Below are positions 1-64,000 of a DNA stretch of 64,000 nucleotides, one piece after another. The stretch's first letter is position 1. Every line of letters begins with the position of its first letter. Source of the stretch: a virus; the IMG/VR virus record IMGVR_UViG_3300032238_000944, positions 1-64,000 of that record. One strand, 5' to 3'. The notes under the pieces are model-generated. The model saw only the letters and a program-made list of their open reading frames with translations, was not told where the DNA came from and did no database searches. Both the position numbers and the translations under genes were made by a program.

Positions 1-2358
1 ATAGCAGGTCCTGTAATGGATACTATTATTAATTTTTCTGGAATGTTATTGAATGGAATGGTATCATTTGTAGATGCTGGTTATAAAGCAGTTGATGCTA
101 CTCGTGGTTTAGTTGGCAAAACATTTGGAGAAGATGCATTAAAGAATTTTGATAAACTTGCAGGTGATTTTGAGAAATTTATGAATCTCGCCATCATTGT
201 TGGAATGGCAAGTGCTGATTTTGGAATGGAGCGTCTTAGTACTAGGGGAGGAGCAAAAGTTGCTGGTGCAGCATTAACTTCGGGAGCAAGAAAAGTAGGA
301 TTTAGTGGTTATGGTGCTGGCACCGCAATGACTCCAGGAAGATATCGTATGCCTGGACAAGCTGCTGCAGGAGGATTTGAACTAGAATCAACAAGAAAAG
401 CTCTTAGTTTTGAACAATCTGTGGCTTTAAGAGCAGGAACAAGAGCAGAAACAAAATTGGGCGCCAAGATAGGATCCAAAGTACTTAAAGCAATTCCATT
501 TTTAGGTGCTGGACTTGCAATTGTTGAAGGTATAATGAGAATTAAGGATGGTGATTATGTTGGAGGATTGCTTTCCTTTGGTTCTGCAATTCCTGTTGCT
601 GGTTGGGCATTTTTAGCACTTGATATTGCTCGTGAATTTATGGGTGGGCCAGAATTTGATAAATCTGTTGGAAGAGCATTCAGTGGGAGATCTGGATTAA
701 CGGATAGACAGGTTCAGCAAAGAACACCATCTGTATCTGGTCCTTCCATTATGGGACTTGCTGGAGGAGGTTCAACATCACCAGTTAGAAGAAAAGTTTC
801 TAAAGTTAAAAGAAAAGTTTCTGCAAAAGCACCAACTACAAAAGTAAAACCTGGTTCTTCAGTTGGTGGCAAACAGAATATCGTAAAAATATTCCCAGAA
901 AGCAAAAAAAATTCTAAGCAATCAAATCCTCTTGGATACCTTGAGGGTTCTGCAACATCCTTAGGAAAGGCACCAAATTTTGGTCCACTCTTCACCATTG
1001 CGATGAAGACTGTTCTTGGAGAAAAACCAACATTAACAGATTATAAAAATGCTGGAATAGGATTGAATGCTTGGGCAGCAAATAGTATTACAAATGTTGG
1101 AGGATTTGCTAGTGGTGGTGAAGTAGATGGAAGAATGCTTTTTGCTGGTCAAGACATGAGTGATGCAATTGCAAAATCAATTCAAACTTCAGTGTCATCA
1201 GAAGTTGATAGAACAATTAATGATTTGATGAAGCAATTGACATTACAAACAATTGGTCCTGATGTAGAAAGTATGAAAGAAACTCCTGGACAACCTGGAC
1301 AAATGGCACCTGGTTCCGTTGCTGGAGGTCAATTAACAGTTGGACAATTGGTTGGATTGGCAAAAGGAGCAGGATTTTCCGAAAATGAAGCTGTTATTAT
1401 GGCAGCAATTGCATTAGGTGAATCTGGTGGCAATTCTAATAAAACCAATTTTGTTCCTCCCGATAAATCCTATGGTCTTTGGCAAATTAATATGATTGGC
1501 GGTCTTGGTCCTGCAAGACTAAAAGAATTTGGATTGAGCAGTGAAAGTCAATTATTAGATCCAGTAACAAATGCTAAGGCAGCATATGCAATTAGAAAAA
1601 GTCAGGGTTTAGGTGCTTGGACAGTTTATAAAGCAGGAATATATAAAAATTATTTAAAAGAAGCTGAAGCGGCAAGAGGTGCTCCTTCATTAGCAACATC
1701 GCCTGTTGCTGGTGGAGCAAAAGGATATTCTGGATATATTACTGGAGATCCATCAAGTCCAAATTATGATCCTTCTCATGGAGGTAATAATTATCACGAT
1801 CACCTATCATTCAAAGATAGAGCAACAGCAGAAAGAGCATATAAATTTTTCCAATCAAAAGGATTTAGAGTTACCGAATTTAAAGGGTATAATCCTGTAG
1901 GAAGACATTCTCCAGGATCACTTCATTATTCTGGATTGGCATTTGATATTCCAGGATCTCAAGTTCCTGTTGGACAAGAAACAGCAATGTCAGCTAGGGT
2001 TAGATCTACTTTGTCACAATTTAATGCAATGGCAGTGGGTGGTAGAGTATCCAAACCAACTTTTGCATTGATTGGTGAAAAAGGTAAAGAATTTGTATTT
2101 GATGCTGATACTACAAAAGGTTTGGATCAAATGATGCCAGGCCTGTTGGATCATTTAAATGCTGCAAAGACTAAACCACAGTTAGCAAGTATTCTTAGAT
2201 CTTATTCAGATGACCCTGAAATGATTGTAATTCCAACTACACAATCATCACCACCACCATCAAAATCAATGTCCTCTGGAGGATACGCATCTTCTGGTAG
2301 TGTAAATAGTCAGGATAACTCCTGGATGTTTGATCGTCTAGCAACAGGAACTGGTTAA
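1..2358 (+). CDS. Tape-measure-like tail protein with two peptidoglycan-hydrolase-like domains (5' partial)
   Basis: The frame is open to base 1 and the first ATG (base 16) has no ribosome site, so the gene probably begins upstream. Counting from that ATG, residues about 443-541 look like a lytic transglycosylase/lysozyme domain with the usual ALGESGG context and catalytic Glu about 469. Residues about 634-644 match the M15 DD-peptidase zinc motif SxHxxGxAxD (His637, Asp644). A later segment (about 675-695, GGRVSKPTFALIGEKGKEF) is the hallmark seen near the C-terminus of many tail tape-measure proteins. A Lys-rich linker lies near residues 255-285. It sits directly before hub genes, so I infer a tail-core protein that sets tail length and opens the cell wall at injection. 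It could instead be annotated as a hub-associated lysozyme. Confidence 0.75.
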   Translation: MAGPVMDTIINFSGMLLNGMVSFVDAGYKAVDATRGLVGKTFGEDALKNFDKLAGDFEKFMNLAIIVGMASADFGMERLSTRGGAKVAGAALTSGARKVGFSGYGAGTAMTPGRYRMPGQAAAGGFELESTRKALSFEQSVALRAGTRAETKLGAKIGSKVLKAIPFLGAGLAIVEGIMRIKDGDYVGGLLSFGSAIPVAGWAFLALDIAREFMGGPEFDKSVGRAFSGRSGLTDRQVQQRTPSVSGPSIMGLAGGGSTSPVRRKVSKVKRKVSAKAPTTKVKPGSSVGGKQNIVKIFPESKKNSKQSNPLGYLEGSATSLGKAPNFGPLFTIAMKTVLGEKPTLTDYKNAGIGLNAWAANSITNVGGFASGGEVDGRMLFAGQDMSDAIAKSIQTSVSSEVDRTINDLMKQLTLQTIGPDVESMKETPGQPGQMAPGSVAGGQLTVGQLVGLAKGAGFSENEAVIMAAIALGESGGNSNKTNFVPPDKSYGLWQINMIGGLGPARLKEFGLSSESQLLDPVTNAKAAYAIRKSQGLGAWTVYKAGIYKNYLKEAEAARGAPSLATSPVAGGAKGYSGYITGDPSSPNYDPSHGGNNYHDHLSFKDRATAERAYKFFQSKGFRVTEFKGYNPVGRHSPGSLHYSGLAFDIPGSQVPVGQETAMSARVRSTLSQFNAMAVGGRVSKPTFALIGEKGKEFVFDADTTKGLDQMMPGLLDHLNAAKTKPQLASILRSYSDDPEMIVIPTTQSSPPPSKSMSSGGYASSGSVNSQDNSWMFDRLATGTG

Positions 2359-2363
2359 CAAAT

Positions 2364-3773
2364 ATGGCACAAGTATTTGAAACACGCAAAAAGAGTGAAA
2401 ATAATATTACCAAATTTGAGATCTATCCAAATAATGGTGGAGATCCAATTGATGTAACTCAGGGAGTTACAGAACTATATTATTATGAAAATGTATTATC
2501 TGAAAGTGTTAAACTTACAGTCTTTGTTGTTGATACTGGAAATGCACAAAAGGCTGATGATGGAACTGGAGGAAAGATTGGTATTGATGATGCTTTGAAA
2601 TTAGGTAATGGTGAAAAGATATACTTAGAATTTAATGATGGATGGTACGAGAAAGATAAAAAAGCATCGACCACAACATATCAACAAAAAAATCCACATA
2701 AACTTTCATTTGTATCGGAAAATACTGCATTGTATTTGAATGAGAAAGAAAAACTATCTGAGCATACACAAAAAAGTGTGTACATGTTTGATTTGGTATC
2801 CAAAGAATATTTGATGAATGAAAGTAAAAGAGTCAATAAAAGATATGATGGAAAAATTTCAGAATCTGCTAGAAAAATTTTAAAAGATGTATTAGAGACA
2901 AAAAAAGAACTTGATATTGAGGTATCTGAGAACAACTATAATTTTATTGGAACTGCTAAAAAACCTTTATGGACACTTTTATGGTTGGCTAAAAAAGCAA
3001 TTCCACAAAAGAAAAATGCAAATGGTAATACTGCTGGATATTTCTTCTTTGAAACTTATGATGGTTATAAGTTTAAGTCAATAGACACCTTACTATCAGA
3101 TACTGGTGAAGGAGATAATGGCAGTAAAGTTAAATACAAGTCTTATATCTTTAACAACAGCACATCATCCGTTGTTCCTGTTGGATATGATGGAAAGATC
3201 CTAAACTATGAATCATCAAATACGGGAAACTTTCAAAGTAATTTGATGACTGGTTCTTATAATTCTGCAAAAAATGCAGTAAATGCTTTTGATAGTTCCT
3301 TTAATCAGAATCAAATTGATATTTCAAAACAAATCAAAGGTGTAAGTATTGCAGGTTTAGATTTTAATTTCGTTAATAATGCATTCACTCAACTTCCATC
3401 TAGATTTTCTTGGAGTTTTGATTCTGTGGGTGTTCTACCAACAGGAAATAATTTAGAAGAACAACTTGACAAATCAAAGGAATTGGATATAGATAAATCC
3501 AAGATTCAAAACAGAGCAGCAGCAAGATATAATCAACTATTTACGATTAAATTAGAAATTATGATTGCAGGGGATTTTAGTCTTAGGGCAGGAGATTTGA
3601 TTTATTGTGATTTTCCAGAACTCACAAATAAAACAAATACTGGTAATAATCCACGTATGAGTGGTATATATATGATATCGGCTCTTTGTCACCGTATAGC
3701 ACATAATCAAACATATACAAAACTTGAATTGATTAGAGATTCCTATGGTAGAAAACCTAATAAAGTAAAATGA
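2364..3773 (+). CDS. Baseplate hub protein, gp27-like
   Basis: 469 residues, starting 5 bases after the previous stop. The N-terminus reads as a beta-rich domain ending in strongly patterned strands (ESVKLTVFVVDTG). The middle contains a helical segment followed by NFIGTAKKPLWTLLWLAKKA, a W/L-rich segment resembling the region of T4 gp27-type hub proteins that packs in the trimeric torus. T4 gp27 has 391 residues, so this would be slightly longer. Its position just before the gp5-like gene supports a hub role. The identification rests on overall pattern and gene order rather than a diagnostic motif. Confidence 0.6.
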   Translation: MAQVFETRKKSENNITKFEIYPNNGGDPIDVTQGVTELYYYENVLSESVKLTVFVVDTGNAQKADDGTGGKIGIDDALKLGNGEKIYLEFNDGWYEKDKKASTTTYQQKNPHKLSFVSENTALYLNEKEKLSEHTQKSVYMFDLVSKEYLMNESKRVNKRYDGKISESARKILKDVLETKKELDIEVSENNYNFIGTAKKPLWTLLWLAKKAIPQKKNANGNTAGYFFFETYDGYKFKSIDTLLSDTGEGDNGSKVKYKSYIFNNSTSSVVPVGYDGKILNYESSNTGNFQSNLMTGSYNSAKNAVNAFDSSFNQNQIDISKQIKGVSIAGLDFNFVNNAFTQLPSRFSWSFDSVGVLPTGNNLEEQLDKSKELDIDKSKIQNRAAARYNQLFTIKLEIMIAGDFSLRAGDLIYCDFPELTNKTNTGNNPRMSGIYMISALCHRIAHNQTYTKLELIRDSYGRKPNKVK

Positions 3774-3988
3774 ACGACAGAACACTCCAACAACACATCA
3801 ATAACGATAAAGACGAACTGGATAATCCGAATACTAGTGGTCAACGTCGTCGCCATTTAGAAGCAGAATTAGATGCTTTAGAGCAATATCAAGTAAATCA
3901 TCCAGATGATGATCATGATCCAACAGGATTAGAACTTTATTGTGATTCAAATCCAGAAGCACTCGAATGTAGAATTTATGAAGATTGA
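3770..3988 (+). CDS. Small acidic hypothetical protein between hub genes
   Basis: 72 residues, very rich in Asp, Glu, Asn and His, predicted mainly helical in its first half (QRRRHLEAELDALEQYQ). It overlaps the upstream stop by four bases (ATGA), which suggests translational coupling, and ends just before the gp5-like gene. No family recognised. Location implies a small baseplate or assembly factor, but nothing in the sequence proves that. Confidence 0.7.
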   Translation: MNDRTLQQHINNDKDELDNPNTSGQRRRHLEAELDALEQYQVNHPDDDHDPTGLELYCDSNPEALECRIYED

Positions 3989-3990
3989 TT

Positions 3991-6783
3991 ATGTCTGAAG
4001 CATTGTCCTCTGGTAATTTTGAATCTGATTTTATAACTCATCCGCCGAGGTGGTTTGGTAGAGTTGTATCTAAAGAATCTTGGACTGGGAATATCTCATC
4101 ATCAAAGACTACAAATGTTGGTGATAATAAAGGATGGGGTTATCGATATAAAGTAAGAATTTTTAGTTGGTATACGGGAGATACAAATACAGTTCCCGAT
4201 GATCAATTGCCAATGGCTAGTGTTGTTTTACCAACAACAGCAGGTTCTGGTATGGGTGGATCTGGAATGACACCATCTATTGAACCGGGATCACTTGTTA
4301 CTGGATTCTTCATGGATGGAATGGGAGGCCAAGAACCATGGATCGATGGCATTCTTGGTAACTCAAATAATAATATTCCAAAAAAACAAGGAGGAAAGTC
4401 CCCAACAGATAAAAAGGCTTTACCAACTCCACCAAATGTTGATCAGTTAAGTGCCGATTCTTTAAAAAGACTTTTAAATCCTGCAAGGACTCCAACATCA
4501 GCAGAGTTTGCTGCAGCATCTCAAGCAAGACAACTAGCAAAAGCAGCAGGACTTTCATCAGCAGAAGTTGAAAGGCAAGTGTTAATTGCAACAGTTAAAG
4601 CAAAAGATGCTGCAATTAGTCAACCATCTAAACCACAATTTCTTGGGTATTCTGCCTTAAATGATACCTTTAAAGATGGTACAAATCCAAGTAAGGTTCC
4701 TGATTTTTGTAGAGTGGGAGATGCCCCACTTTCAACATTTGATGCTATTCAATTAAAAGTAGAGTCAACTGCAAAAAGTCTCAAAGATAGTATCAAAAAG
4801 GTTCCTTTGTTGGATGTTTCCAAAGATGGAAATTCTCCAATAAAGGGAATTCAGCAAACAATGAAAAATTTCTTGAATACTGTTCAAGAATTAAAAAGGG
4901 AATATAATCAAGCAACATCTACTCAAGGAGATCCTACATTTTTAGAAAAAATTCAAAAAGTTCTTGGAGATGCTTCTAAAGAAATTGCAAAGTTTACTAA
5001 AAATATTTTAGGTGGAGTTAAATCTTTTATTTTTGATAAGTTAGATGTTAACATTAAAAAGATTACTCCATATTTGTTTCCAAGTGAAATGCCAAAATTA
5101 TATGATCTTGTAAATCAAGGATTAGATAAAATTTCTTGTCTTTTTAAAAATATTATTGGAGGTTTACAAGGATTGATTGGTGGACTTCTTGGAGGAATCT
5201 TAGATAAATTTGTGACTGCACCATCTTGTGCGGCACAGAATTTGATGAGTAAAATTTTAAATCCAATTCTTGCAATTCTTACTGGTGGATTAAGTTCAAT
5301 TTTAGGTCCGATTAATGCTCTTTTTAGCAGTGTAACAGGTATTACTTCTCTTGCAACAAATTTATTAGGAACAGCAACTTCTTCACTTGGAGGATTAGTT
5401 GGAAGTATTTCTGGAATTGCAGGTTCTGTTTCTGGAGTTTTTGGTCAACTTAGTGGAGTTGTTGGATCTTTAGGTGCGATTGGTGGTCAAATTGAAGGTC
5501 TTGGAGAACAAATTGGATCTGCATTGGGAAAACTTGGAGGTCTTTCTTTAGATGGACTTGGTTCTGATTTATTAAGTGCTTTAGATTTTATTCCTGGTAT
5601 TTTGAAATTCTTTTCTTGTGATGAACCACAGAAAAAACCATCATATAATACAATCACTCAGGATGGACCAGCAATTCCTGGTGCTCCTGGAGCAGATTTA
5701 TTTGGAAACATTTCAAAAGTCATTGGTTCTGTAACTGCAATTCAAGGCCAAATTGGAGGACTTGTAGGTCAAGTCACAGGAATTGTAGATCAAATTCAAA
5801 GTTTAATTTCATCAGGAGAATCTGTTCCTAACTATTTGCTTAATCAAGTAAGTGGAATTGTAGGTCAATTTAGTGGAATTGTTGGACAATTTGCAGATCT
5901 TGCTGATGGAGTTTCTGGTTCCTCTGGTAATTGTAACAAAGGTCCTGTTGCTTGTGGTCCACCAACTGTTACAATTTTTGGTGGTGGAGGAACGGGAGCT
6001 GCAGCAAATGCAGTTATTAGTCCTGAATCATCGTCAGTCATTGCATTTAATATTATAAATCCTGGAAGTGGTTATACAACTCCTCCTACTGTAGTTCTTG
6101 AAGATCCTTGCGGCCGAGGAAATGGTTCTTGTTTAGATGCAGTTATAGAAGATGGTAAACTTACTAATATTGTTATTTGTGCGCCTGGCAATGGATATTT
6201 ACCAGCACCAGATGGAAGTCTAGGTGGAGATGGTGCAACCTGGAAAGCAGCAGATGAAGGTTATGTTGAGTGTCCTGATGGAGATACATTCGTCGTTCAA
6301 CCAGGAAGACCAATTAATGTTGATGCAGGATGTACATATTATGCACCAGGACAACCACCAGTCGTTTTAGAACAGGCACAAACAATTACATTAGGATTGC
6401 AAGCAGTTCAACCACCAGCAGTAGAAACAACCCCTGTTCTTCTATGTCTTGATAGCATTGAAGTTGCAGATGGTGGATTTGGTTACGAGCAGGGAGATCA
6501 AATCATTATTACTCCAGATAATGGCGTTGTTGCCGAACCTGTAATTAATGATCGTGGCCAAATTGAGAGAATAAATATTGTATCTGGTGGTTGTGGATTT
6601 ACTGACTTACCAGAAATCAGAACAAATTCCGAAACTGGATTTAATGCAGAGTTTCTTCCAGTTCTCAAAGTTACACCTGTTGCGGATGTAACTGCAATTC
6701 CAGCAGGAATTCAAGTTGTTCAAGTTGTTGATTGTGTAGGAAAAATTCCACCAAAACAAGATTTCTTTACTGTTACTAGATAA
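3991..6783 (+). CDS. 5: Baseplate central hub protein, gp5-like, lacking lysozyme domain
   Basis: About 930 residues. I prefer ATG 3991 over an in-frame TTG at 3985. Residues 1-125 match the gp5 N-terminal OB-fold pattern: a WFGRVV start, LPMASVVLPTT, a GMGGSGMTPSIEPGSLVTGFFMD-type stretch and then PWIDGILG. In T4 this domain is followed by a T4-lysozyme domain; here there is none. Instead comes a helical region (about 150-380), a long Gly/Leu/Ile-rich low-complexity region (about 380-560) and a beta-rich C-terminal part with a GSGYTTPP motif near residue 690. The wall-degrading role therefore seems to have moved to another protein, possibly the tape-measure-like gene upstream. The gp5 family assignment is firm for the N-terminus only. 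Confidence 0.8.
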   Translation: MSEALSSGNFESDFITHPPRWFGRVVSKESWTGNISSSKTTNVGDNKGWGYRYKVRIFSWYTGDTNTVPDDQLPMASVVLPTTAGSGMGGSGMTPSIEPGSLVTGFFMDGMGGQEPWIDGILGNSNNNIPKKQGGKSPTDKKALPTPPNVDQLSADSLKRLLNPARTPTSAEFAAASQARQLAKAAGLSSAEVERQVLIATVKAKDAAISQPSKPQFLGYSALNDTFKDGTNPSKVPDFCRVGDAPLSTFDAIQLKVESTAKSLKDSIKKVPLLDVSKDGNSPIKGIQQTMKNFLNTVQELKREYNQATSTQGDPTFLEKIQKVLGDASKEIAKFTKNILGGVKSFIFDKLDVNIKKITPYLFPSEMPKLYDLVNQGLDKISCLFKNIIGGLQGLIGGLLGGILDKFVTAPSCAAQNLMSKILNPILAILTGGLSSILGPINALFSSVTGITSLATNLLGTATSSLGGLVGSISGIAGSVSGVFGQLSGVVGSLGAIGGQIEGLGEQIGSALGKLGGLSLDGLGSDLLSALDFIPGILKFFSCDEPQKKPSYNTITQDGPAIPGAPGADLFGNISKVIGSVTAIQGQIGGLVGQVTGIVDQIQSLISSGESVPNYLLNQVSGIVGQFSGIVGQFADLADGVSGSSGNCNKGPVACGPPTVTIFGGGGTGAAANAVISPESSSVIAFNIINPGSGYTTPPTVVLEDPCGRGNGSCLDAVIEDGKLTNIVICAPGNGYLPAPDGSLGGDGATWKAADEGYVECPDGDTFVVQPGRPINVDAGCTYYAPGQPPVVLEQAQTITLGLQAVQPPAVETTPVLLCLDSIEVADGGFGYEQGDQIIITPDNGVVAEPVINDRGQIERINIVSGGCGFTDLPEIRTNSETGFNAEFLPVLKVTPVADVTAIPAGIQVVQVVDCVGKIPPKQDFFTVTR

Positions 6784-6788
6784 ATTTT

Positions 6789-8105
6789 ATGGCTAAATCT
6801 AAAAATAATGAATCAAAAGAAATTAGAACAAAGGATGGTAATCTAAAATTTGGTCATATTCACGAAGATGAAATAATTTCTTCAGTTATGATGCAAGGTC
6901 AAAATGGCCTTGACTTCATTACAATTGATCAAACTGGAAAAAGGCAAGGTTGGATTTGGAATCGTTCCAGAGGTCGTTATCAAATTATAACCGGAGATAA
7001 TATTCCAGAAGATCAACCAGCAATTTATATCAGTTCTGCTGGTGGAGATGGAATGGCACCAGGTAACATTGAATTTGTTACCAAAGGAACTTTTAAAATC
7101 TGTGCAGAAAATATTGAGTTTATTGCATCAGGTAGCGACAATAATTCTGGAAATATTACATTACAAGGAAATCAAAATATCAAACTTGATGGTGGCAAAG
7201 CTATTAGTATTGACTCAAAAGAATCTACTTCAATTACTGCAGCAGCAGATTTGAATTTAACTGCAACAAATTCAATGAAAAATACTGCAGGACATCATCA
7301 ACAAAAAAGTAATGCAAGTGCCTCTAAAGAACCTGCGTTTCCTGTGGCTGGTAATGCAGACTTTCAGCATATTACCGGACAATTATTTGTAACCAATGCA
7401 GAATCAAAACCAAAAGCACTGGGAAGAGGTTCAAATAGAATTGATGGATCTGCCTATATGATGGGCCCAGTGCAAATTGGTAAAGACAGTGACTACTCTA
7501 AAGTAGATGCAACTGTAATGATTTCTAATACTAATAATGCAGACTGTGCAGTTCCAGAAAATGCATTATTTGTAAAAGGAAAAACAACAAATCAAGGAAA
7601 TCTTGCCGTAACTCAAAATATTTCTGCTGGAGGAGATATTTCTGCTGAAGGAAATATCACTGCATCAGAAGTCACTGCAGGTGGAGTTAGTTTAACATCA
7701 AGAAAAGCATTTGATATTCCACATCCCACTAAAGATGGGTGGAGACTTAGACATATTTGTCTAGAAGGCCCAAGTGCGGATGTCTATGTAAGAGGTAGAG
7801 TTACAAACAAAACTGCAATTGAATTACCAGAATATTGGATGGCACTAGTAGATCCAAGATCAATCACGGTATCATTAACTCCAATAGGTTCTCATCAGGA
7901 TGTTGTGATTAAAAGAATTTCTGACAATAGAGTATATCTTCAATCAAAAGGTGGAATGCCCATTGATTGTTTTTATCACATTTATGGAGAAAGAATGGAT
8001 GGAGAAAAACTAATTGTAGAATATAAAGGACAATCTGCAGAAGATTATCCAGGAGACAACAGCGCATACTCAGTTGCTGGATACCATTACGATCAGAGGG
8101 GTTGA
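6789..8105 (+). CDS. Baseplate needle-like protein with C-terminal virion domain
   Basis: 438 residues, starting 5 bases after the gp5-like gene. Residues about 115-155 form short repeating beta strands (GNITLQGN, NIKLDGGKAISIDSK) like the intertwined beta-helix of the gp5 C-terminal needle. A second repeat (ISAGGDISAEGNITASEV) follows. The last 130 residues (from about 307) contain FDIPHPTKDGWRLRHICLEG and YVRGRVTNKTAIELPEYW, a domain I recognise from other cyanophage structural proteins but whose function is not known to me. I infer a split gp5: OB-fold in the previous gene, needle here. The 3' end overlaps the -35 box of the next promoter. Confidence 0.6.
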   Translation: MAKSKNNESKEIRTKDGNLKFGHIHEDEIISSVMMQGQNGLDFITIDQTGKRQGWIWNRSRGRYQIITGDNIPEDQPAIYISSAGGDGMAPGNIEFVTKGTFKICAENIEFIASGSDNNSGNITLQGNQNIKLDGGKAISIDSKESTSITAAADLNLTATNSMKNTAGHHQQKSNASASKEPAFPVAGNADFQHITGQLFVTNAESKPKALGRGSNRIDGSAYMMGPVQIGKDSDYSKVDATVMISNTNNADCAVPENALFVKGKTTNQGNLAVTQNISAGGDISAEGNITASEVTAGGVSLTSRKAFDIPHPTKDGWRLRHICLEGPSADVYVRGRVTNKTAIELPEYWMALVDPRSITVSLTPIGSHQDVVIKRISDNRVYLQSKGGMPIDCFYHIYGERMDGEKLIVEYKGQSAEDYPGDNSAYSVAGYHYDQRG

Positions 8106-8130
8106 CACCACACCCCAGATGCCTTATAAT
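8102..8130 (+). promoter_or_regulatory. Consensus sigma-70-type promoter (TTGACA-N17-TATAAT)
   Basis: A perfect TTGACA at 8102-8107, a 17-base spacer and a perfect TATAAT at 8125-8130. The -35 box begins inside the stop region of the preceding structural gene. The -10 box is followed by GGCCAGG, a discriminator shared with promoters in the 25-45 kb island. It drives the small-gene/tRNA cassette that starts at 8158. Confidence 0.85.
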
Positions 8131-8157
8131 GGCCAGGTAACAAACGGGGAAACCTGA

Positions 8158-8352
8158 ATGCTTAATGAGACCGATGAGTATCTGACACGATGCGTCGTAG
8201 ATACAAGCAAACGCAAATTTAATCTTTACTCCAATCTTGGAGAAGAAAAAGTTGTAACTTGCGATAACATTGATGAGTTTATGAATGTTCTTACGTTCGT
8301 TCGCAATACGATTGGCGAAGGAGATGAACTTGTTTACGCAGAACCACTATGA
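8158..8352 (+). CDS. Small hypothetical protein
   Basis: 64 residues, acidic, no recognised family. It is the first gene after a consensus promoter, with its ATG 28 bases beyond the -10 box, so it is expected to be expressed by the host polymerase. It ends in an ATGA overlap with the next short gene. Confidence 0.65.
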   Translation: MLNETDEYLTRCVVDTSKRKFNLYSNLGEEKVVTCDNIDEFMNVLTFVRNTIGEGDELVYAEPL

Positions 8353-8528
8353 GAGTAGAGACTAGAGAAGCAATGGAAATGTTGTTTTCAGCAAAATGGA
8401 ACTTGCCTAAAGCAGCAAAACATGCTAATCTAACCAACAAGGAATGCAAGATTGTTTTTAATGAATACTGCAATTTCCATCCACCCACTTATGTTTCAAT
8501 TCAGAATAATCAATTAGATTTATTCTGA
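8349..8528 (+). CDS. Small protein with a possible helix-turn-helix
   Basis: 59 residues. The segment NLPKAAKHANLTNKECKIVF (about 18-37) has the spacing of a helix-turn-helix, and the small size and basic middle fit a DNA-binding peptide. That is a weak pattern match, not a family assignment. It overlaps the upstream stop by four bases (ATGA) and ends just before tRNA-Leu. Confidence 0.6.
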   Translation: MRVETREAMEMLFSAKWNLPKAAKHANLTNKECKIVFNEYCNFHPPTYVSIQNNQLDLF

Positions 8529-8536
8529 TTTTTTAT

Positions 8537-8621
8537 GGGAGCATGGTGGAATCGGTAGACACACCAGACTTAAAATCTGTTGAGCGTATAGCTCGTGGGA
8601 GTTCAAGTCTCCCTGCTCCTA
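8537..8621 (+). tRNA. tRNA-Leu (anticodon UAA)
   Basis: A class II tRNA of about 85 bases. The acceptor arm GGGAGCA pairs with TGCTCCT (first pair G-U). There is a D-arm with ATCGGTAGA, an anticodon loop CTTAAAA giving anticodon UAA, a long variable arm (GAGCGTATAGCTC) and a T-arm GGGAG-TTCAAGT-CTCCC. The discriminator base is A 8621. No CCA tail is encoded. Confidence 0.93.
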
Positions 8622-8651
8622 TTCCCTACATAATACAACGGGAAAACCAAT

Positions 8652-8921
8652 ATGGGATACAAGATTGAAACAGCATATTGCTGGTACAACAAAGGAACTC
8701 AAATTGTTTTGATGTACTTTATCAATTCTATTCCATTTACATTTGATGAACTTCCAGATCTTGTGATGGAAGATCTTGAAATTATCAAAAAAGCAGATGA
8801 ACAACGTCGCTGGGAACCAGAAGATCTTTATAGAACTTCTTTCTATCTAATCGACGAAGAATGTCATCCAATGCTTTTTGATGTTGATTTAGAAAATCCA
8901 GAGGCACTTCCTGTGGATTGA
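8652..8921 (+). CDS. Small acidic hypothetical protein between two tRNA genes
   Basis: 89 residues, acidic, with a hydrophobic N-terminal half (QIVLMYFINSIPFTF) and a charged C-terminus. No family recognised. It lies between tRNA-Leu and tRNA-Thr and is probably co-transcribed with them. Confidence 0.65.
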   Translation: MGYKIETAYCWYNKGTQIVLMYFINSIPFTFDELPDLVMEDLEIIKKADEQRRWEPEDLYRTSFYLIDEECHPMLFDVDLENPEALPVD

Positions 8922-8926
8922 TTTTT

Positions 8927-8999
8927 GCCCTTGTAGCTCAGTTGGTAGAGCGCGGTTTTTGTAAATCCGATGTCGCTGGTTCAAGTCCAGTCGGGGGCT
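8927..8999 (+). tRNA. tRNA-Thr (anticodon UGU)
   Basis: 73 bases. The acceptor GCCCTTG pairs with CGGGGGC (two G-U pairs). There is a D-arm AGCTCAGTTGGTAGAGC, an anticodon loop TTTGTAA (anticodon UGU) and a T-loop TTCAAGT in a GCTGG/CCAGT stem. The anticodon stem CGGTT/ATCCG contains one U-U mismatch. The discriminator is U. No CCA is encoded. Confidence 0.9.
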
Positions 9000-9017
9000 C
9001 TGAGTTTATAACTCCAA

Positions 9018-9173
9018 ATGTCACTTATTTCACAAAAAGACAGAGCACTTACAATCAAAGCATTAGAGCATTATACTGCTTCATTTAAGGATATTATGAC
9101 TGAAAGTGAAAGAGCAGAAGTTAATGCGCTTCTTAACTGGATCAAATTGGAATATAATAAAAATGAACATTAA
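9018..9173 (+). CDS. Small helical hypothetical protein
   Basis: 51 residues, predicted almost entirely helical (RALTIKALEHYTASFKDIM, ERAEVNALLNWIKLEYN). It begins 18 bases after tRNA-Thr and overlaps the next gene by 11 bases. No family recognised. The overlap with a better-supported gene and the sensible amino-acid composition favour it being real. Confidence 0.55.
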   Translation: MSLISQKDRALTIKALEHYTASFKDIMTESERAEVNALLNWIKLEYNKNEH

Positions 9174-9336
9174 ACTTTGGTACTGTGAAGGAATGAAACA
9201 ATGGAGATGGACATTGACAGACTCCTCACGTCCTATTCGTAAACAAGAATCTGGACAAAGACCATTTCTTCGTGATGCGATGAATGATGTTGCAAATACT
9301 GTTGAATATATGTTGGAAACAAAACAAAACGAATGA
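9163..9336 (+). CDS. Small hypothetical protein
   Basis: 57 residues from ATG 9163; an upstream in-frame GTG at 9106 would overlap the previous gene heavily and is unlikely. It is rich in Trp (KLWYCEGMKQWRWTLTD), suggesting a small beta hairpin, followed by a helix. It overlaps the Mom-like gene by four bases (ATGA), so the two may be translated together. Confidence 0.6.
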   Translation: MNIKLWYCEGMKQWRWTLTDSSRPIRKQESGQRPFLRDAMNDVANTVEYMLETKQNE

Positions 9337-9986
9337 GTAAAAGTTCCTACTTTATAGATAAAGTAAAGAAGTGTGAAGTAAAAGATTTACTCAACACTTT
9401 TCATTATCTTAAAGATGAATCTAAAGATTTTAAAGTAAGTCCTTACTCATATGGTCTCTACAGAAACACTGTTACAGATATTCTGCACGTTGGCGGTTGT
9501 CTTGGTGTTTGCATCTTTACTAAAATCCCAGTCCCCGAAATAGCAGTAGGTGCATTTGGATTACAAAGACATGAGCAAGAAGGACTTTATGAACTTTCAA
9601 GACTTTGTATTCATCCAAATGTTCAAAAAGAAGAATATAATATTACAAGTTGGTTTGTAAGTCGCTGCATTAAGAGGTTTAGAAAAGATGCAAAGGTTCG
9701 TGCTATTCTTAGTTATGCTGACTCTAATTACCACACTGGAGTTATATACAGAGCTTGTAATTTTAAGTACTACGGTCTAAGTGACCCAAAAAAAGATTTC
9801 TATTATACTGATGGCACAAAACATTCAAGAGGTAGTATTCGTGGCATTGATGGTGAGTGGCGTGATCGCAGCCGTAAACATCGCTATCTTATGGTATTCG
9901 ACAAAACGCTGAATGTCTTGTGGAAAGAAGAAAAATATGGTATAATAGACAAGTGTGAAGGAAGTGCAAATGGGGAGATTGCTTAG
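9333..9986 (+). CDS. Mom-like DNA-modification protein (GNAT-type fold)
   Basis: 217 residues, close to phage Mu Mom in size. Residues about 85-150 carry the pattern I associate with Mom-family proteins: YELSRLCIHP, a following helix with conserved Arg/Lys, then ILSYADSNYHTGVIYRACNF and YYG. Mom modifies adenine in phage DNA to protect it from restriction, using a GNAT-like fold. Here it is the last gene of the short promoter-to-terminator cassette with two tRNAs, so host-factor adjustment and genome protection may be expressed together. The call depends on remembered motifs; a different GNAT acetyltransferase is possible. Confidence 0.6.
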   Translation: MSKSSYFIDKVKKCEVKDLLNTFHYLKDESKDFKVSPYSYGLYRNTVTDILHVGGCLGVCIFTKIPVPEIAVGAFGLQRHEQEGLYELSRLCIHPNVQKEEYNITSWFVSRCIKRFRKDAKVRAILSYADSNYHTGVIYRACNFKYYGLSDPKKDFYYTDGTKHSRGSIRGIDGEWRDRSRKHRYLMVFDKTLNVLWKEEKYGIIDKCEGSANGEIA

Positions 9987-10002
9987 GCAGTCTCCCTTTT
10001 TT
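9973..10002 (+). terminator. Rho-independent terminator
   Basis: GGGAGATTGC and GCAGTCTCCC form a 10-bp stem with one G-U pair and loop TTAG, followed by six T residues. It overlaps the stop codon of the Mom-like gene and closes the 8.1-10.0 kb cassette. Confidence 0.85.
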
Positions 10003-10007
10003 CGTTT

Positions 10008-10015
10008 GATAAATA
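10008..10015 (+). promoter_or_regulatory. Late promoter (GATAAATA)
   Basis: GATAAATA is one base from the T4 late consensus TATAAATA, just after a terminator and 30 bases ahead of a large fibre gene. T4-like late promoters have no -35 box and are read with the phage late sigma factor. Confidence 0.6.
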
Positions 10016-10045
10016 ACTTATAACGGAAACTATAGATTTAATAAG

Positions 10046-13000
10046 ATGGGTCTCTCACGTCTAGATAATTTTCTGAAATCAGTTCGTGGCACAATTCTCT
10101 ACGTTGATCCAAGCAGTCTGGATGCAACAGATAGTATTGAAAATCAAGGAAATTCGCTAACCCGTCCATTTAAAACGATTCAGAGAGCCCTTGTAGAAGC
10201 AGCAAGATTTTCATATCAAAGAGGTCTTGATAATGATAGATTTGCTAAGACCACAATTCTTTTATATCCTGGAGAGCACTTTATTGATAATAGACCTGGA
10301 TGGATTCCTGATGGAGCATCCAATTTTAGAATGAGGGATGGAAGCACTACAAATGATTTTCCTCAATGGTCAATTACATCAAATTTTGACATAACTTCAA
10401 CAAATAATGCTCTTTATAAAATGAATAGTATTCACGGGGGTGTTATCATTCCTCGTGGTACTTCGATCGTTGGTATGGATCTTCGTAAAACAAAGATTCG
10501 TCCTCTTTATGTTCCAGCACCAGAAAATAACAATATTGAACGTTCATCAGTTTTCAAAGTAACTGGTGCTTGTTACTTATGGCAATTTACGATTCTTGAT
10601 GCAGATCCTAATGGTATTTGCTACAAGGATTATACAACCAACACTTTTGTTCCTAATTTTTCACATCATAAACTCAGTGGATTTGAATATGCTGATGGTG
10701 TAAATAATGTTAAAATTGATGATACATTCCAGACTTGGGAAACGGCTCGTACCGATCTGGATATGTATTATGAAAAAGTTGAACTTGCATATGGTTCAAC
10801 AAGTGGCAGACCAATTGAACCCGATTATCCTTCCGCAAGTGAAGATCTTCAACCAATTATTGATGAATATCGGATTGTTGGATCTCGTGGCGCGGCAGTA
10901 GGAATTACTAGTATTCGTTCTGGTAATGGTATTACTGGAAATACTACAATTACAGTTACATTTGAACAATCATTTGAAAATCAATTGAGTGTTGATACAC
11001 CAATTCAAATTCAAGGTATTCAAGCAGCAGGATATGATGGGCAATATGTTGTAAGTGCTGTTAATAGTACGACAGAAATTCAGTATAAAGTTCAAAACGT
11101 TCCTACAAATCTTCTTCCGCCAACTACTGGTGCTACATTAAACATTGCAGTTGATACAGTTACTTCAGCATCGCCATATATCTTTAACATATCCTTGCGT
11201 TCTGTTTATGGTATGTGTGGTATGCTTGCTGATGGCAGCAAGGCCGATGGATTTAAATCAATGGTTGTTGCTCAATACACGGGTATTTGGCTTCAAAAAG
11301 ATGATAATGCATTTGTAAAATATGATTCTACTTCAGGAACATATAGAGATTCTACAGCAATCACCAATCTTCATAGTGATTCAAGAGCAAGATTTAAACC
11401 AACTTATGAAAATTTCCATATTAAAGCAATTAATAATTCATATGTACAGTTAGTTTCTGTTTTTGCAATTGGTTATGCTCAACATTTTGCAGTTGAATCT
11501 GGTGGAGATTTTTCGATCAATAATTCCAATTCAAACTTTGGTTCAAAAGCATTAACTGCAACTGGATTTAGAAGCACAGCATTCCCAAGAGATGATATTG
11601 GATATATTACTCACGTTATTGGACCAAAAGAAATTGAGACCGAAGAAGTTAGCGTCAACTTTGGTGCAATTGATATTACAAATACAGTAGGCATTGCATC
11701 TACAACAAGACTTTATTTGTATGGGGAAACTGATGTAAATTCTTCCCCAAGTAGTGTGATTGATGGATATAGAATTGGTGCAAAAGTTAATGATACATTA
11801 TATGTTGAGCTTTCTAATTCTGGAGTAACAACAACATATTCGGCACGTATTGTAATGCCGAATACTCAATATTCATCTGAAAAAATTATTCCTGTTGGTA
11901 GATCTGTTTCAGGAATTAATAGCATTGCTTCAAATATCTTTACTTTAACTGGCACACATTCATTCTTAAATGGCGAATCAATTCGTGTAATTGCCGATAA
12001 TGCTCACCTTCCCGATGGCCTTGAAACAAATCAAATTTATTATGCAATTACGAATACTACATCGGTAGGTCTTGGAAGTGATCAAATTAAAGTTGCACAA
12101 ACTTTAAATGATGCGATCAATGATAATGAATTGGATGTTAATTCAAAAGGTGGAGTTTTAAAAATTGTTTCCAGAGTTTCTGATAAAAATTCTGGAGATA
12201 TTGGCTATCCAATTCAATGGGATAGTACACAATCTCAATGGTATATTGGTGTTGCCACGGATAATGGAATTTATCCTGTCTTAAATACTGCATCCTATGG
12301 GACTGCAACTCCAAGAACATATTTAACCAGAACTCCAGACAATAGAGGAGTTGTTGATACATCATATCGTGTTCGTTATGTAATTCCAAAAGATGCTACA
12401 ACTCTTGCAAGACCACCTTTGGATGGTTATATTCTTCAAGAGTCTAATGATGTGATTGGTGCAGGAACCACTGAAATTCAAAAATATTTCAATCCAACTG
12501 GAGCAACTCTGTCAAACTCTACAGAGTTAAGAAACTTTAGATTTATTTCTGGTGCAGAATGGGCATCGGGAACTGCAAAAGTTTCTACAGAACTCCCACA
12601 CGATTTATCTGTTGGTGCTGAAGTTGAAATTATTAATGTTCTCAGCACAAATAACCTTACGGGTATTGCAAATTCTGCATATAATGGTACTCATACAATT
12701 ACTGGTATCAGTAGTGCAAAACAATTTAGTTTTGCTTTAACAAATAATCCAGGAACATTCTCAAATGATACTACTGCTAGAACCGGTAGTCTTCCATATT
12801 TTAGAAGAAAAAGATTGGCTTCTACCTATCAAGTTTATAGAAGTCAAGAAGTTCAACCATATATTCAAGGTGCTCAAGATGGTATCTATCATTTAATTCT
12901 AATTAATTCATCAAATTCTCCAACTGTTGCACCTTTTACAGATTTAAAATTCTTACAACCAGTACAAAATCTTTATCCTCAAACAAATAGAGATAATCCA

Positions 13001-16000
13001 AACTCAGATCCAGTTTCAACAAAAACTTTTGCAGTTGCAGAACCAATTGGACGTGTTGTAATCAATGACCCACAAAATAGTCTTACAAGAGAAACTATTG
13101 AGAAAAATTTATTTGACTTCAATGTCGGCGTTGGTTTAACAAACATTATTTCTTCTGGAGTCAGTACTCATACATTATATTCTGCAATTGATCATGGACT
13201 TTGTGGTATCACATCCGTTAGCATTGCAAATGCAGGTGCTGGTTATTCTTCAGGTATATATTATGGTGCTCGCCTCATCAATCCAGTTGGCGGAGCAACA
13301 ACAAGTGGAAAAAATGCCACAGCAAGAGTAACCGTAAGTGCTGGTGGAACTATCACAAATGTCACCATTATGGATGGTGGTAGCGCATATGGAGTTGGAA
13401 CTACATTATCAATTGCTGGTATTACAACTGTTTCTGGATATTCACCTTCAGTATTGACAATTACAAATATTTACAATAACGTTGGTGATTGTATCAGTAT
13501 TTCTGGAGTTTCTTCTAATTCATATCAACCATATAATAATCTTTATAAGATTACCTCCGTAACTTCACCAACTCAAATTGAAGTTCAATCTTCAGAGACA
13601 ATTTCTCCTCTTGGGCCATCAATTGCAGGTATCGGTTCCACATTAACAGCAAATGCAACTGCAATTCTGACTGGAAAAGCACTTTCTGTTACTCTCTTAA
13701 CTTATGATTATTCATCTGGAATTGGTACTCTGACATTCCCAACTGCTCACGGATTTAGAGTTAATCAAAAACTTCGTATTGGCGGTGCTGATCAATCATT
13801 CTTTAATGATGATTTCATTGTCAAAACTATTAACAGTTCAACATCTCTTGCAGTAGCAATTGGTGCATCTACAGCAGGAATTAATACAGGCGGTACAATG
13901 ACTGCCTATCGTCCATTCTTGTCATCTTATGGCGGAGATTTGACTAGAGATAATGAAAATACTTCTGGACGTTTAATTGCACCATATGCAGGTATTACAA
14001 CTACCTTAGGAACAAACTTTGCTTCCACTGCATCAGATGTTGATCCAATCGTCATTCCAAATGCAGATATTTTGGGATTGAAGATTGGTGATTACCTGCA
14101 GATTGATGATGAAATTGTCAGAATCAGAACAAATGTGTCTGGAAGTACCGTTTATGTCTTCCGTTCATTATTTGGAACTCAAAGACAAAATCACCAGTCA
14201 GGCACTGCAGTCAGAAAAATTAAGCCTCAACCAATTGAATTCCGTAGAAATTCAATCATTCGTGCATCGGGACATACCTTTGAATATCTTGGATATGGAC
14301 CTGGTAACTATTCCACTGCATTCCCAGAAAGACAAGACCGTATTCTGACCGCACAAGAAGTACTTCTTGCACAATCAGTAAAACTTGACGGTGGTGTCAG
14401 TATTTACACTGGAATGGATGATAAAGGTAACTTCTACACAGGTAATAAGAAGTTAAATTCTGCTACTGGACAAGAAGAAGTCTATGATGCTCCAATTCCT
14501 ACCACAACAGGTGAAGATCCTGGAACTGGTGGTGTAAATGTTGGATTTGATGTTCTTTCTCCACTTGAAGTTTCTGTAAATCGTTCTCTTCGTGTTGAAG
14601 GTGGTCAAGATAACAATCTTATTTCTCAATTTGATGGTCCTGTTGTTTTCAATAACAAAGTTACAACAAATTCAGAAAAAGGTATTGAAGCAAAATCATT
14701 ATTTGTTCAGGGTAATGCTGATGTATCGCGTAAATTTACAGTTGGCGTTGGATCAACTCCAACATCTTCTGGAAACCCAGGAGACATTATTACTAGAGCA
14801 TTCCCAGAACATAACAAATATCTTGGTTGGATTTATACATTAGATAATTATTGGGAACCATTTGGATTTATTGGAACTCTTCCAAATGGCCTTGTCTTTG
14901 GTGCAGCAAATCAAGTTCTGTATAAAAACCCACTGGGACAAAATGCAGGTAACAATGATTTCTTATTCCAAAATAATTCTACATTAATCATTGGTATTGG
15001 CGCATCAACCAATGTTGCCAATCAAAAACTACAAGTTGGTGGTGGTGCATATCTAAATGGATTTGTTGGTATTGCATCTTCGGCACCTTCAGCAGCTCTT
15101 GACGTTGTTGGAAATGCAAGAATAAGTGGTATTGTTACCATTGGTACAGCATCAGTTACTATCAATGGCAATACTAATACTATTACTGCTGGCATCACAT
15201 CCATTAAATCTGGAATTATTACCGCAACATCAGGAATTGTTACTTATTATGGTGATGGACAATATCTTCAAAATATTGATACTTCAAGTTGGGCAAATGT
15301 TCCTGTTGGACTCGGAACTGGAATTTATTCTAAGTCATTGCTTCGTGTTGGAATCGGAACTATCCTCCCTCAAAGTCAATTAGATGTTGTCAGTGGACTT
15401 TCAACAAGTGTTGATGCAAAACTTGCAAGGTTCTCAGCACCAGATCTTGGGATTGGCTCAGTTACAAGCATTGCATTCGGAAAACAGTTTTCAAATTTCC
15501 AATCATCACTCTTTGCATATAATTATTTTGGAAGTTCTGCATCTAGTGGTTCCTTCCTTTCCATTAGTCATTCAGGACAAGGCAATACTCTTGTAGTTGC
15601 TGATAGTGATCGTGTTGGTGTGGGAATCGCAAATCCACAAGCAAAACTTCATGTTTCTGGAGATGGAAGATTTGATAGCAATGTGGTGATTAGCGGTGCT
15701 CTAAGTGTAAATAGCAATGTGGTGATTAGCGGTGCTCTAAATGTAACTGGTGATATTACAGCATTCTATACTTCTGACCAAAGACTGAAAGATAACATCA
15801 CTCCAATTCCAAATGCATTAGATAAAGTACTTTCAATTAGTGGTAATACATTTGATTGGAACGAAAAATCTGGCAAAGAAGGAACTGATGTTGGTGTTGT
15901 TGCACAAGAAATTCTGGAAGTTCTTCCAGAAGCAGTTACCACAAGAGATAATGGATATCTTGCTGTTCGTTATGAAAAACTTGTACCACTTCTGATTGAA

Positions 16001-16051
16001 GCAATTAAAGAACTTAAACAAGAAGTAAAAGAACTTAAAGGAGAAAACTAA
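10046..16051 (+). CDS. Giant tail-fibre-like structural protein with S74 chaperone domain
   Basis: 2001 residues. The N-terminus (about 19-60, ILYVDPSSLDAT ... RPFKTIQRALVEAA) is a right-handed beta-helix/pectate-lyase-like opening found in cyanophage fibres. The middle is a long series of short Gly/Ser/Thr-rich beta strands. The last 93 residues form an intramolecular chaperone of the peptidase S74 type. TSDQRLKDNI contains the expected Ser1910/Lys1915 pair for self-cleavage, followed by FDWNE, GVVAQEILEVLPE and a terminal coiled coil. I infer a trimeric fibre trimmed by its own chaperone, at the baseplate or tail tip. A 12-residue tandem duplication lies just ahead of the chaperone. Confidence 0.8.
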   Translation: MGLSRLDNFLKSVRGTILYVDPSSLDATDSIENQGNSLTRPFKTIQRALVEAARFSYQRGLDNDRFAKTTILLYPGEHFIDNRPGWIPDGASNFRMRDGSTTNDFPQWSITSNFDITSTNNALYKMNSIHGGVIIPRGTSIVGMDLRKTKIRPLYVPAPENNNIERSSVFKVTGACYLWQFTILDADPNGICYKDYTTNTFVPNFSHHKLSGFEYADGVNNVKIDDTFQTWETARTDLDMYYEKVELAYGSTSGRPIEPDYPSASEDLQPIIDEYRIVGSRGAAVGITSIRSGNGITGNTTITVTFEQSFENQLSVDTPIQIQGIQAAGYDGQYVVSAVNSTTEIQYKVQNVPTNLLPPTTGATLNIAVDTVTSASPYIFNISLRSVYGMCGMLADGSKADGFKSMVVAQYTGIWLQKDDNAFVKYDSTSGTYRDSTAITNLHSDSRARFKPTYENFHIKAINNSYVQLVSVFAIGYAQHFAVESGGDFSINNSNSNFGSKALTATGFRSTAFPRDDIGYITHVIGPKEIETEEVSVNFGAIDITNTVGIASTTRLYLYGETDVNSSPSSVIDGYRIGAKVNDTLYVELSNSGVTTTYSARIVMPNTQYSSEKIIPVGRSVSGINSIASNIFTLTGTHSFLNGESIRVIADNAHLPDGLETNQIYYAITNTTSVGLGSDQIKVAQTLNDAINDNELDVNSKGGVLKIVSRVSDKNSGDIGYPIQWDSTQSQWYIGVATDNGIYPVLNTASYGTATPRTYLTRTPDNRGVVDTSYRVRYVIPKDATTLARPPLDGYILQESNDVIGAGTTEIQKYFNPTGATLSNSTELRNFRFISGAEWASGTAKVSTELPHDLSVGAEVEIINVLSTNNLTGIANSAYNGTHTITGISSAKQFSFALTNNPGTFSNDTTARTGSLPYFRRKRLASTYQVYRSQEVQPYIQGAQDGIYHLILINSSNSPTVAPFTDLKFLQPVQNLYPQTNRDNPNSDPVSTKTFAVAEPIGRVVINDPQNSLTRETIEKNLFDFNVGVGLTNIISSGVSTHTLYSAIDHGLCGITSVSIANAGAGYSSGIYYGARLINPVGGATTSGKNATARVTVSAGGTITNVTIMDGGSAYGVGTTLSIAGITTVSGYSPSVLTITNIYNNVGDCISISGVSSNSYQPYNNLYKITSVTSPTQIEVQSSETISPLGPSIAGIGSTLTANATAILTGKALSVTLLTYDYSSGIGTLTFPTAHGFRVNQKLRIGGADQSFFNDDFIVKTINSSTSLAVAIGASTAGINTGGTMTAYRPFLSSYGGDLTRDNENTSGRLIAPYAGITTTLGTNFASTASDVDPIVIPNADILGLKIGDYLQIDDEIVRIRTNVSGSTVYVFRSLFGTQRQNHQSGTAVRKIKPQPIEFRRNSIIRASGHTFEYLGYGPGNYSTAFPERQDRILTAQEVLLAQSVKLDGGVSIYTGMDDKGNFYTGNKKLNSATGQEEVYDAPIPTTTGEDPGTGGVNVGFDVLSPLEVSVNRSLRVEGGQDNNLISQFDGPVVFNNKVTTNSEKGIEAKSLFVQGNADVSRKFTVGVGSTPTSSGNPGDIITRAFPEHNKYLGWIYTLDNYWEPFGFIGTLPNGLVFGAANQVLYKNPLGQNAGNNDFLFQNNSTLIIGIGASTNVANQKLQVGGGAYLNGFVGIASSAPSAALDVVGNARISGIVTIGTASVTINGNTNTITAGITSIKSGIITATSGIVTYYGDGQYLQNIDTSSWANVPVGLGTGIYSKSLLRVGIGTILPQSQLDVVSGLSTSVDAKLARFSAPDLGIGSVTSIAFGKQFSNFQSSLFAYNYFGSSASSGSFLSISHSGQGNTLVVADSDRVGVGIANPQAKLHVSGDGRFDSNVVISGALSVNSNVVISGALNVTGDITAFYTSDQRLKDNITPIPNALDKVLSISGNTFDWNEKSGKEGTDVGVVAQEILEVLPEAVTTRDNGYLAVRYEKLVPLLIEAIKELKQEVKELKGEN
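15675..15746 (+). repeat. In-frame 36-base tandem duplication
   Basis: Bases 15675-15710 and 15711-15746 are two adjacent 36-base copies differing at one position. They encode two copies of a 12-residue unit (SNVVISGALSVN / SNVVISGALNVT) in the fibre shaft just before the S74 chaperone. The near-identity at DNA level indicates a recent duplication. Confidence 0.9.
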
Positions 16052-17218
16052 ATGTCTCTTCAAGCTTCAGGACAAATAAGTGCTTCTCAAATTAGAAACG
16101 AATTTGGAGCAACCAGTGGAACTTCTGTGAGATTTGGTGCTTATAGAGTAAGTCAAACAGTTTCCGCTTTGACTAATATGCCGTTGGATGCTGGTATTCC
16201 ACAATCAGGATCTATAAGGTTTAGTAATTTTTATTCCAAAAAACTTAATGTGGTTGTTGATTATACATCATCAACACCAGTAACTAAAGTTAATGCTAAA
16301 AATGATTATGATGCAAATAGTAGAGTTGTTGTGGTTGGCGGATTTAAACAAAGACCTGCAGATCCAGCAGGAACAAAAGTATGGATTCATACCAATGGCG
16401 ATATTGGATCTGATGCAAAAAGCACAACTAAAGAACGTTGTTCACTTATAACTGGAGCTTGGTCATCAACAACAGATTTAAGACTTGATATTGGTCCTAA
16501 TGGTAGGGTAGTGGGCGCTGGTGGTGATGGTGGAGATGGTGGATATGAGTTTGGTAGCCAAAGAGGTTGTCAAGTATTTCCAGGTAATCCTGGATCAAAT
16601 GGAACAAGTGCTATTGGAATAACTACCCCAAATATTATAGTTACCAATCGTGGAATTATTCAAGCAGGTGGCGGTGGTGGTGGAGGAGGAGGTGCTGCTG
16701 CTGCCATTAATCAAAATACTGGAGACCCAGATGAGGTTCATGGATCTGGTGGAGGTGGTGGAGGTGGTGGTATTGGATATCCTGGAGGAACTGGTGGTAC
16801 AGGAGGGACATCAACCCCAAGTGGAAATGGCAGACTAACACCAAGACCTGGAACAAATGGAACTTCAGGAACAATATCTTCATCTGGAAATGGAGGTGCT
16901 GGTGGTTCATTTGGAATTGAAGGGCAATCAGGTGCCTCTCTTGGTGGAGGAGGTGGTGGTGGAGGAACCAGTGGACTTGGAGGAGACACACCCAATGGTA
17001 CTAATGATGGAACAGCAGGAACCATAATTAGAGGAGGAACTGGTGCTAATGGTATTGCACGTGGATTTGGTAGTGGTGGTACTTCCAAAACTGCTGTTGG
17101 AGCAGCAGGTGGTGATTCTGGATATGCTATTATAGTAATTGGTTCTGGAACTGGAGTAACTATTACCAATACTGGAACAATTAAGGGAATTACTATATAC
17201 AGCACAACACCATCATGA
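16052..17218 (+). CDS. Glycine-rich tail fibre/adhesin
   Basis: 388 residues, starting directly after the preceding stop. The N-terminal 70 residues (ISASQIRNEFGA, YRVSQTVSALTNMPLDAGIP, IRFSNFYSKKLNVVVDY) match a recurrent cyanophage fibre attachment module. Residues about 150-360 are extremely rich in Gly with runs such as GGGGGGGGG, resembling the polyglycine-sandwich tips of T-even receptor-binding adhesins. I infer a receptor-binding or fibre-tip role. Confidence 0.7.
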   Translation: MSLQASGQISASQIRNEFGATSGTSVRFGAYRVSQTVSALTNMPLDAGIPQSGSIRFSNFYSKKLNVVVDYTSSTPVTKVNAKNDYDANSRVVVVGGFKQRPADPAGTKVWIHTNGDIGSDAKSTTKERCSLITGAWSSTTDLRLDIGPNGRVVGAGGDGGDGGYEFGSQRGCQVFPGNPGSNGTSAIGITTPNIIVTNRGIIQAGGGGGGGGGAAAAINQNTGDPDEVHGSGGGGGGGGIGYPGGTGGTGGTSTPSGNGRLTPRPGTNGTSGTISSSGNGGAGGSFGIEGQSGASLGGGGGGGGTSGLGGDTPNGTNDGTAGTIIRGGTGANGIARGFGSGGTSKTAVGAAGGDSGYAIIVIGSGTGVTITNTGTIKGITIYSTTPS

Positions 17219-17237
17219 GAATGTGATGTTTTTCAAA

Positions 17238-17245
17238 TATAAATA
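17238..17245 (+). promoter_or_regulatory. Late promoter (TATAAATA)
   Basis: A perfect T4-type late promoter octamer in the short gap before the next fibre gene, 32 bases ahead of its ATG. A strong ribosome site (CGAGGGGAGAG) lies between. Confidence 0.8.
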
Positions 17246-17277
17246 ATAAAAAGTAACCGAGGGGAGAGTGAACCTCA

Positions 17278-19200
17278 ATGGCAGGAATTAATAAGAATTT
17301 TGTAGTTAAACATGGTTTACAGGTTAGCAATAACTTAATTGTTGCTGACGAAACCAAATATACTGTGGGTATTGGAACCAGCGTATCCAACTCCAGCTAC
17401 CGTCTTCACGTCAATGGTGGGATTGGAGCAACAGATTTAAAAGTTTCTGGTATTGGTACATTTGATTATATTCATCTAAATGGAACTGTAGCTGCTGGAA
17501 CTAGTCAAGGTGCCATTGGACAATATCTTGTTCGTGTCGGAACTGGAGTTACTTGGCAAAATTTACCATCAACAAGAAGTTCTCAAACATTTACAGCCTC
17601 TGTAGGACAAACAGTATTTTTCTTTTCTTATACTGTCGGTTATTTGGACGTATTTGTTAATGGCGTAAAATTATCTTCAAGTGAATATACTGCTAATGAT
17701 ACAGCATCGGTTATTTTAAATACTGCTTGTTTTGGTGAAGAAACTGTAGAATTAATTTCTTATAGTTCAGTTAATCCTGGGTATGGATATACTGGAATTT
17801 ATGGTATTTCTTTATTTGAAGATGGATCTCCCGTAGGCACTACGGGACAAGTTGTGGCATTAAATTTTGTAGGTGCTGCAGTAACTGCAACGGCCACTGG
17901 AGTTGCTGCAACTGTTTACCTAACTGAAAATTGGACAAAAAATAGTCAAGGAGTTTATAGTCTTAATTCTGTTGGAGTTGGAACTACAAATCCAAGATTT
18001 GCCTTAGAAGTTGGCGCTGTGGGTGCATCAGGAACTTCATTATGGGTCAATGGAAATGCAAGAGTTACTGGAATTCTAACCGTTGGAAGTTCAAGTATTG
18101 TTTTAGATGGATCAAACAATACAATCAATGTTGGTTCTGGAGTTACAATCAACGGAAATACTGGTATTGTAAGTGCATCCAATTTTTATGCAAATGGAAT
18201 TCAAGTCGGGGTTATTTCAGCCACAACGATTGTTTATCAAGGTTCAACTTTAGCTTCCTCACAATGGGTAACAACAGCAGCAGGAATTCATACACTTTCT
18301 AGTGTTGGCATAGGAACCACAAATCCAACCAGTGCTCTTACAGTAGTTGGTAGTGGAACCTCAACATCACAACTTTATGTAACTGGTGTTTCTACATTTA
18401 CCGGCACAACAAATTTAGCGACTACAAATATCAGTGGAGATTTAACATTTACAGGAAATAATGATCTTTACTTAAAAGATAATGGAGTTATTAACTTTGG
18501 GGATAGTAATGATCTCCAAATTTATCATAATAGTTCTGTAAGTGTCATTAGTGATGGTGGAACTGGTGGATTATTAATACAATCAGATAATGAAATTAAA
18601 CTTGCTAAAAATGGAACAGGAAATGATAATTTAGCAGTATTCACTCCAGATGGACCAGTAGAACTTTACTATGATAACTCTAAGAAATTTGAAACCCTTG
18701 GTGCTGGTGTAACAGTCACTGGAACTACCTTCACAAACCAGTTAAGCGTTTCTGGTGTTTCTACATTTAAAAATACTGTTTCGGTTGACAATTATCTCGT
18801 TGTCAATCAAACATCAACTAATCCTAGCGTTACTGTGGATGTTGGTGGTAATACTGCCATTGCAATGTATTATGACACATCATCACTTCAAAGTTATCTT
18901 TATTCTGGCAATAAAAATTTAAACATTAAAGTTTATTCTCCACAAAATGTTAACATTATGTCAGGTGATTATAATTTGGCATCATTTAATAGTAATAGTG
19001 CAGCACAACTTTATAAAGGTGTAATAGTCACAGGATCAACTACTACAGATCAGTTAAGTGTTTCTGGTGTTTCTACTTGTACTGGAAGTGTAAGAGTTGG
19101 TGTTAGCACTGCTGCAGGTGTCATTCTTACTTCACCTAATGGAACCAAGTATCAACTATTTGTTGAAAATGGTGGCACTTTGAAAACAGTTGCAGTATAA
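17278..19200 (+). CDS. Tail-fibre-like structural protein
   Basis: 640 residues. It opens with MAGINKNFVVKHGLQVSNN, an N-terminal signature I recognise from cyanophage fibres. The body is repeats of short beta strands with recurring VGIGTTNP and VSGVSTF motifs. Unlike its neighbours it ends (TKYQLFVENGGTLKTVAV) without an S74 chaperone. It has its own late promoter and strong ribosome site. Likely a trimeric beta-structured fibre; the exact partner is unknown. Confidence 0.7.
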   Translation: MAGINKNFVVKHGLQVSNNLIVADETKYTVGIGTSVSNSSYRLHVNGGIGATDLKVSGIGTFDYIHLNGTVAAGTSQGAIGQYLVRVGTGVTWQNLPSTRSSQTFTASVGQTVFFFSYTVGYLDVFVNGVKLSSSEYTANDTASVILNTACFGEETVELISYSSVNPGYGYTGIYGISLFEDGSPVGTTGQVVALNFVGAAVTATATGVAATVYLTENWTKNSQGVYSLNSVGVGTTNPRFALEVGAVGASGTSLWVNGNARVTGILTVGSSSIVLDGSNNTINVGSGVTINGNTGIVSASNFYANGIQVGVISATTIVYQGSTLASSQWVTTAAGIHTLSSVGIGTTNPTSALTVVGSGTSTSQLYVTGVSTFTGTTNLATTNISGDLTFTGNNDLYLKDNGVINFGDSNDLQIYHNSSVSVISDGGTGGLLIQSDNEIKLAKNGTGNDNLAVFTPDGPVELYYDNSKKFETLGAGVTVTGTTFTNQLSVSGVSTFKNTVSVDNYLVVNQTSTNPSVTVDVGGNTAIAMYYDTSSLQSYLYSGNKNLNIKVYSPQNVNIMSGDYNLASFNSNSAAQLYKGVIVTGSTTTDQLSVSGVSTCTGSVRVGVSTAAGVILTSPNGTKYQLFVENGGTLKTVAV

Positions 19201-19206
19201 CATACC

Positions 19207-19214
19207 AATAAATA
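19207..19214 (+). promoter_or_regulatory. Late promoter (AATAAATA)
   Basis: One mismatch to TATAAATA, beginning 7 bases after the previous stop and 19 bases ahead of the next fibre ATG, with an AGGAGA ribosome site in between. Confidence 0.55.
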
Positions 19215-19233
19215 AAGATATCAGGAGAAACCA

Positions 19234-20589
19234 ATGGCAGAAATAAGGAACAGAGAATTATCACAATTTAGTTCTTTTTTACACATTGAAGATGCTACAC
19301 AAAGTATTGGTATCGCAACTGATGTAACTCCTTTTGTTGGTATAGGAACCACAAGCCCAACATCAAAACTTACAGTCAATGGTGATGTTCTTGTATCTAG
19401 CGCATTAACTGCAACATCATCTAATTTTAATAATTTAACTGTCAACAGTTCTGGTAATATTGCAAATATTTCTGGATCTAATCTTTATTATGCTGGAATT
19501 GGTACAATCAATACTTTAAATTCTGTTTCTGGAATTATTACCAATTTTACCAGCGGTATTGGTTCAATTACTCGACTCAATGCATATACTGGAATTGTAA
19601 CCAATCTTTCTGGTACTGGAGTTACTTATACTTCTGGCAATTTAACAACACTAAATGCTACCACAGGAAATATTGTTACTGGAATTATCACAAATTTGAC
19701 TGGTACTATCAATGCAAACATTGCGACATTAAATGCTACGACAGGAAATATTGTTACTGGTGTTGTTACAACTTTAACATCTACTAATGCATCTATAACA
19801 AATCTTACCATGGCTAGTATGAATTATACTGGTAGTGATATGAATATACCAACATTAAATGTCACTACAGGAAATATTGTTACTGGTGTTGTTACCACTC
19901 TTACTGGCAGTAGTATTAGTTACAGTGGTATTTCTACATTTAGTGGAGTTAAAATTTCTTCAGGTATTGTTACGGCTACAAACTCAGGAATTGTAACTTA
20001 TTATGGAGATGGTAGTAAGTTACTTAATGTCACTGCATCTGTATATTTACAAAGCGATTCAAGTACTCCACTTTTAAATCCAACTGGAATTCTTTCCACA
20101 TTCAATTTCGTAAATACAAATGGTGGCACAACGTACTCTGGGGGAATTGCATCAATTGATGTCGCTAGAGCCGCATCAGGTCCATCAAATGCAGTTCAAT
20201 TTAAAAATGCTTCTGGTATTTTCTCCGGATCTTCAAACTTTACTTGGAATGGATCAATCGTATCGATTGCTGGAACTTGTGAGGCAACGAACTTTAATAC
20301 AACATCAGATTTAAACTTTAAAGAAAATATCAAAACCGTTCAAGATGCATTGGCAATTGTATCAGATCTCCGTGGCGTAAGATTTGATTGGAAAACAACT
20401 CATCAACCAACAATTGGAGTGATTGCACAAGAAGTTGAAACCATTCTTCCAGAACTTGTAACAACTGCAGATCATAAAACGGTGAATTACAATGGTATTA
20501 TTGGTGTTTTGATTGAGGCAATCAAAGAACTTAAAACTGAAGTTCAAACATTAAAAGACCAAATAAATAATCAGCAGGGAGGATTATAA
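19234..20589 (+). CDS. Tail fibre protein with S74 chaperone domain
   Basis: 451 residues. The N-terminal half is built from T-rich repeats (TLNATTGNIVTG in three copies, with a looser fourth). The C-terminal ~95 residues are an S74 intramolecular chaperone: TSDLNFKENI with Ser358 and Lys363 spaced five apart as in characterised members, then VRFDWKTTHQPTIGVIAQEVE and a terminal coiled coil (IEAIKELKTEVQTLKDQ). It would self-cleave after trimerisation. It resembles the C-terminus of the 2001-residue fibre but with clear divergence. Confidence 0.8.
   Translation: MAEIRNRELSQFSSFLHIEDATQSIGIATDVTPFVGIGTTSPTSKLTVNGDVLVSSALTATSSNFNNLTVNSSGNIANISGSNLYYAGIGTINTLNSVSGIITNFTSGIGSITRLNAYTGIVTNLSGTGVTYTSGNLTTLNATTGNIVTGIITNLTGTINANIATLNATTGNIVTGVVTTLTSTNASITNLTMASMNYTGSDMNIPTLNVTTGNIVTGVVTTLTGSSISYSGISTFSGVKISSGIVTATNSGIVTYYGDGSKLLNVTASVYLQSDSSTPLLNPTGILSTFNFVNTNGGTTYSGGIASIDVARAASGPSNAVQFKNASGIFSGSSNFTWNGSIVSIAGTCEATNFNTTSDLNFKENIKTVQDALAIVSDLRGVRFDWKTTHQPTIGVIAQEVETILPELVTTADHKTVNYNGIIGVLIEAIKELKTEVQTLKDQINNQQGGL
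19648..19910 (+). repeat. Three in-frame fibre repeats
   Basis: Copies of about 59 bases begin near 19648, 19726 and 19852 (spacings 78 and 126, both multiples of three). Each encodes a unit of the form TLNxTTGNIVTGxxT. The last two are the most alike, consistent with expansion by unequal exchange within the shaft. Confidence 0.8.
20562..20569 (+). promoter_or_regulatory. Possible late promoter (AATAAATA)
   Basis: An AATAAATA octamer inside the 3' end of the fibre gene, 21 bases before the next ATG. A strong ribosome site (AGGGAGGA) follows. Confidence 0.4.
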
Positions 20590-20590
20590 A

Positions 20591-20974
20591 ATGGCATTCA
20601 AAATTTCTGGTACTACAATTGTTAATGATAGTAGAGGGATTATTGGTTATGCCGAAACTCTGAATAATCTTGGAAATACTGGAGCAAATCCAAATATAGA
20701 TCTTTCAAATGGAAATTTTGTGGTAGCAACATTAAATCAAAATGCTACTTTTACATTTTCAAATCCACCTGCAGGTGCTTGGTCTTTTACATTATTCCTT
20801 ACTAATGATGCAACACCATCCAGAGTAATTGCTTGGCCTGCATCAGTTGTTTGGCCAAGTGGTACAACTCCAGCAAGAACTACAACTGCAAGTAAAACTG
20901 ATGTTTATACATTTTTCACTGTAAATGGTGGAACAACCTGGTACGCAAACATAGCGCAATACAATTATAGTTAA
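20591..20974 (+). CDS. Small fibre-associated structural protein
   Basis: 127 residues. The start MAFKISGTTIVNDSRGI followed by NLG/DLSNGNFVVATLNQNATFTFSNPP is a module common in marine phage fibre proteins. It is entirely beta-rich, with no chaperone domain. It begins one base after the previous stop with a strong ribosome site. Probably a fibre tip or an accessory subunit. Confidence 0.65.
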   Translation: MAFKISGTTIVNDSRGIIGYAETLNNLGNTGANPNIDLSNGNFVVATLNQNATFTFSNPPAGAWSFTLFLTNDATPSRVIAWPASVVWPSGTTPARTTTASKTDVYTFFTVNGGTTWYANIAQYNYS

Positions 20975-20982
20975 TTTTAATC

Positions 20983-21573
20983 ATGAACGCACGATACAAT
21001 GATTTCATTGGTATGTATCAGAACGTCTTTCCAGACGGGTTCTGTTCACATGTAATTTCAGAATTTGAGAGATTACTATCTTCTGGTTCTTGTGCAAATC
21101 GACAAGATGTAGAAGGTACTCCAAAAACAAGCAAAGAAGATTATCATTATTTCTTGAATATGAAAAATCATGTGATGTCACCATTTAATAATGTTGATGT
21201 AATGGATATTTTTATGAATTCATTACAGAATTGCTTTGATGAGTATATAAGTGAATTTGATATTCTGAAGGACATTCCTTTGAGATGTACAGCAGTTAAA
21301 ATGCAAAAAACAGATCCTGGTGCTGGATATCATGTTTGGCATGGCGAACAAGGTGAAGGTCAAGCTAGTGCAAGATGCCTAGTTTATTCAGCATATCTCA
21401 ATGATATTGATGATGCAGGAGAAACTGAGTTCTTATATCAAAGATTAAGAATTGCTCCCAAAGAAAATACTATGATCTTATGGCCTGCTGCATTTACTCA
21501 TACTCATCGAGGTAACGTAGTTCATGGAAATAAATCTAAATATATAATAACAGGTTGGTTTTATATAGAGTGA
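20983..21573 (+). CDS. 2-oxoglutarate/Fe(II)-dependent oxygenase
   Basis: 196 residues, like a prolyl-4-hydroxylase-type domain. Metal-binding candidates are HGE (His120, Glu122) and the distal THTH (His173/His175), followed by KYIITGW, where a basic residue would bind 2-oxoglutarate. The proximal motif is HxE rather than the usual HxD. Central strands (LVYSAYLNDIDDAGETEF) fit the double-stranded beta helix. It sits between fibre genes; hydroxylation of a fibre protein is an attractive inference, not shown. Confidence 0.8.
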   Translation: MNARYNDFIGMYQNVFPDGFCSHVISEFERLLSSGSCANRQDVEGTPKTSKEDYHYFLNMKNHVMSPFNNVDVMDIFMNSLQNCFDEYISEFDILKDIPLRCTAVKMQKTDPGAGYHVWHGEQGEGQASARCLVYSAYLNDIDDAGETEFLYQRLRIAPKENTMILWPAAFTHTHRGNVVHGNKSKYIITGWFYIE

Positions 21574-21574
21574 T

Positions 21575-22477
21575 ATGAGTATTACTACCAGAAAAGTACT
21601 AAGTGGATCACAACAATATACAGGAAGTGTAACTTTCAATGCTCCGGGAACTTGGACTTCTCCAAATAGATTAGTTCAAGTTACAGTGCAGGGACGAGGC
21701 CAAGGTGGCAGCCCAGGAAATGCTGCAACAGCAGGAAATGCTGTCGCTCCTGGACAAGCAGGAACTGGCGGCGGCGCTGGCGGCGGCGGCGGCGGTGGCG
21801 GCGGTGGAGCCTCCAACCCCGGAACTGCGGGAGGAAGTGTTGCTGGTGGTGGTAATGGTGGAGCAGCTGGTGGCGGTGGTGCTGCTGGCGTTCCTGGCCA
21901 GCCAGGTGGTGCTGGAAATCCAGGTAATGCTGGTGCCCCTGGTCCTATAAATCCAGCAATTCAGGGTAATCCCGGAAACACTGGACAAGCATCATCTGCA
22001 TTTGGTTTAACATTTCCAGGTGGCCAACGTGGCAATGGCGGAACCGCAAATGCAGCACAACCAGGAGCTCCAGGACCTGCTGGCCAAGGAGGAGGTGGCG
22101 GAAATGGAGGCGGACCAGGATCTCAACAAGGTACTGGAGGTGCTGGCGGAGTTCCTGGAGGCCAGCCTGGAAGTGGTACTGGTCCGGGTAGTACATTAAA
22201 TTTTGTTGGAGGAACCGGTGGTGCTGGTGCTGCTACTGGTGGAAATGGTGGCCGAGCATCACCTGCCGCTAATTTTAGAGGTGGTGGCGGCGGTGGCGGC
22301 AGCGGCTCTGGTAGCGCAGGAGGAGCAGGAACCCCCGGCAATATTGCTACCAATCCAAACCCTGGCGTCTCAGCTCCGACAATCAATACACCAGGAGTTG
22401 TAGTTACTCCAGCAACTTCATATCCGATTACTGTAGGTCCAGGAGGTTCTGTTATTATCTCATGGAATACTCAATAA
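21575..22477 (+). CDS. Glycine-rich collagen-like adhesin
   Basis: 300 residues. After a 45-residue beta-rich N-terminus (YTGSVTFNAPGTWTSP) about 200 residues are Gly/Ala/Pro/Asn-rich with GxP-like triplets (GAPGPINPAIQGNPGNTG) and polyglycine runs. The last 35 residues return to beta strand (YPITVGPGGSVIISW), a motif shared with glycine-rich phage tip proteins. Its DNA is more GC-rich than its neighbours because of the Gly/Ala/Pro codons. It directly follows an oxygenase gene (1 base apart), so a proline-containing collagen-like substrate for that enzyme is a reasonable hypothesis. Confidence 0.7.
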   Translation: MSITTRKVLSGSQQYTGSVTFNAPGTWTSPNRLVQVTVQGRGQGGSPGNAATAGNAVAPGQAGTGGGAGGGGGGGGGGASNPGTAGGSVAGGGNGGAAGGGGAAGVPGQPGGAGNPGNAGAPGPINPAIQGNPGNTGQASSAFGLTFPGGQRGNGGTANAAQPGAPGPAGQGGGGGNGGGPGSQQGTGGAGGVPGGQPGSGTGPGSTLNFVGGTGGAGAATGGNGGRASPAANFRGGGGGGGSGSGSAGGAGTPGNIATNPNPGVSAPTINTPGVVVTPATSYPITVGPGGSVIISWNTQ

Positions 22478-22480
22478 ATA
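22473..22480 (+). promoter_or_regulatory. Possible late promoter (AATAAATA)
   Basis: AATAAATA overlapping the stop codon of the glycine-rich adhesin and 23 bases ahead of the next ATG; one mismatch to the T4 late consensus. Confidence 0.4.
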
Positions 22481-22503
22481 TAAAAAATATTTGAATTTTA
22501 ATT

Positions 22504-22920
22504 ATGCCACAAAAGAAATTATCAAAAACTCGTCAAAAAATTCATGGTCTTTATGAAGAAGCTGAATATTATAATGTAAAATCAAATCAAACCAGAGCAA
22601 GATCTTTATCTGTAGGAACTTGTGGTGGTGGATTAATTGAAGTAAATATAAGAGGTGATATTGGAAATCTTTGGTATCAACTCCAACCAGCAGAAGCAGT
22701 AGAAATCATAGGTCAATTAGCAGCTGCTGCTGGTGTAGAAATTGCAATGAGGCCTAGACAAGATTTTGCTGCTTGGAGATCTTGGGACACTTCACTTCCT
22801 GCAAGTATTCAATGGATTGGTGCAGCACCTTGGCAATTATCTGAAGATCAAAGATTGGAATTAGAAGAAGCAAAAGCAAAAAATATTAAACCAATTGAAG
22901 GTACGAATGAATCTGAATAA
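22504..22920 (+). CDS. Conserved hypothetical protein in the fibre cluster
   Basis: 138 residues. A basic N-terminus is followed by a globular alpha/beta domain (LIEVNIRGDIGNLWYQLQPAEAVEIIGQLAAAAG) and a charged tail. No family recognised. Position between adhesin and oxygenase genes suggests fibre assembly or modification. Confidence 0.65.
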   Translation: MPQKKLSKTRQKIHGLYEEAEYYNVKSNQTRARSLSVGTCGGGLIEVNIRGDIGNLWYQLQPAEAVEIIGQLAAAAGVEIAMRPRQDFAAWRSWDTSLPASIQWIGAAPWQLSEDQRLELEEAKAKNIKPIEGTNESE

Positions 22921-23446
22921 TTTTTATGTTTTAGTTGATAATGAAAGAAATCAAATTATTGACAAAATTCAAAAATTGCCTCAAAATTGGAAAAATATTG
23001 CAGGACTTCCTGGACTTACTGATGAAGAACTTTGTGATTTAAAATGGGCTGGGCATCATAATCTTGCATGGATCAATATTCATTCAGAAAAAATTAAAGA
23101 ATATACATCATCATTACAAAATCTAGAGCTTAATAAAAATACATTTAAGTTATTAGTTTCAGATCTAAGAAAAGAGAAACAATCAGAACCAATTGATTAC
23201 TACGGAGCAAAAATAAAATGTGATTTTAGAACTCGTTGTTCGTTATACGTTCTAAAAGAAAAAGAAAAAGTAAATTTTAAATGTATCAATGGATATTATA
23301 CGTTTACTTCATTGCAAATTTCAGAAATTTATGATAAAATAGAAGCACAAATTCAAACTTTATTTGATCAAGAACTTGAAATTTACAATCAAATAGATAA
23401 ATGTCAATCAATATCTGACTTTTTTAATGTAAAATATGACTTCTGA
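22907..23446 (+). CDS. Hypothetical protein
   Basis: 179 residues from ATG 22907, overlapping the previous gene by 14 bases; an in-frame TTG 12 bases upstream is less likely. The mid-section (LPGLTDEELCDLKWAGHHNLAWINI) is followed by a Lys-rich, helical C-terminal half. Very AT-rich. No family recognised. It overlaps the next oxygenase gene by 11 bases, so a shared function is likely. Confidence 0.6.
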   Translation: MNLNNFYVLVDNERNQIIDKIQKLPQNWKNIAGLPGLTDEELCDLKWAGHHNLAWINIHSEKIKEYTSSLQNLELNKNTFKLLVSDLRKEKQSEPIDYYGAKIKCDFRTRCSLYVLKEKEKVNFKCINGYYTFTSLQISEIYDKIEAQIQTLFDQELEIYNQIDKCQSISDFFNVKYDF

Positions 23447-24083
23447 GTTTTTTTCAAATAAAAATTCTTTTGATATTATTCAAGATCCAATTAAAAATAG
23501 TTGGGGGCCATATTGGCATCTTAATACAAAAGAATATGAACCATATTGCTGGAATAATCAAGTATTCACTTGTGAAGAAATAGAAAGAATTAAAGTGATT
23601 GGATGTAGATTAGGAGTAGATAGGGCAACAACTGGCAATGGAAAGGATTGTCTAGATCACAGAAGATCTTTTACTTCTTGGATAAATCCAAATGAACATA
23701 CAAGTTGGATTTATGAAAAATTAACTCAATTGATAGATCAAAATAATCAACAATATTTCAATTTTGATTTAACTATGATTGAAACTTTACAATTTACTTA
23801 TTATTCTTCACAAGAAGATGGTTGTTACAAAAGTCATATTGATCCCTTAAATTGGAGATTACCTCACAACAGAAAATTAAGTGTTGTAGTTCAACTTTCG
23901 GATCCGTCAGAGTATGAAGGAGGAGATTTAAAGTTGCATAATTCTTATAATCCAGTGATAATTAATAAAGAAAAAGGTCTTATCATTACTTTTCCATCGT
24001 ATACATTGCACGAAGTTACTCCAGTAACTAAAGGAGAAAGATATTCTTTAGTTGCTTGGGTTCATGGGCCTGCCTTTAGATAA
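23436..24083 (+). CDS. 2-oxoglutarate/Fe(II)-dependent oxygenase (PKHD type)
   Basis: 215 residues. The HxD pair is His134/Asp136 (in SHID), the distal ligand His192 (LHEV), and the basic 2OG-binding residue lies in GERYSLVAWVHGPAFR, a characteristic PKHD-hydroxylase C-terminus. The segment LSVVVQLSDPSEYEGGDLKLH is the typical beta-helix core. All catalytic elements are present, so it should be active. Substrate unknown. Confidence 0.85.
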   Translation: MTSEFFSNKNSFDIIQDPIKNSWGPYWHLNTKEYEPYCWNNQVFTCEEIERIKVIGCRLGVDRATTGNGKDCLDHRRSFTSWINPNEHTSWIYEKLTQLIDQNNQQYFNFDLTMIETLQFTYYSSQEDGCYKSHIDPLNWRLPHNRKLSVVVQLSDPSEYEGGDLKLHNSYNPVIINKEKGLIITFPSYTLHEVTPVTKGERYSLVAWVHGPAFR

Positions 24084-24088
24084 TTATT

Positions 24089-24655
24089 ATGACATTTAAA
24101 GAAGATGGATATCAAATTATTCGTGGTTTTCTAGAACCAGACTTCGTTAAGTTTATTAATCAATATTTTTTTACAAGAATTACTGCAGGTCAAGCAGTAA
24201 TTGGTGACGTTCAAGCACCAAATTCTTATATTTTTTATGGTGATCCTTTGATGGATACAATTCTTGGGGAAGCAGCAACAAAACTGAGTGAAGTTGCTGG
24301 TTATTCGTTATTGCCAACCTATACATATACAAGACTGTATGGTAAAAGTGATGAACTTGTGATTCATCGTGATAGACCTTCTTGTGAATTATCGGGAACA
24401 TTAGCACTTGGATTTCCTGATGGAGAAGAAATAAATCCAATTTATTTTAGTAAAAATGAAGACAAATCTGATGCAATTGAGATTAGGTTAAACCCTGGTG
24501 ATTTGTGTTTATATCATGGATGCGATTTGTATCATTGGAGACCACCATTCACTCAACGTTGGTATCTTCAAGCATTTTTACATTATGTAAATGCAGAAGG
24601 TCCTCATAAAGACTTTTTATATGATAAAAGAACTTATCTAGGAATGTCTAAATAA
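24089..24655 (+). CDS. 2-oxoglutarate/Fe(II)-dependent oxygenase-like protein
   Basis: 188 residues. FKEDGYQIIRGFLEPDFVKFI is the classical N-terminal start of 2OG dioxygenases; the HxD motif is His93/Asp95 (HRDR). A distal His149 lies in DLYHWR, with the Arg two residues on. It follows another oxygenase by 5 bases. A tandem pair with different substrates, or cooperating steps, is possible. Confidence 0.75.
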   Translation: MTFKEDGYQIIRGFLEPDFVKFINQYFFTRITAGQAVIGDVQAPNSYIFYGDPLMDTILGEAATKLSEVAGYSLLPTYTYTRLYGKSDELVIHRDRPSCELSGTLALGFPDGEEINPIYFSKNEDKSDAIEIRLNPGDLCLYHGCDLYHWRPPFTQRWYLQAFLHYVNAEGPHKDFLYDKRTYLGMSK

Positions 24656-24668
24656 AAATAAAACCAAA

Positions 24669-24947
24669 ATGGATTACAAATTATATGCCATTGTAGATCA
24701 AGATAATTTAGTAATTAATTGCACAACTTGGTTAATCAATGAAAACATTCAAGATCTGATTACAAATACATATTCTAGCAGATACAGTGCTATTGAATAT
24801 TCTATGGATCAAAGTATTACCAAAAATCCAGCTGGAATAGGACTTACTTATGACGAATCTTTAAACGCATTTATTCGTAAAAAACCTGGAGATAATTACA
24901 CATTAAATACAGAAACATTTGAATGGGAACCTAATCAAACTAATTAA
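24669..24947 (+). CDS. Small fibre-cluster protein
   Basis: 92 residues. MDYKLYAIVDQDNLVINCTTW and the end (GLTYDESLNAFIRKKPGDNYTLN..TFEWE) match a small protein type often found next to cyanophage fibre genes, with the typical aromatic C-terminus. Possibly a fibre assembly factor. It is the last gene before a terminator. Confidence 0.6.
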   Translation: MDYKLYAIVDQDNLVINCTTWLINENIQDLITNTYSSRYSAIEYSMDQSITKNPAGIGLTYDESLNAFIRKKPGDNYTLNTETFEWEPNQTN

Positions 24948-24960
24948 CCACTTTACAAAC

Positions 24961-25001
24961 TGTCCACTCAACCTCCCAGGGTCTCTGGGAGGTTTTATAA
25001 T
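24961..25001 (+). promoter_or_regulatory. Island promoter, TGTC-type
   Basis: The TGTCCA element starts at 24961 and the -10 box TATAAT at 24996, 35 bases apart. The discriminator is AGCTT rather than the usual GGCCA, so this is the most divergent member. A terminator hairpin fills the space between element and -10, and its T-run runs into the -10 box. Confidence 0.6.
24972..24996 (+). terminator. Rho-independent terminator overlapping a promoter
   Basis: CCTCCCAG and CTGGGAGG form a perfect 8-bp stem with a 5-base loop, followed by TTTT that is continuous with the downstream -10 box. It ends the fibre cluster. Confidence 0.85.
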
Positions 25002-25023
25002 AGCTTCGTGAACTCAGTTTCCT

Positions 25024-25131
25024 ATGCCTCTGACTGCCACTGAAAAGTTAATTTTTATAGCATCATTCGTCAATTTTCTTCACTGGGGCGCAAAAGTCAC
25101 GGAATCTGTACTGAATCATGCTATTTCTTGA
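25024..25131 (+). CDS. Short hydrophobic peptide
   Basis: 35 residues with one hydrophobic stretch (KLIFIASFVNFLHWGAKV). It begins 22 bases after the -10 box and overlaps the next gene by 14 bases. It may be a small membrane peptide or a translated leader. Confidence 0.35.
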   Translation: MPLTATEKLIFIASFVNFLHWGAKVTESVLNHAIS

Positions 25132-25537
25132 AATTACTGGTTATAACTGCTCTAAAAGGCGCTGTGAGAGCATTGTAGAGTGGTTCATAGGGAAATACCT
25201 TCCCAACCATAAATTGGACGTTGTAGTGAACCACAGAGGTCTTCTGAGGGAAGGTGTATATGGTTGGTGTACCGTACTAGATTGTGATCATCGTCCAAGG
25301 GCTTTTGAAATTGAAATGCATAATCGTCTGAATGTAGAAGATTATGCTAAGACTTTGTTTCATGAGCTTTGGCATGTGTATCAACATGTACATGGAGATC
25401 TTCGTGATAAGTATCAGAAACGTCTTTGGAAAGGTGTTGATTGTTCTGAGTTGGATTATGATGATCAACCATGGGAACAAGAAGCAAACTCAATGGAATC
25501 TCAACTGTACCTGATGTACTTGACAGAAACCTCATAA
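25118..25537 (+). CDS. HExxH metalloprotease-like protein (SprT-like)
   Basis: 139 residues. HELWH at residues 82-86 is a zincin motif (His82, Glu83, His86), and WEQEANSMES about 30 residues later offers the third ligand Glu, as in SprT-like and related minimal metallopeptidases. No signal peptide is visible, so it probably acts in the host cytoplasm. It lies in the first transcription unit of the small-gene island, suggesting an early role. A non-proteolytic zinc protein cannot be excluded. Confidence 0.65.
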   Translation: MLFLEITGYNCSKRRCESIVEWFIGKYLPNHKLDVVVNHRGLLREGVYGWCTVLDCDHRPRAFEIEMHNRLNVEDYAKTLFHELWHVYQHVHGDLRDKYQKRLWKGVDCSELDYDDQPWEQEANSMESQLYLMYLTETS

Positions 25538-25569
25538 GTAATTAGAATTGCTTTGTCCGGGTTGATGAG

Positions 25570-26082
25570 ATGGCTATAAGTACTTTAGAGAGACACAAAT
25601 ATAATGGCAATGAGATCATCAAGACTCGTACATTAACATACGAGCCTTACAGATATTGTGAATATAACATGGCACTGGTGATGGGTTTAATAAGACGCAA
25701 ACTCACACCAGATTTGCTATCTACAAGATATCGGGAAGAAAACAAAACAAATCCAACATATGGACATTGCTATCACTCTACACAGGCATTGTTCTATCTG
25801 ATGGATACTGATAAGTTACAACCAATGAGTGGTATTGATTACCGTGGTGAAACTCATTGGTGGTTACAAGATGGAGATAACATTTATGATCTTACTGCGG
25901 AGCAGTATCTTTCCGTAGGAAAGTTGCCACCATATTCTGTAGGTAAGAAAAGTAAATGGTATGGTTGGAAAGGTCGTCCACATCAGAGATCATTGGATCT
26001 CATTGTGAGAGTTCTTGGCAATCGGGTGACAGACACTGTGACAGTTGCCGAAGTGGATGGGGCCTTGACACCTTTCTTTTGA
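25570..26082 (+). CDS. Papain/transglutaminase-fold-like hypothetical protein
   Basis: 170 residues. YGHCYHSTQALFYLM followed about 30 residues later by GETHWWLQDGDNIYDLTAEQY gives a Cys...His...Asp order typical of papain-like or NlpC/transglutaminase folds in a phage/plasmid family I recognise but cannot name. If the triad is real it would be a cysteine hydrolase. It ends just beyond the -35 box of the next promoter. Confidence 0.5.
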   Translation: MAISTLERHKYNGNEIIKTRTLTYEPYRYCEYNMALVMGLIRRKLTPDLLSTRYREENKTNPTYGHCYHSTQALFYLMDTDKLQPMSGIDYRGETHWWLQDGDNIYDLTAEQYLSVGKLPPYSVGKKSKWYGWKGRPHQRSLDLIVRVLGNRVTDTVTVAEVDGALTPFF

Positions 26083-26094
26083 TCCGTGTATAAT
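26065..26094 (+). promoter_or_regulatory. Consensus sigma-70-type promoter (TTGACA-N18-TATAAT)
   Basis: TTGACA at 26065-26070 lies inside the end of the previous gene, then an 18-base spacer and TATAAT at 26089-26094. The following AGCCAGGTAAGCAACGG matches the leader after the 8.1-kb promoter at 14 of 16 bases from GCCAGG onward. It drives the ParB-like gene. Confidence 0.85.
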
Positions 26095-26164
26095 AGCCAG
26101 GTAAGCAACGGACGAGAACTTAGTTCTGCCTTGATTACACACTGTAGTTTACTTAGTTTAACTT

Positions 26165-27337
26165 ATGACAGTTCAAATCCCTTTTATGCCTAGCGAAACT
26201 CAACTTGTTTGGGATCGTGTGGCACAAACTTGCAACAATCCTTTGGGATTGACCGAAGAGATTCTTCAACAATCTCTTGAAGTTTGTCCCGCTCCTGAAT
26301 ATCAAGGAGCAGAGTATATTGGTCGATATCTGGTTCCTCGTTCTTTTGTTCGCTATGATCAAGAAGAACAACCCCGTGATAAAAGTAATGATGCTGATCA
26401 CGTTAATAATCTAGTCAATAATTTTGAGACGATTGGTTATCGTCTGGATGCACAACCTCCCATCAGTTGTTTTGATACAAATGATGTAGCATCTACCAAA
26501 CTCAAAGCACAATCGGGTTATAACCGAAATGAAGCTTTGGATCGGATTGGTCAAGAACTTTATATCTTCGATGTTTATAAGTTTGAGAGTAGGTTTTGGG
26601 AAATTGTTGCTCGCAACCAGTCAAATCACCACTCCAATCCTCAACTTAGTCAGTCTATTCAAGACTACATCAAAGAAGTTTGCAATGCTGTGGAAAATGA
26701 AATCATTCCTGGTGATGCAGATGCTATTTCTGATTTTGTAGATCTGATTGCTACAGATAAAACTGCTAAAGCTCGTAAAAAAATTAAAGTTACTTGCTTT
26801 AACAACTGTCAGGTATTTCCTAACTTCCGTACCTACAATTCTGTTGGTGCTGGTAAAAATACTTTGAATGGATTCATTAAAGAAAATGGATTTGTAAAAC
26901 AAGGTGTTGAAGGTCGTACTGATGAAGAGTTGAAAGCACAAGGTTATATTACCTATTGTGCTGGCAATGGTGACAACAAAAGCAGTTGGATGCGAGCACT
27001 CTATCACGGAACTCGTTTGGGTCTTCCCGTGTGGATCTTTGGTTATGCAGCAAATCGTGTAGATAACCTAGAACAGTTCCGTGCAGAATACATCAATGAT
27101 TTCAATGAATTGAAACAAGTGATGCTTGAGTTTGCTTTCTCGATTGCTGATGGTGGAGAGCAATCTTCGATTGATGAAGATGCTTTTTGTGTCAAACTCG
27201 CTGGATTTTTGCCTCAGTATGTGAAACCCAATCCTCAAGATAGGGGTCGTCCTACTGAAAATACATTGGTTGATGTATATGGCAATTCTATTCGGTTTGA
27301 TCCTGATGGAGATTGTCTGACACTTTCCCAACCCTGA
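26165..27337 (+). CDS. ParB-like domain protein
   Basis: 390 residues. Residues about 55-125 follow the ParB/Srx N-terminal pattern: RSFVRYDQEEQPR, then a DADHVNNLVNNFETIGYRLDA-type helix, APPIS-like strand and SGYNRNEALDRIG, equivalent to the ParB GxxR...A motif. The remainder is helical, with a Lys-rich stretch near 200 and no recognised nuclease motif. It has its own promoter and terminator and is followed by an SF2 helicase with a separate promoter. ParB-like folds can bind DNA, hydrolyse nucleotides or act in modification systems; which applies is unknown. Confidence 0.6.
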   Translation: MTVQIPFMPSETQLVWDRVAQTCNNPLGLTEEILQQSLEVCPAPEYQGAEYIGRYLVPRSFVRYDQEEQPRDKSNDADHVNNLVNNFETIGYRLDAQPPISCFDTNDVASTKLKAQSGYNRNEALDRIGQELYIFDVYKFESRFWEIVARNQSNHHSNPQLSQSIQDYIKEVCNAVENEIIPGDADAISDFVDLIATDKTAKARKKIKVTCFNNCQVFPNFRTYNSVGAGKNTLNGFIKENGFVKQGVEGRTDEELKAQGYITYCAGNGDNKSSWMRALYHGTRLGLPVWIFGYAANRVDNLEQFRAEYINDFNELKQVMLEFAFSIADGGEQSSIDEDAFCVKLAGFLPQYVKPNPQDRGRPTENTLVDVYGNSIRFDPDGDCLTLSQP

Positions 27338-27351
27338 TCCAATTTGTGAAC

Positions 27352-27392
27352 TGTCACACGGGGTCCACACGGACCCCTTTTTGCTGTATAAT
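27352..27392 (+). promoter_or_regulatory. Island promoter, TGTC-type
   Basis: TGTCAC begins at 27352 within a short inverted repeat TGTGA-ACTG-TCACA. The -10 TATAAT starts at 27387 (35 bases later) and is followed by GGCCAT. A terminator hairpin lies between them. There is no recognisable -35 hexamer 17 bases from the -10 box (TCCACA). It drives the helicase gene. Confidence 0.75.
27360..27382 (+). terminator. Rho-independent terminator inside a promoter module
   Basis: GGGGTCC-ACAC-GGACCCC is a perfect 7-bp stem with a 4-base loop followed by five T residues. It terminates the ParB-like gene. Confidence 0.88.
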
Positions 27393-27413
27393 GGCCATAT
27401 CGAAACGAAAGCA

Positions 27414-28637
27414 ATGGAACTTCGCCCCCATCAACAACGTGCCCTAGATGCTCTCGTAAAGCATGTTATTGGGCAGGTGATCATCCCGACTGGCGGAGGT
27501 AAGACCAATGTTGCTATTTTTGATGCAATCCGTGAGTTTCAGTCTGATGCTCCTAAAACCATCGTAGTGGTTGCCCCGCGCATCCTTCTGGCAGAGCAGT
27601 TGTCTAGTGAGTTTCTTGAGTTTATCACAAATGTTGCAGTATTGCACGTTCATAGTGGCGAAACTCATCACTTCAACACCACTAAACCTGCTGAGATCTA
27701 CAACTGGTCTCGTCGTGCATACAAACATCAACTGATCTTCACTACCTATAACTCACTCAAGCAACTTGTCACTGCTGGTATTCATGTTGATACCATCTAT
27801 TTTGATGAGGCACATAATTCTGTGCAACGTCATTTCTATCCTGCCACTCAACATTTCAGTCAACATGCTGACCGCTGTTACTTTTTTACTGCTACTCCAA
27901 AGCATTCTCTTGCTGCTAGTAAACCTGGAATGAATGATACCCGAGTGTATGGCCAGGTGATTTGCAATGTACCTGCTCCCGAACTTGTAGATGGTGGTTA
28001 TATTGTACCACCTAAAGTTGTGGTCAAACAACTACCGATGCTTGGCAAACATGCTCAGGTTGCTGATCGTGACAGCGAGAATCTGTTGGATACCATTGAT
28101 GAACAAGGTGTCTCTAAGGTTCTCATCTGTGCCAAAGCTGTCAAGCAGATTCTCAATCTGGTTGCAGAATCTGACTTCTGCCTGCAACTCCAACAGCGTG
28201 GATATTCCTATATGTACATCAGTGCAAAGACTGGTGGTGTGATTGATGGTCAGAAAGTCAATCGTGAGCAATTCTTTGACACTCTCACTGCATGGGGTAA
28301 GGATAACAATAAGAAGTTTGTTGTTCTACATCACTCCATTCTTTCTGAGGGTATCAATGTCAGTGGACTTGAGGCAGTGATTTTTATGCGCTCCATGGAT
28401 TACATTGGTATCAGTCAGACTATTGGCCGTGTGATCCGTTTGCATCATGATGATGCTGCTGGACTGCGCTCTGGTCGTATTGCTCCTGGTGCTGTGCAAG
28501 ACTATACTAAATCTTTTGGTCTTGTGTGCATTCCTGTGTTCAATAAGGTTGGCATCAGTACCGCGCAGAAAGTACAGTCGGTTGTTGATACCATCTTTGT
28601 TCAAGGTGAACCTGCAATCTCTACCGTAAGAAGATAA
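27414..28637 (+). CDS. SF2 DNA/RNA helicase (type III restriction Res/UvsW-like)
   Basis: 407 residues from ATG 27414; a TTG-type upstream start would lie inside the promoter. Superfamily 2 motifs are complete: Q-like RPHQQRA, Walker A PTGGGKT (Lys30), DEAH (131-134), TATP (about 158-161), an SEGINVSG segment and motif VI QTIGRVIRLH (about 335-344). This is a minimal two-domain ATP-driven translocase/helicase without extra domains. The gene is visibly richer in G+C than the structural genes. Beside a ParB-like gene it suggests a DNA-processing or anti-defence pair; a UvsW-like recombination helicase is the main alternative. Confidence 0.85.
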   Translation: MELRPHQQRALDALVKHVIGQVIIPTGGGKTNVAIFDAIREFQSDAPKTIVVVAPRILLAEQLSSEFLEFITNVAVLHVHSGETHHFNTTKPAEIYNWSRRAYKHQLIFTTYNSLKQLVTAGIHVDTIYFDEAHNSVQRHFYPATQHFSQHADRCYFFTATPKHSLAASKPGMNDTRVYGQVICNVPAPELVDGGYIVPPKVVVKQLPMLGKHAQVADRDSENLLDTIDEQGVSKVLICAKAVKQILNLVAESDFCLQLQQRGYSYMYISAKTGGVIDGQKVNREQFFDTLTAWGKDNNKKFVVLHHSILSEGINVSGLEAVIFMRSMDYIGISQTIGRVIRLHHDDAAGLRSGRIAPGAVQDYTKSFGLVCIPVFNKVGISTAQKVQSVVDTIFVQGEPAISTVRR

Positions 28638-28640
28638 CAT

Positions 28641-29081
28641 ATGGAAGTCAAATTCACGCAAAATCATTTTAAAAAGTGTAAAGAAGTAACTTGGGATGAT
28701 ATAGTTGAAAAAATTGATAATGAATTTTTTCACCAAACTCATAAAATTATTTGCCCTTCAGATCGTGCTCCAACAATCATTCTTCATAATGATTACTATC
28801 CACTATCAATTAAATCTGCATATAATGAAGTTGAAACCGAAACTGGTATAAAAGATATGCATATCTATACTTCATTGGGTAGAAATGCTTCAACATTTGG
28901 AAGACACTGTGACACAATGGATGTTTTGATTGTTCAATCTAAAGGAAAAATTGATTATGAATTTGATTGTGGTACAATTGTAAGGATGAGTCCAGGGGAT
29001 TCTCTTCACATTCCCAAAGGAGTTTATCACAATCCAATTGTATCCGAACCTAGAATTACATTGAGTTTCTCTTGGCAATAA
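28641..29081 (+). CDS. Cupin/JmjC-like protein
   Basis: 146 residues. The HCDTMD segment (His89, Asp91), the strand LIVQSKGKIDYEF, MSPGDSLHIPKGVYHNP (His130) and a final strand form a cupin barrel with HxD...H ligands. It could be a 2OG/Fe(II) JmjC-type oxygenase or a simple cupin. The gene is much more AT-rich than the helicase before it and the gene after it, suggesting separate acquisition. Confidence 0.7.
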   Translation: MEVKFTQNHFKKCKEVTWDDIVEKIDNEFFHQTHKIICPSDRAPTIILHNDYYPLSIKSAYNEVETETGIKDMHIYTSLGRNASTFGRHCDTMDVLIVQSKGKIDYEFDCGTIVRMSPGDSLHIPKGVYHNPIVSEPRITLSFSWQ

Positions 29082-29084
29082 ATT

Positions 29085-29624
29085 ATGAAAGACTGGACAA
29101 TCTACTGTGAGACTACCTACAACAGTCTCAGGGCCAATATTCACAACTGGGGTAAACCAGAGTTTGCTCGCCCCATCACCAGAATCTACTATATCGGTGT
29201 TTTTGATTGCGGTGTGCCCAATCCTACGGGTCTGATCAGCGAAAATGCACTCAAAAACAAAAATATAAAACAGAAGGTCGTACATGACCATTATTTGTCT
29301 CCACAATTCATTGGACGGATGATTCTGGACAATCCTGAGGTGTATTTGACCGATTTTGACAAGTTCAAATCGATTTTTTGGCAGTCTTGTCAGACCATCG
29401 TGGTCACTCAGCAGGAAAACGATGCCCTGGCTGCTCTGACATCAAATGATGGTAACATATATAAAGTTCAAGTGCCAACCTATTTGAAGTACAATCATCT
29501 TAAGATTAAATTAAATAAACGTCCAGAAAATACAATCCGATGGAATACTTCAGTTCCAATTGAATCTAACATTCTAGAGGTTCCTGAAGAACTTACACAA
29601 TATGAAAAGAGGTTTCTAGTATGA
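29085..29624 (+). CDS. Hypothetical protein
   Basis: 179 residues, no family recognised. It shows HDHYLSPQFIGRMIL, VYLTDFDKFKSIFWQSCQTIVVTQQEN and a charged C-terminus. It is comparatively GC-rich and ends in an ATGA overlap with the next short gene. The HDH segment might bind metal, but no second ligand cluster is evident. Confidence 0.65.
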   Translation: MKDWTIYCETTYNSLRANIHNWGKPEFARPITRIYYIGVFDCGVPNPTGLISENALKNKNIKQKVVHDHYLSPQFIGRMILDNPEVYLTDFDKFKSIFWQSCQTIVVTQQENDALAALTSNDGNIYKVQVPTYLKYNHLKIKLNKRPENTIRWNTSVPIESNILEVPEELTQYEKRFLV

Positions 29625-29794
29625 GAGAAGGATTCATCACGGCAGACGGTTATGCGGCTGTCCCCTGGGGCAAAAAAAACCTGATTATCCTGTATAATGG
29701 CCATCAGATAGAGACGGTAAGCACACCGCTCCAAGCACAAAAGTTCATTAAAAACCACCGCACTAATCCATCCAAAGGAACAGTATTCCTATGA
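29621..29794 (+). CDS. Small hypothetical protein containing an internal promoter
   Basis: 57 residues, joined to both neighbours by ATGA overlaps, which argues that it is translated. Its middle codons (LYNGHQIETV) are the -10 box and discriminator of a TGTC-type promoter, so the protein sequence is constrained by the promoter or the reading frame is partly fortuitous. It carries a basic C-terminus. No family recognised. Confidence 0.55.
   Translation: MREGFITADGYAAVPWGKKNLIILYNGHQIETVSTPLQAQKFIKNHRTNPSKGTVFL
29659..29698 (+). promoter_or_regulatory. Island promoter, TGTC-type (intragenic)
   Basis: TGTCCC at 29659 and TATAAT at 29693 (34 bases apart), followed by GGCCAT. The whole element lies inside the coding sequence of a 57-residue protein. 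It drives the secreted-type protein at 29791. Confidence 0.7.
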
Positions 29795-30198
29795 AACTCC
29801 CAGCACTACTATCTCTTGCATTGTTTGCTCCAATGCCTGTGTTTGCACAACAGACAAACATCTATCAGGTATGTACAACCTATCAAGAGAACTATGCTCC
29901 TGGATATTATGATCAGTATGGTAACTATCGTCAAGGAAATGTAAGCACTCAGGCTTATAATACTCAGTGTGGTACTGGTACATACTATCGCCCCAATACT
30001 GGTGGTACATATTATCCAACACCTGTTGTAGCTCCAGTTGCACAACCATATCGTAGGTCATGTGCTGCTGCTCCTATTGGCGCTATTCTTGGTGGTTTTG
30101 GTGCATACAAAGCAACCAGTAGTGTACCCAATCGTTGGTGGTCTGTTCCTCTAGGTGTTGTAACTGGTGGAATTGTTGGAAATGCTCTCTGTAACTAA
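29791..30198 (+). CDS. Exported protein with glycine-zipper-like segment
   Basis: 135 residues. A clear signal peptide (MKLPALLSLALFAPMPVFAQ) with cleavage expected after VFA. The mature part is Tyr/Gln/Thr-rich and ends with a Gly/Ala-rich hydrophobic segment (APIGAILGGFGAY..., LGVVTGGIVGNALC) like glycine-zipper membrane proteins. It contains four or five Cys. I infer an envelope-located protein, possibly in superinfection exclusion or lysis; function is not shown. Confidence 0.75.
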   Translation: MKLPALLSLALFAPMPVFAQQTNIYQVCTTYQENYAPGYYDQYGNYRQGNVSTQAYNTQCGTGTYYRPNTGGTYYPTPVVAPVAQPYRRSCAAAPIGAILGGFGAYKATSSVPNRWWSVPLGVVTGGIVGNALCN

Positions 30199-30199
30199 A

Positions 30200-30394
30200 A
30201 TGAAAACTGAGTTTATTTGTGTCAAACCTAAATCATCAAAAGCAAAGAATAGATTTGCAAATATGATGGATAGTCTTCATTCTTGTCGTGTTGAACAACG
30301 CAAGGATGGTAAAGTCTTTCTTGCATCTATTAGTGGTAAATACTTCTTTTGGTTGAATGAAAGCGGTGATGATCATTGGGAAATTATAAAATAA
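30200..30394 (+). CDS. Small conserved hypothetical protein
   Basis: 64 residues from ATG 30200. A basic N-terminal half (KPKSSKAKNRFANMM) precedes two strands (KVFLASISGKYFFWL). It resembles a small protein common in cyanophages, with no known function. It starts 1 base after the exported-protein gene and overlaps the next start by one base (TAATG). Confidence 0.65.
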   Translation: MKTEFICVKPKSSKAKNRFANMMDSLHSCRVEQRKDGKVFLASISGKYFFWLNESGDDHWEIIK

Positions 30395-30927
30395 TGGAAC
30401 ATATGTTCTATGTTCCATTATTTCACTATAAAGTGGAAAATTGGACTTATAAAAAAAAATTTCTACTTGAACTATATGATTCAATTAAAACAGAATGTGA
30501 AATAAAAAAAGATACGACGGTAATTACAAATTATCATCAAAATCATAAAAAATTAGTTCAAGATATTGCATATATTTTTTATTCCGAAATAAAAGAATTT
30601 GCTGAATCTGTTGAAATATCAAAATATGATGTTAAAGATGCTTGGTTTGAAAAATCTTACAGAAATAACTATCACGGGATTCATAATCACGGACCAATTG
30701 GTTATTCCTCAGTTTGTTTTATAAATTATGATGAAAATGAACACAGTCCAACTCAATTTGTATCTCCGTTCAATAATTTTATGAATGGATCTACATTGAT
30801 TCATAGTCCTCAAAATATAACAGAAGGATCTATTATATTTTTTCCATCTATTATAAATCATTATACAGATCCAAATCAATGCGATAAAGAAAGATTGATA
30901 GTATCTTTTAATTTAAACTTTACTTAA
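30394..30927 (+). CDS. 2-oxoglutarate/Fe(II)-dependent oxygenase (PF13759-like)
   Basis: 177 residues. The metal site is the HNH context at His94/His97/His99 (YHGIHNHG), a distal His in SIINHYTDPN, and RLIVSFNLNF as the closing strand, matching the putative 2OG-Fe(II) oxygenase family seen in cyanophages. Extremely AT-rich (14 G+C of 60 in bases 30481-30540) against 28 of 60 in bases 29101-29160, in a gene just upstream. Catalytic set appears complete. Confidence 0.8.
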   Translation: MEHMFYVPLFHYKVENWTYKKKFLLELYDSIKTECEIKKDTTVITNYHQNHKKLVQDIAYIFYSEIKEFAESVEISKYDVKDAWFEKSYRNNYHGIHNHGPIGYSSVCFINYDENEHSPTQFVSPFNNFMNGSTLIHSPQNITEGSIIFFPSIINHYTDPNQCDKERLIVSFNLNFT

Positions 30928-31104
30928 ATGGATAAATCAGAAAAACGTAACCGAGCACTAGGTCTTTTTGTTGAAAGTGTACTCAAACCAGATCCAGAAC
31001 TTCGCCAATGCTCTCACAATCAAGAGTGCTTTAATGAACTGCTTGAATGGAGATCTGAAGTTCTTGAGTATCTACAAAAACGAAGAGAAGAGGAATTTGG
31101 TTAA
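30928..31104 (+). CDS. Small charged hypothetical protein
   Basis: 58 residues, helical, ending in a charged tail (EYLQKRREEEFG). It starts directly after the oxygenase stop and overlaps the next ATG by one base. Confidence 0.55.
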   Translation: MDKSEKRNRALGLFVESVLKPDPELRQCSHNQECFNELLEWRSEVLEYLQKRREEEFG

Positions 31105-31346
31105 TGAGCCCATACTACATCTATTTCATCATTTTTACTTGTATCGCATACTTAATTGTAACTGATGCAAGTGTTGCAAGACTATTTGTTCTTCTGATGG
31201 GAATTGCAAGAATAGAGTATGAAAAGATAAAGTGGTGGGTTCTTCACAATCCTGCAAATCCGATTGTTAAGTATCTAATGTGGCGAAGATCTTGGAAACT
31301 TGCAAAAGAATTGGAGAAAGAATTTAGCTCTCGTAATGATATATGA
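31104..31346 (+). CDS. Small membrane protein
   Basis: 80 residues. Residues about 3-35 are a long hydrophobic region (YYIYFIIFTCIAYLIV, LFVLLMGIA), followed by a basic/aromatic amphipathic part. Likely one or two membrane passes with a cytoplasmic C-terminus. No family recognised. Confidence 0.6.
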   Translation: MSPYYIYFIIFTCIAYLIVTDASVARLFVLLMGIARIEYEKIKWWVLHNPANPIVKYLMWRRSWKLAKELEKEFSSRNDI

Positions 31347-31513
31347 AGCAGCAACCTTATCATGTCCTAGATAGTACGACACCTTGGTATGAACTCTTGA
31401 GTTATTTGGAATGTTGTGCTAGCCTGGGTGTTGAACCATCACTCACTAGATGGATTCGGTACACTAATTATTACAGGAGTGTGTCAAATGTCAAGAACAT
31501 ATCGCAAAGTTGA
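31343..31513 (+). CDS. Small hypothetical protein
   Basis: 56 residues, joined to the previous gene by an ATGA overlap and running 26 bases into the next. Features: TPWYELLSYLECCASLGVEP and an Arg/Tyr/Ser-rich C-terminus. No family recognised. Confidence 0.5.
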   Translation: MKQQPYHVLDSTTPWYELLSYLECCASLGVEPSLTRWIRYTNYYRSVSNVKNISQS

Positions 31514-31724
31514 ATACATTCACAGTGGAGCATTTAGGCATCCACATACAGAGAATGAACGCAAACAACTTGACGGAATTATTCATGATGTAGAACTTGA
31601 ATTAGACTATAAAGTTTCTGGATTGAACCACATGAAGGCACGGGAGCATCAGTTGCCTTCAACATATGATGACAAAGTAGTAAGTGCTTATTATGAATCT
31701 GACCACATGGCCTACGGAACCTAG
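31488..31724 (+). CDS. Hypothetical protein
   Basis: 78 residues. ATG 31488 is chosen because an AGGAG ribosome site lies 9-13 bases upstream. The protein is rich in His and Tyr (YIHSGAFRHPHTENERKQL). It overlaps the next gene by 32 bases. Function unknown. Confidence 0.6.
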   Translation: MSRTYRKVEYIHSGAFRHPHTENERKQLDGIIHDVELELDYKVSGLNHMKAREHQLPSTYDDKVVSAYYESDHMAYGT

Positions 31725-32016
31725 TTTACTTGATCGCATAGCATCTTTAGAATATGAGAATGTTGAAACTTCCAACTGTCTCTATGAAATATATACATCC
31801 ATAGAGACACTGGAGAATGTTAAAATGTATGAAGAACTGACACAATTTGAAAGGGCATTGGCAAGATTTGGTGATAAAGTTGCTTTAATTGCTGGACTTG
31901 AAATTGCTGATAAAATTACTCCCGAAGATGCTTACCAACAAATTAAAACTCTTTATAAAGAACTCAAATCCCTTCGCAAAAAAGAACGTGATGATTGGGA
32001 ATATCCCGACAATTAG
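31693..32016 (+). CDS. Helical hypothetical protein
   Basis: 107 residues from ATG 31693, mainly helical and acidic with a charged C-terminus (KTLYKELKSLRKKERDDW). Probably coiled-coil. It overlaps both neighbours, as is usual in this packed block. Confidence 0.55.
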   Translation: MNLTTWPTEPSLLDRIASLEYENVETSNCLYEIYTSIETLENVKMYEELTQFERALARFGDKVALIAGLEIADKITPEDAYQQIKTLYKELKSLRKKERDDWEYPDN

Positions 32017-32140
32017 ATCCTGTTCTAAATGTAAAGAAACCAAACCACTTGATTTAAATCATTATCAACAAGTGAAATACTTTTCAAGTGGTTTTTCCTA
32101 TTATTGTAATGACTGTAACAAACCAAAGAAAAATGACTGA
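31991..32140 (+). CDS. Small zinc-ribbon protein
   Basis: 49 residues from ATG 31991. CSKCKETKPL and a later CNDCNKPKK give a CxxC-N20-CxxC zinc ribbon, as in small phage proteins related to HNH or transcription-factor ribbons. It overlaps the previous gene by 26 bases and the next by 8. Likely binds nucleic acid. Confidence 0.6.
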   Translation: MIGNIPTIRSCSKCKETKPLDLNHYQQVKYFSSGFSYYCNDCNKPKKND

Positions 32141-32300
32141 ACAAGATGATGGACTGAAGGTAACAGAGAATGGTGATGGATCATTCACTTTAGAGTGGGA
32201 TGAAAAAGATCCACGCTGGTCAATGCTGAATGGGTTGACACAAGAAGAAGTTACTGCTATACTAACCGAAGGTCTTCAAAAAATGCTTGATAATGACTGA
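32133..32300 (+). CDS. Small conserved hypothetical protein
   Basis: 55 residues from ATG 32133. NGDGSFTLEWDEKDPRWSMLNGLTQEE matches a short protein type I recognise from many cyanophages, function unknown. It overlaps the next start by eight bases. Confidence 0.6.
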   Translation: MTEQDDGLKVTENGDGSFTLEWDEKDPRWSMLNGLTQEEVTAILTEGLQKMLDND

Positions 32301-32820
32301 CTACAAAAAATACTCATTGGGCCAAGTTGAGAACTTTCTGTATGATGCAATGAGTACAGATGCAACACCAAAAGAAATCTATGATGTCATTAAAGGTGTT
32401 GTTGAAGATAACTATAATACCTATAAGGTACAGACAGAAAAAGCGAGTGAACTTCTTGCTCTGCTGAATGGCCATCGTCCTGTAGATTTTGACTTTTGTG
32501 ATAAAGATGACCCATCACCTGAATGTAAAAAGTCTTGGAATGACTTCTGGGAAGAAAATTACTGTTCAGAAGAACACCAACAGTACACAGAAGAAGAACT
32601 AAATGCAATGTGTGATGCTGCTGAAGCAAAAGATAAAGTAGTTAAGTGGTCTCTTCCTGTTGAAGCAGATCCAAGTGGTGAATACTTTGTAACTTTCCCT
32701 GATGATTTGTTAGAAGCAGCAGATCTTAAAGAGGGTGATCAAGTTGAATGGATTGCTCAAGATGGTGGATCTTATCTTCTTAAAAAAATAACTAACCCAC
32801 TTGGAATGGAAAAATGTTGA
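32293..32820 (+). CDS. Protein with C-terminal AbrB/SpoVT-like domain
   Basis: 175 residues from ATG 32293. The N-terminal half is helical and acidic. Residues about 122-168 (KWSLPVEADPSGEYFVTFPDD, LLEAADLKEGDQVEWI, then GSYLLKKI) match the swapped-hairpin AbrB/SpoVT fold found in antitoxins and transition-state regulators. It could be a DNA-binding regulator or an antitoxin-like protein without a partner here. Confidence 0.6.
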   Translation: MTDYKKYSLGQVENFLYDAMSTDATPKEIYDVIKGVVEDNYNTYKVQTEKASELLALLNGHRPVDFDFCDKDDPSPECKKSWNDFWEENYCSEEHQQYTEEELNAMCDAAEAKDKVVKWSLPVEADPSGEYFVTFPDDLLEAADLKEGDQVEWIAQDGGSYLLKKITNPLGMEKC

Positions 32821-32853
32821 TGGTTTTTGGATTAAAGATTGGGAGTTGATAAA

Positions 32854-33477
32854 ATGGCTTTTCAATCTATATGGTATTATACAAATCTTGATCCTCGTAT
32901 TGTAGATATTATTGAGGAAGATTTGAGCAAAACTTATGACTCATCTTTCACCGAATCCTTGATTAAACACAAAAATACTAGTATCTTAGACAAAAATGTG
33001 AGAAATTCTCATCATGCTTGGATTCCCACAAATCATTGGATATCTGGATTTATTTGGCATTATGCTCATAAAGCAAATAAAGAAAATTTTCTTTATGAAT
33101 TGGATCATATTGTCACATCTTTACAATATACCATATACCAACAAGGTCAGTTTTATAAATGGCATACTGATCAATCAACAGATAAGTTTTATAAACCTTT
33201 ACCATCCAATACTGATGAAAATCTAAAAGAAAATTTTTTAAATCAAAATACAGAATCAGTTCGTAAATTGTCTGGTGTTTTGCAACTATCTGATCCCAAT
33301 GATTATGAGGGTGGTGAATTGCAGATTATGGCAGAAGATGGTAGTTCATATTTTGCTCCAAAGGAACAGGGAACAATAATTTTCTTTGATTCTAGATCTA
33401 ATCATAGAGTTAGAAAAGTTGCCAAAGGAATTAGGAAAAGTTTAGTCTTTTGGGTAAAAGGCCCGAGATGGAAATGA
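32854..33477 (+). CDS. 2-oxoglutarate/Fe(II)-dependent oxygenase (PKHD type)
   Basis: 207 residues from ATG 32854, with GGGAG 8 bases upstream. Metal residues are His104/Asp106 (WHTD) and His184 (NHRV). The C-terminus GIRKSLVFWVKGPRWK is the PKHD signature and parallels the enzyme at 23436. The core LSGVLQLSDPNDYEGGELQIM is nearly interchangeable with the matching segment there, so the two are paralogues. Very AT-rich. Confidence 0.85.
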   Translation: MAFQSIWYYTNLDPRIVDIIEEDLSKTYDSSFTESLIKHKNTSILDKNVRNSHHAWIPTNHWISGFIWHYAHKANKENFLYELDHIVTSLQYTIYQQGQFYKWHTDQSTDKFYKPLPSNTDENLKENFLNQNTESVRKLSGVLQLSDPNDYEGGELQIMAEDGSSYFAPKEQGTIIFFDSRSNHRVRKVAKGIRKSLVFWVKGPRWK

Positions 33478-33520
33478 ATGATAAAGAGGAAGGAATCTAT
33501 CCTACTGGTTTATCTGATGG

Positions 33521-33598
33521 ATGTTCATGATTCTCTTTGGTTTTATTATCACAATAATTTTATTAAGTAGTGTAAAGCAATCCCAAAGAGAATCTTAA
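33521..33598 (+). CDS. Possible tiny membrane peptide
   Basis: 25 residues with a hydrophobic core (FMILFGFIITIILLSSV) and a short polar tail. It coincides with a 12-bp perfect inverted repeat, so it may be a chance frame in a structured intergenic region. Confidence 0.25.
   Translation: MFMILFGFIITIILLSSVKQSQRES
33529..33594. repeat. 12-bp inverted repeat
   Basis: GATTCTCTTTGG (33529-33540) and CCAAAGAGAATC (33583-33594) are perfect reverse complements separated by 42 AT-rich bases. They may fold as a long stem-loop at the end of the oxygenase transcript; no T-run follows immediately. Confidence 0.75.
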
Positions 33599-33654
33599 GC
33601 AATCTTCATTCTCCTAGATATTGTGTTAGGATAGCAACATAATACTTGGACACA

Positions 33655-33828
33655 ATGACACTTGCAAAAACTGGTTCGGCAGACCTTACAACCGAAGAAT
33701 GGAATGAATTAGTTGCACTTAAAGAAGCAATTAACTATTCTCCACAAACTGTAAGTCCAGAGAAAATGGAAAAGTTTACTGAGCTTATGGTAAGATCCTT
33801 AGAAGGTAAAGGAAATAGGCCAGTTTAA
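33655..33828 (+). CDS. Small hypothetical protein
   Basis: 57 residues from ATG 33655. Helical (LTTEEWNELVALKEAI, SPEKMEKFTELMVRSL). It ends at the beginning of a TGTC-type promoter. No family recognised. Confidence 0.55.
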   Translation: MTLAKTGSADLTTEEWNELVALKEAINYSPQTVSPEKMEKFTELMVRSLEGKGNRPV

Positions 33829-33832
33829 GAAG

Positions 33833-33874
33833 TGGCACATGGCAGTTCCACCTGCTCCCATTTTGCTGTATATT
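33833..33874 (+). promoter_or_regulatory. Island promoter, TGTC-type
   Basis: TGGCAC at 33833 and -10 TATATT at 33869 (36 bases apart), followed by GGCCATGTTGAGA. A weak GCAG/CTGC hairpin lies in the spacer. No -35 box. Confidence 0.7.
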
Positions 33875-33897
33875 GGCCATGTTGAGATAAACACTAC

Positions 33898-34305
33898 ATG
33901 GCAACCCGCTCTCGCATTGGTATCGAACTTCGTGACGGTTCTATTCTGTCTGCCTATCATCATTGGGATGGCTATCCTTCCTGGTTGGGTCGCATTCTGA
34001 AGACTCACTACAATAGCAAAGAACTCGCTGCCGAACTGATTGATGGTGGCGATATGAGTTCTGCATGGACTAATGCAGGTTTCAAAAATGAAACTGTTGC
34101 TCAAGGTGCTCTTTATTATTCTTCCCGTGGTGAAGATTGCCCTCCTCGCCTTGATAAGAACTCAGGTGAGTTCTTGACTAAAGATGCTGAAGAATATGCA
34201 TATCTTTATACTGAATCTGAAGGTTGGTTGTGCTATGATACTTGCGATTGGCATGAAACTTATCTTGAAAGTCAAGAAATCCCCTCTGTTGCTCTTGCTG
34301 TATGA
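33898..34305 (+). CDS. Conserved phage hypothetical protein (MATRSRIG family)
   Basis: 135 residues. The opening MATRSRIGIELRDGSILSAY and HHWDGYPSWLG are a recurrent opening in many unrelated phages; its function is unknown to me. The remainder has acidic and aromatic clusters (YLYTESEGWLCYDTCDWHETY). It starts 23 bases after a -10 box and is more GC-rich than the structural genes. Confidence 0.7.
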   Translation: MATRSRIGIELRDGSILSAYHHWDGYPSWLGRILKTHYNSKELAAELIDGGDMSSAWTNAGFKNETVAQGALYYSSRGEDCPPRLDKNSGEFLTKDAEEYAYLYTESEGWLCYDTCDWHETYLESQEIPSVALAV

Positions 34306-34463
34306 CTGAAACTTCAATTAAATTGAATAAAGATGAATTGACTGTGCTTATTAGTTCTCTGAACTATATGTCACAACCAAATGAAGTTTACTTGCAAATG
34401 AATTATACAAATGTCAATCGTCTGTATAATAAACTATTCTCTTTGTATGAGGGCTTGAAATGA
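34302..34463 (+). CDS. Small hypothetical protein
   Basis: 53 residues, ATGA overlaps at both ends. Helical, with a KLNKDELTVLISSLNYM segment and a VNRLYNKLFSLYEGLK tail. Resembles a tiny four-helix half-bundle; no family. Confidence 0.55.
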   Translation: MTETSIKLNKDELTVLISSLNYMSQPNEVYLQMNYTNVNRLYNKLFSLYEGLK

Positions 34464-35026
34464 CTTACAACGCAAAAGTAAAACTCTGTTACATCAATGA
34501 TAGTGATGTAACTCCAAGTAAGTATTTTCCTGAACTTGTTGATAGACAAACCATCACTGTAGAAGCACCTGCAAGTGACTTGAATGTTCATCAGTATTTT
34601 GAATTATTCAAGGGATTTCTTCGTGCTGTTGGATTTACTGATTATAACATTATGGATGCTGGATGTCGTCTGGCATTCAATGATAGTAATGATGAAGCAC
34701 AGATGAAGAAGTTGATGGAAGAATATGAACTGCAAGATAGGCAGGGATATGATGCTGACGATATTCTTGCTATGGAGGAAGAAATCCGCCAACTGAAAGA
34801 AAAACTTGCAAGGGTTCTTCCAGAGCAATATGTTGAGGAATATACTGATGAAGATGCTCCAAGAGATGATGGAACATCTTGGAATAAACCTTGGGGAGAT
34901 TTAGTTCCTGGTTCAGATCAAGCATATAAAGCAGGTTGCAAGTGTCCAATTCTTGATAATCAAAATATGCCTGAAGGTAAAAAATGGGTGAATGGTGATT
35001 GTCCTCTTCATGGTAATGTAAAATGA
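34460..35026 (+). CDS. Hypothetical protein with Cys-rich C-terminus
   Basis: 188 residues. A beta-containing N-terminal domain is followed by a helical, Glu-rich central part (AMEEEIRQLKEKLARVL) and a C-terminal CKCP...GDCPLH cluster that could bind zinc. It overlaps the neighbouring genes by four bases each. Function unknown. Confidence 0.6.
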   Translation: MTYNAKVKLCYINDSDVTPSKYFPELVDRQTITVEAPASDLNVHQYFELFKGFLRAVGFTDYNIMDAGCRLAFNDSNDEAQMKKLMEEYELQDRQGYDADDILAMEEEIRQLKEKLARVLPEQYVEEYTDEDAPRDDGTSWNKPWGDLVPGSDQAYKAGCKCPILDNQNMPEGKKWVNGDCPLHGNVK

Positions 35027-35241
35027 GATTTGAAAACCCAACAAAATGGGAACTTTTTCTTGATGGATTCCACTATATCTGCTCTGCCCTTGAAGCCTAT
35101 AATGCTGGTGATTACTGGGGAATGAAAGAGTTTTGGGAAACTATCAATGTTGGATGGTATTATGAATATATCTACCCATATGATGACCCATTTGTTATAC
35201 ACATTCCTTCCCCTGAACGTAAACTAAGGTTAGCAGAATGA
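35023..35241 (+). CDS. Small aromatic hypothetical protein
   Basis: 72 residues rich in Trp, Tyr and Phe (WELFLDGFHYICSALEAY, VGWYYEYIYPYDDPF). No transmembrane segment is clear. ATGA overlaps with both neighbours. Confidence 0.55.
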   Translation: MRFENPTKWELFLDGFHYICSALEAYNAGDYWGMKEFWETINVGWYYEYIYPYDDPFVIHIPSPERKLRLAE

Positions 35242-35450
35242 ACAATCTTGATTATTACAGGGCAGTATTATTTGGTGCTGTAGTTGCTGCATTCTTTCTT
35301 TCTATGTTTTATGTCTTCACAAGAGAAGATAAACCACAAAAACCTCAAAGCAACTTTGAGGTAGTGGATTCATACAAAGGATGTGATGTTGTGCGTTATA
35401 CTAATCCAAATCTTGCAAACTATCAATATTTCTTGGACTGCAGAAAATGA
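35238..35450 (+). CDS. Small one-pass membrane protein
   Basis: 70 residues. A hydrophobic helix (AVLFGAVVAAFFLSMFYVF, about residues 9-27) precedes a polar domain with two Cys (KGCDVV, FLDC) that could form a disulphide outside. Signal-anchor topology is likely. Confidence 0.6.
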   Translation: MNNLDYYRAVLFGAVVAAFFLSMFYVFTREDKPQKPQSNFEVVDSYKGCDVVRYTNPNLANYQYFLDCRK

Positions 35451-35725
35451 AACTCTTTCAAGTAGCAAAGTTTTATGTAAGAGAGGATTATGGTAAGGAA
35501 TATTGTCTATCACTCTTCCTTACAGAAAAATATTCACTCTTACAAGTTGCTTTTGATATTGGTGAGTATGGTTCTTGGATAGAGTTTCCTTATCTACAAA
35601 TCTCTATGGGTTATGGAAAGTTATTCTCATTCTTATTCACTTTGGGAAAATTAGGTTTCACTTTTGATATTGCTGGTAGAAATTGGAGAGATAAGCACTT
35701 TTATGTTCAAGGAAGTGAAGAATGA
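35447..35725 (+). CDS. Hypothetical protein
   Basis: 92 residues with many aromatic and hydrophobic residues (LFQVAKFYVRE, YGSWIEFPYLQISMGYGKLFSFLF) and a short basic end. It has the look of a compact beta protein. ATGA overlaps with the neighbours. Confidence 0.5.
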   Translation: MKLFQVAKFYVREDYGKEYCLSLFLTEKYSLLQVAFDIGEYGSWIEFPYLQISMGYGKLFSFLFTLGKLGFTFDIAGRNWRDKHFYVQGSEE

Positions 35726-36000
35726 GTAGATTTCAAGAAAATCTTGATGAACAATTCTTAAAAGAAACGGCAACCAAAGTAGCAAATGTTCTTCATATGC
35801 CTTTAGGTGAAATTGAACCGTTAAAGCTTATAGAATTGTTCTCGTGTCTTTATATTCTTATGGGTGGTGATGAAGAACTTATGATACATTGGTTGAATAC
35901 TCATAACAATCATCTTGGGTTTAATCCTGCTGCAAGATTGACAGATGAACAATCTATGAATAAAATTATAGGATACTTAGAGAGTATGTGTTATCACTGA
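35722..36000 (+). CDS. Small protein resembling Xre/MbcA/ParS toxin-binding domain
   Basis: 92 residues. LYILMGGDEELMIHWLNTHNNHLGFNPAARL has the order and spacing of the C-terminal domain of Xre/ParS antitoxins (helix, WL, N, L-G-x-x-P). This is a weak pattern match. No toxin gene is adjacent. Overlaps its neighbours by four bases and one base. Confidence 0.4.
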   Translation: MSRFQENLDEQFLKETATKVANVLHMPLGEIEPLKLIELFSCLYILMGGDEELMIHWLNTHNNHLGFNPAARLTDEQSMNKIIGYLESMCYH

Positions 36001-36383
36001 TGACTTATTCTAAACCACTTCTAGGCACAAACAAAAAGAAAACCAAAATGACTTGGGCAGAGTATATCTTCACACATCTCATTCCTACTTGGTTTCAATC
36101 ATTCAATGATAACTTTGTGATGTGGAGAGATCTTGTAACTGGTGATTATGAGAAGTATGTTCTTCTCAAAAATGATGATCCATTTCAAGAATGTTATGAT
36201 TGGTTTTGGTGCAGTATCAATCTTGATGAAACATATTCCAAAGAGTTTCTTGAGTATCTAATGCAAATGGTAGATGATATTGAAACTGGTAAAGAAAAAG
36301 TCTATCCGATGGATGAAGTTTTTGATAGAGTTAGAAATCTTGTTGGAGATTTGATTGATGATGAAACCTCTAAACCAACTTAA
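36000..36383 (+). CDS. Hypothetical protein
   Basis: 127 residues from ATG 36000. Aromatic/acidic (MTWAEYIFTHLIPTWFQSFND, FQECYDWFWCSINLDE). No family recognised. Overlap with the preceding stop is one base (TGATG). Confidence 0.55.
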   Translation: MTYSKPLLGTNKKKTKMTWAEYIFTHLIPTWFQSFNDNFVMWRDLVTGDYEKYVLLKNDDPFQECYDWFWCSINLDETYSKEFLEYLMQMVDDIETGKEKVYPMDEVFDRVRNLVGDLIDDETSKPT

Positions 36384-36579
36384 ATCTGGTGATACTGGTG
36401 AGATTGTAAAGATTTCTTGTCCGCATACTTTATTGTTTCGTATGAATGCATTAGGTATTCGTACTGGCCAAAAAATAAAAGTATTAAGAACTGGGTGGTT
36501 TCGTCCTATACATATTTGTATCTCCACAACAGAGATGTTTATTCGCAGAAAAGATGCTAAAAACATTTGGATAGACTAA
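36361..36579 (+). CDS. FeoA-like SH3-fold protein
   Basis: About 72 residues; ATG codons at 36358 and 36361 are both possible. LNQLKSGDTGEIVKI, RMNALGIRTGQKIKVL and a final EMFIRRKDAKNI follow the FeoA family (cytoplasmic SH3-like partner of the FeoB ferrous iron transporter), and Cys and His residues occur in the middle. No FeoB is present. A phage FeoA-like protein might influence host iron uptake; that is inference. Confidence 0.65.
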   Translation: MKPLNQLKSGDTGEIVKISCPHTLLFRMNALGIRTGQKIKVLRTGWFRPIHICISTTEMFIRRKDAKNIWID

Positions 36580-36779
36580 TGGCAAACTTCAATGTAGAAC
36601 AACAAAAAATAATCTATAATGCTGTTCGTTATTATCAAATCAATCGCGTTACATTAGACAGCAAATTATATAAAGACTGCGATGCAATTCTAAATGAATT
36701 ATTTCCAACTGTAATACAGCATGTGCCAGTTGATCAAGAGGCCCCTGCAAACACAACAAAACCTGGAACTACTGTATAG
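36579..36779 (+). CDS. Small hypothetical protein
   Basis: 66 residues from ATG 36579, helical (FNVEQQKIIYNAVRYYQINRV) with a flexible Pro/Thr-rich tail (VPVDQEAPANTTKPGTTV). Overlaps the previous stop by one base. Confidence 0.55.
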   Translation: MANFNVEQQKIIYNAVRYYQINRVTLDSKLYKDCDAILNELFPTVIQHVPVDQEAPANTTKPGTTV

Positions 36780-36786
36780 TGGCTAC

Positions 36787-36957
36787 ATGGACAAACAAAC
36801 TAAATTGTTATTTGCATTGTCACAAATTGAAAATGTTTCTAATTTGATTAAAGACAATGAGTATGAAAGTTATCTCATTCGTCATATTATCTCTGTTCAA
36901 TCTGAATTACAACGTCAGTTGACAAATCTTACACAATCCATTACAATTAAGGAGTAA
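36787..36957 (+). CDS. Small helical protein, possibly leaderless
   Basis: 56 residues, wholly helical (LFALSQIENVSNLIKD, ISVQSELQRQLTNL). The ATG lies 7 bases after a TATAGT-GGCTAC sequence that resembles the island -10/discriminator, so a transcript from there would have almost no leader. The TGTC element is not evident upstream. Confidence 0.5.
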   Translation: MDKQTKLLFALSQIENVSNLIKDNEYESYLIRHIISVQSELQRQLTNLTQSITIKE

Positions 36958-36970
36958 TTTACAAACACAA

Positions 36971-37204
36971 ATGAAACAGATTTATCTTGTTGACTACTGG
37001 GTTCCTTTTCCTTCCTCTGAATATGGTGGAATCATCAATGTCATTGCAGAAAATGATAATGAATGTCACGATCTGTTGGTAAACTATGGTGGTTTTGATG
37101 ACATCTACAATGATCGCATCATGACAAATGTAGCAAAAGCATCACGGTTTGAACTTGTTAATCAAGAAGAAGAATCTCGTATCGTTGACGCATTTTTGAC
37201 CTAA
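36971..37204 (+). CDS. Small hypothetical protein
   Basis: 77 residues. KQIYLVDYWVPFPSSEYGGIINVIAE has two strands, followed by an acidic helical part. It overlaps the next ATG by one base. Confidence 0.6.
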   Translation: MKQIYLVDYWVPFPSSEYGGIINVIAENDNECHDLLVNYGGFDDIYNDRIMTNVAKASRFELVNQEEESRIVDAFLT

Positions 37205-37485
37205 TGGATTTTGAGTTTCCTCATACTGCACCACAAGGATGTTACTATGAAATTGAACAATTCAAACGTAATGTTCTTTCTATTTGGTTGTGTAATAACC
37301 GCGAGTTTGATTACAATCTTGGTAAACCAACAAAAACAATCTGGGGATTCTACAATTCAAAGAAACGTGAGTATTATGCACCAATCAATTCAAAAACAGT
37401 TGGTAAAGCAGTAGAAATCAATCATACTCGTAACTTTACGGCTATGCAAATCAAACAAACAGTTTTGGAACAATGCTTTTCGTAG
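37204..37485 (+). CDS. Small hypothetical protein
   Basis: 93 residues. KTIWGFYNSKKREYYAPINSKTVG resembles a motif seen in small phage proteins of unknown role. Basic central region. It overlaps the next gene by 13 bases. Confidence 0.55.
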   Translation: MDFEFPHTAPQGCYYEIEQFKRNVLSIWLCNNREFDYNLGKPTKTIWGFYNSKKREYYAPINSKTVGKAVEINHTRNFTAMQIKQTVLEQCFS

Positions 37486-37649
37486 AAGGAACATCTGTAT
37501 CATATAAAGATATTATTGGTGTTGTTTCGTTTTGTAGTAAAGGGTACGTTTCAATTTTAATCAAGAAAGGAAATCATCCTTCACAAGATGTAAATGTTGT
37601 GGTATATCAAAGTGATTTCAAAAACATTCATTTGCTTGACGAAAAATGA
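37473..37649 (+). CDS. Small beta-rich hypothetical protein
   Basis: 58 residues in alternating hydrophobic pattern (IIGVVSFCSKGYVSILIKKG, DVNVVVYQSDF), likely a small barrel. ATGA overlap with the next oxygenase gene. Confidence 0.55.
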   Translation: MLFVEGTSVSYKDIIGVVSFCSKGYVSILIKKGNHPSQDVNVVVYQSDFKNIHLLDEK

Positions 37650-38233
37650 ATATAATCAACTATACACTATTTCCAACGATTGTCACTGAAGTTGAATGTG
37701 ATCTATTCAAATACATTCAAGGTGATTTAATTCGTTGGATTTATAACTACAAATCTAAAACTGAAAGTGTAGTGTATAGTAATCGTGGAGGGTGGCAATC
37801 TCCAAACGATTTTCACAATGATCCTTCGTTTTCTGAGTTTAGAAATTATATTGTAACAAATGCAAATCATGCACTTTGTTATTATAATTGCCAATTTAGT
37901 TTAGACAACATGTGGATCAATATAAACAAAAAAGGTGATTATAACATTTGCCATGATCATCCTGCATCCACAATGTCAGGTGTAATCTGGATTAAAACAC
38001 CAGAAAATTGTGGTAAATTGAGTTTTCGTTCACCTCACGAATATGTTGAACATTCTTTATTAAAATGTGCTGATGAAGATGTAAAAAAAGAAAGAAATTA
38101 TCGTGATACATTTGATTTTATGCCAAAAGAAGGAACTATGATATTATTTGCATCACATTTAATGCATTGGGTAGAGATGAATGAATCTGATGAGGATAGA
38201 ATCTCAATTGCATTTAATTTGAATATTGTATGA
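37646..38233 (+). CDS. 2-oxoglutarate/Fe(II)-dependent oxygenase (PF13759-like)
   Basis: 195 residues. HDHPASTMSGVIWIK (His103, Asp104, His105), distal His174 in LMHWVE, and RISIAFNLNI as closing strand match the putative 2OG-Fe(II) oxygenase family and parallel the enzyme at 30394. Its core seems intact. AT-rich relative to neighbours, ATGA overlap on both sides. Confidence 0.85.
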   Translation: MNIINYTLFPTIVTEVECDLFKYIQGDLIRWIYNYKSKTESVVYSNRGGWQSPNDFHNDPSFSEFRNYIVTNANHALCYYNCQFSLDNMWININKKGDYNICHDHPASTMSGVIWIKTPENCGKLSFRSPHEYVEHSLLKCADEDVKKERNYRDTFDFMPKEGTMILFASHLMHWVEMNESDEDRISIAFNLNIV

Positions 38234-38469
38234 AACAACGTAAAAACTTGTGGAGATTGTGGGCAAAATCATTAGGTGAAAAAGCATCTAAATGTGATCG
38301 TGAGAGTGACACAATCGCTTTCATTCGTTCTTTCATCTTTATCACATATCTTATCACCAACTGTTTTATCATTTATGGTGTAGTTCGTACTCATATATTT
38401 CCAAAAACACAAAATCCAATTAAATGTATTGTCATTAATAAATATGAATACGCTAAGAAAGTTCTATGA
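38230..38469 (+). CDS. Small one-pass membrane protein
   Basis: 79 residues. A basic N-terminus (MKQRKNLWRLWAKSLGEKASK) precedes one long hydrophobic helix (IRSFIFITYLITNCFIIYGVV). I recognise this combination from other cyanophages; no function known. N-inside topology is likely. Confidence 0.65.
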   Translation: MKQRKNLWRLWAKSLGEKASKCDRESDTIAFIRSFIFITYLITNCFIIYGVVRTHIFPKTQNPIKCIVINKYEYAKKVL

Positions 38470-38669
38470 AATCCTTCCATCAATTTTTTGAAGATTTGGG
38501 TGAAAGAAGGCAACAACTTGCTCAAAGACAAAGAGATAAAGTTGTTGCATTCAAAGATAGAGCAAAAGCAAACATACAAAAACAAGCAGCAACTCATGCG
38601 GCTATTAAAAAACGTTATGATGCTATGCAACAAGAAAGAGCAGAAAGAATGGCAAACAAATCTAGATAA
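38466..38669 (+). CDS. Small basic MKxFxxF-type protein
   Basis: 67 residues, strongly charged, helical (ERRQQLAQRQRDKVVAF). The N-terminus MKSFHQFFEDL resembles MKTFQQFQEQL of the protein at 39424, an N-terminal pattern that recurs in late cyanophage proteins. A GATAAATA late promoter overlaps its 3' end and a terminator follows. Confidence 0.65.
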   Translation: MKSFHQFFEDLGERRQQLAQRQRDKVVAFKDRAKANIQKQAATHAAIKKRYDAMQQERAERMANKSR

Positions 38670-38672
38670 ATA
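38665..38672 (+). promoter_or_regulatory. Possible late promoter (GATAAATA)
   Basis: One mismatch to TATAAATA, overlapping the stop codon of the MKSF protein. A hairpin follows 38 bases later, so transcription from here might be short. Confidence 0.4.
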
Positions 38673-38709
38673 ATGGTGCTTATGTGTTTGGCGACTTATA
38701 AGCAGAAAG

Positions 38710-38729
38710 GGGGCAGAAATGCTCCTTTT
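38710..38729 (+). terminator. Rho-independent terminator
   Basis: GGGGCA-GAAA-TGCTCC forms a 6-bp stem (one G-U) with a GAAA loop, followed by TTTT. Confidence 0.7.
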
Positions 38730-38733
38730 CTTG

Positions 38734-38741
38734 TATAAATA
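38734..38741 (+). promoter_or_regulatory. Late promoter (TATAAATA)
   Basis: A perfect late octamer, 23 bases ahead of the GIY-YIG endonuclease gene and just after a terminator. It lies between the arms of an 8-bp inverted repeat TGTTTGGC/GCCAAACA (38685-38692 and 38747-38754). Confidence 0.75.
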
Positions 38742-38764
38742 CTAATGCCAAACATATAAAGCAG

Positions 38765-39391
38765 ATGGAATACTACACTTACGCTTATTTGCGTGAAAAT
38801 AGAACACCTTACTACATTGGTAAAGGTAAAGGTAATAGAGTTTACCAAAAAAATAGAAAATCAATAAACCCACCAAAAGATAAATCTAGAATAATATTTC
38901 TAAAACGAAATTTAACTGAAAAGGAAGCATTTAAACATGAAGTTTATATGATTTCTGTGTTTGGTAGAAAAGATTTGGGTACAGGTATTCTTTATAATCT
39001 TACAAATGGTGGAGAGGGAACTTCTGGAGCAAATAATTCGGGAAAAAGAAACGGTTTCTATCAAAAATCTCATACGGAAGAAACAAAACTAAAAATATCT
39101 AAAGCAAAAATTGGAACCAAGTTTCCTGAAGAATTAAAACCATTAGTATCCAAGAGAACTAAAAAAATGTGGGAAGATGGTGGTGTGTTTTCTACACCAA
39201 AGTTTAGACAAAAACTATCACAATCTTTATGCAAAAAGCAATATCAACTTACTAATGAAGAAGGGGAGGTATATTATACTAATAACATAGTGCTATTTTC
39301 CAAAGAACACAATTTAGATTACAGTTCAATGTACAAAGTTGTTAAAGGAAAACTAAAGTATTATAAAGGATGGGTAGGAAAAATCATATGA
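38765..39391 (+). CDS. GIY-YIG homing-type endonuclease with NUMOD motifs
   Basis: 208 residues. YTYAYLRENRTPYYIGKGKG is the GIY-YIG catalytic start; NLTNGGEGTSG and HTEETKLKISKAKIG are NUMOD3-like DNA-binding repeats, and VLFSKEHNLDYSSMYKVVKG is a NUMOD1-like helix-turn-helix. This is the usual Seg-like free-standing mobile endonuclease of T4-like phages. It is AT-rich and sits between two MKxFxxF genes, probably cutting that locus in related phages. Its own late promoter follows the pattern of T4 seg genes under late control. Confidence 0.9.
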   Translation: MEYYTYAYLRENRTPYYIGKGKGNRVYQKNRKSINPPKDKSRIIFLKRNLTEKEAFKHEVYMISVFGRKDLGTGILYNLTNGGEGTSGANNSGKRNGFYQKSHTEETKLKISKAKIGTKFPEELKPLVSKRTKKMWEDGGVFSTPKFRQKLSQSLCKKQYQLTNEEGEVYYTNNIVLFSKEHNLDYSSMYKVVKGKLKYYKGWVGKII

Positions 39392-39398
39392 CTGGAAC

Positions 39399-39406
39399 GA
39401 TAAATA
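39399..39406 (+). promoter_or_regulatory. Late promoter (GATAAATA)
   Basis: One mismatch to the late consensus, 17 bases ahead of the next small gene. Confidence 0.55.
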
Positions 39407-39423
39407 TATAAAAAACGAAATAA

Positions 39424-39642
39424 ATGAAAACGTTTCAACAATTTCAAGAACAGTTGGAAAGAGGTAGATTAACTCCAGCAACACCTGCACAAACACAACA
39501 ACAACGTGTTTCAAGTGTAAAGAGAGCAAGCATGATTGCTACAAAGATGCGTGGTCGTGCATCAGATGAATTAGATTCTCATCAATCCAACATGAGAACA
39601 CTACTCAAAAAGTCTGGAGAAGATATTAAAGGGGCCCACTAA
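39424..39642 (+). CDS. Small MKTFxxF-type protein
   Basis: 72 residues. The N-terminus MKTFQQFQEQL is followed by a Gln/Thr/Pro-rich linker and a basic helix. With the gene before the endonuclease it shares the N-terminal motif and late promoter, suggesting a late, perhaps prohead- or virion-associated role. Confidence 0.65.
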   Translation: MKTFQQFQEQLERGRLTPATPAQTQQQRVSSVKRASMIATKMRGRASDELDSHQSNMRTLLKKSGEDIKGAH

Positions 39643-39648
39643 TCAGGC

Positions 39649-39689
39649 TGTCCACTATTCTCCCCAAATGCCCTCAGAACCTGTATATT
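39649..39689 (+). promoter_or_regulatory. Island promoter, TGTC-type
   Basis: TGTCCA at 39649 and -10 TATATT at 39684 (35 bases), followed by GGCCATGTT. The -10 box sits in the loop of a perfect 10-bp inverted repeat. Confidence 0.75.
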
Positions 39690-39705
39690 GGCCATGTTCT
39701 GAGGG
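39671..39705. repeat. Perfect 10-bp inverted repeat around a -10 box
   Basis: CCCTCAGAAC (39671-39680) and GTTCTGAGGG (39696-39705) enclose the -10 box and discriminator with a 15-base loop. It is placed like a repressor operator; as RNA it would not form fully, because the left arm lies upstream of the expected start. Confidence 0.85.
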
Positions 39706-39712
39706 ATTTCTA

Positions 39713-39847
39713 ATGTTTGAAGAACTTTGGTCTGAGATTGCTGATGCTCCTGGCGAGATCTATGATCTACCCGAGATGCGTGAGTTTGATGACAACTACG
39801 ATGATAAATCGTTCGCTACACTACTTGAAACTTCCTACGATTTCTGA
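39713..39847 (+). CDS. Small acidic hypothetical protein
   Basis: 44 residues, acidic (ELWSEIADAPGEIYDLPEM, DDNYDDKSF). It begins 23 bases after the -10 box, matching the spacing of other island genes. No family. Confidence 0.5.
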   Translation: MFEELWSEIADAPGEIYDLPEMREFDDNYDDKSFATLLETSYDF

Positions 39848-39972
39848 TGCCTGACACCTATTCGTTCTCTGGTGATGCTGTAACATTCCTGGGCCTGGTT
39901 GGAGTTATCTCCACGGCAATTATTATGGTTACAGTGTATAAACGTTACTGGAACTCTCCCTACCGCAAATAA
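39847..39972 (+). CDS. Tiny one-pass membrane protein
   Basis: 41 residues with one hydrophobic helix (VTFLGLVGVISTAIIMVTVY, about residues 12-31) and a basic end. TGATG overlap with the previous gene. Confidence 0.55.
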   Translation: MPDTYSFSGDAVTFLGLVGVISTAIIMVTVYKRYWNSPYRK

Positions 39973-39974
39973 TC

Positions 39975-40283
39975 ATGGCAACTTGGCAAGCAGATGTATT
40001 CGTAAACTCACAAGTTGGGCGAATCAAAACTGAAGTAGAGGCAGCATCATTTGCTGGTGCCAAACAACAAATCTATGCAAAGCATGGTGATGTTCAGCAA
40101 ATCACTAATTTACAACAAGTAAGGTCATCTTCGTTATCTTCGAGTTCTAGCAGCTCAGATAGTGGTGGCGGAGCAATCTTGTTACTCGGATTCATTGTCA
40201 TTGCGTTAATTATGAACTATTGGTATTATATTGTACCAGCAGCTATTATAATTGGTTTGCTTTGGTGGTTTGCAAATAAATGA
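39975..40283 (+). CDS. Membrane protein with Ser-rich linker
   Basis: 102 residues. A soluble N-terminal part (ADVFVNSQVGRIKTEVEAAS) is joined by a poly-Ser linker to two adjacent hydrophobic helices (AILLLGFIVIALIMNYW and YIVPAAIIIGLLWWF). Hairpin topology likely with the N-domain in the cytoplasm. No family recognised. Confidence 0.65.
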   Translation: MATWQADVFVNSQVGRIKTEVEAASFAGAKQQIYAKHGDVQQITNLQQVRSSSLSSSSSSSDSGGGAILLLGFIVIALIMNYWYYIVPAAIIIGLLWWFANK

Positions 40284-40462
40284 CAATGAATGTAACCGAA
40301 CATAACATCAGTGATTGGGAGTTGAGTAATAGTGAAATTGAAGAGATCATTCGTCTCACTAAACTTGAGATGAAAAAGTATCCTGAAGATAAAGAAACTC
40401 AAATGTTCTATGGTATGATAGTTGGAAAGCTTATGATCATGAAGAATAATGAGGACACTTGA
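40280..40462 (+). CDS. Small helical protein
   Basis: 60 residues, helical and acidic, ATGA overlap with the previous gene. Ends just before the terminator-promoter module. Confidence 0.55.
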   Translation: MTMNVTEHNISDWELSNSEIEEIIRLTKLEMKKYPEDKETQMFYGMIVGKLMIMKNNEDT

Positions 40463-40467
40463 AGAAC

Positions 40468-40509
40468 TGTCACAAGGGCCCTTGCAAGAGGGTCTTTTTG
40501 CTGTATGAT
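40468..40509 (+). promoter_or_regulatory. Island promoter, TGTC-type
   Basis: TGTCAC at 40468 and -10 TATGAT at 40504 (36 bases), followed by GGCCAC and then directly ATG. A terminator lies in the spacer. It drives the ligase-like gene. Confidence 0.7.
40476..40499 (+). terminator. Rho-independent terminator inside a promoter module
   Basis: GGCCCTT-GCAA-GAGGGTC forms a 7-bp stem with two G-U pairs followed by five T residues. Confidence 0.75.
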
Positions 40510-40515
40510 GGCCAC

Positions 40516-41412
40516 ATGAAGAACACACACCTTAACCATCCTGAAGATGAAGTTCTTAATGGCAAAGATGCTGCCAAAAATGTTATTAAGTTTTTGCGTG
40601 AACGTAACTCTACATTGAGTGTAAAATACGATGGAAGTCCAGCTGTAGTTTGGGGCACTTGTCCTTTCACTGGTTGGTTCTTTGTAGGCACAAAAAGTGT
40701 CTTCAACAAGAAGAAAATCAAGATCAATTATTCTCACTATGATATTGAAGTAAATCATGGTGATGTACCAAAGGTTGCATCAATTCTTCATGTTTGCTTT
40801 GACAATCTTCCTCGCATCAAAGGTATTGTCCAGGGTGATTTCATCGGTTTCGGTGGTAATGACTTCTACAAGCCTAACACGATTGAGTATAACTTCGGTC
40901 GTCTTGTGAATGAGAATGTAATCATTGCTGCTCATACATCCTACAACAGTTCTACTCATCTCAAAGATGCAATTGCGTCATTCGGTGTCAATGAGGAACT
41001 GCAATCTCCCAATGTTAAGTTTCTGAATACCAATGCACAGTTTGCCTCCCGTCGTCGTAGAATTGATTTGCTTTGTAGTCTTGCAAGTGTGGCTATCAAT
41101 TTTGTTAAGTTCCCTGATGCAAAAGAGGGACAAGAACTCAAGATAGCCATCAATCGTTGTATTCGTGAACAACGTGACATTGCAGAGTCTGGTATGAACA
41201 ACAATCTCGCAATTCTCTACAAACTGATCATTGAGATCAAAGAATTGCTGATGGAAGGTATTGTATCTGATGAAAATGTTGAGTGTTACATTGGCAATGA
41301 CAAATGTGATCATGAGGGTTATGTCATGACCAATGAGTTTGGTACATTCAAATTTGTCAATCGTGAAGTCTTCAGTTATAATAACTTTGTGCGTCCTAAG
41401 AGTTGGTCATGA
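40516..41412 (+). CDS. Ligase-like nucleotidyltransferase (DUF6267-like)
   Basis: 298 residues. The active-site motif SVKYDGSP (Lys37) is the KxDG box of DNA/RNA ligases and capping enzymes. HEGYV (Glu267) resembles motif IV, and TFKFVNRE (Lys279) motif V. VGTKSVF at about 55-61 could be motif III-like. The order fits the covalent nucleotidyltransferase core, although without an obvious OB-fold. I recall similar proteins in cyanophages labelled DUF6267. The ATG lies 7 bases beyond the -10 box, so the mRNA may be leaderless. No alternative in-frame ATG is near. Confidence 0.6.
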   Translation: MKNTHLNHPEDEVLNGKDAAKNVIKFLRERNSTLSVKYDGSPAVVWGTCPFTGWFFVGTKSVFNKKKIKINYSHYDIEVNHGDVPKVASILHVCFDNLPRIKGIVQGDFIGFGGNDFYKPNTIEYNFGRLVNENVIIAAHTSYNSSTHLKDAIASFGVNEELQSPNVKFLNTNAQFASRRRRIDLLCSLASVAINFVKFPDAKEGQELKIAINRCIREQRDIAESGMNNNLAILYKLIIEIKELLMEGIVSDENVECYIGNDKCDHEGYVMTNEFGTFKFVNREVFSYNNFVRPKSWS

Positions 41413-41966
41413 AATATAAAAATGTATCTACAAGTGATGGAAAAGTTATTCACATTTATGATGAGGTTTTTTCTGAATTTGAAAAAAGTTTTCATGAAAA
41501 GTTTTGTTTTGAATCTAATTTTAGATTAAGTTGGCAGTCATTTTTGTTGCCTTATTTTAGATGTAATCTTAGTGAAGAAGATGTAAAAAACTTTCGTTTT
41601 TTTGATAATGAAAACATCGTTAATATAATTAAAAATCATGTGGGGGAAAATGTTAAAGTAATTGCAAGCTGGATTATTGTTACAACACCCTCTTTGATTC
41701 CTTACAATTTTCATCATGATGCCACTGATGATGATAAAGATAATCAAAAAATCATTTTATATTATGTAAATAATGAATGGAATCGTAATTGGCACGGTCA
41801 AACATTATATGCAAATGACAATGGTGAATGTGAAATTGCAGTAGAATATAAACCGGGAAGAATTACTGTATATGATGCAAAAACTTGTCACGCTTCGGGT
41901 CCAATTACAAGTCCTACTTCTAAACCAAAGTTTATTTTTGCGATGCACTTAGAATCTCAATCTTAA
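41409..41966 (+). CDS. 2-oxoglutarate/Fe(II)-dependent oxygenase
   Basis: 185 residues from ATG 41409 (ATGA overlap). FHHDATDDD supplies the HxD-like ligands (His102, Asp104), TCHASGP the distal His161, and KPKFIFAMHLE the basic residue and last strand, typical of the prolyl-4-hydroxylase superfamily. Much more AT-rich than the ligase-like gene upstream. Confidence 0.75.
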   Translation: MKYKNVSTSDGKVIHIYDEVFSEFEKSFHEKFCFESNFRLSWQSFLLPYFRCNLSEEDVKNFRFFDNENIVNIIKNHVGENVKVIASWIIVTTPSLIPYNFHHDATDDDKDNQKIILYYVNNEWNRNWHGQTLYANDNGECEIAVEYKPGRITVYDAKTCHASGPITSPTSKPKFIFAMHLESQS

Positions 41967-41997
41967 AATGGTAAATAGAAAATAAAGAGTATCACAA

Positions 41998-42291
41998 ATG
42001 GAAGAACAGATTGAGATTACAAATGGCATCAATCATCACACTTGTTCATCACTTGAGGAAGCATACATTCTAGGGCAGCATTATGCAACAGAATTGCAAG
42101 GGGAAATCACAATTTTCGTAAATGGTGCAAAAGTTGATACAATCGCACCACAAAATAGATCATCTGAATTGTTTGGAGAGATTCCACCTAATCTAGAAGA
42201 AATGATTGCTGATGGTTATAATCCTAACGCAAAAGATGGTGACGGTGATGGACTCTTACAGGATGGCACAAAATGGGAAAGGCCAGTTTGA
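41998..42291 (+). CDS. Small protein with EF-hand-like calcium loop
   Basis: 97 residues. NAKDGDGDGLLQDGTKWERPV contains DxDxDG, an EF-hand/dockerin-type calcium loop. The N-terminal 60 residues are a mixed alpha/beta domain (SLEEAYILGQHYATEL, GEITIFVNGAKVD). I recognise similar C-termini in other cyanophage proteins. The final codons and stop are shared in sequence with the end of the gene at 33655 (GGCCAGTTTRAG), both immediately before a TGTC promoter. Confidence 0.6.
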   Translation: MEEQIEITNGINHHTCSSLEEAYILGQHYATELQGEITIFVNGAKVDTIAPQNRSSELFGEIPPNLEEMIADGYNPNAKDGDGDGLLQDGTKWERPV

Positions 42292-42295
42292 GGGC

Positions 42296-42336
42296 TGTCC
42301 ACCATTTCACCCACTGGCAGCCAAATGATGTATATT
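42296..42336 (+). promoter_or_regulatory. Island promoter, TGTC-type (copy H)
   Basis: TGTCCA at 42296, -10 TATATT at 42331 (35 bases), then GGCCATGTTGAGAG. Its 63-base context recurs at 43101. Confidence 0.8.
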
Positions 42337-42359
42337 GGCCATGTTGAGAGATGAATCAC
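42297..42359 (+). repeat. 63-base direct repeat, copy 1 (copy 2 at 43101-43163)
   Basis: The two copies, 804 bases apart, differ at 5 positions, four of them clustered in the spacer of the promoter. Each includes the promoter and the first codons (ATGAATCAC) of the following gene. Confidence 0.9.
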
Positions 42360-42590
42360 ATGGATCGCAAGTTTCACACCGTCAGCATTGAAGATCGTGA
42401 GATGTTTGCTTATAATGCTGCCTACAACAAATCGAAGGCAGAGATTGCACGAATCAACGCACATCCTGAACAGCGTATGAAATATTGTTTTGAGTTTATG
42501 ACACATGCTGATGACGAAATGCGTGTGAAATGCTACAACGCAATCGCAAAGTATTCCGCACAACTTGACTACTCCGAAGCACACTTCTGA
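42351..42590 (+). CDS. Small hypothetical protein
   Basis: 79 residues (ATG 42351; ATG 42360 possible). Helical and basic/His-rich (SKAEIARINAHPEQRMKYCF). It begins 15 bases after the -10 box; the first codons are part of a duplicated segment. Confidence 0.55.
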   Translation: MNHMDRKFHTVSIEDREMFAYNAAYNKSKAEIARINAHPEQRMKYCFEFMTHADDEMRVKCYNAIAKYSAQLDYSEAHF

Positions 42591-42611
42591 ATCCTTCACT
42601 AACACAAATCC

Positions 42612-42887
42612 ATGCTCGATTACCTCTGCATTTGTTTCGGTCATTCTGACATTCCGAACCACTGGTATAACATGAAGAGTCGTCATTCGACTGCTCGTGC
42701 TGCTGAAAGATTCGGTCTTGATAATATGTGTGTGGCAGGACAATTTGGTTTCGTTGTGATTGAAGAGACCAAAGATACCTGGAAGGTGTTAGATGATCGT
42801 TCGATGTTGCCTCCTTCTGGTTATAGTATTGGTTGCAACAATACCAACCTTTATGTTCAACCTGCTCCCCAACTTGTTCTTGTTTGA
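42612..42887 (+). CDS. Hypothetical protein
   Basis: 91 residues with a mixed alpha/beta pattern (DYLCICFGHSDIPNHWYNMKS, AGQFGFVVIEETKDTWKVLDD). Cys/His residues are scattered without an obvious site. TGATG overlap with the next gene. Confidence 0.55.
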   Translation: MLDYLCICFGHSDIPNHWYNMKSRHSTARAAERFGLDNMCVAGQFGFVVIEETKDTWKVLDDRSMLPPSGYSIGCNNTNLYVQPAPQLVLV

Positions 42888-43027
42888 TGATGATGATGAC
42901 TGATGATGAACTGTTTCGTAATCTCCTTGCCACATTGATTTGTGAGGATAAGTTAGAAGAATGGGAAACAAAAGCCGCTGAGTTAGAGTTACCATTGGAC
43001 TACTACATTCAGGAGTTTGTAGGATGA
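42887..43027 (+). CDS. Small acidic protein
   Basis: About 46 residues. Four consecutive in-frame ATG codons (42887, 42890, 42893, 42896) make the start uncertain. The rest is helical (ELFRNLLATLICEDKLEEWE). The ATG run may be a slip-prone or strong initiation site. Confidence 0.5.
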   Translation: MMMMTDDELFRNLLATLICEDKLEEWETKAAELELPLDYYIQEFVG

Positions 43028-43158
43028 AAGCTACGGTCTTTGCATTAGTCTGTCTTGGAATTGGTCAGGCAATTCTAATCAGTGTGCCAGTTCCCGAAGT
43101 GTCCACCATTTCACCCACTGGGTCTCAAATGATGTATATTGGCCATGTTAAGAGATGA
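43024..43158 (+). CDS. Small signal-peptide-bearing peptide containing an internal promoter
   Basis: 44 residues. MKATVFALVCLGIGQAILI looks like a signal peptide or single membrane helix. The remainder (EVSTISPTGSQMMYIGHVKR) is encoded by the TGTC-type promoter sequence itself. It may be an expressed peptide that tolerates the promoter, or a chance frame. ATGA overlap with the upstream gene favours expression. Confidence 0.4.
   Translation: MKATVFALVCLGIGQAILISVPVPEVSTISPTGSQMMYIGHVKR
43100..43140 (+). promoter_or_regulatory. Island promoter, TGTC-type (copy I)
   Basis: TGTCCA at 43100, -10 TATATT at 43135 (35 bases), then GGCCATGTTAAGAG. It is a near copy of the one at 42296. Confidence 0.8.
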
Positions 43159-43163
43159 ATCAC
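43101..43163 (+). repeat. 63-base direct repeat, copy 2 (copy 1 at 42297-42359)
   Basis: See copy 1: identical except for 5 positions, four of them between the upstream element and the -10 box. Confidence 0.9.
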
Positions 43164-43331
43164 CAAATGCGAATTGATGTCAAATGCCATGCTGCTCCCT
43201 GGGAGAATACCACCACTGATGTGGATCGTGCCTATGATCTCGCATATGATTTGAGTGAAGAATACCAATGCGATGTGGATCTTCGCTATAATGAAACTGG
43301 CATCATTTTCACCACTGTTTCTAACTATTGA
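43155..43331 (+). CDS. Small acidic hypothetical protein
   Basis: 58 residues. The first three residues (MNH) repeat those of the gene at 42351 through the duplicated segment, but the rest is unrelated. Beta/alpha pattern (MRIDVKCHAAPWEN, CDVDLRYNETGIIFTTV). ATGA overlap with the peptide upstream. Confidence 0.55.
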   Translation: MNHQMRIDVKCHAAPWENTTTDVDRAYDLAYDLSEEYQCDVDLRYNETGIIFTTVSNY

Positions 43332-43334
43332 ATC

Positions 43335-43535
43335 ATGAAAAACATGACTTTTGTTGAAGGATTGATCGCATCTGGTTATGTATTTGATGATGAGAACTAT
43401 GATGGTTGTTATGTAAAACAAGATGCAGATGGTTTCATTCATTGTTATCAAGAAGGAGAAGATGAAGGTGAATGGAATTATGTGAAAATGACTGATGAGT
43501 TTGATATTATCACTGAGAAAACATTTGCACTCTGA
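43335..43535 (+). CDS. Small acidic hypothetical protein
   Basis: 66 residues, with many Asp/Glu (GCYVKQDADGFIHCYQEGED). Likely a small beta protein. One-base overlap with the next start (TGATG). Confidence 0.55.
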   Translation: MKNMTFVEGLIASGYVFDDENYDGCYVKQDADGFIHCYQEGEDEGEWNYVKMTDEFDIITEKTFAL

Positions 43536-43798
43536 TGATCTATTCAAATCTGTCAAAGATCAAACCAAAACTGAGAACAACTGGTCGCGTCTCTGGTAAC
43601 TTTGGACGCAACAAAGTTCAAGCAGGTTCTTCACTTAATGAGATTGGAATGAGTACCAAAGAGACAATCAAATGTACCACACAAGATGAATATCTGAAGC
43701 GTCTACATGATGCCTTTGATCATACCACAGATTCAAAACTGCGTCAGTTCATTTATACTGAGATTCGCAAGATTCATGTTCAACGCGGGACATGGTGA
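43535..43798 (+). CDS. Small basic hypothetical protein
   Basis: 87 residues. A basic N-terminus (KIKPKLRTTGRVSGNFGRN) suggests nucleic-acid binding; the C-terminal half is helical. No family recognised. Confidence 0.55.
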   Translation: MIYSNLSKIKPKLRTTGRVSGNFGRNKVQAGSSLNEIGMSTKETIKCTTQDEYLKRLHDAFDHTTDSKLRQFIYTEIRKIHVQRGTW

Positions 43799-43810
43799 CA
43801 GTCTGACAAG

Positions 43811-43853
43811 TGGCACAAGGCCCCTTGTGGACAGCCCCCATCTCATGTATTAT
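43811..43853 (+). promoter_or_regulatory. Island promoter, TGTC-type
   Basis: TGGCAC at 43811 and -10 TATTAT at 43848 (37 bases), followed by GGCCACATG. A near-palindrome CACAAGG-CC-CCTTGTG overlaps the upstream element, and CTCATGT/ACATGAG flank the -10 box. Confidence 0.65.
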
Positions 43854-43859
43854 GGCCAC

Positions 43860-43919
43860 ATGAGGGAAAGGGATTGCCCCAAACCTCACACTTCACTCGC
43901 TAATCACTCTCATGCGTAA
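43860..43919 (+). CDS. Possible leader peptide
   Basis: 19 residues (MRERDCPKPHTSLANHSHA) starting 7 bases after the -10 box, with its stop overlapping the next gene's start by 8 bases. The arrangement suits translational coupling; no attenuator-type codon run is seen. Confidence 0.3.
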   Translation: MRERDCPKPHTSLANHSHA

Positions 43920-44235
43920 GATTGAACAACTGATGAATGATGCAATTTCCAACAAGAAAGATTGGAAACTTGCTAACACTTGTGTCGAGTATTTCAGTGG
44001 TCATGATATTTCTCGTGTGTATCTGCATGACAATTTGATTGCTGAGATTGGTCCTACTTATGTTCAACTGTTCGATGGTGGATGGCAAACCAACACCACC
44101 AAATCGCGTCTCAATGCTATTCTTTCTGCACACGGATTGCCTGGAGAAGGTGTATTCCAAAAGAACTTTAATTGGTTCTTTCAGTCTCATGACTATGGCA
44201 CGATTCCTTTCTTTTCAGGTATGCGAATTGCCTGA
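43912..44235 (+). CDS. Conserved phage hypothetical protein
   Basis: 107 residues. TCVEYFSGHDISRVYLHDNLIAEIG, FDGGWQTNTTKSRLNAIL and FQKNFNWFF form a compact alpha/beta unit I recognise from other cyanophages without known function. Confidence 0.65.
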   Translation: MRKIEQLMNDAISNKKDWKLANTCVEYFSGHDISRVYLHDNLIAEIGPTYVQLFDGGWQTNTTKSRLNAILSAHGLPGEGVFQKNFNWFFQSHDYGTIPFFSGMRIA

Positions 44236-44273
44236 TTCTTTGTTCACCTTTTTCACAAACTTCGATTGATAAA

Positions 44274-44447
44274 ATGACTGACAACAAACTTGAAATGTTG
44301 AGTGCTCGTGAACAACTTATGAGCGATATTGATTGTATCATCGAAAGTTTCTTTTATGATACCTGGGGCGATGAATACAACGAAGAACAACAAGAATTGG
44401 TGAAAACCTTGTGTGATGCTGTCTGTGCAAACTTTCCTTCTAAATGA
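44274..44447 (+). CDS. Small acidic helical protein
   Basis: 57 residues, acidic, helical (MLSARE-QLMSDIDCIIESFF). Four-base overlap with the next gene. Confidence 0.55.
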   Translation: MTDNKLEMLSAREQLMSDIDCIIESFFYDTWGDEYNEEQQELVKTLCDAVCANFPSK

Positions 44448-44611
44448 CAATGACTAACACCAAAGATCTTTATTATACTGATGCCAAAGATGGCAAAGAA
44501 CGTATGATTCAAGTTCCCGAAAATCTTGCATGGATTATGGTTCAGTCAATGCACATTGCTGGTGTTGATGCTTATATTGATCTCACTCCTACTGATACCA
44601 TTGCTGCCTAA
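44444..44611 (+). CDS. Small hypothetical protein
   Basis: 55 residues (second Met at 44450 possible). A beta strand/helix pattern with VPENLAWIMVQSMHIAG. No family. Confidence 0.5.
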   Translation: MTMTNTKDLYYTDAKDGKERMIQVPENLAWIMVQSMHIAGVDAYIDLTPTDTIAA

Positions 44612-44615
44612 TCTC

Positions 44616-44849
44616 ATGATCATTCCAATTCTAAACAAACGTGGAAACACTCCCAAACCTTATCAAATCTCAAAGGAGAAAGTAGATCATAAAGAAGGAA
44701 GATTTATCGTCTGGAAGTATCACAAAAAAGTCATTGTGAATCATCAAGTGATGTACAAGTATTCACCGATTCGATATGATCAAGAACTCGCAAGGTTTAA
44801 GACAATGAAAGATGCAAAAGAGTTTGGACGTTATATCGTAGGACTATGA
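44616..44849 (+). CDS. Small basic hypothetical protein
   Basis: 77 residues from ATG 44616. Very basic (KRGNTPKPYQISKEKVDHKEG, KYHKKVIVNHQV) with three strands; could bind nucleic acid. ATGA overlap with the next gene. Confidence 0.6.
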   Translation: MIIPILNKRGNTPKPYQISKEKVDHKEGRFIVWKYHKKVIVNHQVMYKYSPIRYDQELARFKTMKDAKEFGRYIVGL

Positions 44850-45016
44850 GTAAGGTTATCGCATTGCATCACACAGAGGTTATACTTCTGAGAACAGATC
44901 AGGTTCATTTTATCAAGAATCTGTTACGAGACTATGTGATAAGAACTGATAACAAAAGAAAATGTAATGATGCCATTCACATTCTTACTACTATTAGTAA
45001 GCAGTTAAATGATTAA
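44846..45016 (+). CDS. Small basic hypothetical protein
   Basis: 56 residues, helical (DQVHFIKNLLRDYVI, CNDAIHILTTISKQL). It is the last gene before the largest gene-free stretch in the window. Confidence 0.55.
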   Translation: MSKVIALHHTEVILLRTDQVHFIKNLLRDYVIRTDNKRKCNDAIHILTTISKQLND

Positions 45017-45050
45017 AAAAGCCTTTTTTTAATTAAGCTGAGTTTAAGAA

Positions 45051-45094
45051 GTTTTCCACAAGCTGTTGAAAATTATGTGTTAATTGTGGAAAAC
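45051..45094. repeat. Inverted pair of DnaA-box-like sequences
   Basis: GTTTTCCACA (45051-45060) and TGTGGAAAAC (45085-45094) are perfect reverse complements 24 bases apart. TTTTCCACA is the DnaA-box form described for cyanobacteria. Confidence 0.7.
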
Positions 45095-45227
45095 ATTGAT
45101 ACTTTAAAGCCCTTGGTTGTTGTGCATTAGGACCCTTATAAACCCTTCTAGTCCTTGTGATCTTTGCGTGCAAGCTATCACAACCGCACAAAAATGTCAA
45201 GGCCCCTGATAAATACTCCCATGCCCC

Positions 45228-45257
45228 TTGACATAACCGCACAGGGGGGATTATACT
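45228..45257 (+). promoter_or_regulatory. Sigma-70-type promoter (TTGACA-N18-TATACT)
   Basis: A perfect TTGACA at 45228-45233, spacer 18, TATACT at 45252-45257, followed by GGCCAC. The discriminator is shared with the TGTC-type island promoters, but this one carries a normal -35 box. Confidence 0.8.
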
Positions 45258-45288
45258 GGCCACAGTACAACAAACCCTCCGAGGTCTT

Positions 45289-45456
45289 ATGTCAGTTTCC
45301 TACCTTCAAGCTCAGAAAAAGCATGTGCGTGTGACACTGGATCTTTCAGTTTACAGTGACTTCGATGCCCGACAGATTGACTATGCAAAACTATTCGGAT
45401 TGGATGGAGATGAGTCAGTCTCAGTATACGTGGAGGACATGGAGATTGACTGGTAG
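45289..45456 (+). CDS. Small acidic hypothetical protein
   Basis: 55 residues. VRVTLDLSVYSDFDARQIDYAK and SVSVYVEDMEIDW suggest a small alpha/beta unit. ATG follows CCGAGG by 4 bases, and lies 32 bases after the -10 box. Confidence 0.55.
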   Translation: MSVSYLQAQKKHVRVTLDLSVYSDFDARQIDYAKLFGLDGDESVSVYVEDMEIDW

Positions 45457-45466
45457 CTTATAACGA

Positions 45467-45490
45467 TGTGACAGTTGTAGAAGTGTCACA
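45467..45490. repeat. Inverted repeat TGTGACA/TGTCACA
   Basis: TGTGACA (45467-45473) and TGTCACA (45484-45490), separated by 10 bases; the right arm is the upstream element of the next TGTC-type promoter. It suggests a dimeric regulator recognising the TGTC element. Confidence 0.6.
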
Positions 45491-45525
45491 GTAAATGAGC
45501 ACAACCCCCTCAGATGATGTATATT
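45484..45525 (+). promoter_or_regulatory. Island promoter, TGTC-type
   Basis: TGTCAC at 45484 and -10 TATATT at 45520 (36 bases), followed by AGCCATGTTGAGAG. No -35 box. Confidence 0.75.
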
Positions 45526-45548
45526 AGCCATGTTGAGAGGAACACCCA

Positions 45549-45836
45549 ATGCCCACCACACTTTCCACCTCTTCCGAAACTTTCATGACCTCTGCCACTT
45601 ATAACGGTTGGGCAAATTATGAGACCTGGAATGTATCTCTGTGGATTCAGAATGATCAATTCCTTTATAACACTGCAAAAGCATGTGTAGAGTATTGCGG
45701 CAAAGATGAAACCCCTTATGATAAGTTCGTCCGCTGCATGTTCAATGGCGGAATGAACAAAACTCGTGATGGTGTTTCGTATTCGTCCTCAAAGCTAGAT
45801 CATCAGGAACTCAACGAAATGCTGAAAGATATCTGA
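45549..45836 (+). CDS. Conserved phage protein with NGWANYETWN motif (DUF7249-like)
   Basis: 95 residues. YNGWANYETWNVSLWIQND is a motif found in many phage and plasmid proteins of unknown function. The rest is helical and acidic. ATG 45549 lies 23 bases after the -10 box, like other island genes. Confidence 0.7.
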   Translation: MPTTLSTSSETFMTSATYNGWANYETWNVSLWIQNDQFLYNTAKACVEYCGKDETPYDKFVRCMFNGGMNKTRDGVSYSSSKLDHQELNEMLKDI

Positions 45837-45901
45837 GATCTTATAAGGAATGAGATGCGCCTTAAAGACACTCAACCCCGTACACTAACTAACACTTAAC
45901 A

Positions 45902-46042
45902 ATGTCTACTTCTGTGATGATCTCCCTGCTGGATCGTGCTAACACTGGCAACGAACTCCTGCAGATTCTTGATAGTCTCGTGACGGACAGTGAGCAACAG
46001 TCTGCCAGCGAAACTGCATACGTGGAGGGTATCGCTATCTGA
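45902..46042 (+). CDS. Small hypothetical protein
   Basis: 46 residues, helical (VMISLLDRANTGNELLQIL). Similar short proteins occur in cyanophages; function unknown. Confidence 0.5.
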   Translation: MSTSVMISLLDRANTGNELLQILDSLVTDSEQQSASETAYVEGIAI

Positions 46043-46078
46043 TGACATCTGCGGGTGCTGCTTATAACAGTGGCACCC

Positions 46079-46157
46079 GTTATTCGTATTGACAGTTATT
46101 CGTGAGCCCAGTTATTTGGCGGTTGCGGTTATACGGGGCGGGCGGCGTACCCGTTAT
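46079..46157 (+). repeat. Five GTTAT direct repeats, near-helical spacing
   Basis: GTTAT starts at 46079, 46095, 46111, 46128 and 46153 (spacings 16, 16, 17, 25) in a gene-free segment that is unusually GC-rich around 46121-46152. An inverted ATAAC precedes at 46064. It could be a cluster of binding sites. Confidence 0.6.
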
Positions 46158-46237
46158 AAAAAGCTATAAGTCCCTAACCTACAGAGGTGACAAAACGACC
46201 TAGCTATATCATTCTATAAAAAAATTCCCGGAGAAAA

Positions 46238-46357
46238 ATGGCACCCAAAAAACCAAAAAAGAATCCTACATTTGGCAATGGGGACAAAAGAAAAGCAACA
46301 GGTCAATGTAGATCCACGGCACAGAAGAATGCATCGAACAAGAGGAAGAAGAAATAA
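46238..46357 (+). CDS. Small very basic protein
   Basis: 39 residues, Lys/Arg-rich (MAPKKPKKNPTF, NKRKKK end). A strong CGGAGA ribosome site lies 6 bases upstream. Likely binds DNA or RNA, or is packaged. It overlaps the next gene in another frame. Confidence 0.55.
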   Translation: MAPKKPKKNPTFGNGDKRKATGQCRSTAQKNASNKRKKK

Positions 46358-46475
46358 ACCATATTGGAATTTTTTCCGAGTTGTTCTTGCAGGATGGATG
46401 ATACGGTATCCACGACCATTCTTTGTGACTCTTGGTATTGTTATAGTGACCATATATAATGCAGTCACAAAATAA
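46329..46475 (+). CDS. Small basic one-pass membrane protein
   Basis: 48 residues from ATG 46329 (ATG 46278 would give 66). An Arg-rich N-terminus (HRTRGRRNKPYW) precedes a hydrophobic helix (FFVTLGIVIVTIYNAV). It overlaps the basic gene by 29 bases or more. Start uncertain. Confidence 0.5.
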   Translation: MHRTRGRRNKPYWNFFRVVLAGWMIRYPRPFFVTLGIVIVTIYNAVTK

Positions 46476-46480
46476 TTTTC

Positions 46481-46672
46481 GTGGAAAAAATTTATCACAT
46501 CTATGCAAAGGATAGATGTTTATTCCATTCGATTAAAGAAGAAGAATTTCAGACGACATGGAATACGATTAAGAATATGGTTGGTATTATGAAGACTGAC
46601 TATAATGAAAGTGATTTGTCCTATGAAGAACTGATTGTAAATAAAGAACTTGCAAGAACTTCTTCACATTGA
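46481..46672 (+). CDS. Conserved small cyanophage protein
   Basis: 63 residues from a GTG start at 46481. EKIYHIYAKDRCLFHSIKEEEF is a small protein opening I recognise from other cyanophages. Function unknown. It ends just at the -35 box of the next promoter. Confidence 0.6.
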   Translation: MEKIYHIYAKDRCLFHSIKEEEFQTTWNTIKNMVGIMKTDYNESDLSYEELIVNKELARTSSH

Positions 46673-46697
46673 CAAATCATATATACTCTGATAAAAT
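46669..46697 (+). promoter_or_regulatory. Sigma-70-type promoter (TTGACA-N17-TAAAAT)
   Basis: TTGACA at 46669-46674 overlapping the previous stop, spacer 17, TAAAAT at 46692-46697. It drives the glycosyltransferase-like gene. It lacks the GGCCA discriminator. Confidence 0.75.
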
Positions 46698-46719
46698 TGA
46701 TCTGAAGTGATTTCAACTT

Positions 46720-47487
46720 ATGGCAAAAGGATTTACTGTTAAAGCAAATACTCCCAAACCAAAAACAGAGGAATGGGATTATGATGCAATCAAAGAAAGA
46801 ATGAGAGGTAAGAGTATTGTCTTCTGTCTTCCAGGAAGAGGATGCTCATATGTATTTCTCAAGGCATTTGTACAACTGTGTTTTGATCTTGTACAAAATC
46901 AGATGAGTATTCAGATTTCTCAGGATTACTCATCCATGGTAAACTTTGCACGTTGTAAAGTTCTTGGGGCTAATGTATTGCGTGGTCCAAAGCAAGTACC
47001 TTGGGATGGTAAACTGAATTATGATTATCAACTCTGGATTGATAATGACATTGTATTCAACACAGAAAAGTTCTGGCAACTCTGTGATTTGGCTCTGAAT
47101 GCAGAAGGAGAAGAGAAAGGTATTGTTGCTGGATGGTATGCCACAGAAGATGGGCACACGACCTCAGTAGCACACTGGTTAGAAGAAGATGATTTCCGCC
47201 GTAATGGTGGTGTGATGAATCACGAAAATGTGGAGAGTATCTCGAAACGTCGTAAGCCTTTCACAGTTGATTATACTGGTTTTGGTTGGGTTCTGATTCA
47301 GAAAGGTGTCTTTGAATCTCTTGAGTATCCTTGGTTTGCACCAAAGATGCAAGTCTTTGAATCTGGTGCGGTTCAGGATATGTGTGGAGAAGATGTTTCA
47401 TTCTGTCTCGATGCAAAAGAAAAAGGATTTGAGATCTGGTGTGATCCCAGAATTCGTGTGGGGCACGAAAAAACTCGCGTAATCTGA
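46720..47487 (+). CDS. GT-A-like glycosyltransferase
   Basis: 255 residues. IVFCLPGRGCSYVFLKAF forms the first nucleotide-binding strand and helix; QLWIDNDIVF contains a DxD motif (Asp108, Asp110) that would bind metal and sugar nucleotide. YTGFGWVLIQKGVFE and CGEDVSFCLDAKEKGFEIWCDPRIRVGHEK follow the family-2 order of acceptor-site acidic pair and final His. Acceptor unknown: phage DNA, capsid or host surface. It has its own sigma-70-type promoter. Confidence 0.75.
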   Translation: MAKGFTVKANTPKPKTEEWDYDAIKERMRGKSIVFCLPGRGCSYVFLKAFVQLCFDLVQNQMSIQISQDYSSMVNFARCKVLGANVLRGPKQVPWDGKLNYDYQLWIDNDIVFNTEKFWQLCDLALNAEGEEKGIVAGWYATEDGHTTSVAHWLEEDDFRRNGGVMNHENVESISKRRKPFTVDYTGFGWVLIQKGVFESLEYPWFAPKMQVFESGAVQDMCGEDVSFCLDAKEKGFEIWCDPRIRVGHEKTRVI

Positions 47488-47636
47488 TGAATAAGTTTAA
47501 TATCTTATACAAAGGTAGAAAGATCTATCAGAATCTCTCACATGAAGAATGTAGTGAGATTCTGATGAATCTCTCAGAAACTTATTATAATGATGAAACT
47601 TTTGATGTTAATGAAATTGAATTGGAGGAAATTTAA
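47487..47636 (+). CDS. Small acidic hypothetical protein
   Basis: 49 residues. FNILYKGRKIYQNLSHEECSEIL suggests a small beta/alpha unit. TGATG overlap with the glycosyltransferase gene. Confidence 0.55.
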   Translation: MNKFNILYKGRKIYQNLSHEECSEILMNLSETYYNDETFDVNEIELEEI

Positions 47637-47780
47637 ATGGCAAAAGGTGGATCGATGAATAAGGTGCTTCATGTACCTGGAGCTCCGAAAAAAACTCGTC
47701 AAGGACGATCAGCACGCACTCTTCTCTCGGCTACTTCTCGTAATGGTCGTAAAAAAAAGTATAGAGGTCAAGGTCGGTGA
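47637..47780 (+). CDS. Small very basic protein
   Basis: 47 residues with about a dozen Lys/Arg (PKKTRQGRSARTLLSATSRNG, RKKKYRGQGR). I recognise similar short basic proteins in cyanophages. Probably nucleic-acid binding. It follows the previous stop directly. Confidence 0.6.
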   Translation: MAKGGSMNKVLHVPGAPKKTRQGRSARTLLSATSRNGRKKKYRGQGR

Positions 47781-47995
47781 TTCAATTGAATCCTCAAATC
47801 CCAGTTCTGACTCCGAAAGGATCAGGCTGGGCATTTTTTTTGATTGATCGTTCACAAGAACATGACCTTGAGTGGGTTGTGTTCCTAGATAATGGTGGGT
47901 ATTGTTGGACTTTTCGCAATTCTGACATTCGAATACAAAAAAACTTAACTCATCATCGTTCAAATATAGCAGATTTCGGGATAGCAACCCCGTAA
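47777..47995 (+). CDS. Conserved small cyanophage protein
   Basis: 72 residues from a GTG overlapping the previous stop (GTGA). VLTPKGSGWAFFLIDRSQEHD, LEWVVFLDNGGYCWTFRN is a beta-rich protein type seen in many cyanophages; function unknown. Confidence 0.65.
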   Translation: MIQLNPQIPVLTPKGSGWAFFLIDRSQEHDLEWVVFLDNGGYCWTFRNSDIRIQKNLTHHRSNIADFGIATP

Positions 47996-48027
47996 AAAGT
48001 TCTGATTTACTTAAATCAGGAGCTAAA

Positions 48028-48189
48028 ATGGAACAAAGAATGCTTAGAGAGATCAATAATGATGATCTTACGCCAAAAAAACATGATTTTTGGCATCAAA
48101 ATGAAATTCATGAGAAAATTCGTAATGATGAGGACTATGATGACTGGGAATATGGTACAGAACCCCTTTATGAAGTCAAAAAAGTCTAA
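48028..48189 (+). CDS. Small acidic hypothetical protein
   Basis: 53 residues, acidic (RNDEDYDDWEYGTEPLYE). CAGGAG lies upstream of its ATG. Last gene before the baseplate wedge operon. Confidence 0.55.
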   Translation: MEQRMLREINNDDLTPKKHDFWHQNEIHEKIRNDEDYDDWEYGTEPLYEVKKV

Positions 48190-48195
48190 TAAATA
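48188..48195 (+). promoter_or_regulatory. Late promoter (AATAAATA)
   Basis: One mismatch to TATAAATA, overlapping the preceding stop and 21 bases ahead of the gp25 gene. Confidence 0.55.
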
Positions 48196-48216
48196 AGTTA
48201 TGTTTATTACTTTTGT

Positions 48217-48618
48217 ATGCCTGTAGAACGAGTTAGTAAGGCATTTAAGGACATTAGTGCATCTTTTCAGGTTAATCCCCTGAATTATGACCTAATTGCG
48301 ATTAAAAATGAGACTGCAATTGCTCGTTCTATTCGAAATTTGGTTCTTACACTTCCTGGAGAACGATTTTTTAATCAAAATCTAGGTTCTAGAGTTTCGA
48401 GAGCACTTTTTAACAATATTGATAGCGTTTCAGCATCAATTATTCAGGATGAAATTGAAAATACTATCAAAAATTATGAACCACGAGTGAATTTAACTGA
48501 AGTTAATGTAGCTCCAGACTATGATAACAATAATTTTAATGTAACTATCAGATATACGATTGTAGGAATTGATGTATTACCGCAACAATTGGCATTTGCT
48601 TTACAACAAACTCGATAA
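48217..48618 (+). CDS. 25: Baseplate wedge protein gp25
   Basis: 133 residues, the usual gp25 length (132 in T4). The pattern AIKNETAIARSIRNLVLTLPGERFFNQNLGSRVSRALF is the conserved gp25-like fold of contractile-tail baseplates, followed by the C-terminal strand region. It forms the wedge core that contacts the sheath. It heads the wedge operon and adjoins gp6 directly. Confidence 0.9.
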   Translation: MPVERVSKAFKDISASFQVNPLNYDLIAIKNETAIARSIRNLVLTLPGERFFNQNLGSRVSRALFNNIDSVSASIIQDEIENTIKNYEPRVNLTEVNVAPDYDNNNFNVTIRYTIVGIDVLPQQLAFALQQTR

Positions 48619-50532
48619 ATGGCACTAGTAAACTTCAGTAATTTAGATTTCGATCAAATTAAGACTTCGATTAAGGATTACCTTAGGTCGAATTCAAATT
48701 TTACTGATTATGATTTTGAAGGATCTAACTTATCGACGATTGTTGATATGTTAGCCTATAACACTTATATTACCTCATACAATGCTAACATGATTAGCAA
48801 TGAGGTTTTTATTGATAGTGCAACATTAAGAGAGAATGTTGTTTCTTTAGCAAGAAATATTGGATATGTTCCAAGATCAAGAAGAGCATCTGTATCAAAT
48901 ATTTCATTTTTTGTAGATACAACCGCATTTACAACAAATCCAATTTCCTTAACTCTACAAAAAGGAATTGTTTGTACTAGTGCATCCTCTTTTGGAGGAG
49001 ATAGTTATACATTTACAATTCAAGATGATGTTACCGCAAATGTTATTGATGGAATTGCATCCTTCAATAATATTGCAGTTTATGAGGGAACATATCTTAC
49101 TCAAAATTTTACTGTAAATGCAAACGATCCAAATCAAAGATTTATTTTAAACAATCCAAATATTGATACAAAGACAATTCGAGTTACAGTTAGAAATACT
49201 CAACAAAGCACAATTACTCGTAAATTCACTCTTGCTGAAAATTTAATTGATATTGATGGCACATCTTTAGTATTTTTCATTCAAGAAATCGAAGATCAAA
49301 GATATGAATTAATTTTTGGTGATGATGTATTTGGTAAAAAACTTGATAGTTCCAATTATATTCAAGTTTCCTATGTGGTTACAAATGGAAAAGATGCAAA
49401 TGGAATTCCAGCATTTACCTATAGTGGAAGAATTTTTGATAATAATGGAGCAATTGTTGCATCAGGCATTTCTTTAATTACAACAGATGCTGCATCACAA
49501 GGAGGAACTGAAATTGAATCGGTAAATTCAATTAAAAGATATGCTCCAAGAATATATTCCTCTCAAAATAGAGCAGTAACTGCTACAGATTACGAAACCA
49601 TTATTCCAACCATTTATCCTGAAACTGAATCTATTTCCGTATTTGGTGGCGAAGATTTAAATCCACCAAAATATGGCAAAGTCTTTATTTCTATTAAGCC
49701 ATATAATGGAACCTTTATTTCAAATCCAATCAAAGATAATATAAAGGCAGCACTTAGAAAATATAGCGTTGCTGGAATTGTTCCTGAGATTTTAGATCTC
49801 AAATATCTTTATGTTGAATTTGATTCAACAGTTTATTATAACACAAATACTTCTCCTGGAGCAAGTACTGTAAAATCAATCATTTCATCAAACATTGAAA
49901 AATATTCGGATTCCAGTGAATTAAACAAATATGGAGCAAGATTTAAATATAGCAAATTTCAAAAAATCATTGATGATAGCCACCAATCAATAACGTCTAA
50001 TATTACCAAAATTACAATGCGTCGTGATCTTCAAATTAAAGTAAATCAACTTGCAACATATGAAATTTGTTTTGGAAATCAATTCCATATTCGAAATTTC
50101 AAAAATGGATATAATATTAAATCCTCTGGATTTACTATTGCTGGTTCATCAGATACTTTATACCTATCAGATTTGCCAAATTCTGATGGTAAAAATGGAA
50201 CAATATTTTTCTTTAAATTAAAGTCACCAACAGAACCCATTATTATTAAAAATAATGCCGGAACCATTAATTATGATCGTGGAGAGATTAATTTGTCCGT
50301 AGTTAATTTTTCTTCGGCATTAAAAAACAATGGTGGAGTTCCGATTATTCAAATTTCATCTATTCCACAATCAAATGATGTAATCGGATTACAGGATCTT
50401 TATTTGCAACTAGATATTAATAACAGTGTATTAAATATGCAATCAGATGCTATCTCATCTGGTGCTGATATTTCTGGATCATCTTATACAGTAACTTCAA
50501 GTTACACAAACGGAGCCCTCGTAAGATCATAA
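48619..50532 (+). CDS. 6: Baseplate wedge protein gp6
   Basis: 637 residues (T4 gp6: 660). The N-terminal segment (FDQIKTSIKDYLRSNSNFTDY, STIVDMLAYNTYITSYNANM) is the typical helical start of gp6/baseplate-J proteins, and FGDDVFGKKL in the centre is the conserved gp6 core strand pair. gp6 dimers form the wedge ring that joins the hub. No gap from gp25. Confidence 0.88.
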   Translation: MALVNFSNLDFDQIKTSIKDYLRSNSNFTDYDFEGSNLSTIVDMLAYNTYITSYNANMISNEVFIDSATLRENVVSLARNIGYVPRSRRASVSNISFFVDTTAFTTNPISLTLQKGIVCTSASSFGGDSYTFTIQDDVTANVIDGIASFNNIAVYEGTYLTQNFTVNANDPNQRFILNNPNIDTKTIRVTVRNTQQSTITRKFTLAENLIDIDGTSLVFFIQEIEDQRYELIFGDDVFGKKLDSSNYIQVSYVVTNGKDANGIPAFTYSGRIFDNNGAIVASGISLITTDAASQGGTEIESVNSIKRYAPRIYSSQNRAVTATDYETIIPTIYPETESISVFGGEDLNPPKYGKVFISIKPYNGTFISNPIKDNIKAALRKYSVAGIVPEILDLKYLYVEFDSTVYYNTNTSPGASTVKSIISSNIEKYSDSSELNKYGARFKYSKFQKIIDDSHQSITSNITKITMRRDLQIKVNQLATYEICFGNQFHIRNFKNGYNIKSSGFTIAGSSDTLYLSDLPNSDGKNGTIFFFKLKSPTEPIIIKNNAGTINYDRGEINLSVVNFSSALKNNGGVPIIQISSIPQSNDVIGLQDLYLQLDINNSVLNMQSDAISSGADISGSSYTVTSSYTNGALVRS

Positions 50533-50536
50533 TAAA

Positions 50537-53500
50537 ATGACAGAAACAAGAGTAAAGATCAGTCAAGTTGTAGACAGTCAACTTCCAAATTTTATTAAAG
50601 AAGAGTTTCCATTAGTATCTGAATTTTTATCTCAATACTATCTTTCTTTAGAATATCAAAGTGGACCTTCTGACCTTTTTCAAAATATTGATCAATATGT
50701 AAAAGTTGACACTTTAGCAAATTTAACAGATTCAACTACTCTTAGTTCTGATATAACTTTTGGCGATAGCACGATTTCTGTAGAATCAACCTATGGATTC
50801 CCAAATTCATACGGTTTACTTTTAATCGATGGTGAGATCATTACATATACATCAAAGACTTCAACCGCCTTCCAGGGGTGTATAAGAGGGTTTAGTGGCG
50901 TTACATCATACAATGATCCAACAACTCCAGATCAACTTATATTTACAGAATCTGATTCTGCAGATCATACTTCTGGATCAACAGTCTCAAATTTGAGTAT
51001 TCTTTTCCTAAAAGAATTTTTTAATAAAGTTAAAAAACAAGTTAGTCCAGGATTTGAAAGTAGAAAATTATATTCTGGATTAAATGAGGCTTTGTTTGTA
51101 AAGCAGTCTAAAGATTTTTATTCTACTAAAGGAACTGATAATTCATTTAAAATTCTTTTTAGAGCACTCTATGGTGTAGATGTTGAGGTCATTAAACCAA
51201 GAGATTATTTGATCCAACCATCAGATGCTCAATATAGAATTACAAAAGATTTGGCTGTTCAGGCATTATCTGGAAATCCTTTAGATCTTTTGAATAAAAC
51301 ATTCTATCAAGATCAAATTGGCAGTATCAATAAAGCAGAAGGTACAATATCGAATGTACAAAAGATTAATCGCGGATCAAAAGATTATTATATAATCAGT
51401 GTTGATTATGATTATGATAAAGATATCACAGTTTCGGGAACAGTAACAGGAGAATTTTCTATTCATCCAATCACCCAATTGGTTACTAATGCTAGTATTG
51501 GTGATACTACTCTTGATGTAGATTCTACAGTTGGATTTCCTTCATCAGGTGAATTAGTAATAGATCTTTCAAATGGATCTTCATTAACTGTCAATTATAC
51601 TTCAAAATCATTAAATCAATTTTTTGGATGTTCTGGAATTACTCAAACAATTTCTGAGAAACAAGAATTAAGATTAAACGTTTTTGCATATGGATATTCT
51701 GGAAATACAACTGACGATATAGTCAAAGTCAGAATTACTGGAGTACTTTCTGATCTTTCAATTCCAACCAAAAATTATTATTATGAAAAAAATGATCTTA
51801 TTCAAGTAAAAACTCTTGGAATAGATTTAAAGGATCCAAAATCAAATAATTGGTTTTTTAATATTTCTACGAGATATGATGTAAAATCGATTGCTTTGCT
51901 TGATCAATCAGATTATACTTATCGGGTAACTTTATATGATCCACATACATTTAATGTTGGAGACTCTATAGTATTAATTTCTTCAACCAATCAAGAATTT
52001 TTTGGCAGTATTATTGAGGAAAATATTGATTTAACATCAAGTTCAAATGTCATTTCATTCCAAAATACAACTTCATTTGATATCAAAGGTCAAGGACCAT
52101 TGAATGTTAATTTATTTTATACGATCAAAAAGAATATTTTAAAAGTCAATTCATCTAATCATCCAGAATTAAACAAATATTCTGCAGATATTCAAAATCT
52201 TTATAGTGATTTAAATGATTCTTTATATGTAGCTGCACCTTCTCTTCCAAACTATATCAATTTGCCAATTTCAATTGATGATAGATCAATAACTTTTTCT
52301 GGAACTTTTGAAGGTACTGATTTGCAAATTGGAACTCATGGATTATATACTGGAGATGCAATTGTTTATAATCCAGAAGGTGAATCGAATAAACTTGATA
52401 TGCTGAAAGGAATTTATTTTGTAAAAAAAGTTGATGAGACTACAATTAAACTGGCCAGAAGTAAGCAAAATATATTTTCAGAAAATTTTGTATCTGTAGC
52501 ATCTACAACTATTTCGAATAATCAATTTTATTTTTACAATTTTTCAGATTCAAATTTAAATTTAAAAACTGTACAAACTCAAAAATTAATTAGAAAATTA
52601 TCTCCTGCAGTTGAAGATAGTTTTGATTATGAAACTCTTCCAGGAACAACTGGAATTTTTATTAATGGCGTCGAACTTTTAAATTATAAATCTGACGATG
52701 TTGTCTATTATGGAGAAATTAAAACCATTTCTCCAACTGCACCCGGTAAGGGATACGATATCGTAAATCCACCAATATTATCAATTCAAGATAATATTGG
52801 ATCTGGAGCAGCTGCATATTGTTCAGTTATTGGTAATCTTGAAAGAATTAATATTGTTGATCCTGGATTCGATTATCTTCAAGAACCAGTTATTACAATT
52901 TCTGGAGGTAATGGTTCTGGTGCGAAAGTAAAGGCAAATTTAATTGAATTTGATCATTCTGCAGAATTTAATTCTATTGCCTCTGCACTTCAAGTAGATT
53001 TATCAAATGATACTATTGGATTTTCTAGTTATCATAAATTTAGAGATTCTGAAAAAGTAATTTATTCCTCGGAAGGTCAAACAGATGTTGGAGGCCTTTA
53101 CTCTGGAGCATTTTATTTTGTTTCTGTTCAAGATGCATATACAATTAAACTTCATAAAACTTTTGATGATTCTGCAGTAGGAATTAATACAATCAATTTA
53201 ACTTCTTATGGTACTGGAAACCATAAATTTTTATCAATTAATAAAAAGAAAAAAATTGGATCAATATCAGTTATTGATTCTGGATCAAATTATCAAAACA
53301 AAAAATTAACTGCTTCAGTATCAGGAATCAATACTGCATCCAATACAATTTTTGTTAGAGAACATGGATTACAAAGTGGTGAAATTGTAACGTATGATTA
53401 TACAGAAACTCCTATAGAAGGATTATCTCAATCGTCATATTATGTTACCAAAGTTTCAAATGATGAATTTAAATTATCAGAATTGGGAACAGGAACTTAT

Positions 53501-56500
53501 TCTGAAGATTTCTACTATAAAACAAATCAATATGTTAATTTAATTTCAACTGGAACTGGAACTCATATTTTTAATTATCCAGAAATACAAATTAATATTC
53601 AAGGGAGTATTGGCGTATCTACTCTTTCTGGACAAGATTTTAATGCAATTTTAGAACCAATTTTTAGAGGAAAAATTAATTCTGTTCACGTATCTGTTGG
53701 CGGAAATTCTTACGGTTCTGAAGATATTCTAAATTATAATCGTCAACCATTGTTCACTTTAATTAATGGTTCTGGAGCTCAAGTTACTCCTGTCATTTCT
53801 AATGGAAAAATAGAACAAGTTTTTGTAGTAAATGGGGGAAGTGGATATAATTCTATTCCAAATTTAATTATTGATGGTGCAGGTTCAGGAGCATCTTTAA
53901 TTCCGATTGTTTCAAATGGATCCTTAGTGGATGTAAAAGTTGTTTCTAAAGGAAATGGTTATTCATCATCAAATACTTCAATCAATGTAGTTTCTGCAGG
54001 ATCTGAAGCTTTATTCGAGGCAAAAATTAAATCTTGGAGAATTAATATAATTGAACGTCTTATAGATTCAAATTATATTACTGCTGATGATGGTATTGTC
54101 CATCGTTCTTTAAATGAATCTTATGGATTACAGTATACTCATGCATATTCTCCAAGAAAACTAAGATCTTCAGTATTGGCAACCAAATATAAGGATGGTT
54201 TGCCAATTTTTGTGCCAGATTTGCAAGTTTCTTCTGGTCTTGAAATAGCCTCTGATGCACATTCTCCAATTATTGGTTGGGCATATGATGGAAATCCAAT
54301 TTATGGGCCATATGGATATACATCTCCTTCTGGCGGAACTGTTCGATCAATGGTTTCAGGTTATGAACTTTCTTTACAAGAGGGTCGTCCAAGCACCTCA
54401 TTGTATCCAGTTGGATTCTTTATTGAAGATTATCAATTTAAAAATTCTGGAGATTTAGATGATCATAATGGAAGATTTTGTGTGACCCCAGAATATCCAA
54501 ATGGAATTTATGCATATTTTCTTACGATTAATCCTCTTGCAGCAGAATCGGTAGGACCATTTAAAGGATATAAAAAACCAACATTTCCATATGCAATTGG
54601 AAATCTATATAAATCAAAATTAATAGACTTTAATCTGTCAAAAAAATCTAATCAAGATGATATTGATATTAATGAAACCGGTTGGATTAGAAATACCACT
54701 CCATACAATTTAACCAATAATAGAAGTTATTATGATTATCTGATTGATCCAAATAAAATTAAAAAACAATTTTCTATAGTCAAAAATTCCACCAAAGGTG
54801 GAATCAATTCAATTGGAATATTGACTGGTGGTAGAGATTATCAAGTTGGCGATGAAATTATTTTTGATAACACAGGATCTGGTGGTCAAGGATTAATTGC
54901 AAATGTTTCTAAAGTTTCTGGAAAAGAAATAACTCAAGTTAGTGTTGCAAATTCTACTTTATATAATGTCGAATTTGTTCCTTTAGCAAATCAAAATTAC
55001 TTCGTTGGTTTTGCAACTTTGCCACATTTGTTTGCAAATAATGATTTGGTAACGATTAGTTCTTTATATGATTATCAAAAATCTGGAAATATAAAAGTTA
55101 CAAGTAATGCTCTTACTTTAGTTTCTGGAATTGGTTCTGTTGGGTATACTGGATTAGTAACTTATTTAAATGTTCAAGGAAATTTAACATTCCCAAATAT
55201 CAAAGAAAATGACATCTATCAAATTGGAAGTGAACAAGTAAAGATTTTAAACATTGATACATTATCTTCAAGAATTAAAGTACTTCGTAATCAAAACGGA
55301 ACTACTGGATTAACTACATCTTCTGCTGGTATTGCTTTAACAGAAATTACAAGAAAACTTCAACTTACTTTTGGAATTTCAACATCTTATCAATTTGATT
55401 TAAATTCACAAATATATTTTGATCCTTCAGAATCTGTTGGATTAGGAACAACTTCTGGCCCAGGAATTGGATATACACTTTCTTTCACAAATCCTGGAGC
55501 AGGAATTACTCAGATCAATATTCCAACTAGAGCAATTTATTTGCAAAATCATAATCTTCAAACAGGAACTCAATTAATCTATTCCTCAAATGGAGGAACT
55601 CCATTATCAGTTTCCACAAATGGAGTTTCTAGTTTTTCATTAGGTGAACAATCTATAGTATATGCTACTAAATTCACAAATGATCTGATTGGAATTTCTA
55701 CAGTTAAAGTTGGTCTTGGATCCACTGGAACTTATGTTGGAATTGGTAGTACAGCAGCAGCATTACTATACTTCACCAATGTGGGTGTTGGGAATACACA
55801 TAATTTCAAAACAAATTATTCAAATATATTAAATGCAACTGTTAGTAAAAATATAGTAACAGTATCAACAGCATCTTCTCATGGACTGCAAACCGATGAT
55901 ATAGTAACAATTTCAGCGAAGGCTGAAGGAACAACTACTTCTGTAGTTGCATATGATGATTACAATAGAAGATTAGTAATTAATCCAACAAATTTTGTTG
56001 CAACTAATATCAATGTTGATGAAGATACTATTGAAATTGATGATCACAAATATTTTACGGGACAAAAAGTTATTCATACTTCAAATTCTCCATCAGGAGG
56101 ATTAATCAATGAAGCAATTTATTATGTTGTAGTTGTTGATAACAATAAATTTAAATTATCAGAAACTTATTATGAAGCAACAAAAATAAATCCAAATGTT
56201 GTTGGAATTTCTTCAGCATCTACAGGAACAATTTCTTTAGTCAATCCACAAATTTTATTGACTAAGAACAATAATTTAATTTTTGATTTATCAGATTCTT
56301 CTTTATCATTTACAAAAAATTCGATCAAATATTCTGCGTTTGAATTAGAATTTTATACCGATCCTTATTTCCAAAATATATTTAATTCATCATCTTCATC
56401 AAGTTCCTTCGAAGTTATTAGAACAGGCAACGTTGGAATAGATTCCTATGCAAAAGTTATTCTAAAAGCAAATGATTTTATTCCAAAAACTCTTTATTAT

Positions 56501-59500
56501 AGATTAAATCCAATCGATCTTGCAAATAATTTAGATGTTAAAAAAGAAATCATCATTGATGATGAAATTTTAGGAAATAGTCAAGTGGTATTGGTTGATA
56601 GTTTATATTCGGGAACTTATAAAATTGCCGGAATTTCATCAACTCAATTTACTTATAATGTATTAAACAATCCAGAAGTATCTCAATACAATTCTGATGA
56701 AGCAAAATTATATTATTCTACAAATTCTCCAACTGCTTATGGACCTATAAATTCAATTTCGATTAAATCTTCTGGAAGAAATTATCAAAAACTGCCACAT
56801 ATAACTAAAGTCGTTTCTGGATTGGGTACAGATGCAATTTTAACCGTATTTGGAGATAATGTTGGATCCATCAATAAAATTGAAATTCAAGATATTGGAT
56901 TTGATTATCCATCAGATTTAAGTATTAGAGCAACAGCAAAACTTCCAGAAGTCTTAAAAATTGAAACACTATCTTCATTTAAATCTATTGGGATTTCTTC
57001 AGTTGGCAAAAACTATATAATTGCTCCAAATTTAGTTGTTCTGGATGCGATTACAAATGAAGTTATTTCTGATGTCGATTTATCATATAAAGTTGGAGAT
57101 TCTCAAGTATCTATTTTAAAAAATACAAAAGGAATTAGTAGTGCAATTCCAACAATTATTCCAATAAACAATTGTAATGGAGTTGGAATCAGTACAATTA
57201 AATTTATTTCATCTTCAAAAGATGTAGTTGTAACATTAGGAGCTAGTTTTAGCAATCTATCGGATTTTCCATTTGAAATCGGAGATCGAGTACTTATCGA
57301 AAATATTAGTGTAGGAACTGCTTCTACAGTAAAAGGATATAATTCTGAAAATTACAATTATGCTTTATTTACGATTGTAAACATTGATCCAAATATTGGT
57401 GGAATAGGAGCTACTATATCGTACAATATTTCAAACTATATTTCATCATCAGAAATTCCTGGAACTTATGATCCAGTAAATTCTTATGGCAGAATTATTC
57501 CAGAAAAACATTTCCCAATCTTTAATATTGAACTTAAAAGAAATCAATTTTTTATTGGTGAAAATGTTATATCTTCATCTGCAGATGGAATTGTTCAAAA
57601 CTTTGATGAAATTAATGGATATTTAAAAGTTTCAACTAATAAAGATTTTGTAATTGGAGAAACTATTGTTGGAGAATCTTCTTTTACTGAAGCAAAAATT
57701 GAAAACATTATCAAATTCAATAGTGTTTATTCAACCAAAGCATTTTCTATTGTTAAAGAGGGATGGAAAAGAGAAACCGGATTCTTAAATAATAGTCTAC
57801 AAAGAATTCACGACAATGATTATTATCAGTATTTTTCATATTCATTAAAATCAGCAATTCCTTTTGATACTTGGAATAGTGCCGTAAGTGATCTGAATCA
57901 TACTGCAGGTTTTAAAAAATTTAGTGATTTAATTATTGAAAATGGAGATCTTTCTTCTGGTATTGCAACATCTCAGGATAATGGAGATTTTACTGGAGTT
58001 GTAGATTATTCTTCGTTTATTGATTTAAATTGTTATTCAGACTTTGACTTAGCTACAGAAAATAATTTAATGCTGAATGGCAACATCAAATCAAATGAAA
58101 TAATTTTTAATTCTACAATCGTTCAAGATTATTTTGAATCTATTGGTAACAGAGTTCTTATGATTGATGATCTAAGTACTCAATTCAATAGTAGTCCCAG
58201 AACTACTAATTTTAGTATTGTTGATCAATTTTCTGTAGATACTTATGGTCTAGATACCATTAGATTTAGAAAATATATTTCATTAGTAATAGATAGAATT
58301 TATACTTATCAAAGACAAACATCTTTAATATCTCTTTTACATGATGGAACGTTTGGATATTTGAATCAATATGCGACAGTTTATAGTGATACTGATTTGG
58401 GATCGTTTGATTTTTCAATTTCTGGTACGCAAGCAAACTTCTTATTTTATCCATTTTACAGTTCAATTAATAACTATGATGTTAGTTTGGCATCATATGA
58501 TCTTTATGATTCTATAAGTGGTATTGGATCAGTATCTATTGGAAATATTGCAAAAATTCAAACCTCTACAAAAACTATTTCAATAGGATCAACTTCAGCA
58601 TCGACTATTGTTGGAATTGCTTCTACTTATAGAGCATCAAAAGTTTTAGTTCTTTTAGAGGCTTCAGATAAATCGTGGTTTGGAATTGATGAGTTAACAA
58701 CAATTCATGATGGAACAAATGTCAATTTGCTTGAATATGGCCAACTCTCGACAAATAATTTAAATCCTTATGAATCTGCTGGATTAGGAACTTATAGTGC
58801 TTATATTTCTGGATCTAATTTAAACATTGATTTGACACCTTATTCTGGATTGTCCACGAATTTTTATATTAATGCACTTGCAGTTTCTATTGGCAGCACA
58901 CTATCTACAACAGCAGGAAATCAAGCAATTACTGATTCTGTTCTGAGTACTTCAATTACTTCAATTGCATCTTCTACATCTCCAACACAAAATTTAGTAT
59001 CAACTTATACTAATGAATCTTGTGCATATTATATTGCAGTTGTAGAAGATACTGTCAATAACAAGCATCAGATATCAGAATTGATGTCAATTACTAATGG
59101 GACTGATTGTGGGTTAACTGAATTTGGTATTGTTGAAACATCTTCTTCTTTAGGTGAATTTTCAATTAGCATATCTGGTTCCGATACAAATCTTTATTTC
59201 ACTCCAATAGCAAATGTTGGCGTTACAGTTCGTGTTTTTCAACATTCATTAAACAATCAACACAACCTAACTTTACCATCAACTATTAATTTAATTAATG
59301 GCGAAATTGATTCTGGTTTTGGTTCCTATGAAGGAACTGATTTAGATGTTAGAAAATCTTTCAATTTAACTTATAAACAACATCCAATTTTTGAAAGATA
59401 TTTTGATGGAAGCAATTCATCAATTGTAGATGTTACAAACAATGACATTAAAATTCCATCCAACTTCTTTGTAACTGGAGAAGAAATCGTTTATTCTCAT

Positions 59501-62500
59501 ATTGGTGCAGGAAGTTCAAATGCAATCGGAATTACTACTACAACAATTGTTGGAATTGGAACAACAGATAAACTTCCAGAAAAACTTTATGTTGTCAAAA
59601 AGAATGATTTATCAATTCAAGTTGCAGCTTCAGCTTCAGAGGCATTAAAGTCAGTTCCATCAGTATTAACACTTTCAAGTGTTGGTATTGGCACATCACA
59701 TGTATTCCGTGCTAAAAATCAAAATGCAAAATCACTAATTGCAATTGATAATTTAATTCAATCTCCAATTGTTGCAACTTCAGTAACTACAACTTTATCA
59801 AATAATGTATCATTATCTGATAGTCTAATTACAGTTTCCGGAATAACTTCATTCTCAGGTGGAGATTTAATTAAAATTGATAATGAAATTATGAGAATTA
59901 CTGCAGTTGGTTATGGCGCAACTAATGTCATTCAAATTTTCAGACCTTATATGGGTACTGGAATTTCAACTCATGGTGCAGGAAGTGTTGTTTATAAAGT
60001 TCTTGGTTCATATAATATTGTTAATAATGTTATTAATTTTGTTGACGCACCATACGGGAAAGTTCCTTTTCCAAATCCATCAACTCGTGCAGATGAACAA
60101 GATTATGTTGGATTAGAAACATCATCTACTTTTGATGGAAGAATTTTCTTAAAATCTGGAACTCCTAACACTGTTCAAGAACCTTATTATAGAAATTATA
60201 TTTTTGATGATATATCATATAATTTCAGTGGAATTAAAACGGATTTTATTCTGAAATCAAATGGATCGGATATTACTGGAATTTCAACAAGTAATGCAAT
60301 TGTTTTAATTAATAATATATTCCAAAGCCCAGCAAGAAACACTGCAGTTAATATTTCTGGAGATTATTCGATTAAAGAATCTTCTGGAATTAGTACAATC
60401 AGTTTTGTTGGGTCAGCAACATCAATTTCATCAAAAGATGTTAATACAGCAGCATTTCCTCGTGGGGGTGTAATTGTTTCGGTAGCATCCACACCAGGAT
60501 TTGGATATCAACCATTAGTTGCTGCTGGAGGAACCGCAACTGTTTCTATTGCGGGAACAATTTCTGCAATTAGTATTGGAAATAGTGGTTCTGGATATAG
60601 ATCTGGAGTTCAAACTGTTAGAGTTGGTGTAGCGACATCATCAACGGGAATTCAAAATATTACTTATATTGGTATTGCTTCAATCGGTACAACAACTAAT
60701 CAAGGTCGTATTGTAAGTATTGCAATCACTAACCCAGGAACTGGATTTACTTCTACAAATCCACCATATGTCATTTTTGATTCTCCATTATCGTATTCAA
60801 ATATTCCACTAATTTATAGTTCTTCGTCAAGAAGTGGAGTTGGAACAGCAGCATATGTTGATATTGTTGTTGGCCAAGGATCAAGCGTAACTAATTTTGA
60901 AATTAGAAATACTGGGTATTCTTATGGGCAAGGAGAAATTTTAACCTTTGCATCTGGAGGCACATCTGGAATTCCAACAAATACAAGTTTAACATTCAAA
61001 GAATTCCAACTTACAGTAGATCAAATTTATAATGATAGTTTTGCTGGGTGGACAATTGGAGATCTTCAAGTTTTTGATATTATTGACCAATTATTTGATG
61101 GACAACAACAAGCTTTCCCACTTTCAATTGATGGTTTACAAACTACGATCAAATCTAAAAAAGGATCTAATATTGATGTTCAAGCAACGCTTTTAGTGTT
61201 TATTAATGATGTTCTTCAAGTTCCTGGTCAAGGTTACATATTCACTGGCGGCAGTATTATCAGATTCCCAGAACCACCTAAACAAGGAGATACTTGCAAA
61301 ATTATTTTCTATAAGGGAAATAGTGAAATTGATGTTGTATTTGTTGATGTTCTTGATAATATTAAAGTTGGAGATGATTTAACCTTATATTCGCAAAATA
61401 CTGCATTCAATGAAAATCAAAGATTGGTTACTCAAATTAAATCTTCTGATAGTGTTTTGACCAATTTGTATTCGGGTCCAGGAATCAGTGAAGATCCATT
61501 TTTAGAAAGATCTGTTACCTGGTGTAAACAAAGTGAAGATATGATAATTGATGGGCAACAGGTTGGAAAAGATAGAGTTCTTTATGAACCTTTAATTCAA
61601 CCAACCACAAATATTATTCAAAGTGTAGGAATTAGTTCTAATGTAATCTTTGTTGAAAGTGTTAAAACTTTCTTTGACAACTCGAAAGAATATACGACAA
61701 TAGATAAATTACCTAAGAAAATAACTCTCATTTCTCAAGACATAAGAGTTGCAGCAGCTGCAACGGCTATTGTTTCTATTGCAGGAACAATTAGTTCAAT
61801 TGCTATTTCTGATGGCGGCGTCGGTTATTCAACTACACCATCAGTGACAATTGCAAGTGCAGTTGGATTTGGAACTACTCAAAGAGCAGCTGCGGCTGCA
61901 ACTTTAACAGGAGATTATGTATCTTCAATCTCAATTACAAATCCTGGGACTGGATATACTACAACAAATCCACCGCAAGTTTTGATTGAGTCTCCATCTC
62001 CAAAAATAGAAGTAATTACAAATGCAAGTTATGAAGGTGATTTTGGAGTTATCACTGGGATTAAAACAACTTCTGTCGGAGTTGCTTCAACTGGAATTAT
62101 CTTTGATTTCTTCATTCCCAAAAATTCTTTCTTAAGAGACTTAAGTGTAAATTCTGTAGGAATTGCAACTACGGGAGTAAGCGGAATTCAAACTGGTTAT
62201 TATTTCGTAGTATCAAATTCAAATGTTGGTAGAGGAATTACTTCACTTTATCAAAATGGATCTGTAGTTGGATTTGGTAGTACTTTCATAGATAACATCT
62301 ATGAAGTTGCTGCAGTTTCAATTGCACAAACAAGCGTAACTGGAGTTGGTTTAACTTATGTTGCAAAAGTAACTGTAAGTGTTGCCAATTATAATGGATT
62401 GACTGGTCTTGGATTTAGTAATTTTTATGGCGAATATAGTTGGGGTAGGATTACTAATATAACAAGAAGCAATCCAAAATCATTTACGATTTATAATACT

Positions 62501-62575
62501 GGACTTTCTGGAATTTCTACTTCACCTATAGTCCAAAGATATAATCCCCTTAAGTATCGTAATTACTATACATAA
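50537..62575 (+). CDS. Giant baseplate-wedge-region structural protein with YHYH domain
   Basis: 4012 residues, one uninterrupted frame 4 bases after gp6, in the place of T4 gp7 (1032 residues). The N-terminal ~230 residues are helical (FLKEFFNKVKKQVSPGF, RALYGVDVEVIKPRDYL). Residues about 1240-1345 contain a YHYH-type domain: IGWAYDGNPIYGPYG, then RFCVTPEYPNGIYAYFLTI. The rest is a chain of beta modules with repeated (V/I)xxIxIxxxGxGYxxxP motifs, at least six (about 728-760, 1068-1120, 3350, 3400, 3750, 3800). Probably a gp7 equivalent expanded by surface-exposed modules. Whether the whole chain is a single polypeptide is unknown. Confidence 0.7.
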   Translation: MTETRVKISQVVDSQLPNFIKEEFPLVSEFLSQYYLSLEYQSGPSDLFQNIDQYVKVDTLANLTDSTTLSSDITFGDSTISVESTYGFPNSYGLLLIDGEIITYTSKTSTAFQGCIRGFSGVTSYNDPTTPDQLIFTESDSADHTSGSTVSNLSILFLKEFFNKVKKQVSPGFESRKLYSGLNEALFVKQSKDFYSTKGTDNSFKILFRALYGVDVEVIKPRDYLIQPSDAQYRITKDLAVQALSGNPLDLLNKTFYQDQIGSINKAEGTISNVQKINRGSKDYYIISVDYDYDKDITVSGTVTGEFSIHPITQLVTNASIGDTTLDVDSTVGFPSSGELVIDLSNGSSLTVNYTSKSLNQFFGCSGITQTISEKQELRLNVFAYGYSGNTTDDIVKVRITGVLSDLSIPTKNYYYEKNDLIQVKTLGIDLKDPKSNNWFFNISTRYDVKSIALLDQSDYTYRVTLYDPHTFNVGDSIVLISSTNQEFFGSIIEENIDLTSSSNVISFQNTTSFDIKGQGPLNVNLFYTIKKNILKVNSSNHPELNKYSADIQNLYSDLNDSLYVAAPSLPNYINLPISIDDRSITFSGTFEGTDLQIGTHGLYTGDAIVYNPEGESNKLDMLKGIYFVKKVDETTIKLARSKQNIFSENFVSVASTTISNNQFYFYNFSDSNLNLKTVQTQKLIRKLSPAVEDSFDYETLPGTTGIFINGVELLNYKSDDVVYYGEIKTISPTAPGKGYDIVNPPILSIQDNIGSGAAAYCSVIGNLERINIVDPGFDYLQEPVITISGGNGSGAKVKANLIEFDHSAEFNSIASALQVDLSNDTIGFSSYHKFRDSEKVIYSSEGQTDVGGLYSGAFYFVSVQDAYTIKLHKTFDDSAVGINTINLTSYGTGNHKFLSINKKKKIGSISVIDSGSNYQNKKLTASVSGINTASNTIFVREHGLQSGEIVTYDYTETPIEGLSQSSYYVTKVSNDEFKLSELGTGTYSEDFYYKTNQYVNLISTGTGTHIFNYPEIQINIQGSIGVSTLSGQDFNAILEPIFRGKINSVHVSVGGNSYGSEDILNYNRQPLFTLINGSGAQVTPVISNGKIEQVFVVNGGSGYNSIPNLIIDGAGSGASLIPIVSNGSLVDVKVVSKGNGYSSSNTSINVVSAGSEALFEAKIKSWRINIIERLIDSNYITADDGIVHRSLNESYGLQYTHAYSPRKLRSSVLATKYKDGLPIFVPDLQVSSGLEIASDAHSPIIGWAYDGNPIYGPYGYTSPSGGTVRSMVSGYELSLQEGRPSTSLYPVGFFIEDYQFKNSGDLDDHNGRFCVTPEYPNGIYAYFLTINPLAAESVGPFKGYKKPTFPYAIGNLYKSKLIDFNLSKKSNQDDIDINETGWIRNTTPYNLTNNRSYYDYLIDPNKIKKQFSIVKNSTKGGINSIGILTGGRDYQVGDEIIFDNTGSGGQGLIANVSKVSGKEITQVSVANSTLYNVEFVPLANQNYFVGFATLPHLFANNDLVTISSLYDYQKSGNIKVTSNALTLVSGIGSVGYTGLVTYLNVQGNLTFPNIKENDIYQIGSEQVKILNIDTLSSRIKVLRNQNGTTGLTTSSAGIALTEITRKLQLTFGISTSYQFDLNSQIYFDPSESVGLGTTSGPGIGYTLSFTNPGAGITQINIPTRAIYLQNHNLQTGTQLIYSSNGGTPLSVSTNGVSSFSLGEQSIVYATKFTNDLIGISTVKVGLGSTGTYVGIGSTAAALLYFTNVGVGNTHNFKTNYSNILNATVSKNIVTVSTASSHGLQTDDIVTISAKAEGTTTSVVAYDDYNRRLVINPTNFVATNINVDEDTIEIDDHKYFTGQKVIHTSNSPSGGLINEAIYYVVVVDNNKFKLSETYYEATKINPNVVGISSASTGTISLVNPQILLTKNNNLIFDLSDSSLSFTKNSIKYSAFELEFYTDPYFQNIFNSSSSSSSFEVIRTGNVGIDSYAKVILKANDFIPKTLYYRLNPIDLANNLDVKKEIIIDDEILGNSQVVLVDSLYSGTYKIAGISSTQFTYNVLNNPEVSQYNSDEAKLYYSTNSPTAYGPINSISIKSSGRNYQKLPHITKVVSGLGTDAILTVFGDNVGSINKIEIQDIGFDYPSDLSIRATAKLPEVLKIETLSSFKSIGISSVGKNYIIAPNLVVLDAITNEVISDVDLSYKVGDSQVSILKNTKGISSAIPTIIPINNCNGVGISTIKFISSSKDVVVTLGASFSNLSDFPFEIGDRVLIENISVGTASTVKGYNSENYNYALFTIVNIDPNIGGIGATISYNISNYISSSEIPGTYDPVNSYGRIIPEKHFPIFNIELKRNQFFIGENVISSSADGIVQNFDEINGYLKVSTNKDFVIGETIVGESSFTEAKIENIIKFNSVYSTKAFSIVKEGWKRETGFLNNSLQRIHDNDYYQYFSYSLKSAIPFDTWNSAVSDLNHTAGFKKFSDLIIENGDLSSGIATSQDNGDFTGVVDYSSFIDLNCYSDFDLATENNLMLNGNIKSNEIIFNSTIVQDYFESIGNRVLMIDDLSTQFNSSPRTTNFSIVDQFSVDTYGLDTIRFRKYISLVIDRIYTYQRQTSLISLLHDGTFGYLNQYATVYSDTDLGSFDFSISGTQANFLFYPFYSSINNYDVSLASYDLYDSISGIGSVSIGNIAKIQTSTKTISIGSTSASTIVGIASTYRASKVLVLLEASDKSWFGIDELTTIHDGTNVNLLEYGQLSTNNLNPYESAGLGTYSAYISGSNLNIDLTPYSGLSTNFYINALAVSIGSTLSTTAGNQAITDSVLSTSITSIASSTSPTQNLVSTYTNESCAYYIAVVEDTVNNKHQISELMSITNGTDCGLTEFGIVETSSSLGEFSISISGSDTNLYFTPIANVGVTVRVFQHSLNNQHNLTLPSTINLINGEIDSGFGSYEGTDLDVRKSFNLTYKQHPIFERYFDGSNSSIVDVTNNDIKIPSNFFVTGEEIVYSHIGAGSSNAIGITTTTIVGIGTTDKLPEKLYVVKKNDLSIQVAASASEALKSVPSVLTLSSVGIGTSHVFRAKNQNAKSLIAIDNLIQSPIVATSVTTTLSNNVSLSDSLITVSGITSFSGGDLIKIDNEIMRITAVGYGATNVIQIFRPYMGTGISTHGAGSVVYKVLGSYNIVNNVINFVDAPYGKVPFPNPSTRADEQDYVGLETSSTFDGRIFLKSGTPNTVQEPYYRNYIFDDISYNFSGIKTDFILKSNGSDITGISTSNAIVLINNIFQSPARNTAVNISGDYSIKESSGISTISFVGSATSISSKDVNTAAFPRGGVIVSVASTPGFGYQPLVAAGGTATVSIAGTISAISIGNSGSGYRSGVQTVRVGVATSSTGIQNITYIGIASIGTTTNQGRIVSIAITNPGTGFTSTNPPYVIFDSPLSYSNIPLIYSSSSRSGVGTAAYVDIVVGQGSSVTNFEIRNTGYSYGQGEILTFASGGTSGIPTNTSLTFKEFQLTVDQIYNDSFAGWTIGDLQVFDIIDQLFDGQQQAFPLSIDGLQTTIKSKKGSNIDVQATLLVFINDVLQVPGQGYIFTGGSIIRFPEPPKQGDTCKIIFYKGNSEIDVVFVDVLDNIKVGDDLTLYSQNTAFNENQRLVTQIKSSDSVLTNLYSGPGISEDPFLERSVTWCKQSEDMIIDGQQVGKDRVLYEPLIQPTTNIIQSVGISSNVIFVESVKTFFDNSKEYTTIDKLPKKITLISQDIRVAAAATAIVSIAGTISSIAISDGGVGYSTTPSVTIASAVGFGTTQRAAAAATLTGDYVSSISITNPGTGYTTTNPPQVLIESPSPKIEVITNASYEGDFGVITGIKTTSVGVASTGIIFDFFIPKNSFLRDLSVNSVGIATTGVSGIQTGYYFVVSNSNVGRGITSLYQNGSVVGFGSTFIDNIYEVAAVSIAQTSVTGVGLTYVAKVTVSVANYNGLTGLGFSNFYGEYSWGRITNITRSNPKSFTIYNTGLSGISTSPIVQRYNPLKYRNYYT

Positions 62576-62578
62576 ATA
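62571..62578 (+). promoter_or_regulatory. Late promoter (CATAAATA)
   Basis: One mismatch to TATAAATA, overlapping the stop of the 4012-residue gene and 17 bases ahead of the gp8 gene. Confidence 0.55.
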
Positions 62579-62595
62579 GATAAAAAAACGGCAAA

Positions 62596-64000
62596 ATGTC
62601 AGCAATTATAACTGATCAACTAAGAATTTTGAATGCGAAGAACTTTGTTGCTGCAGCAACTTCTTCCACTAATGCATATTATACTTTTGTTGGTCTACCC
62701 AATGCAACTGATTATTCTTCCAGCTGGGATTCAAATCCACCTGCACCAAAAGATAGTTTTGATCAAGAAAATGATTATTGGGATACTACTATTGCATTAA
62801 AAAAAATTAAAGCAGATGACGTAAAACAAGTAGTTAAGAAAAATACTTGGTTATCTGGAACAACTTATGATATGTATCGTCATGATATTAGTAGAACCAA
62901 TACTTCAAAACCTTCTGGAGCTACACATTTATACTCTGCAAATTATTATGTTGTAAATAGCGATTATAAAGTTTATATTTGTATTTGTAATGGCACTGAT
63001 CCCGAAAATCCTGAAGGAAAACCTTCATTAGATGAGCCAACTTTTACAGATCTCGAACCAAGATCTGCTGGCAATAGTGGAGATGGATATCTTTGGAAAT
63101 ATCTTTACACAATTAAACCTAGCGATATTGTAAAATTTGATTCTATTAATTTTATGCCAGTCCCTAAAGACTGGGAAAATAATTCTACAGATTCTGCCGT
63201 AAGAAATAATGCTGCAACAAGTGGACAACTTAAAGTTGCAGTAATTACAAATCGTGGAGTAGGAATTGGTACTGCCAATAAAACTTATAGTAGAGTTCCG
63301 ATCAAAGGTGATGGATCTGGAGCTGAAGCCACAATTGTTGTAAATAATGATTCTAAAGTAGAATCAATAACTATTTCTAATGGGGGATCTGGATATACTT
63401 ATGGATCTGTAGATTTGGTTGCTGGAAATATTCCAACTGCAACAACAAATCCATCTTTTGACGTAATTATTCCACCTAAAGGCGGACACGGTGCTGACAT
63501 CTATAGAGAACTTGGTGCTTATAATGTTTTAATTTATTCAAGGATTGAGAATGATAATCAAAATCCAGATTTTATAATCGGAAATCAAATTGCAAGAGTT
63601 GGAATCGTTGAAAATCCTCAAGCATATTCTTCAACTTCATTATTGGGTTTAGATAAAGCAAGTGCTGTGTATGCATTAAAACTTACTGGAGTTGGATATA
63701 GTGCTGCCACATTTGTAGGTGATAGTAGGATTACGCAAACAATTGGAATAGGATCTACATCTGTTGGCAGAGTGATTTCTTATGATCAAAATACTGGAGT
63801 ATTAAAATATTGGCAAGATAGGAGTTTGGTTGGATTTAACACCGATGGAACTCAAAATACTTCACCAACATATGGATTTAGATTAAATCAATTTACATCA
63901 GTACCAGGTGTTGGTGGTACAACAATTATTCAAGGTGGTAGTACCAATTTGTCAATTGATACTGGATTTAGTGGTCTATCAACGTCAATAAATAGTAAGA
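62596..64000 (+). CDS. 8: Baseplate wedge protein gp8 (3' partial)
   Basis: At least 468 residues, running off the window end. The centre has GDGYLWKYLYTIKPSDIVKF, the gp8 hallmark (T4: GDGYVWEYLFEI), and PKDSFDQENDYWDTTIALKK earlier fits the N-terminal domain. A GGSGYTYG motif (VESITISNG before it) is shared with three other structural proteins here. It is longer than T4 gp8 (334-344 residues) by insertions after the hallmark. Start at ATG 62596, 20 bases after the previous stop. Confidence 0.85.
   Translation, partial: MSAIITDQLRILNAKNFVAAATSSTNAYYTFVGLPNATDYSSSWDSNPPAPKDSFDQENDYWDTTIALKKIKADDVKQVVKKNTWLSGTTYDMYRHDISRTNTSKPSGATHLYSANYYVVNSDYKVYICICNGTDPENPEGKPSLDEPTFTDLEPRSAGNSGDGYLWKYLYTIKPSDIVKFDSINFMPVPKDWENNSTDSAVRNNAATSGQLKVAVITNRGVGIGTANKTYSRVPIKGDGSGAEATIVVNNDSKVESITISNGGSGYTYGSVDLVAGNIPTATTNPSFDVIIPPKGGHGADIYRELGAYNVLIYSRIENDNQNPDFIIGNQIARVGIVENPQAYSSTSLLGLDKASAVYALKLTGVGYSAATFVGDSRITQTIGIGSTSVGRVISYDQNTGVLKYWQDRSLVGFNTDGTQNTSPTYGFRLNQFTSVPGVGGTTIIQGGSTNLSIDTGFSGLSTSINSK

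Follow-up and report, generated by a model that had tools for sequence, protein, structure and literature searches.

A 24-bp dyad at fixed distance from the -10 box recurs in promoters of T4-like cyanophages

How the genes of a small-gene island are switched on is the question raised by the window, i.e. the whole 64,000-nucleotide stretch of virus record IMGVR_UViG_3300032238_000944 analysed here. A sequence-only reading had proposed that ten TGTC or TGGC tetramers, each upstream of a -10 box, define a promoter family. All ten were found in place and at the -10 distances proposed. The element is thus real, but only the right half of a dyad had been seen. In the record's own sites this dyad reads roughly GMCASTTnnnnAASTGKC. 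In the pooled cyanophage relatives, the full element is the 24-bp dyad TGTGMCASTT-N4-AASTGKCACA, spanning about -65 to -42, with its TGKC beginning 35-37 bases 5' of the -10 box. The record contains 12 such sites, the ten above plus those with tetramers at 26054 and 36739, and their dyad-to-minus-10 distances (d) are 34-37. Within this record all of them lie at 24.9-45.5 kb, in agreement with the confinement to the island proposed earlier; some dyad promoters of relatives sit outside islands.

All 12 promoters are on the plus strand. The first (24944..25001) combines a dyad at 24944-24967 with a -10 TATAAT at 24996-25001 (d = 35); a hairpin read from the sequence of its spacer (acctcccag-ggtct-ctgggaggttt, about 24971-24995) is absent from the hairpin scan list. 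The second (26037..26094) is new and precedes a 390-aa ORF (26165-27337); it displays the dyad TGTGACAGTTGCCGAAGTGGATGG at 26037-26060, TTGACA at 26065 and TATAAT at 26089-26094 (d = 35). The helicase (UvsW-like) gene, with its ATG at 27414, is preceded by promoter 27335..27392 (dyad 27335-27358, TATAAT 27387-27392, d = 35), within which a terminator-like hairpin with a T run occurs at 27360-27377. A weak dyad at 29642-29665 (TATAAT 29693-29698, d = 34, promoter 29642..29698) lies ahead of ORF 29791-30198, and a dyad at 33816-33839 (TATATT 33869-33874, d = 36, promoter 33816..33874) ahead of ORF 33898-34305 (phrog_1987). The other new promoter (36722..36780) is composed of dyad 36722-36745 and TATAGT at 36775-36780, followed by GGCTA (d = 36). 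The weakest dyad, 39632-39655, belongs to promoter 39632..39689 (TATATT 39684-39689, d = 35). Promoter 40451..40509 (dyad 40451-40474, TATGAT 40504-40509, d = 36) precedes the DUF6267 gene (phrog_455), whose start codon is uncertain, the first ATG (40516) being very near the -10 box. Promoter 42279..42336 (dyad 42279-42302, TATATT 42331-42336, d = 35) precedes ORF 42351-42590 and has a near-copy in 43083..43140 (dyad 43083-43106, TATATT 43135-43140, d = 35). Finally, promoter 43794..43853 (dyad 43794-43817, TATTAT 43848-43853, d = 37) precedes ORF 43912-44235, and promoter 45467..45525 (dyad TGTGACAGTTGTAGAAGTGTCACA at 45467-45490, TATATT 45520-45525, d = 36) precedes ORF 45549-45836 (DUF7249). 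Three TTGACA promoters had been listed as lacking the element. This is true for two plus-strand promoter-like sequences, 8102..8130 (TTGACA-17-TATAAT, then GGCCA, 5' of the tRNA-Leu/tRNA-Thr region) and 45228..45257 (TTGACA-18-TATACT, then GGCCA), but not for 26065, which carries dyad 26037-26060 at d = 35.

The sites clearly stood out from the rest of the record. When each was scored with the remaining own sites masked, nine of the 12 ranked first among 82,906 positions, the others being 27352 (rank 2), 29659 (rank 5) and 39649 (rank 23); two of the ten sites noted earlier (29659 and 39649) are thus weak. Scored with a matrix derived from these same 12 sites, they reached combined dyad/-10 values of 27.6-49.5; the record, Markov-shuffled twice, yielded nothing above 10.7. 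A matrix built from 178 promoters of other phages, and from none of this record, placed ten of the 12 at ranks 1-10 and the other two at 12 and 16, dyad 45467-45490 obtaining the top score; this ranking is not wholly independent, since the 178 promoters were found via matrices seeded with the own sites.

The same promoter design recurs across T4-like cyanophages and their environmental relatives, contrary to the restriction to this phage implied by the earlier reading. A pooled matrix retrieved 188 promoters combining dyad and -10 in 13 complete or partial cyanomyovirus genomes, against 0-0.7 in each shuffled genome, and none in T4, P-SSP7 or HTVC008M. Likewise, the dyad pattern (at most one mismatch) gave 137 matches in 16 phage records versus 17 for the reversed pattern, with zero in T4 and P-SSP7; in a further set of records it gave nine in P-HM2 and zero in PSS2, Syn5, HTVC008M, Ma-LMM01 and S-CBS2. 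The fixed spacing re-emerged from the dyads themselves: the 12-site matrix (score at least 18) picked out 91 dyads in 11 other complete or partial cyanophage genomes, and around them -10-like hexamers, both sides pooled, numbered 15, 30 and 27 at 35, 36 and 37 bases; no other distance between 5 and 79 had more than nine. In IMG/VR, one exact version of the dyad occurred in 77 stretches at d = 36, versus one at d = 31 and none at d = 41, controls that are independent of any matrix. These 77 loci contained 268 further dyads with the same -10 peak (33, 177 and 48 at 35, 36 and 37 bases), and all had a cyanomyovirus proteome as best protein match. The design was present in most of the related marine cyanophages examined. 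Syn9 displayed nine dyad/-10 places, six of them inside 44.7-53.1 kb, and S-ShM2 just three, with five pattern matches versus six for the reversed control. A DNA similarity search with a motif-bearing S-SKS1 stretch was uninformative on the motif, most matches being to the gene next to it, which annotated records name CP12; Megablast of the small-gene island returned short matches only.

The promoters point towards genes downstream of them. An ORF start was found nearby on the same strand for 154 of 175 promoters and on the opposite strand for 43, a lenient control because most genes of these phages are on one strand. In P-HM2, three minus-strand promoters precede genes of a minus-strand cluster. 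The promoter precedes some orthologous genes: it stands before helicase-family members in six genomes and before DUF6267-family members likewise in six, and seven gene families have it in at least three (random mean 1.4, random maximum 8). The island genes would be early ones, judging from reported work on Syn9 and from the island's gene content.

At the level of the core promoter, a TATAAT-like -10 box stands in fixed relation to the dyad, as in sigma-70-type promoters. All but one of the 12 sites in this record have TG immediately ahead of the box, unlike the canonical TGn. The lack of a -35 box is not supported as a rule: the pool carries a weak signal, 32 of 188 promoters matching TTGACA in at least five of six positions when shuffled spacers gave 3.0. 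ACG-2014f accounts for nine of these 32, and one of the ten own promoters in the set reaches this level. An expected trade-off between dyad score and -35 match was absent among the 188 promoters (Spearman 0.003). The (G/A)GCCA sequence indeed follows the -10 box in nine of the ten original sites (24961 has AGCTT), but this discriminator is peculiar to this phage and not a family feature, as relatives carry other sequences at that position.

The distance between dyad and core promoter is fixed, as in activator-dependent promoters, and the dyad ends near -42, where, as previously suggested, an activator could contact RNA polymerase. We consider that these sites are probably host sigma-70-type promoters driving the small-gene island, in which a putative dimeric activator bound at the dyad assists a -35 that is weak or missing. 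A dimeric DNA-binding protein would occupy the dyad and recruit RNA polymerase via alpha-CTD or sigma region 4, which would offset the poor -35 contact.

We lean towards a phage-encoded or virion-borne activator, because host-family genomes showed no excess of sites and the dyad is missing from the marine cyanopodoviruses and cyanosiphoviruses tested, two of each. That the factor is instead a host transcription regulator co-opted by these phages appears rather unlikely but is the likeliest of the alternatives. The element is common to phages of Synechococcus and Prochlorococcus and absent from HTVC008M, a SAR11 phage belonging to their family, which has core genes in common with them and lacks the promoters; this pattern is compatible with a host factor too. 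Moreover, no universal phage gene clearly tracks the dyad. Yet in 61 host-family genomes, which may not include these phages' own hosts, dyads were fewer than reversed-control matches (89 vs 276); the combination of dyad and -10 was almost absent from the host family (1 of 121, same reservation). The four cyanopodo- and cyanosiphoviruses tested, which lack the dyad, also speak against it.

The search for the activator was carried out by phyletic profile, comparing ten complete dyad phages with T4, P-SSP7 and HTVC008M for families of median length up to 400 aa that six or more of the ten possess. Five families were common to all ten and missing from T4, P-SSP7 and HTVC008M: phrog_507, phrog_495, a 225-aa family which we take to be ThyX-like, and two unnamed ones. 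None stands out as a regulator, since all five also occur in the dyad-poor S-SM2; this negative result is weak because S-SM2 retains a few dyads (six, two of them with a -10). Homologues of phrog_507 were present in 34 of the 61 host-family genomes; its structural model (mean pLDDT 72.9) displayed three confident helices and found no significant match in the PDB (best E 6.6). Pfam searches with 20 island ORFs detected no helix-turn-helix families. A weak match to an Xre/MbcA/ParS C-terminal domain, under the Pfam cut-off, was located at 35722-36000. A regulator that evolves fast would escape all of these searches.

Less probable still is that the dyad serves as the operator of a repressor shutting these promoters off. 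Symmetric operators are common among repressors, and members with a good -35 could fire unaided; the dyad nevertheless sits 5' of the core promoter, its distance tightly kept and the -35 mostly weak, which is a layout of activation, and two promoters of this record with a perfect TTGACA (8102 and 45228) are devoid of it.

The spacer separating dyad and -10 box, 25-30 bp long, is under loose sequence constraint; stems of at least 7 bp occurred in 59 of 188 spacers versus 8.9 in shuffles. In about one third of the promoters, the spacer hairpin would resemble the terminator of the upstream unit, so that site, terminator and promoter could form a compact joint where two gene blocks meet. Across the island as a whole, terminator-like sites were not in excess (9 vs 9.4 in shuffles). 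A similar arrangement is found in S-PM2, where the stem-loop that PMC4503421 places at 11369-11391 sits between the dyad and the -10 box of the promoter at 11349. These stems, and the composite of promoter and stem-loop reported for PeSLs, would suit a dyad that is itself an RNA or DNA hairpin of a PeSL-type recombination cassette and not a protein site. We regard this as very improbable: the stems are located in the spacer, outside the dyad, and a mere hairpin would not predict a fixed -10 spacing. Besides, the variable symmetric positions of the dyad are mostly non-complementary, the S/S pair being Watson-Crick in only 57 of 188 promoters and the M/K pair complementary in 71; the former value indicates that the dyad is read as DNA rather than as RNA. 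As for chance, base composition or the duplication of a single sequence, the sites at 42296 and 43100 are near-copies, but most members have different spacers, and the near-empty shuffles and wrong spacings in IMG/VR (1 and 0 vs 77) leave such explanations with practically no weight.

The dyad-poor S-SM2 further distinguished itself by an unrelated promoter-like motif (AAGGGGGGTCGNNTAAAGYGTCCCTATAGT) in the same island, which suggests that relatives can exchange whole promoter systems. In a broader view, which we find plausible without going so far as to call it probable, T4-like marine cyanophages would use a dedicated, phage-specific dimeric activator reading the 24-bp dyad to switch on early genes, in replacement of T4's Alt/AsiA/MotA. 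This module would be exchangeable, and largely supplanted in S-SM2-type phages by the unrelated AAGGGGGGTCGNNTAAAGYGTCCCTATAGT system in the same island and ahead of the same helicase and DUF6267 genes.

According to a 2010 review (PMC2984593), it is unclear how cyanomyoviruses carry out early and middle transcription, since T4's alt, modA/B, motA and asiA are absent from them; sigma-70-like early motifs are mentioned for S-PM2 and Syn9, and for two phages a putative middle promoter. The dyad provides a defined site of fixed geometry as bait for the missing activator. It also points to probable promoters within the extensive islands that lack annotation in abundant marine viruses, and can serve as a computational tag for recognising such phages in metagenomes.

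Among known systems, one close parallel is the T4 middle promoter, which has a sigma-70 -10, a weak -35 and a MotA box at -30 bound by an activator (AsiA/MotA). Dyad promoters share the sigma-70 -10, the weak -35 and an upstream box, but the latter is 24 bp long, centred near -53 and of another sequence; no conserved box was observed near -30 in the pooled profile, the conserved element being at about -65 to -42. The T4 late element TATAAATA matched none of the 12 -10 boxes and occurs twice in the record (17238 and 38734). Like class I and II sigma-70 promoters dependent on CRP or NtcA, these promoters display a dyad at fixed distance 5' of the -10, yet its centre falls between the classic activator positions of -61.5 and -41.5, and its sequence is not known to resemble CRP or NtcA sites. 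PeSLs (Arbiol 2010; Comeau 2014) reportedly unite an early promoter of T4-like phages with a stem-loop in a compact joint between gene blocks; dyad promoters add the activator-like element and have a long stem in only about one third of their spacers. A literature search returned no description of this dyad, the PeSL papers and Doron 2016 being outside its reach. Doron et al. 2016 (ISME J) are said to have described a novel regulatory element of early genes in Syn9 and P-TIM40 that is conserved among T4-like cyanophages. Both elements occur in such phages, Syn9 with its dyad/-10 places included; it is doubtful that the dyad is unpublished, and the two may be one and the same.

The promoter family is real and widespread, and the sequence-only reading saw half of it. 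All ten promoter-element sites that it had claimed were present as described, and their TGTC element was real but incomplete since, in its upstream context, it formed the right half of a 24-bp inverted repeat (the dyad). An additional place, 26054, was indicated by a regular-expression scan. A symmetric matrix built from 11 sites was scanned over the 82,925-base record (the window and the remaining 19 kb), and its top 13 comprised all 11 training sites, a new site at 36739 and one unrelated place (position 2971). All 12 sites displayed 34-37 bases between the start of TGKC and the -10 box (d) and fell between 24,944 and 45,525, a span equal to one quarter of the record.

Combined dyad/-10 scores were 27.6-49.5 at these 12 sites vs at most 10.7 in two Markov shuffles, a comparison biased by itself because the matrix was trained on the scored sites. 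In leave-one-out scans, nine sites ranked first, and 27352, 29659 and 39649 ranked 2, 5 and 23, respectively. With a matrix derived instead from 178 other-phage promoters, ten of the 12 occupied ranks 1-10 and the remaining two ranks 12 and 16; this test is strong, if not fully independent, as those 178 had been found with matrices seeded from the record's own sites.

The source of the window is a T4-like cyanophage: the helicase encoded there matched 431 phage records, mostly Synechococcus phages, and DNA similarity to known phages was confined to short stretches. Among 16 phage records, the dyad pattern gave 137 matches vs 17 for the reversed pattern. T4 and P-SSP7 gave none, and S-SM2 (1 vs 2) and S-ShM2 (5 vs 6) did not exceed the reversed control. 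A separate scan gave nine matches for P-HM2 and none for PSS2, Syn5, HTVC008M, Ma-LMM01 or S-CBS2. When only the record's own sites went into the matrix, it recovered 91 strong dyads, spread over 11 genomes or partial genomes of other cyanophages. Around them, -10-like hexamers numbered 15, 30 and 27 at 35, 36 and 37 bases, vs at most nine at each remaining distance between 5 and 79 bases. Pooled relatives extended the element to TGTGMCASTT-N4-AASTGKCACA. With spacing restricted to 34-38, 188 dyad promoters were counted in 13 genomes or parts (shuffled genomes, 0-0.7 each), of which 35, 91 and 51 had spacings of 35, 36 and 37; the pooled search found none in T4, P-SSP7 or HTVC008M. S-SM2 and S-ShM2, analysed separately and outside the 188, contained 6 and 9 dyads and 2 and 3 dyad/-10 places, vs 0-5 and 0-1 in shuffles.

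Environmental viruses were queried in IMG/VR with one exact version of the promoter, at one right and two wrong spacings: 77 stretches matched at d=36, one at d=31 and none at d=41. Query sites aside, the 77 loci held 268 further dyads, whose spacing once more peaked at 36 (177, vs 33 at 35 and 48 at 37), and the best protein match was to a cyanomyovirus proteome in all 77.

The pooled -10 was TATAAT-like, and TG stood immediately 5' of it in 11 of the record's 12 sites. The -35 was weak, at least five of six bases matching in 32 of the 188 promoters vs 3.0 expected (nine of the 32 from ACG-2014f). Transcription would likely start at A+1 T+2, 12 bases past the first -10 base. Spacer stems of at least 7 bp occurred in 59 of the 188, vs 8.9 in shuffles. 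The terminator-like-site scan listed a stem and T run at 27360-27377; the scanned stretch of the window showed no excess of such sites (9 vs 9.4 in shuffles). GGCCA, earlier taken as a family feature, proved peculiar to this phage, downstream sequences differing in others. Bases following the -10 were alike within each of Syn9, S-SCSM1, Bellamy, ACG-2014f and the window (e.g. AAGAGTCAAAGG, ATATTCATACCAAAG and GGCCATGTTGAGAG in the latter), which suggests a shared leader. GGCCA is also the discriminator of a canonical promoter-like site, in 8102-9000, that precedes tRNA-Leu(taa) and tRNA-Thr(tgt).

A same-strand ORF started within -150 to +400 of 154 of 175 dyad promoters (S-SCSM1 and Bellamy parts omitted, two weak own sites included), vs 43 on the opposite strand, a lenient control because most genes sit on one strand. 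In P-HM2, three minus-strand promoters directly preceded PHM2_060 and PHM2_061, members of the minus-strand cluster PHM2_056-064. Promoters preceded the helicase family in six of the nine clustered genomes possessing it and the DUF6267 family in six of 11. Seven gene families had a promoter in at least three genomes, which is supportive only, given a random mean of 1.4 and maximum of 8. The Syn9 and S-PM2 islands are composed of small genes, mostly of unknown function. In the window, ORF 38765-39391 looks homing-endonuclease-like, with a match to NUMOD3 and a weak one to GIY-YIG; it also matched T4 locally, and a late-promoter-like TATAAATA stands just upstream at 38734.

As to what binds the dyad, its S positions were GG or CC in 106 of 188 promoters and Watson-Crick pairs in 57, and this favours a DNA-level site over an RNA stem. 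A host regulon left no visible trace in the Synechococcus RCC307 family, since dyads were below control (89 vs 276 matches, 61 genomes) and a dyad plus -10 occurred in 1 of 121, at a locus with one short phage-protein match. Host-family genome G033 carried five dyad matches on contigs C1 and C26, three on C1 inside 16 kb; these are possibly phage-derived DNA, though a short phage match was all that the single locus examined yielded. No phage regulator emerged from the phyletic profile of ten complete dyad phages vs T4, P-SSP7 and HTVC008M. The small phrog_507 (P-HM2 175734-176033) was strongly conserved in those ten, S-SM2 and S-ShM2, and 34 of the 61 genomes of the host family also encode homologues of it. 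Family phrog_495, a 58-aa protein at 30928-31104 of the window, occurred in all ten complete cyanomyoviruses compared, distant S-TIM5 included. A 92-aa ORF at 35722-36000 of the window may encode a DNA-binding antitoxin; it weakly matched the C-terminal domain of Xre/MbcA/ParS antitoxins, with an E of 7e-4 that falls short of the curated cut-off.

S-SM2 (NC_015279) displayed ten AAGGGGGGTCGNNTAAAGYGTCCCTATAGT-like copies at 42686-57150, in the small-gene island that carries dyad promoters in other phages; two precede the helicase and DUF6267 genes. This motif is promoter-like but different from the dyad promoter, and its core was absent from all 17 other genomes or parts compared. Its exact form occurred in 21 IMG/VR stretches (L418-L438), all with cyanomyovirus-like protein matches; these held 53 motif copies and four dyad promoters (in two loci), vs 352 dyad promoters and no AAGGGGGGTCGNNTAAAGYGTCCCTATAGT copy in the 77 dyad loci, a contrast inflated because either set was selected for one motif.

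Novelty of the promoter family is uncertain given Doron et al. 2016, who reportedly described a novel early-gene regulatory element (Syn9 / P-TIM40). The accessible portions of the literature searched contained no description of the dyad geometry, the terminator-in-spacer layout or the S-SM2 replacement. PMC2984593 regards as unclear how cyanomyoviruses carry out early and middle transcription and describes these phages as lacking motA and asiA. It also mentions sigma-70-like motifs that precede early genes in S-PM2 and Syn9 and, for P-SSM4 (spelt P-SMM4 there) and Syn9, a putative middle promoter. In the S-PM2 ORFanage region, PMC4503421 reports a single early promoter of host-like type, along with two stem-loops, and rates the density of PeSLs as low. 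The first matrix gave 13 dyad/-10 candidates within the initial 24 kb of S-PM2, and the stem-loop that this paper places at 11369-11391 sits in the spacer of the candidate at 11349.
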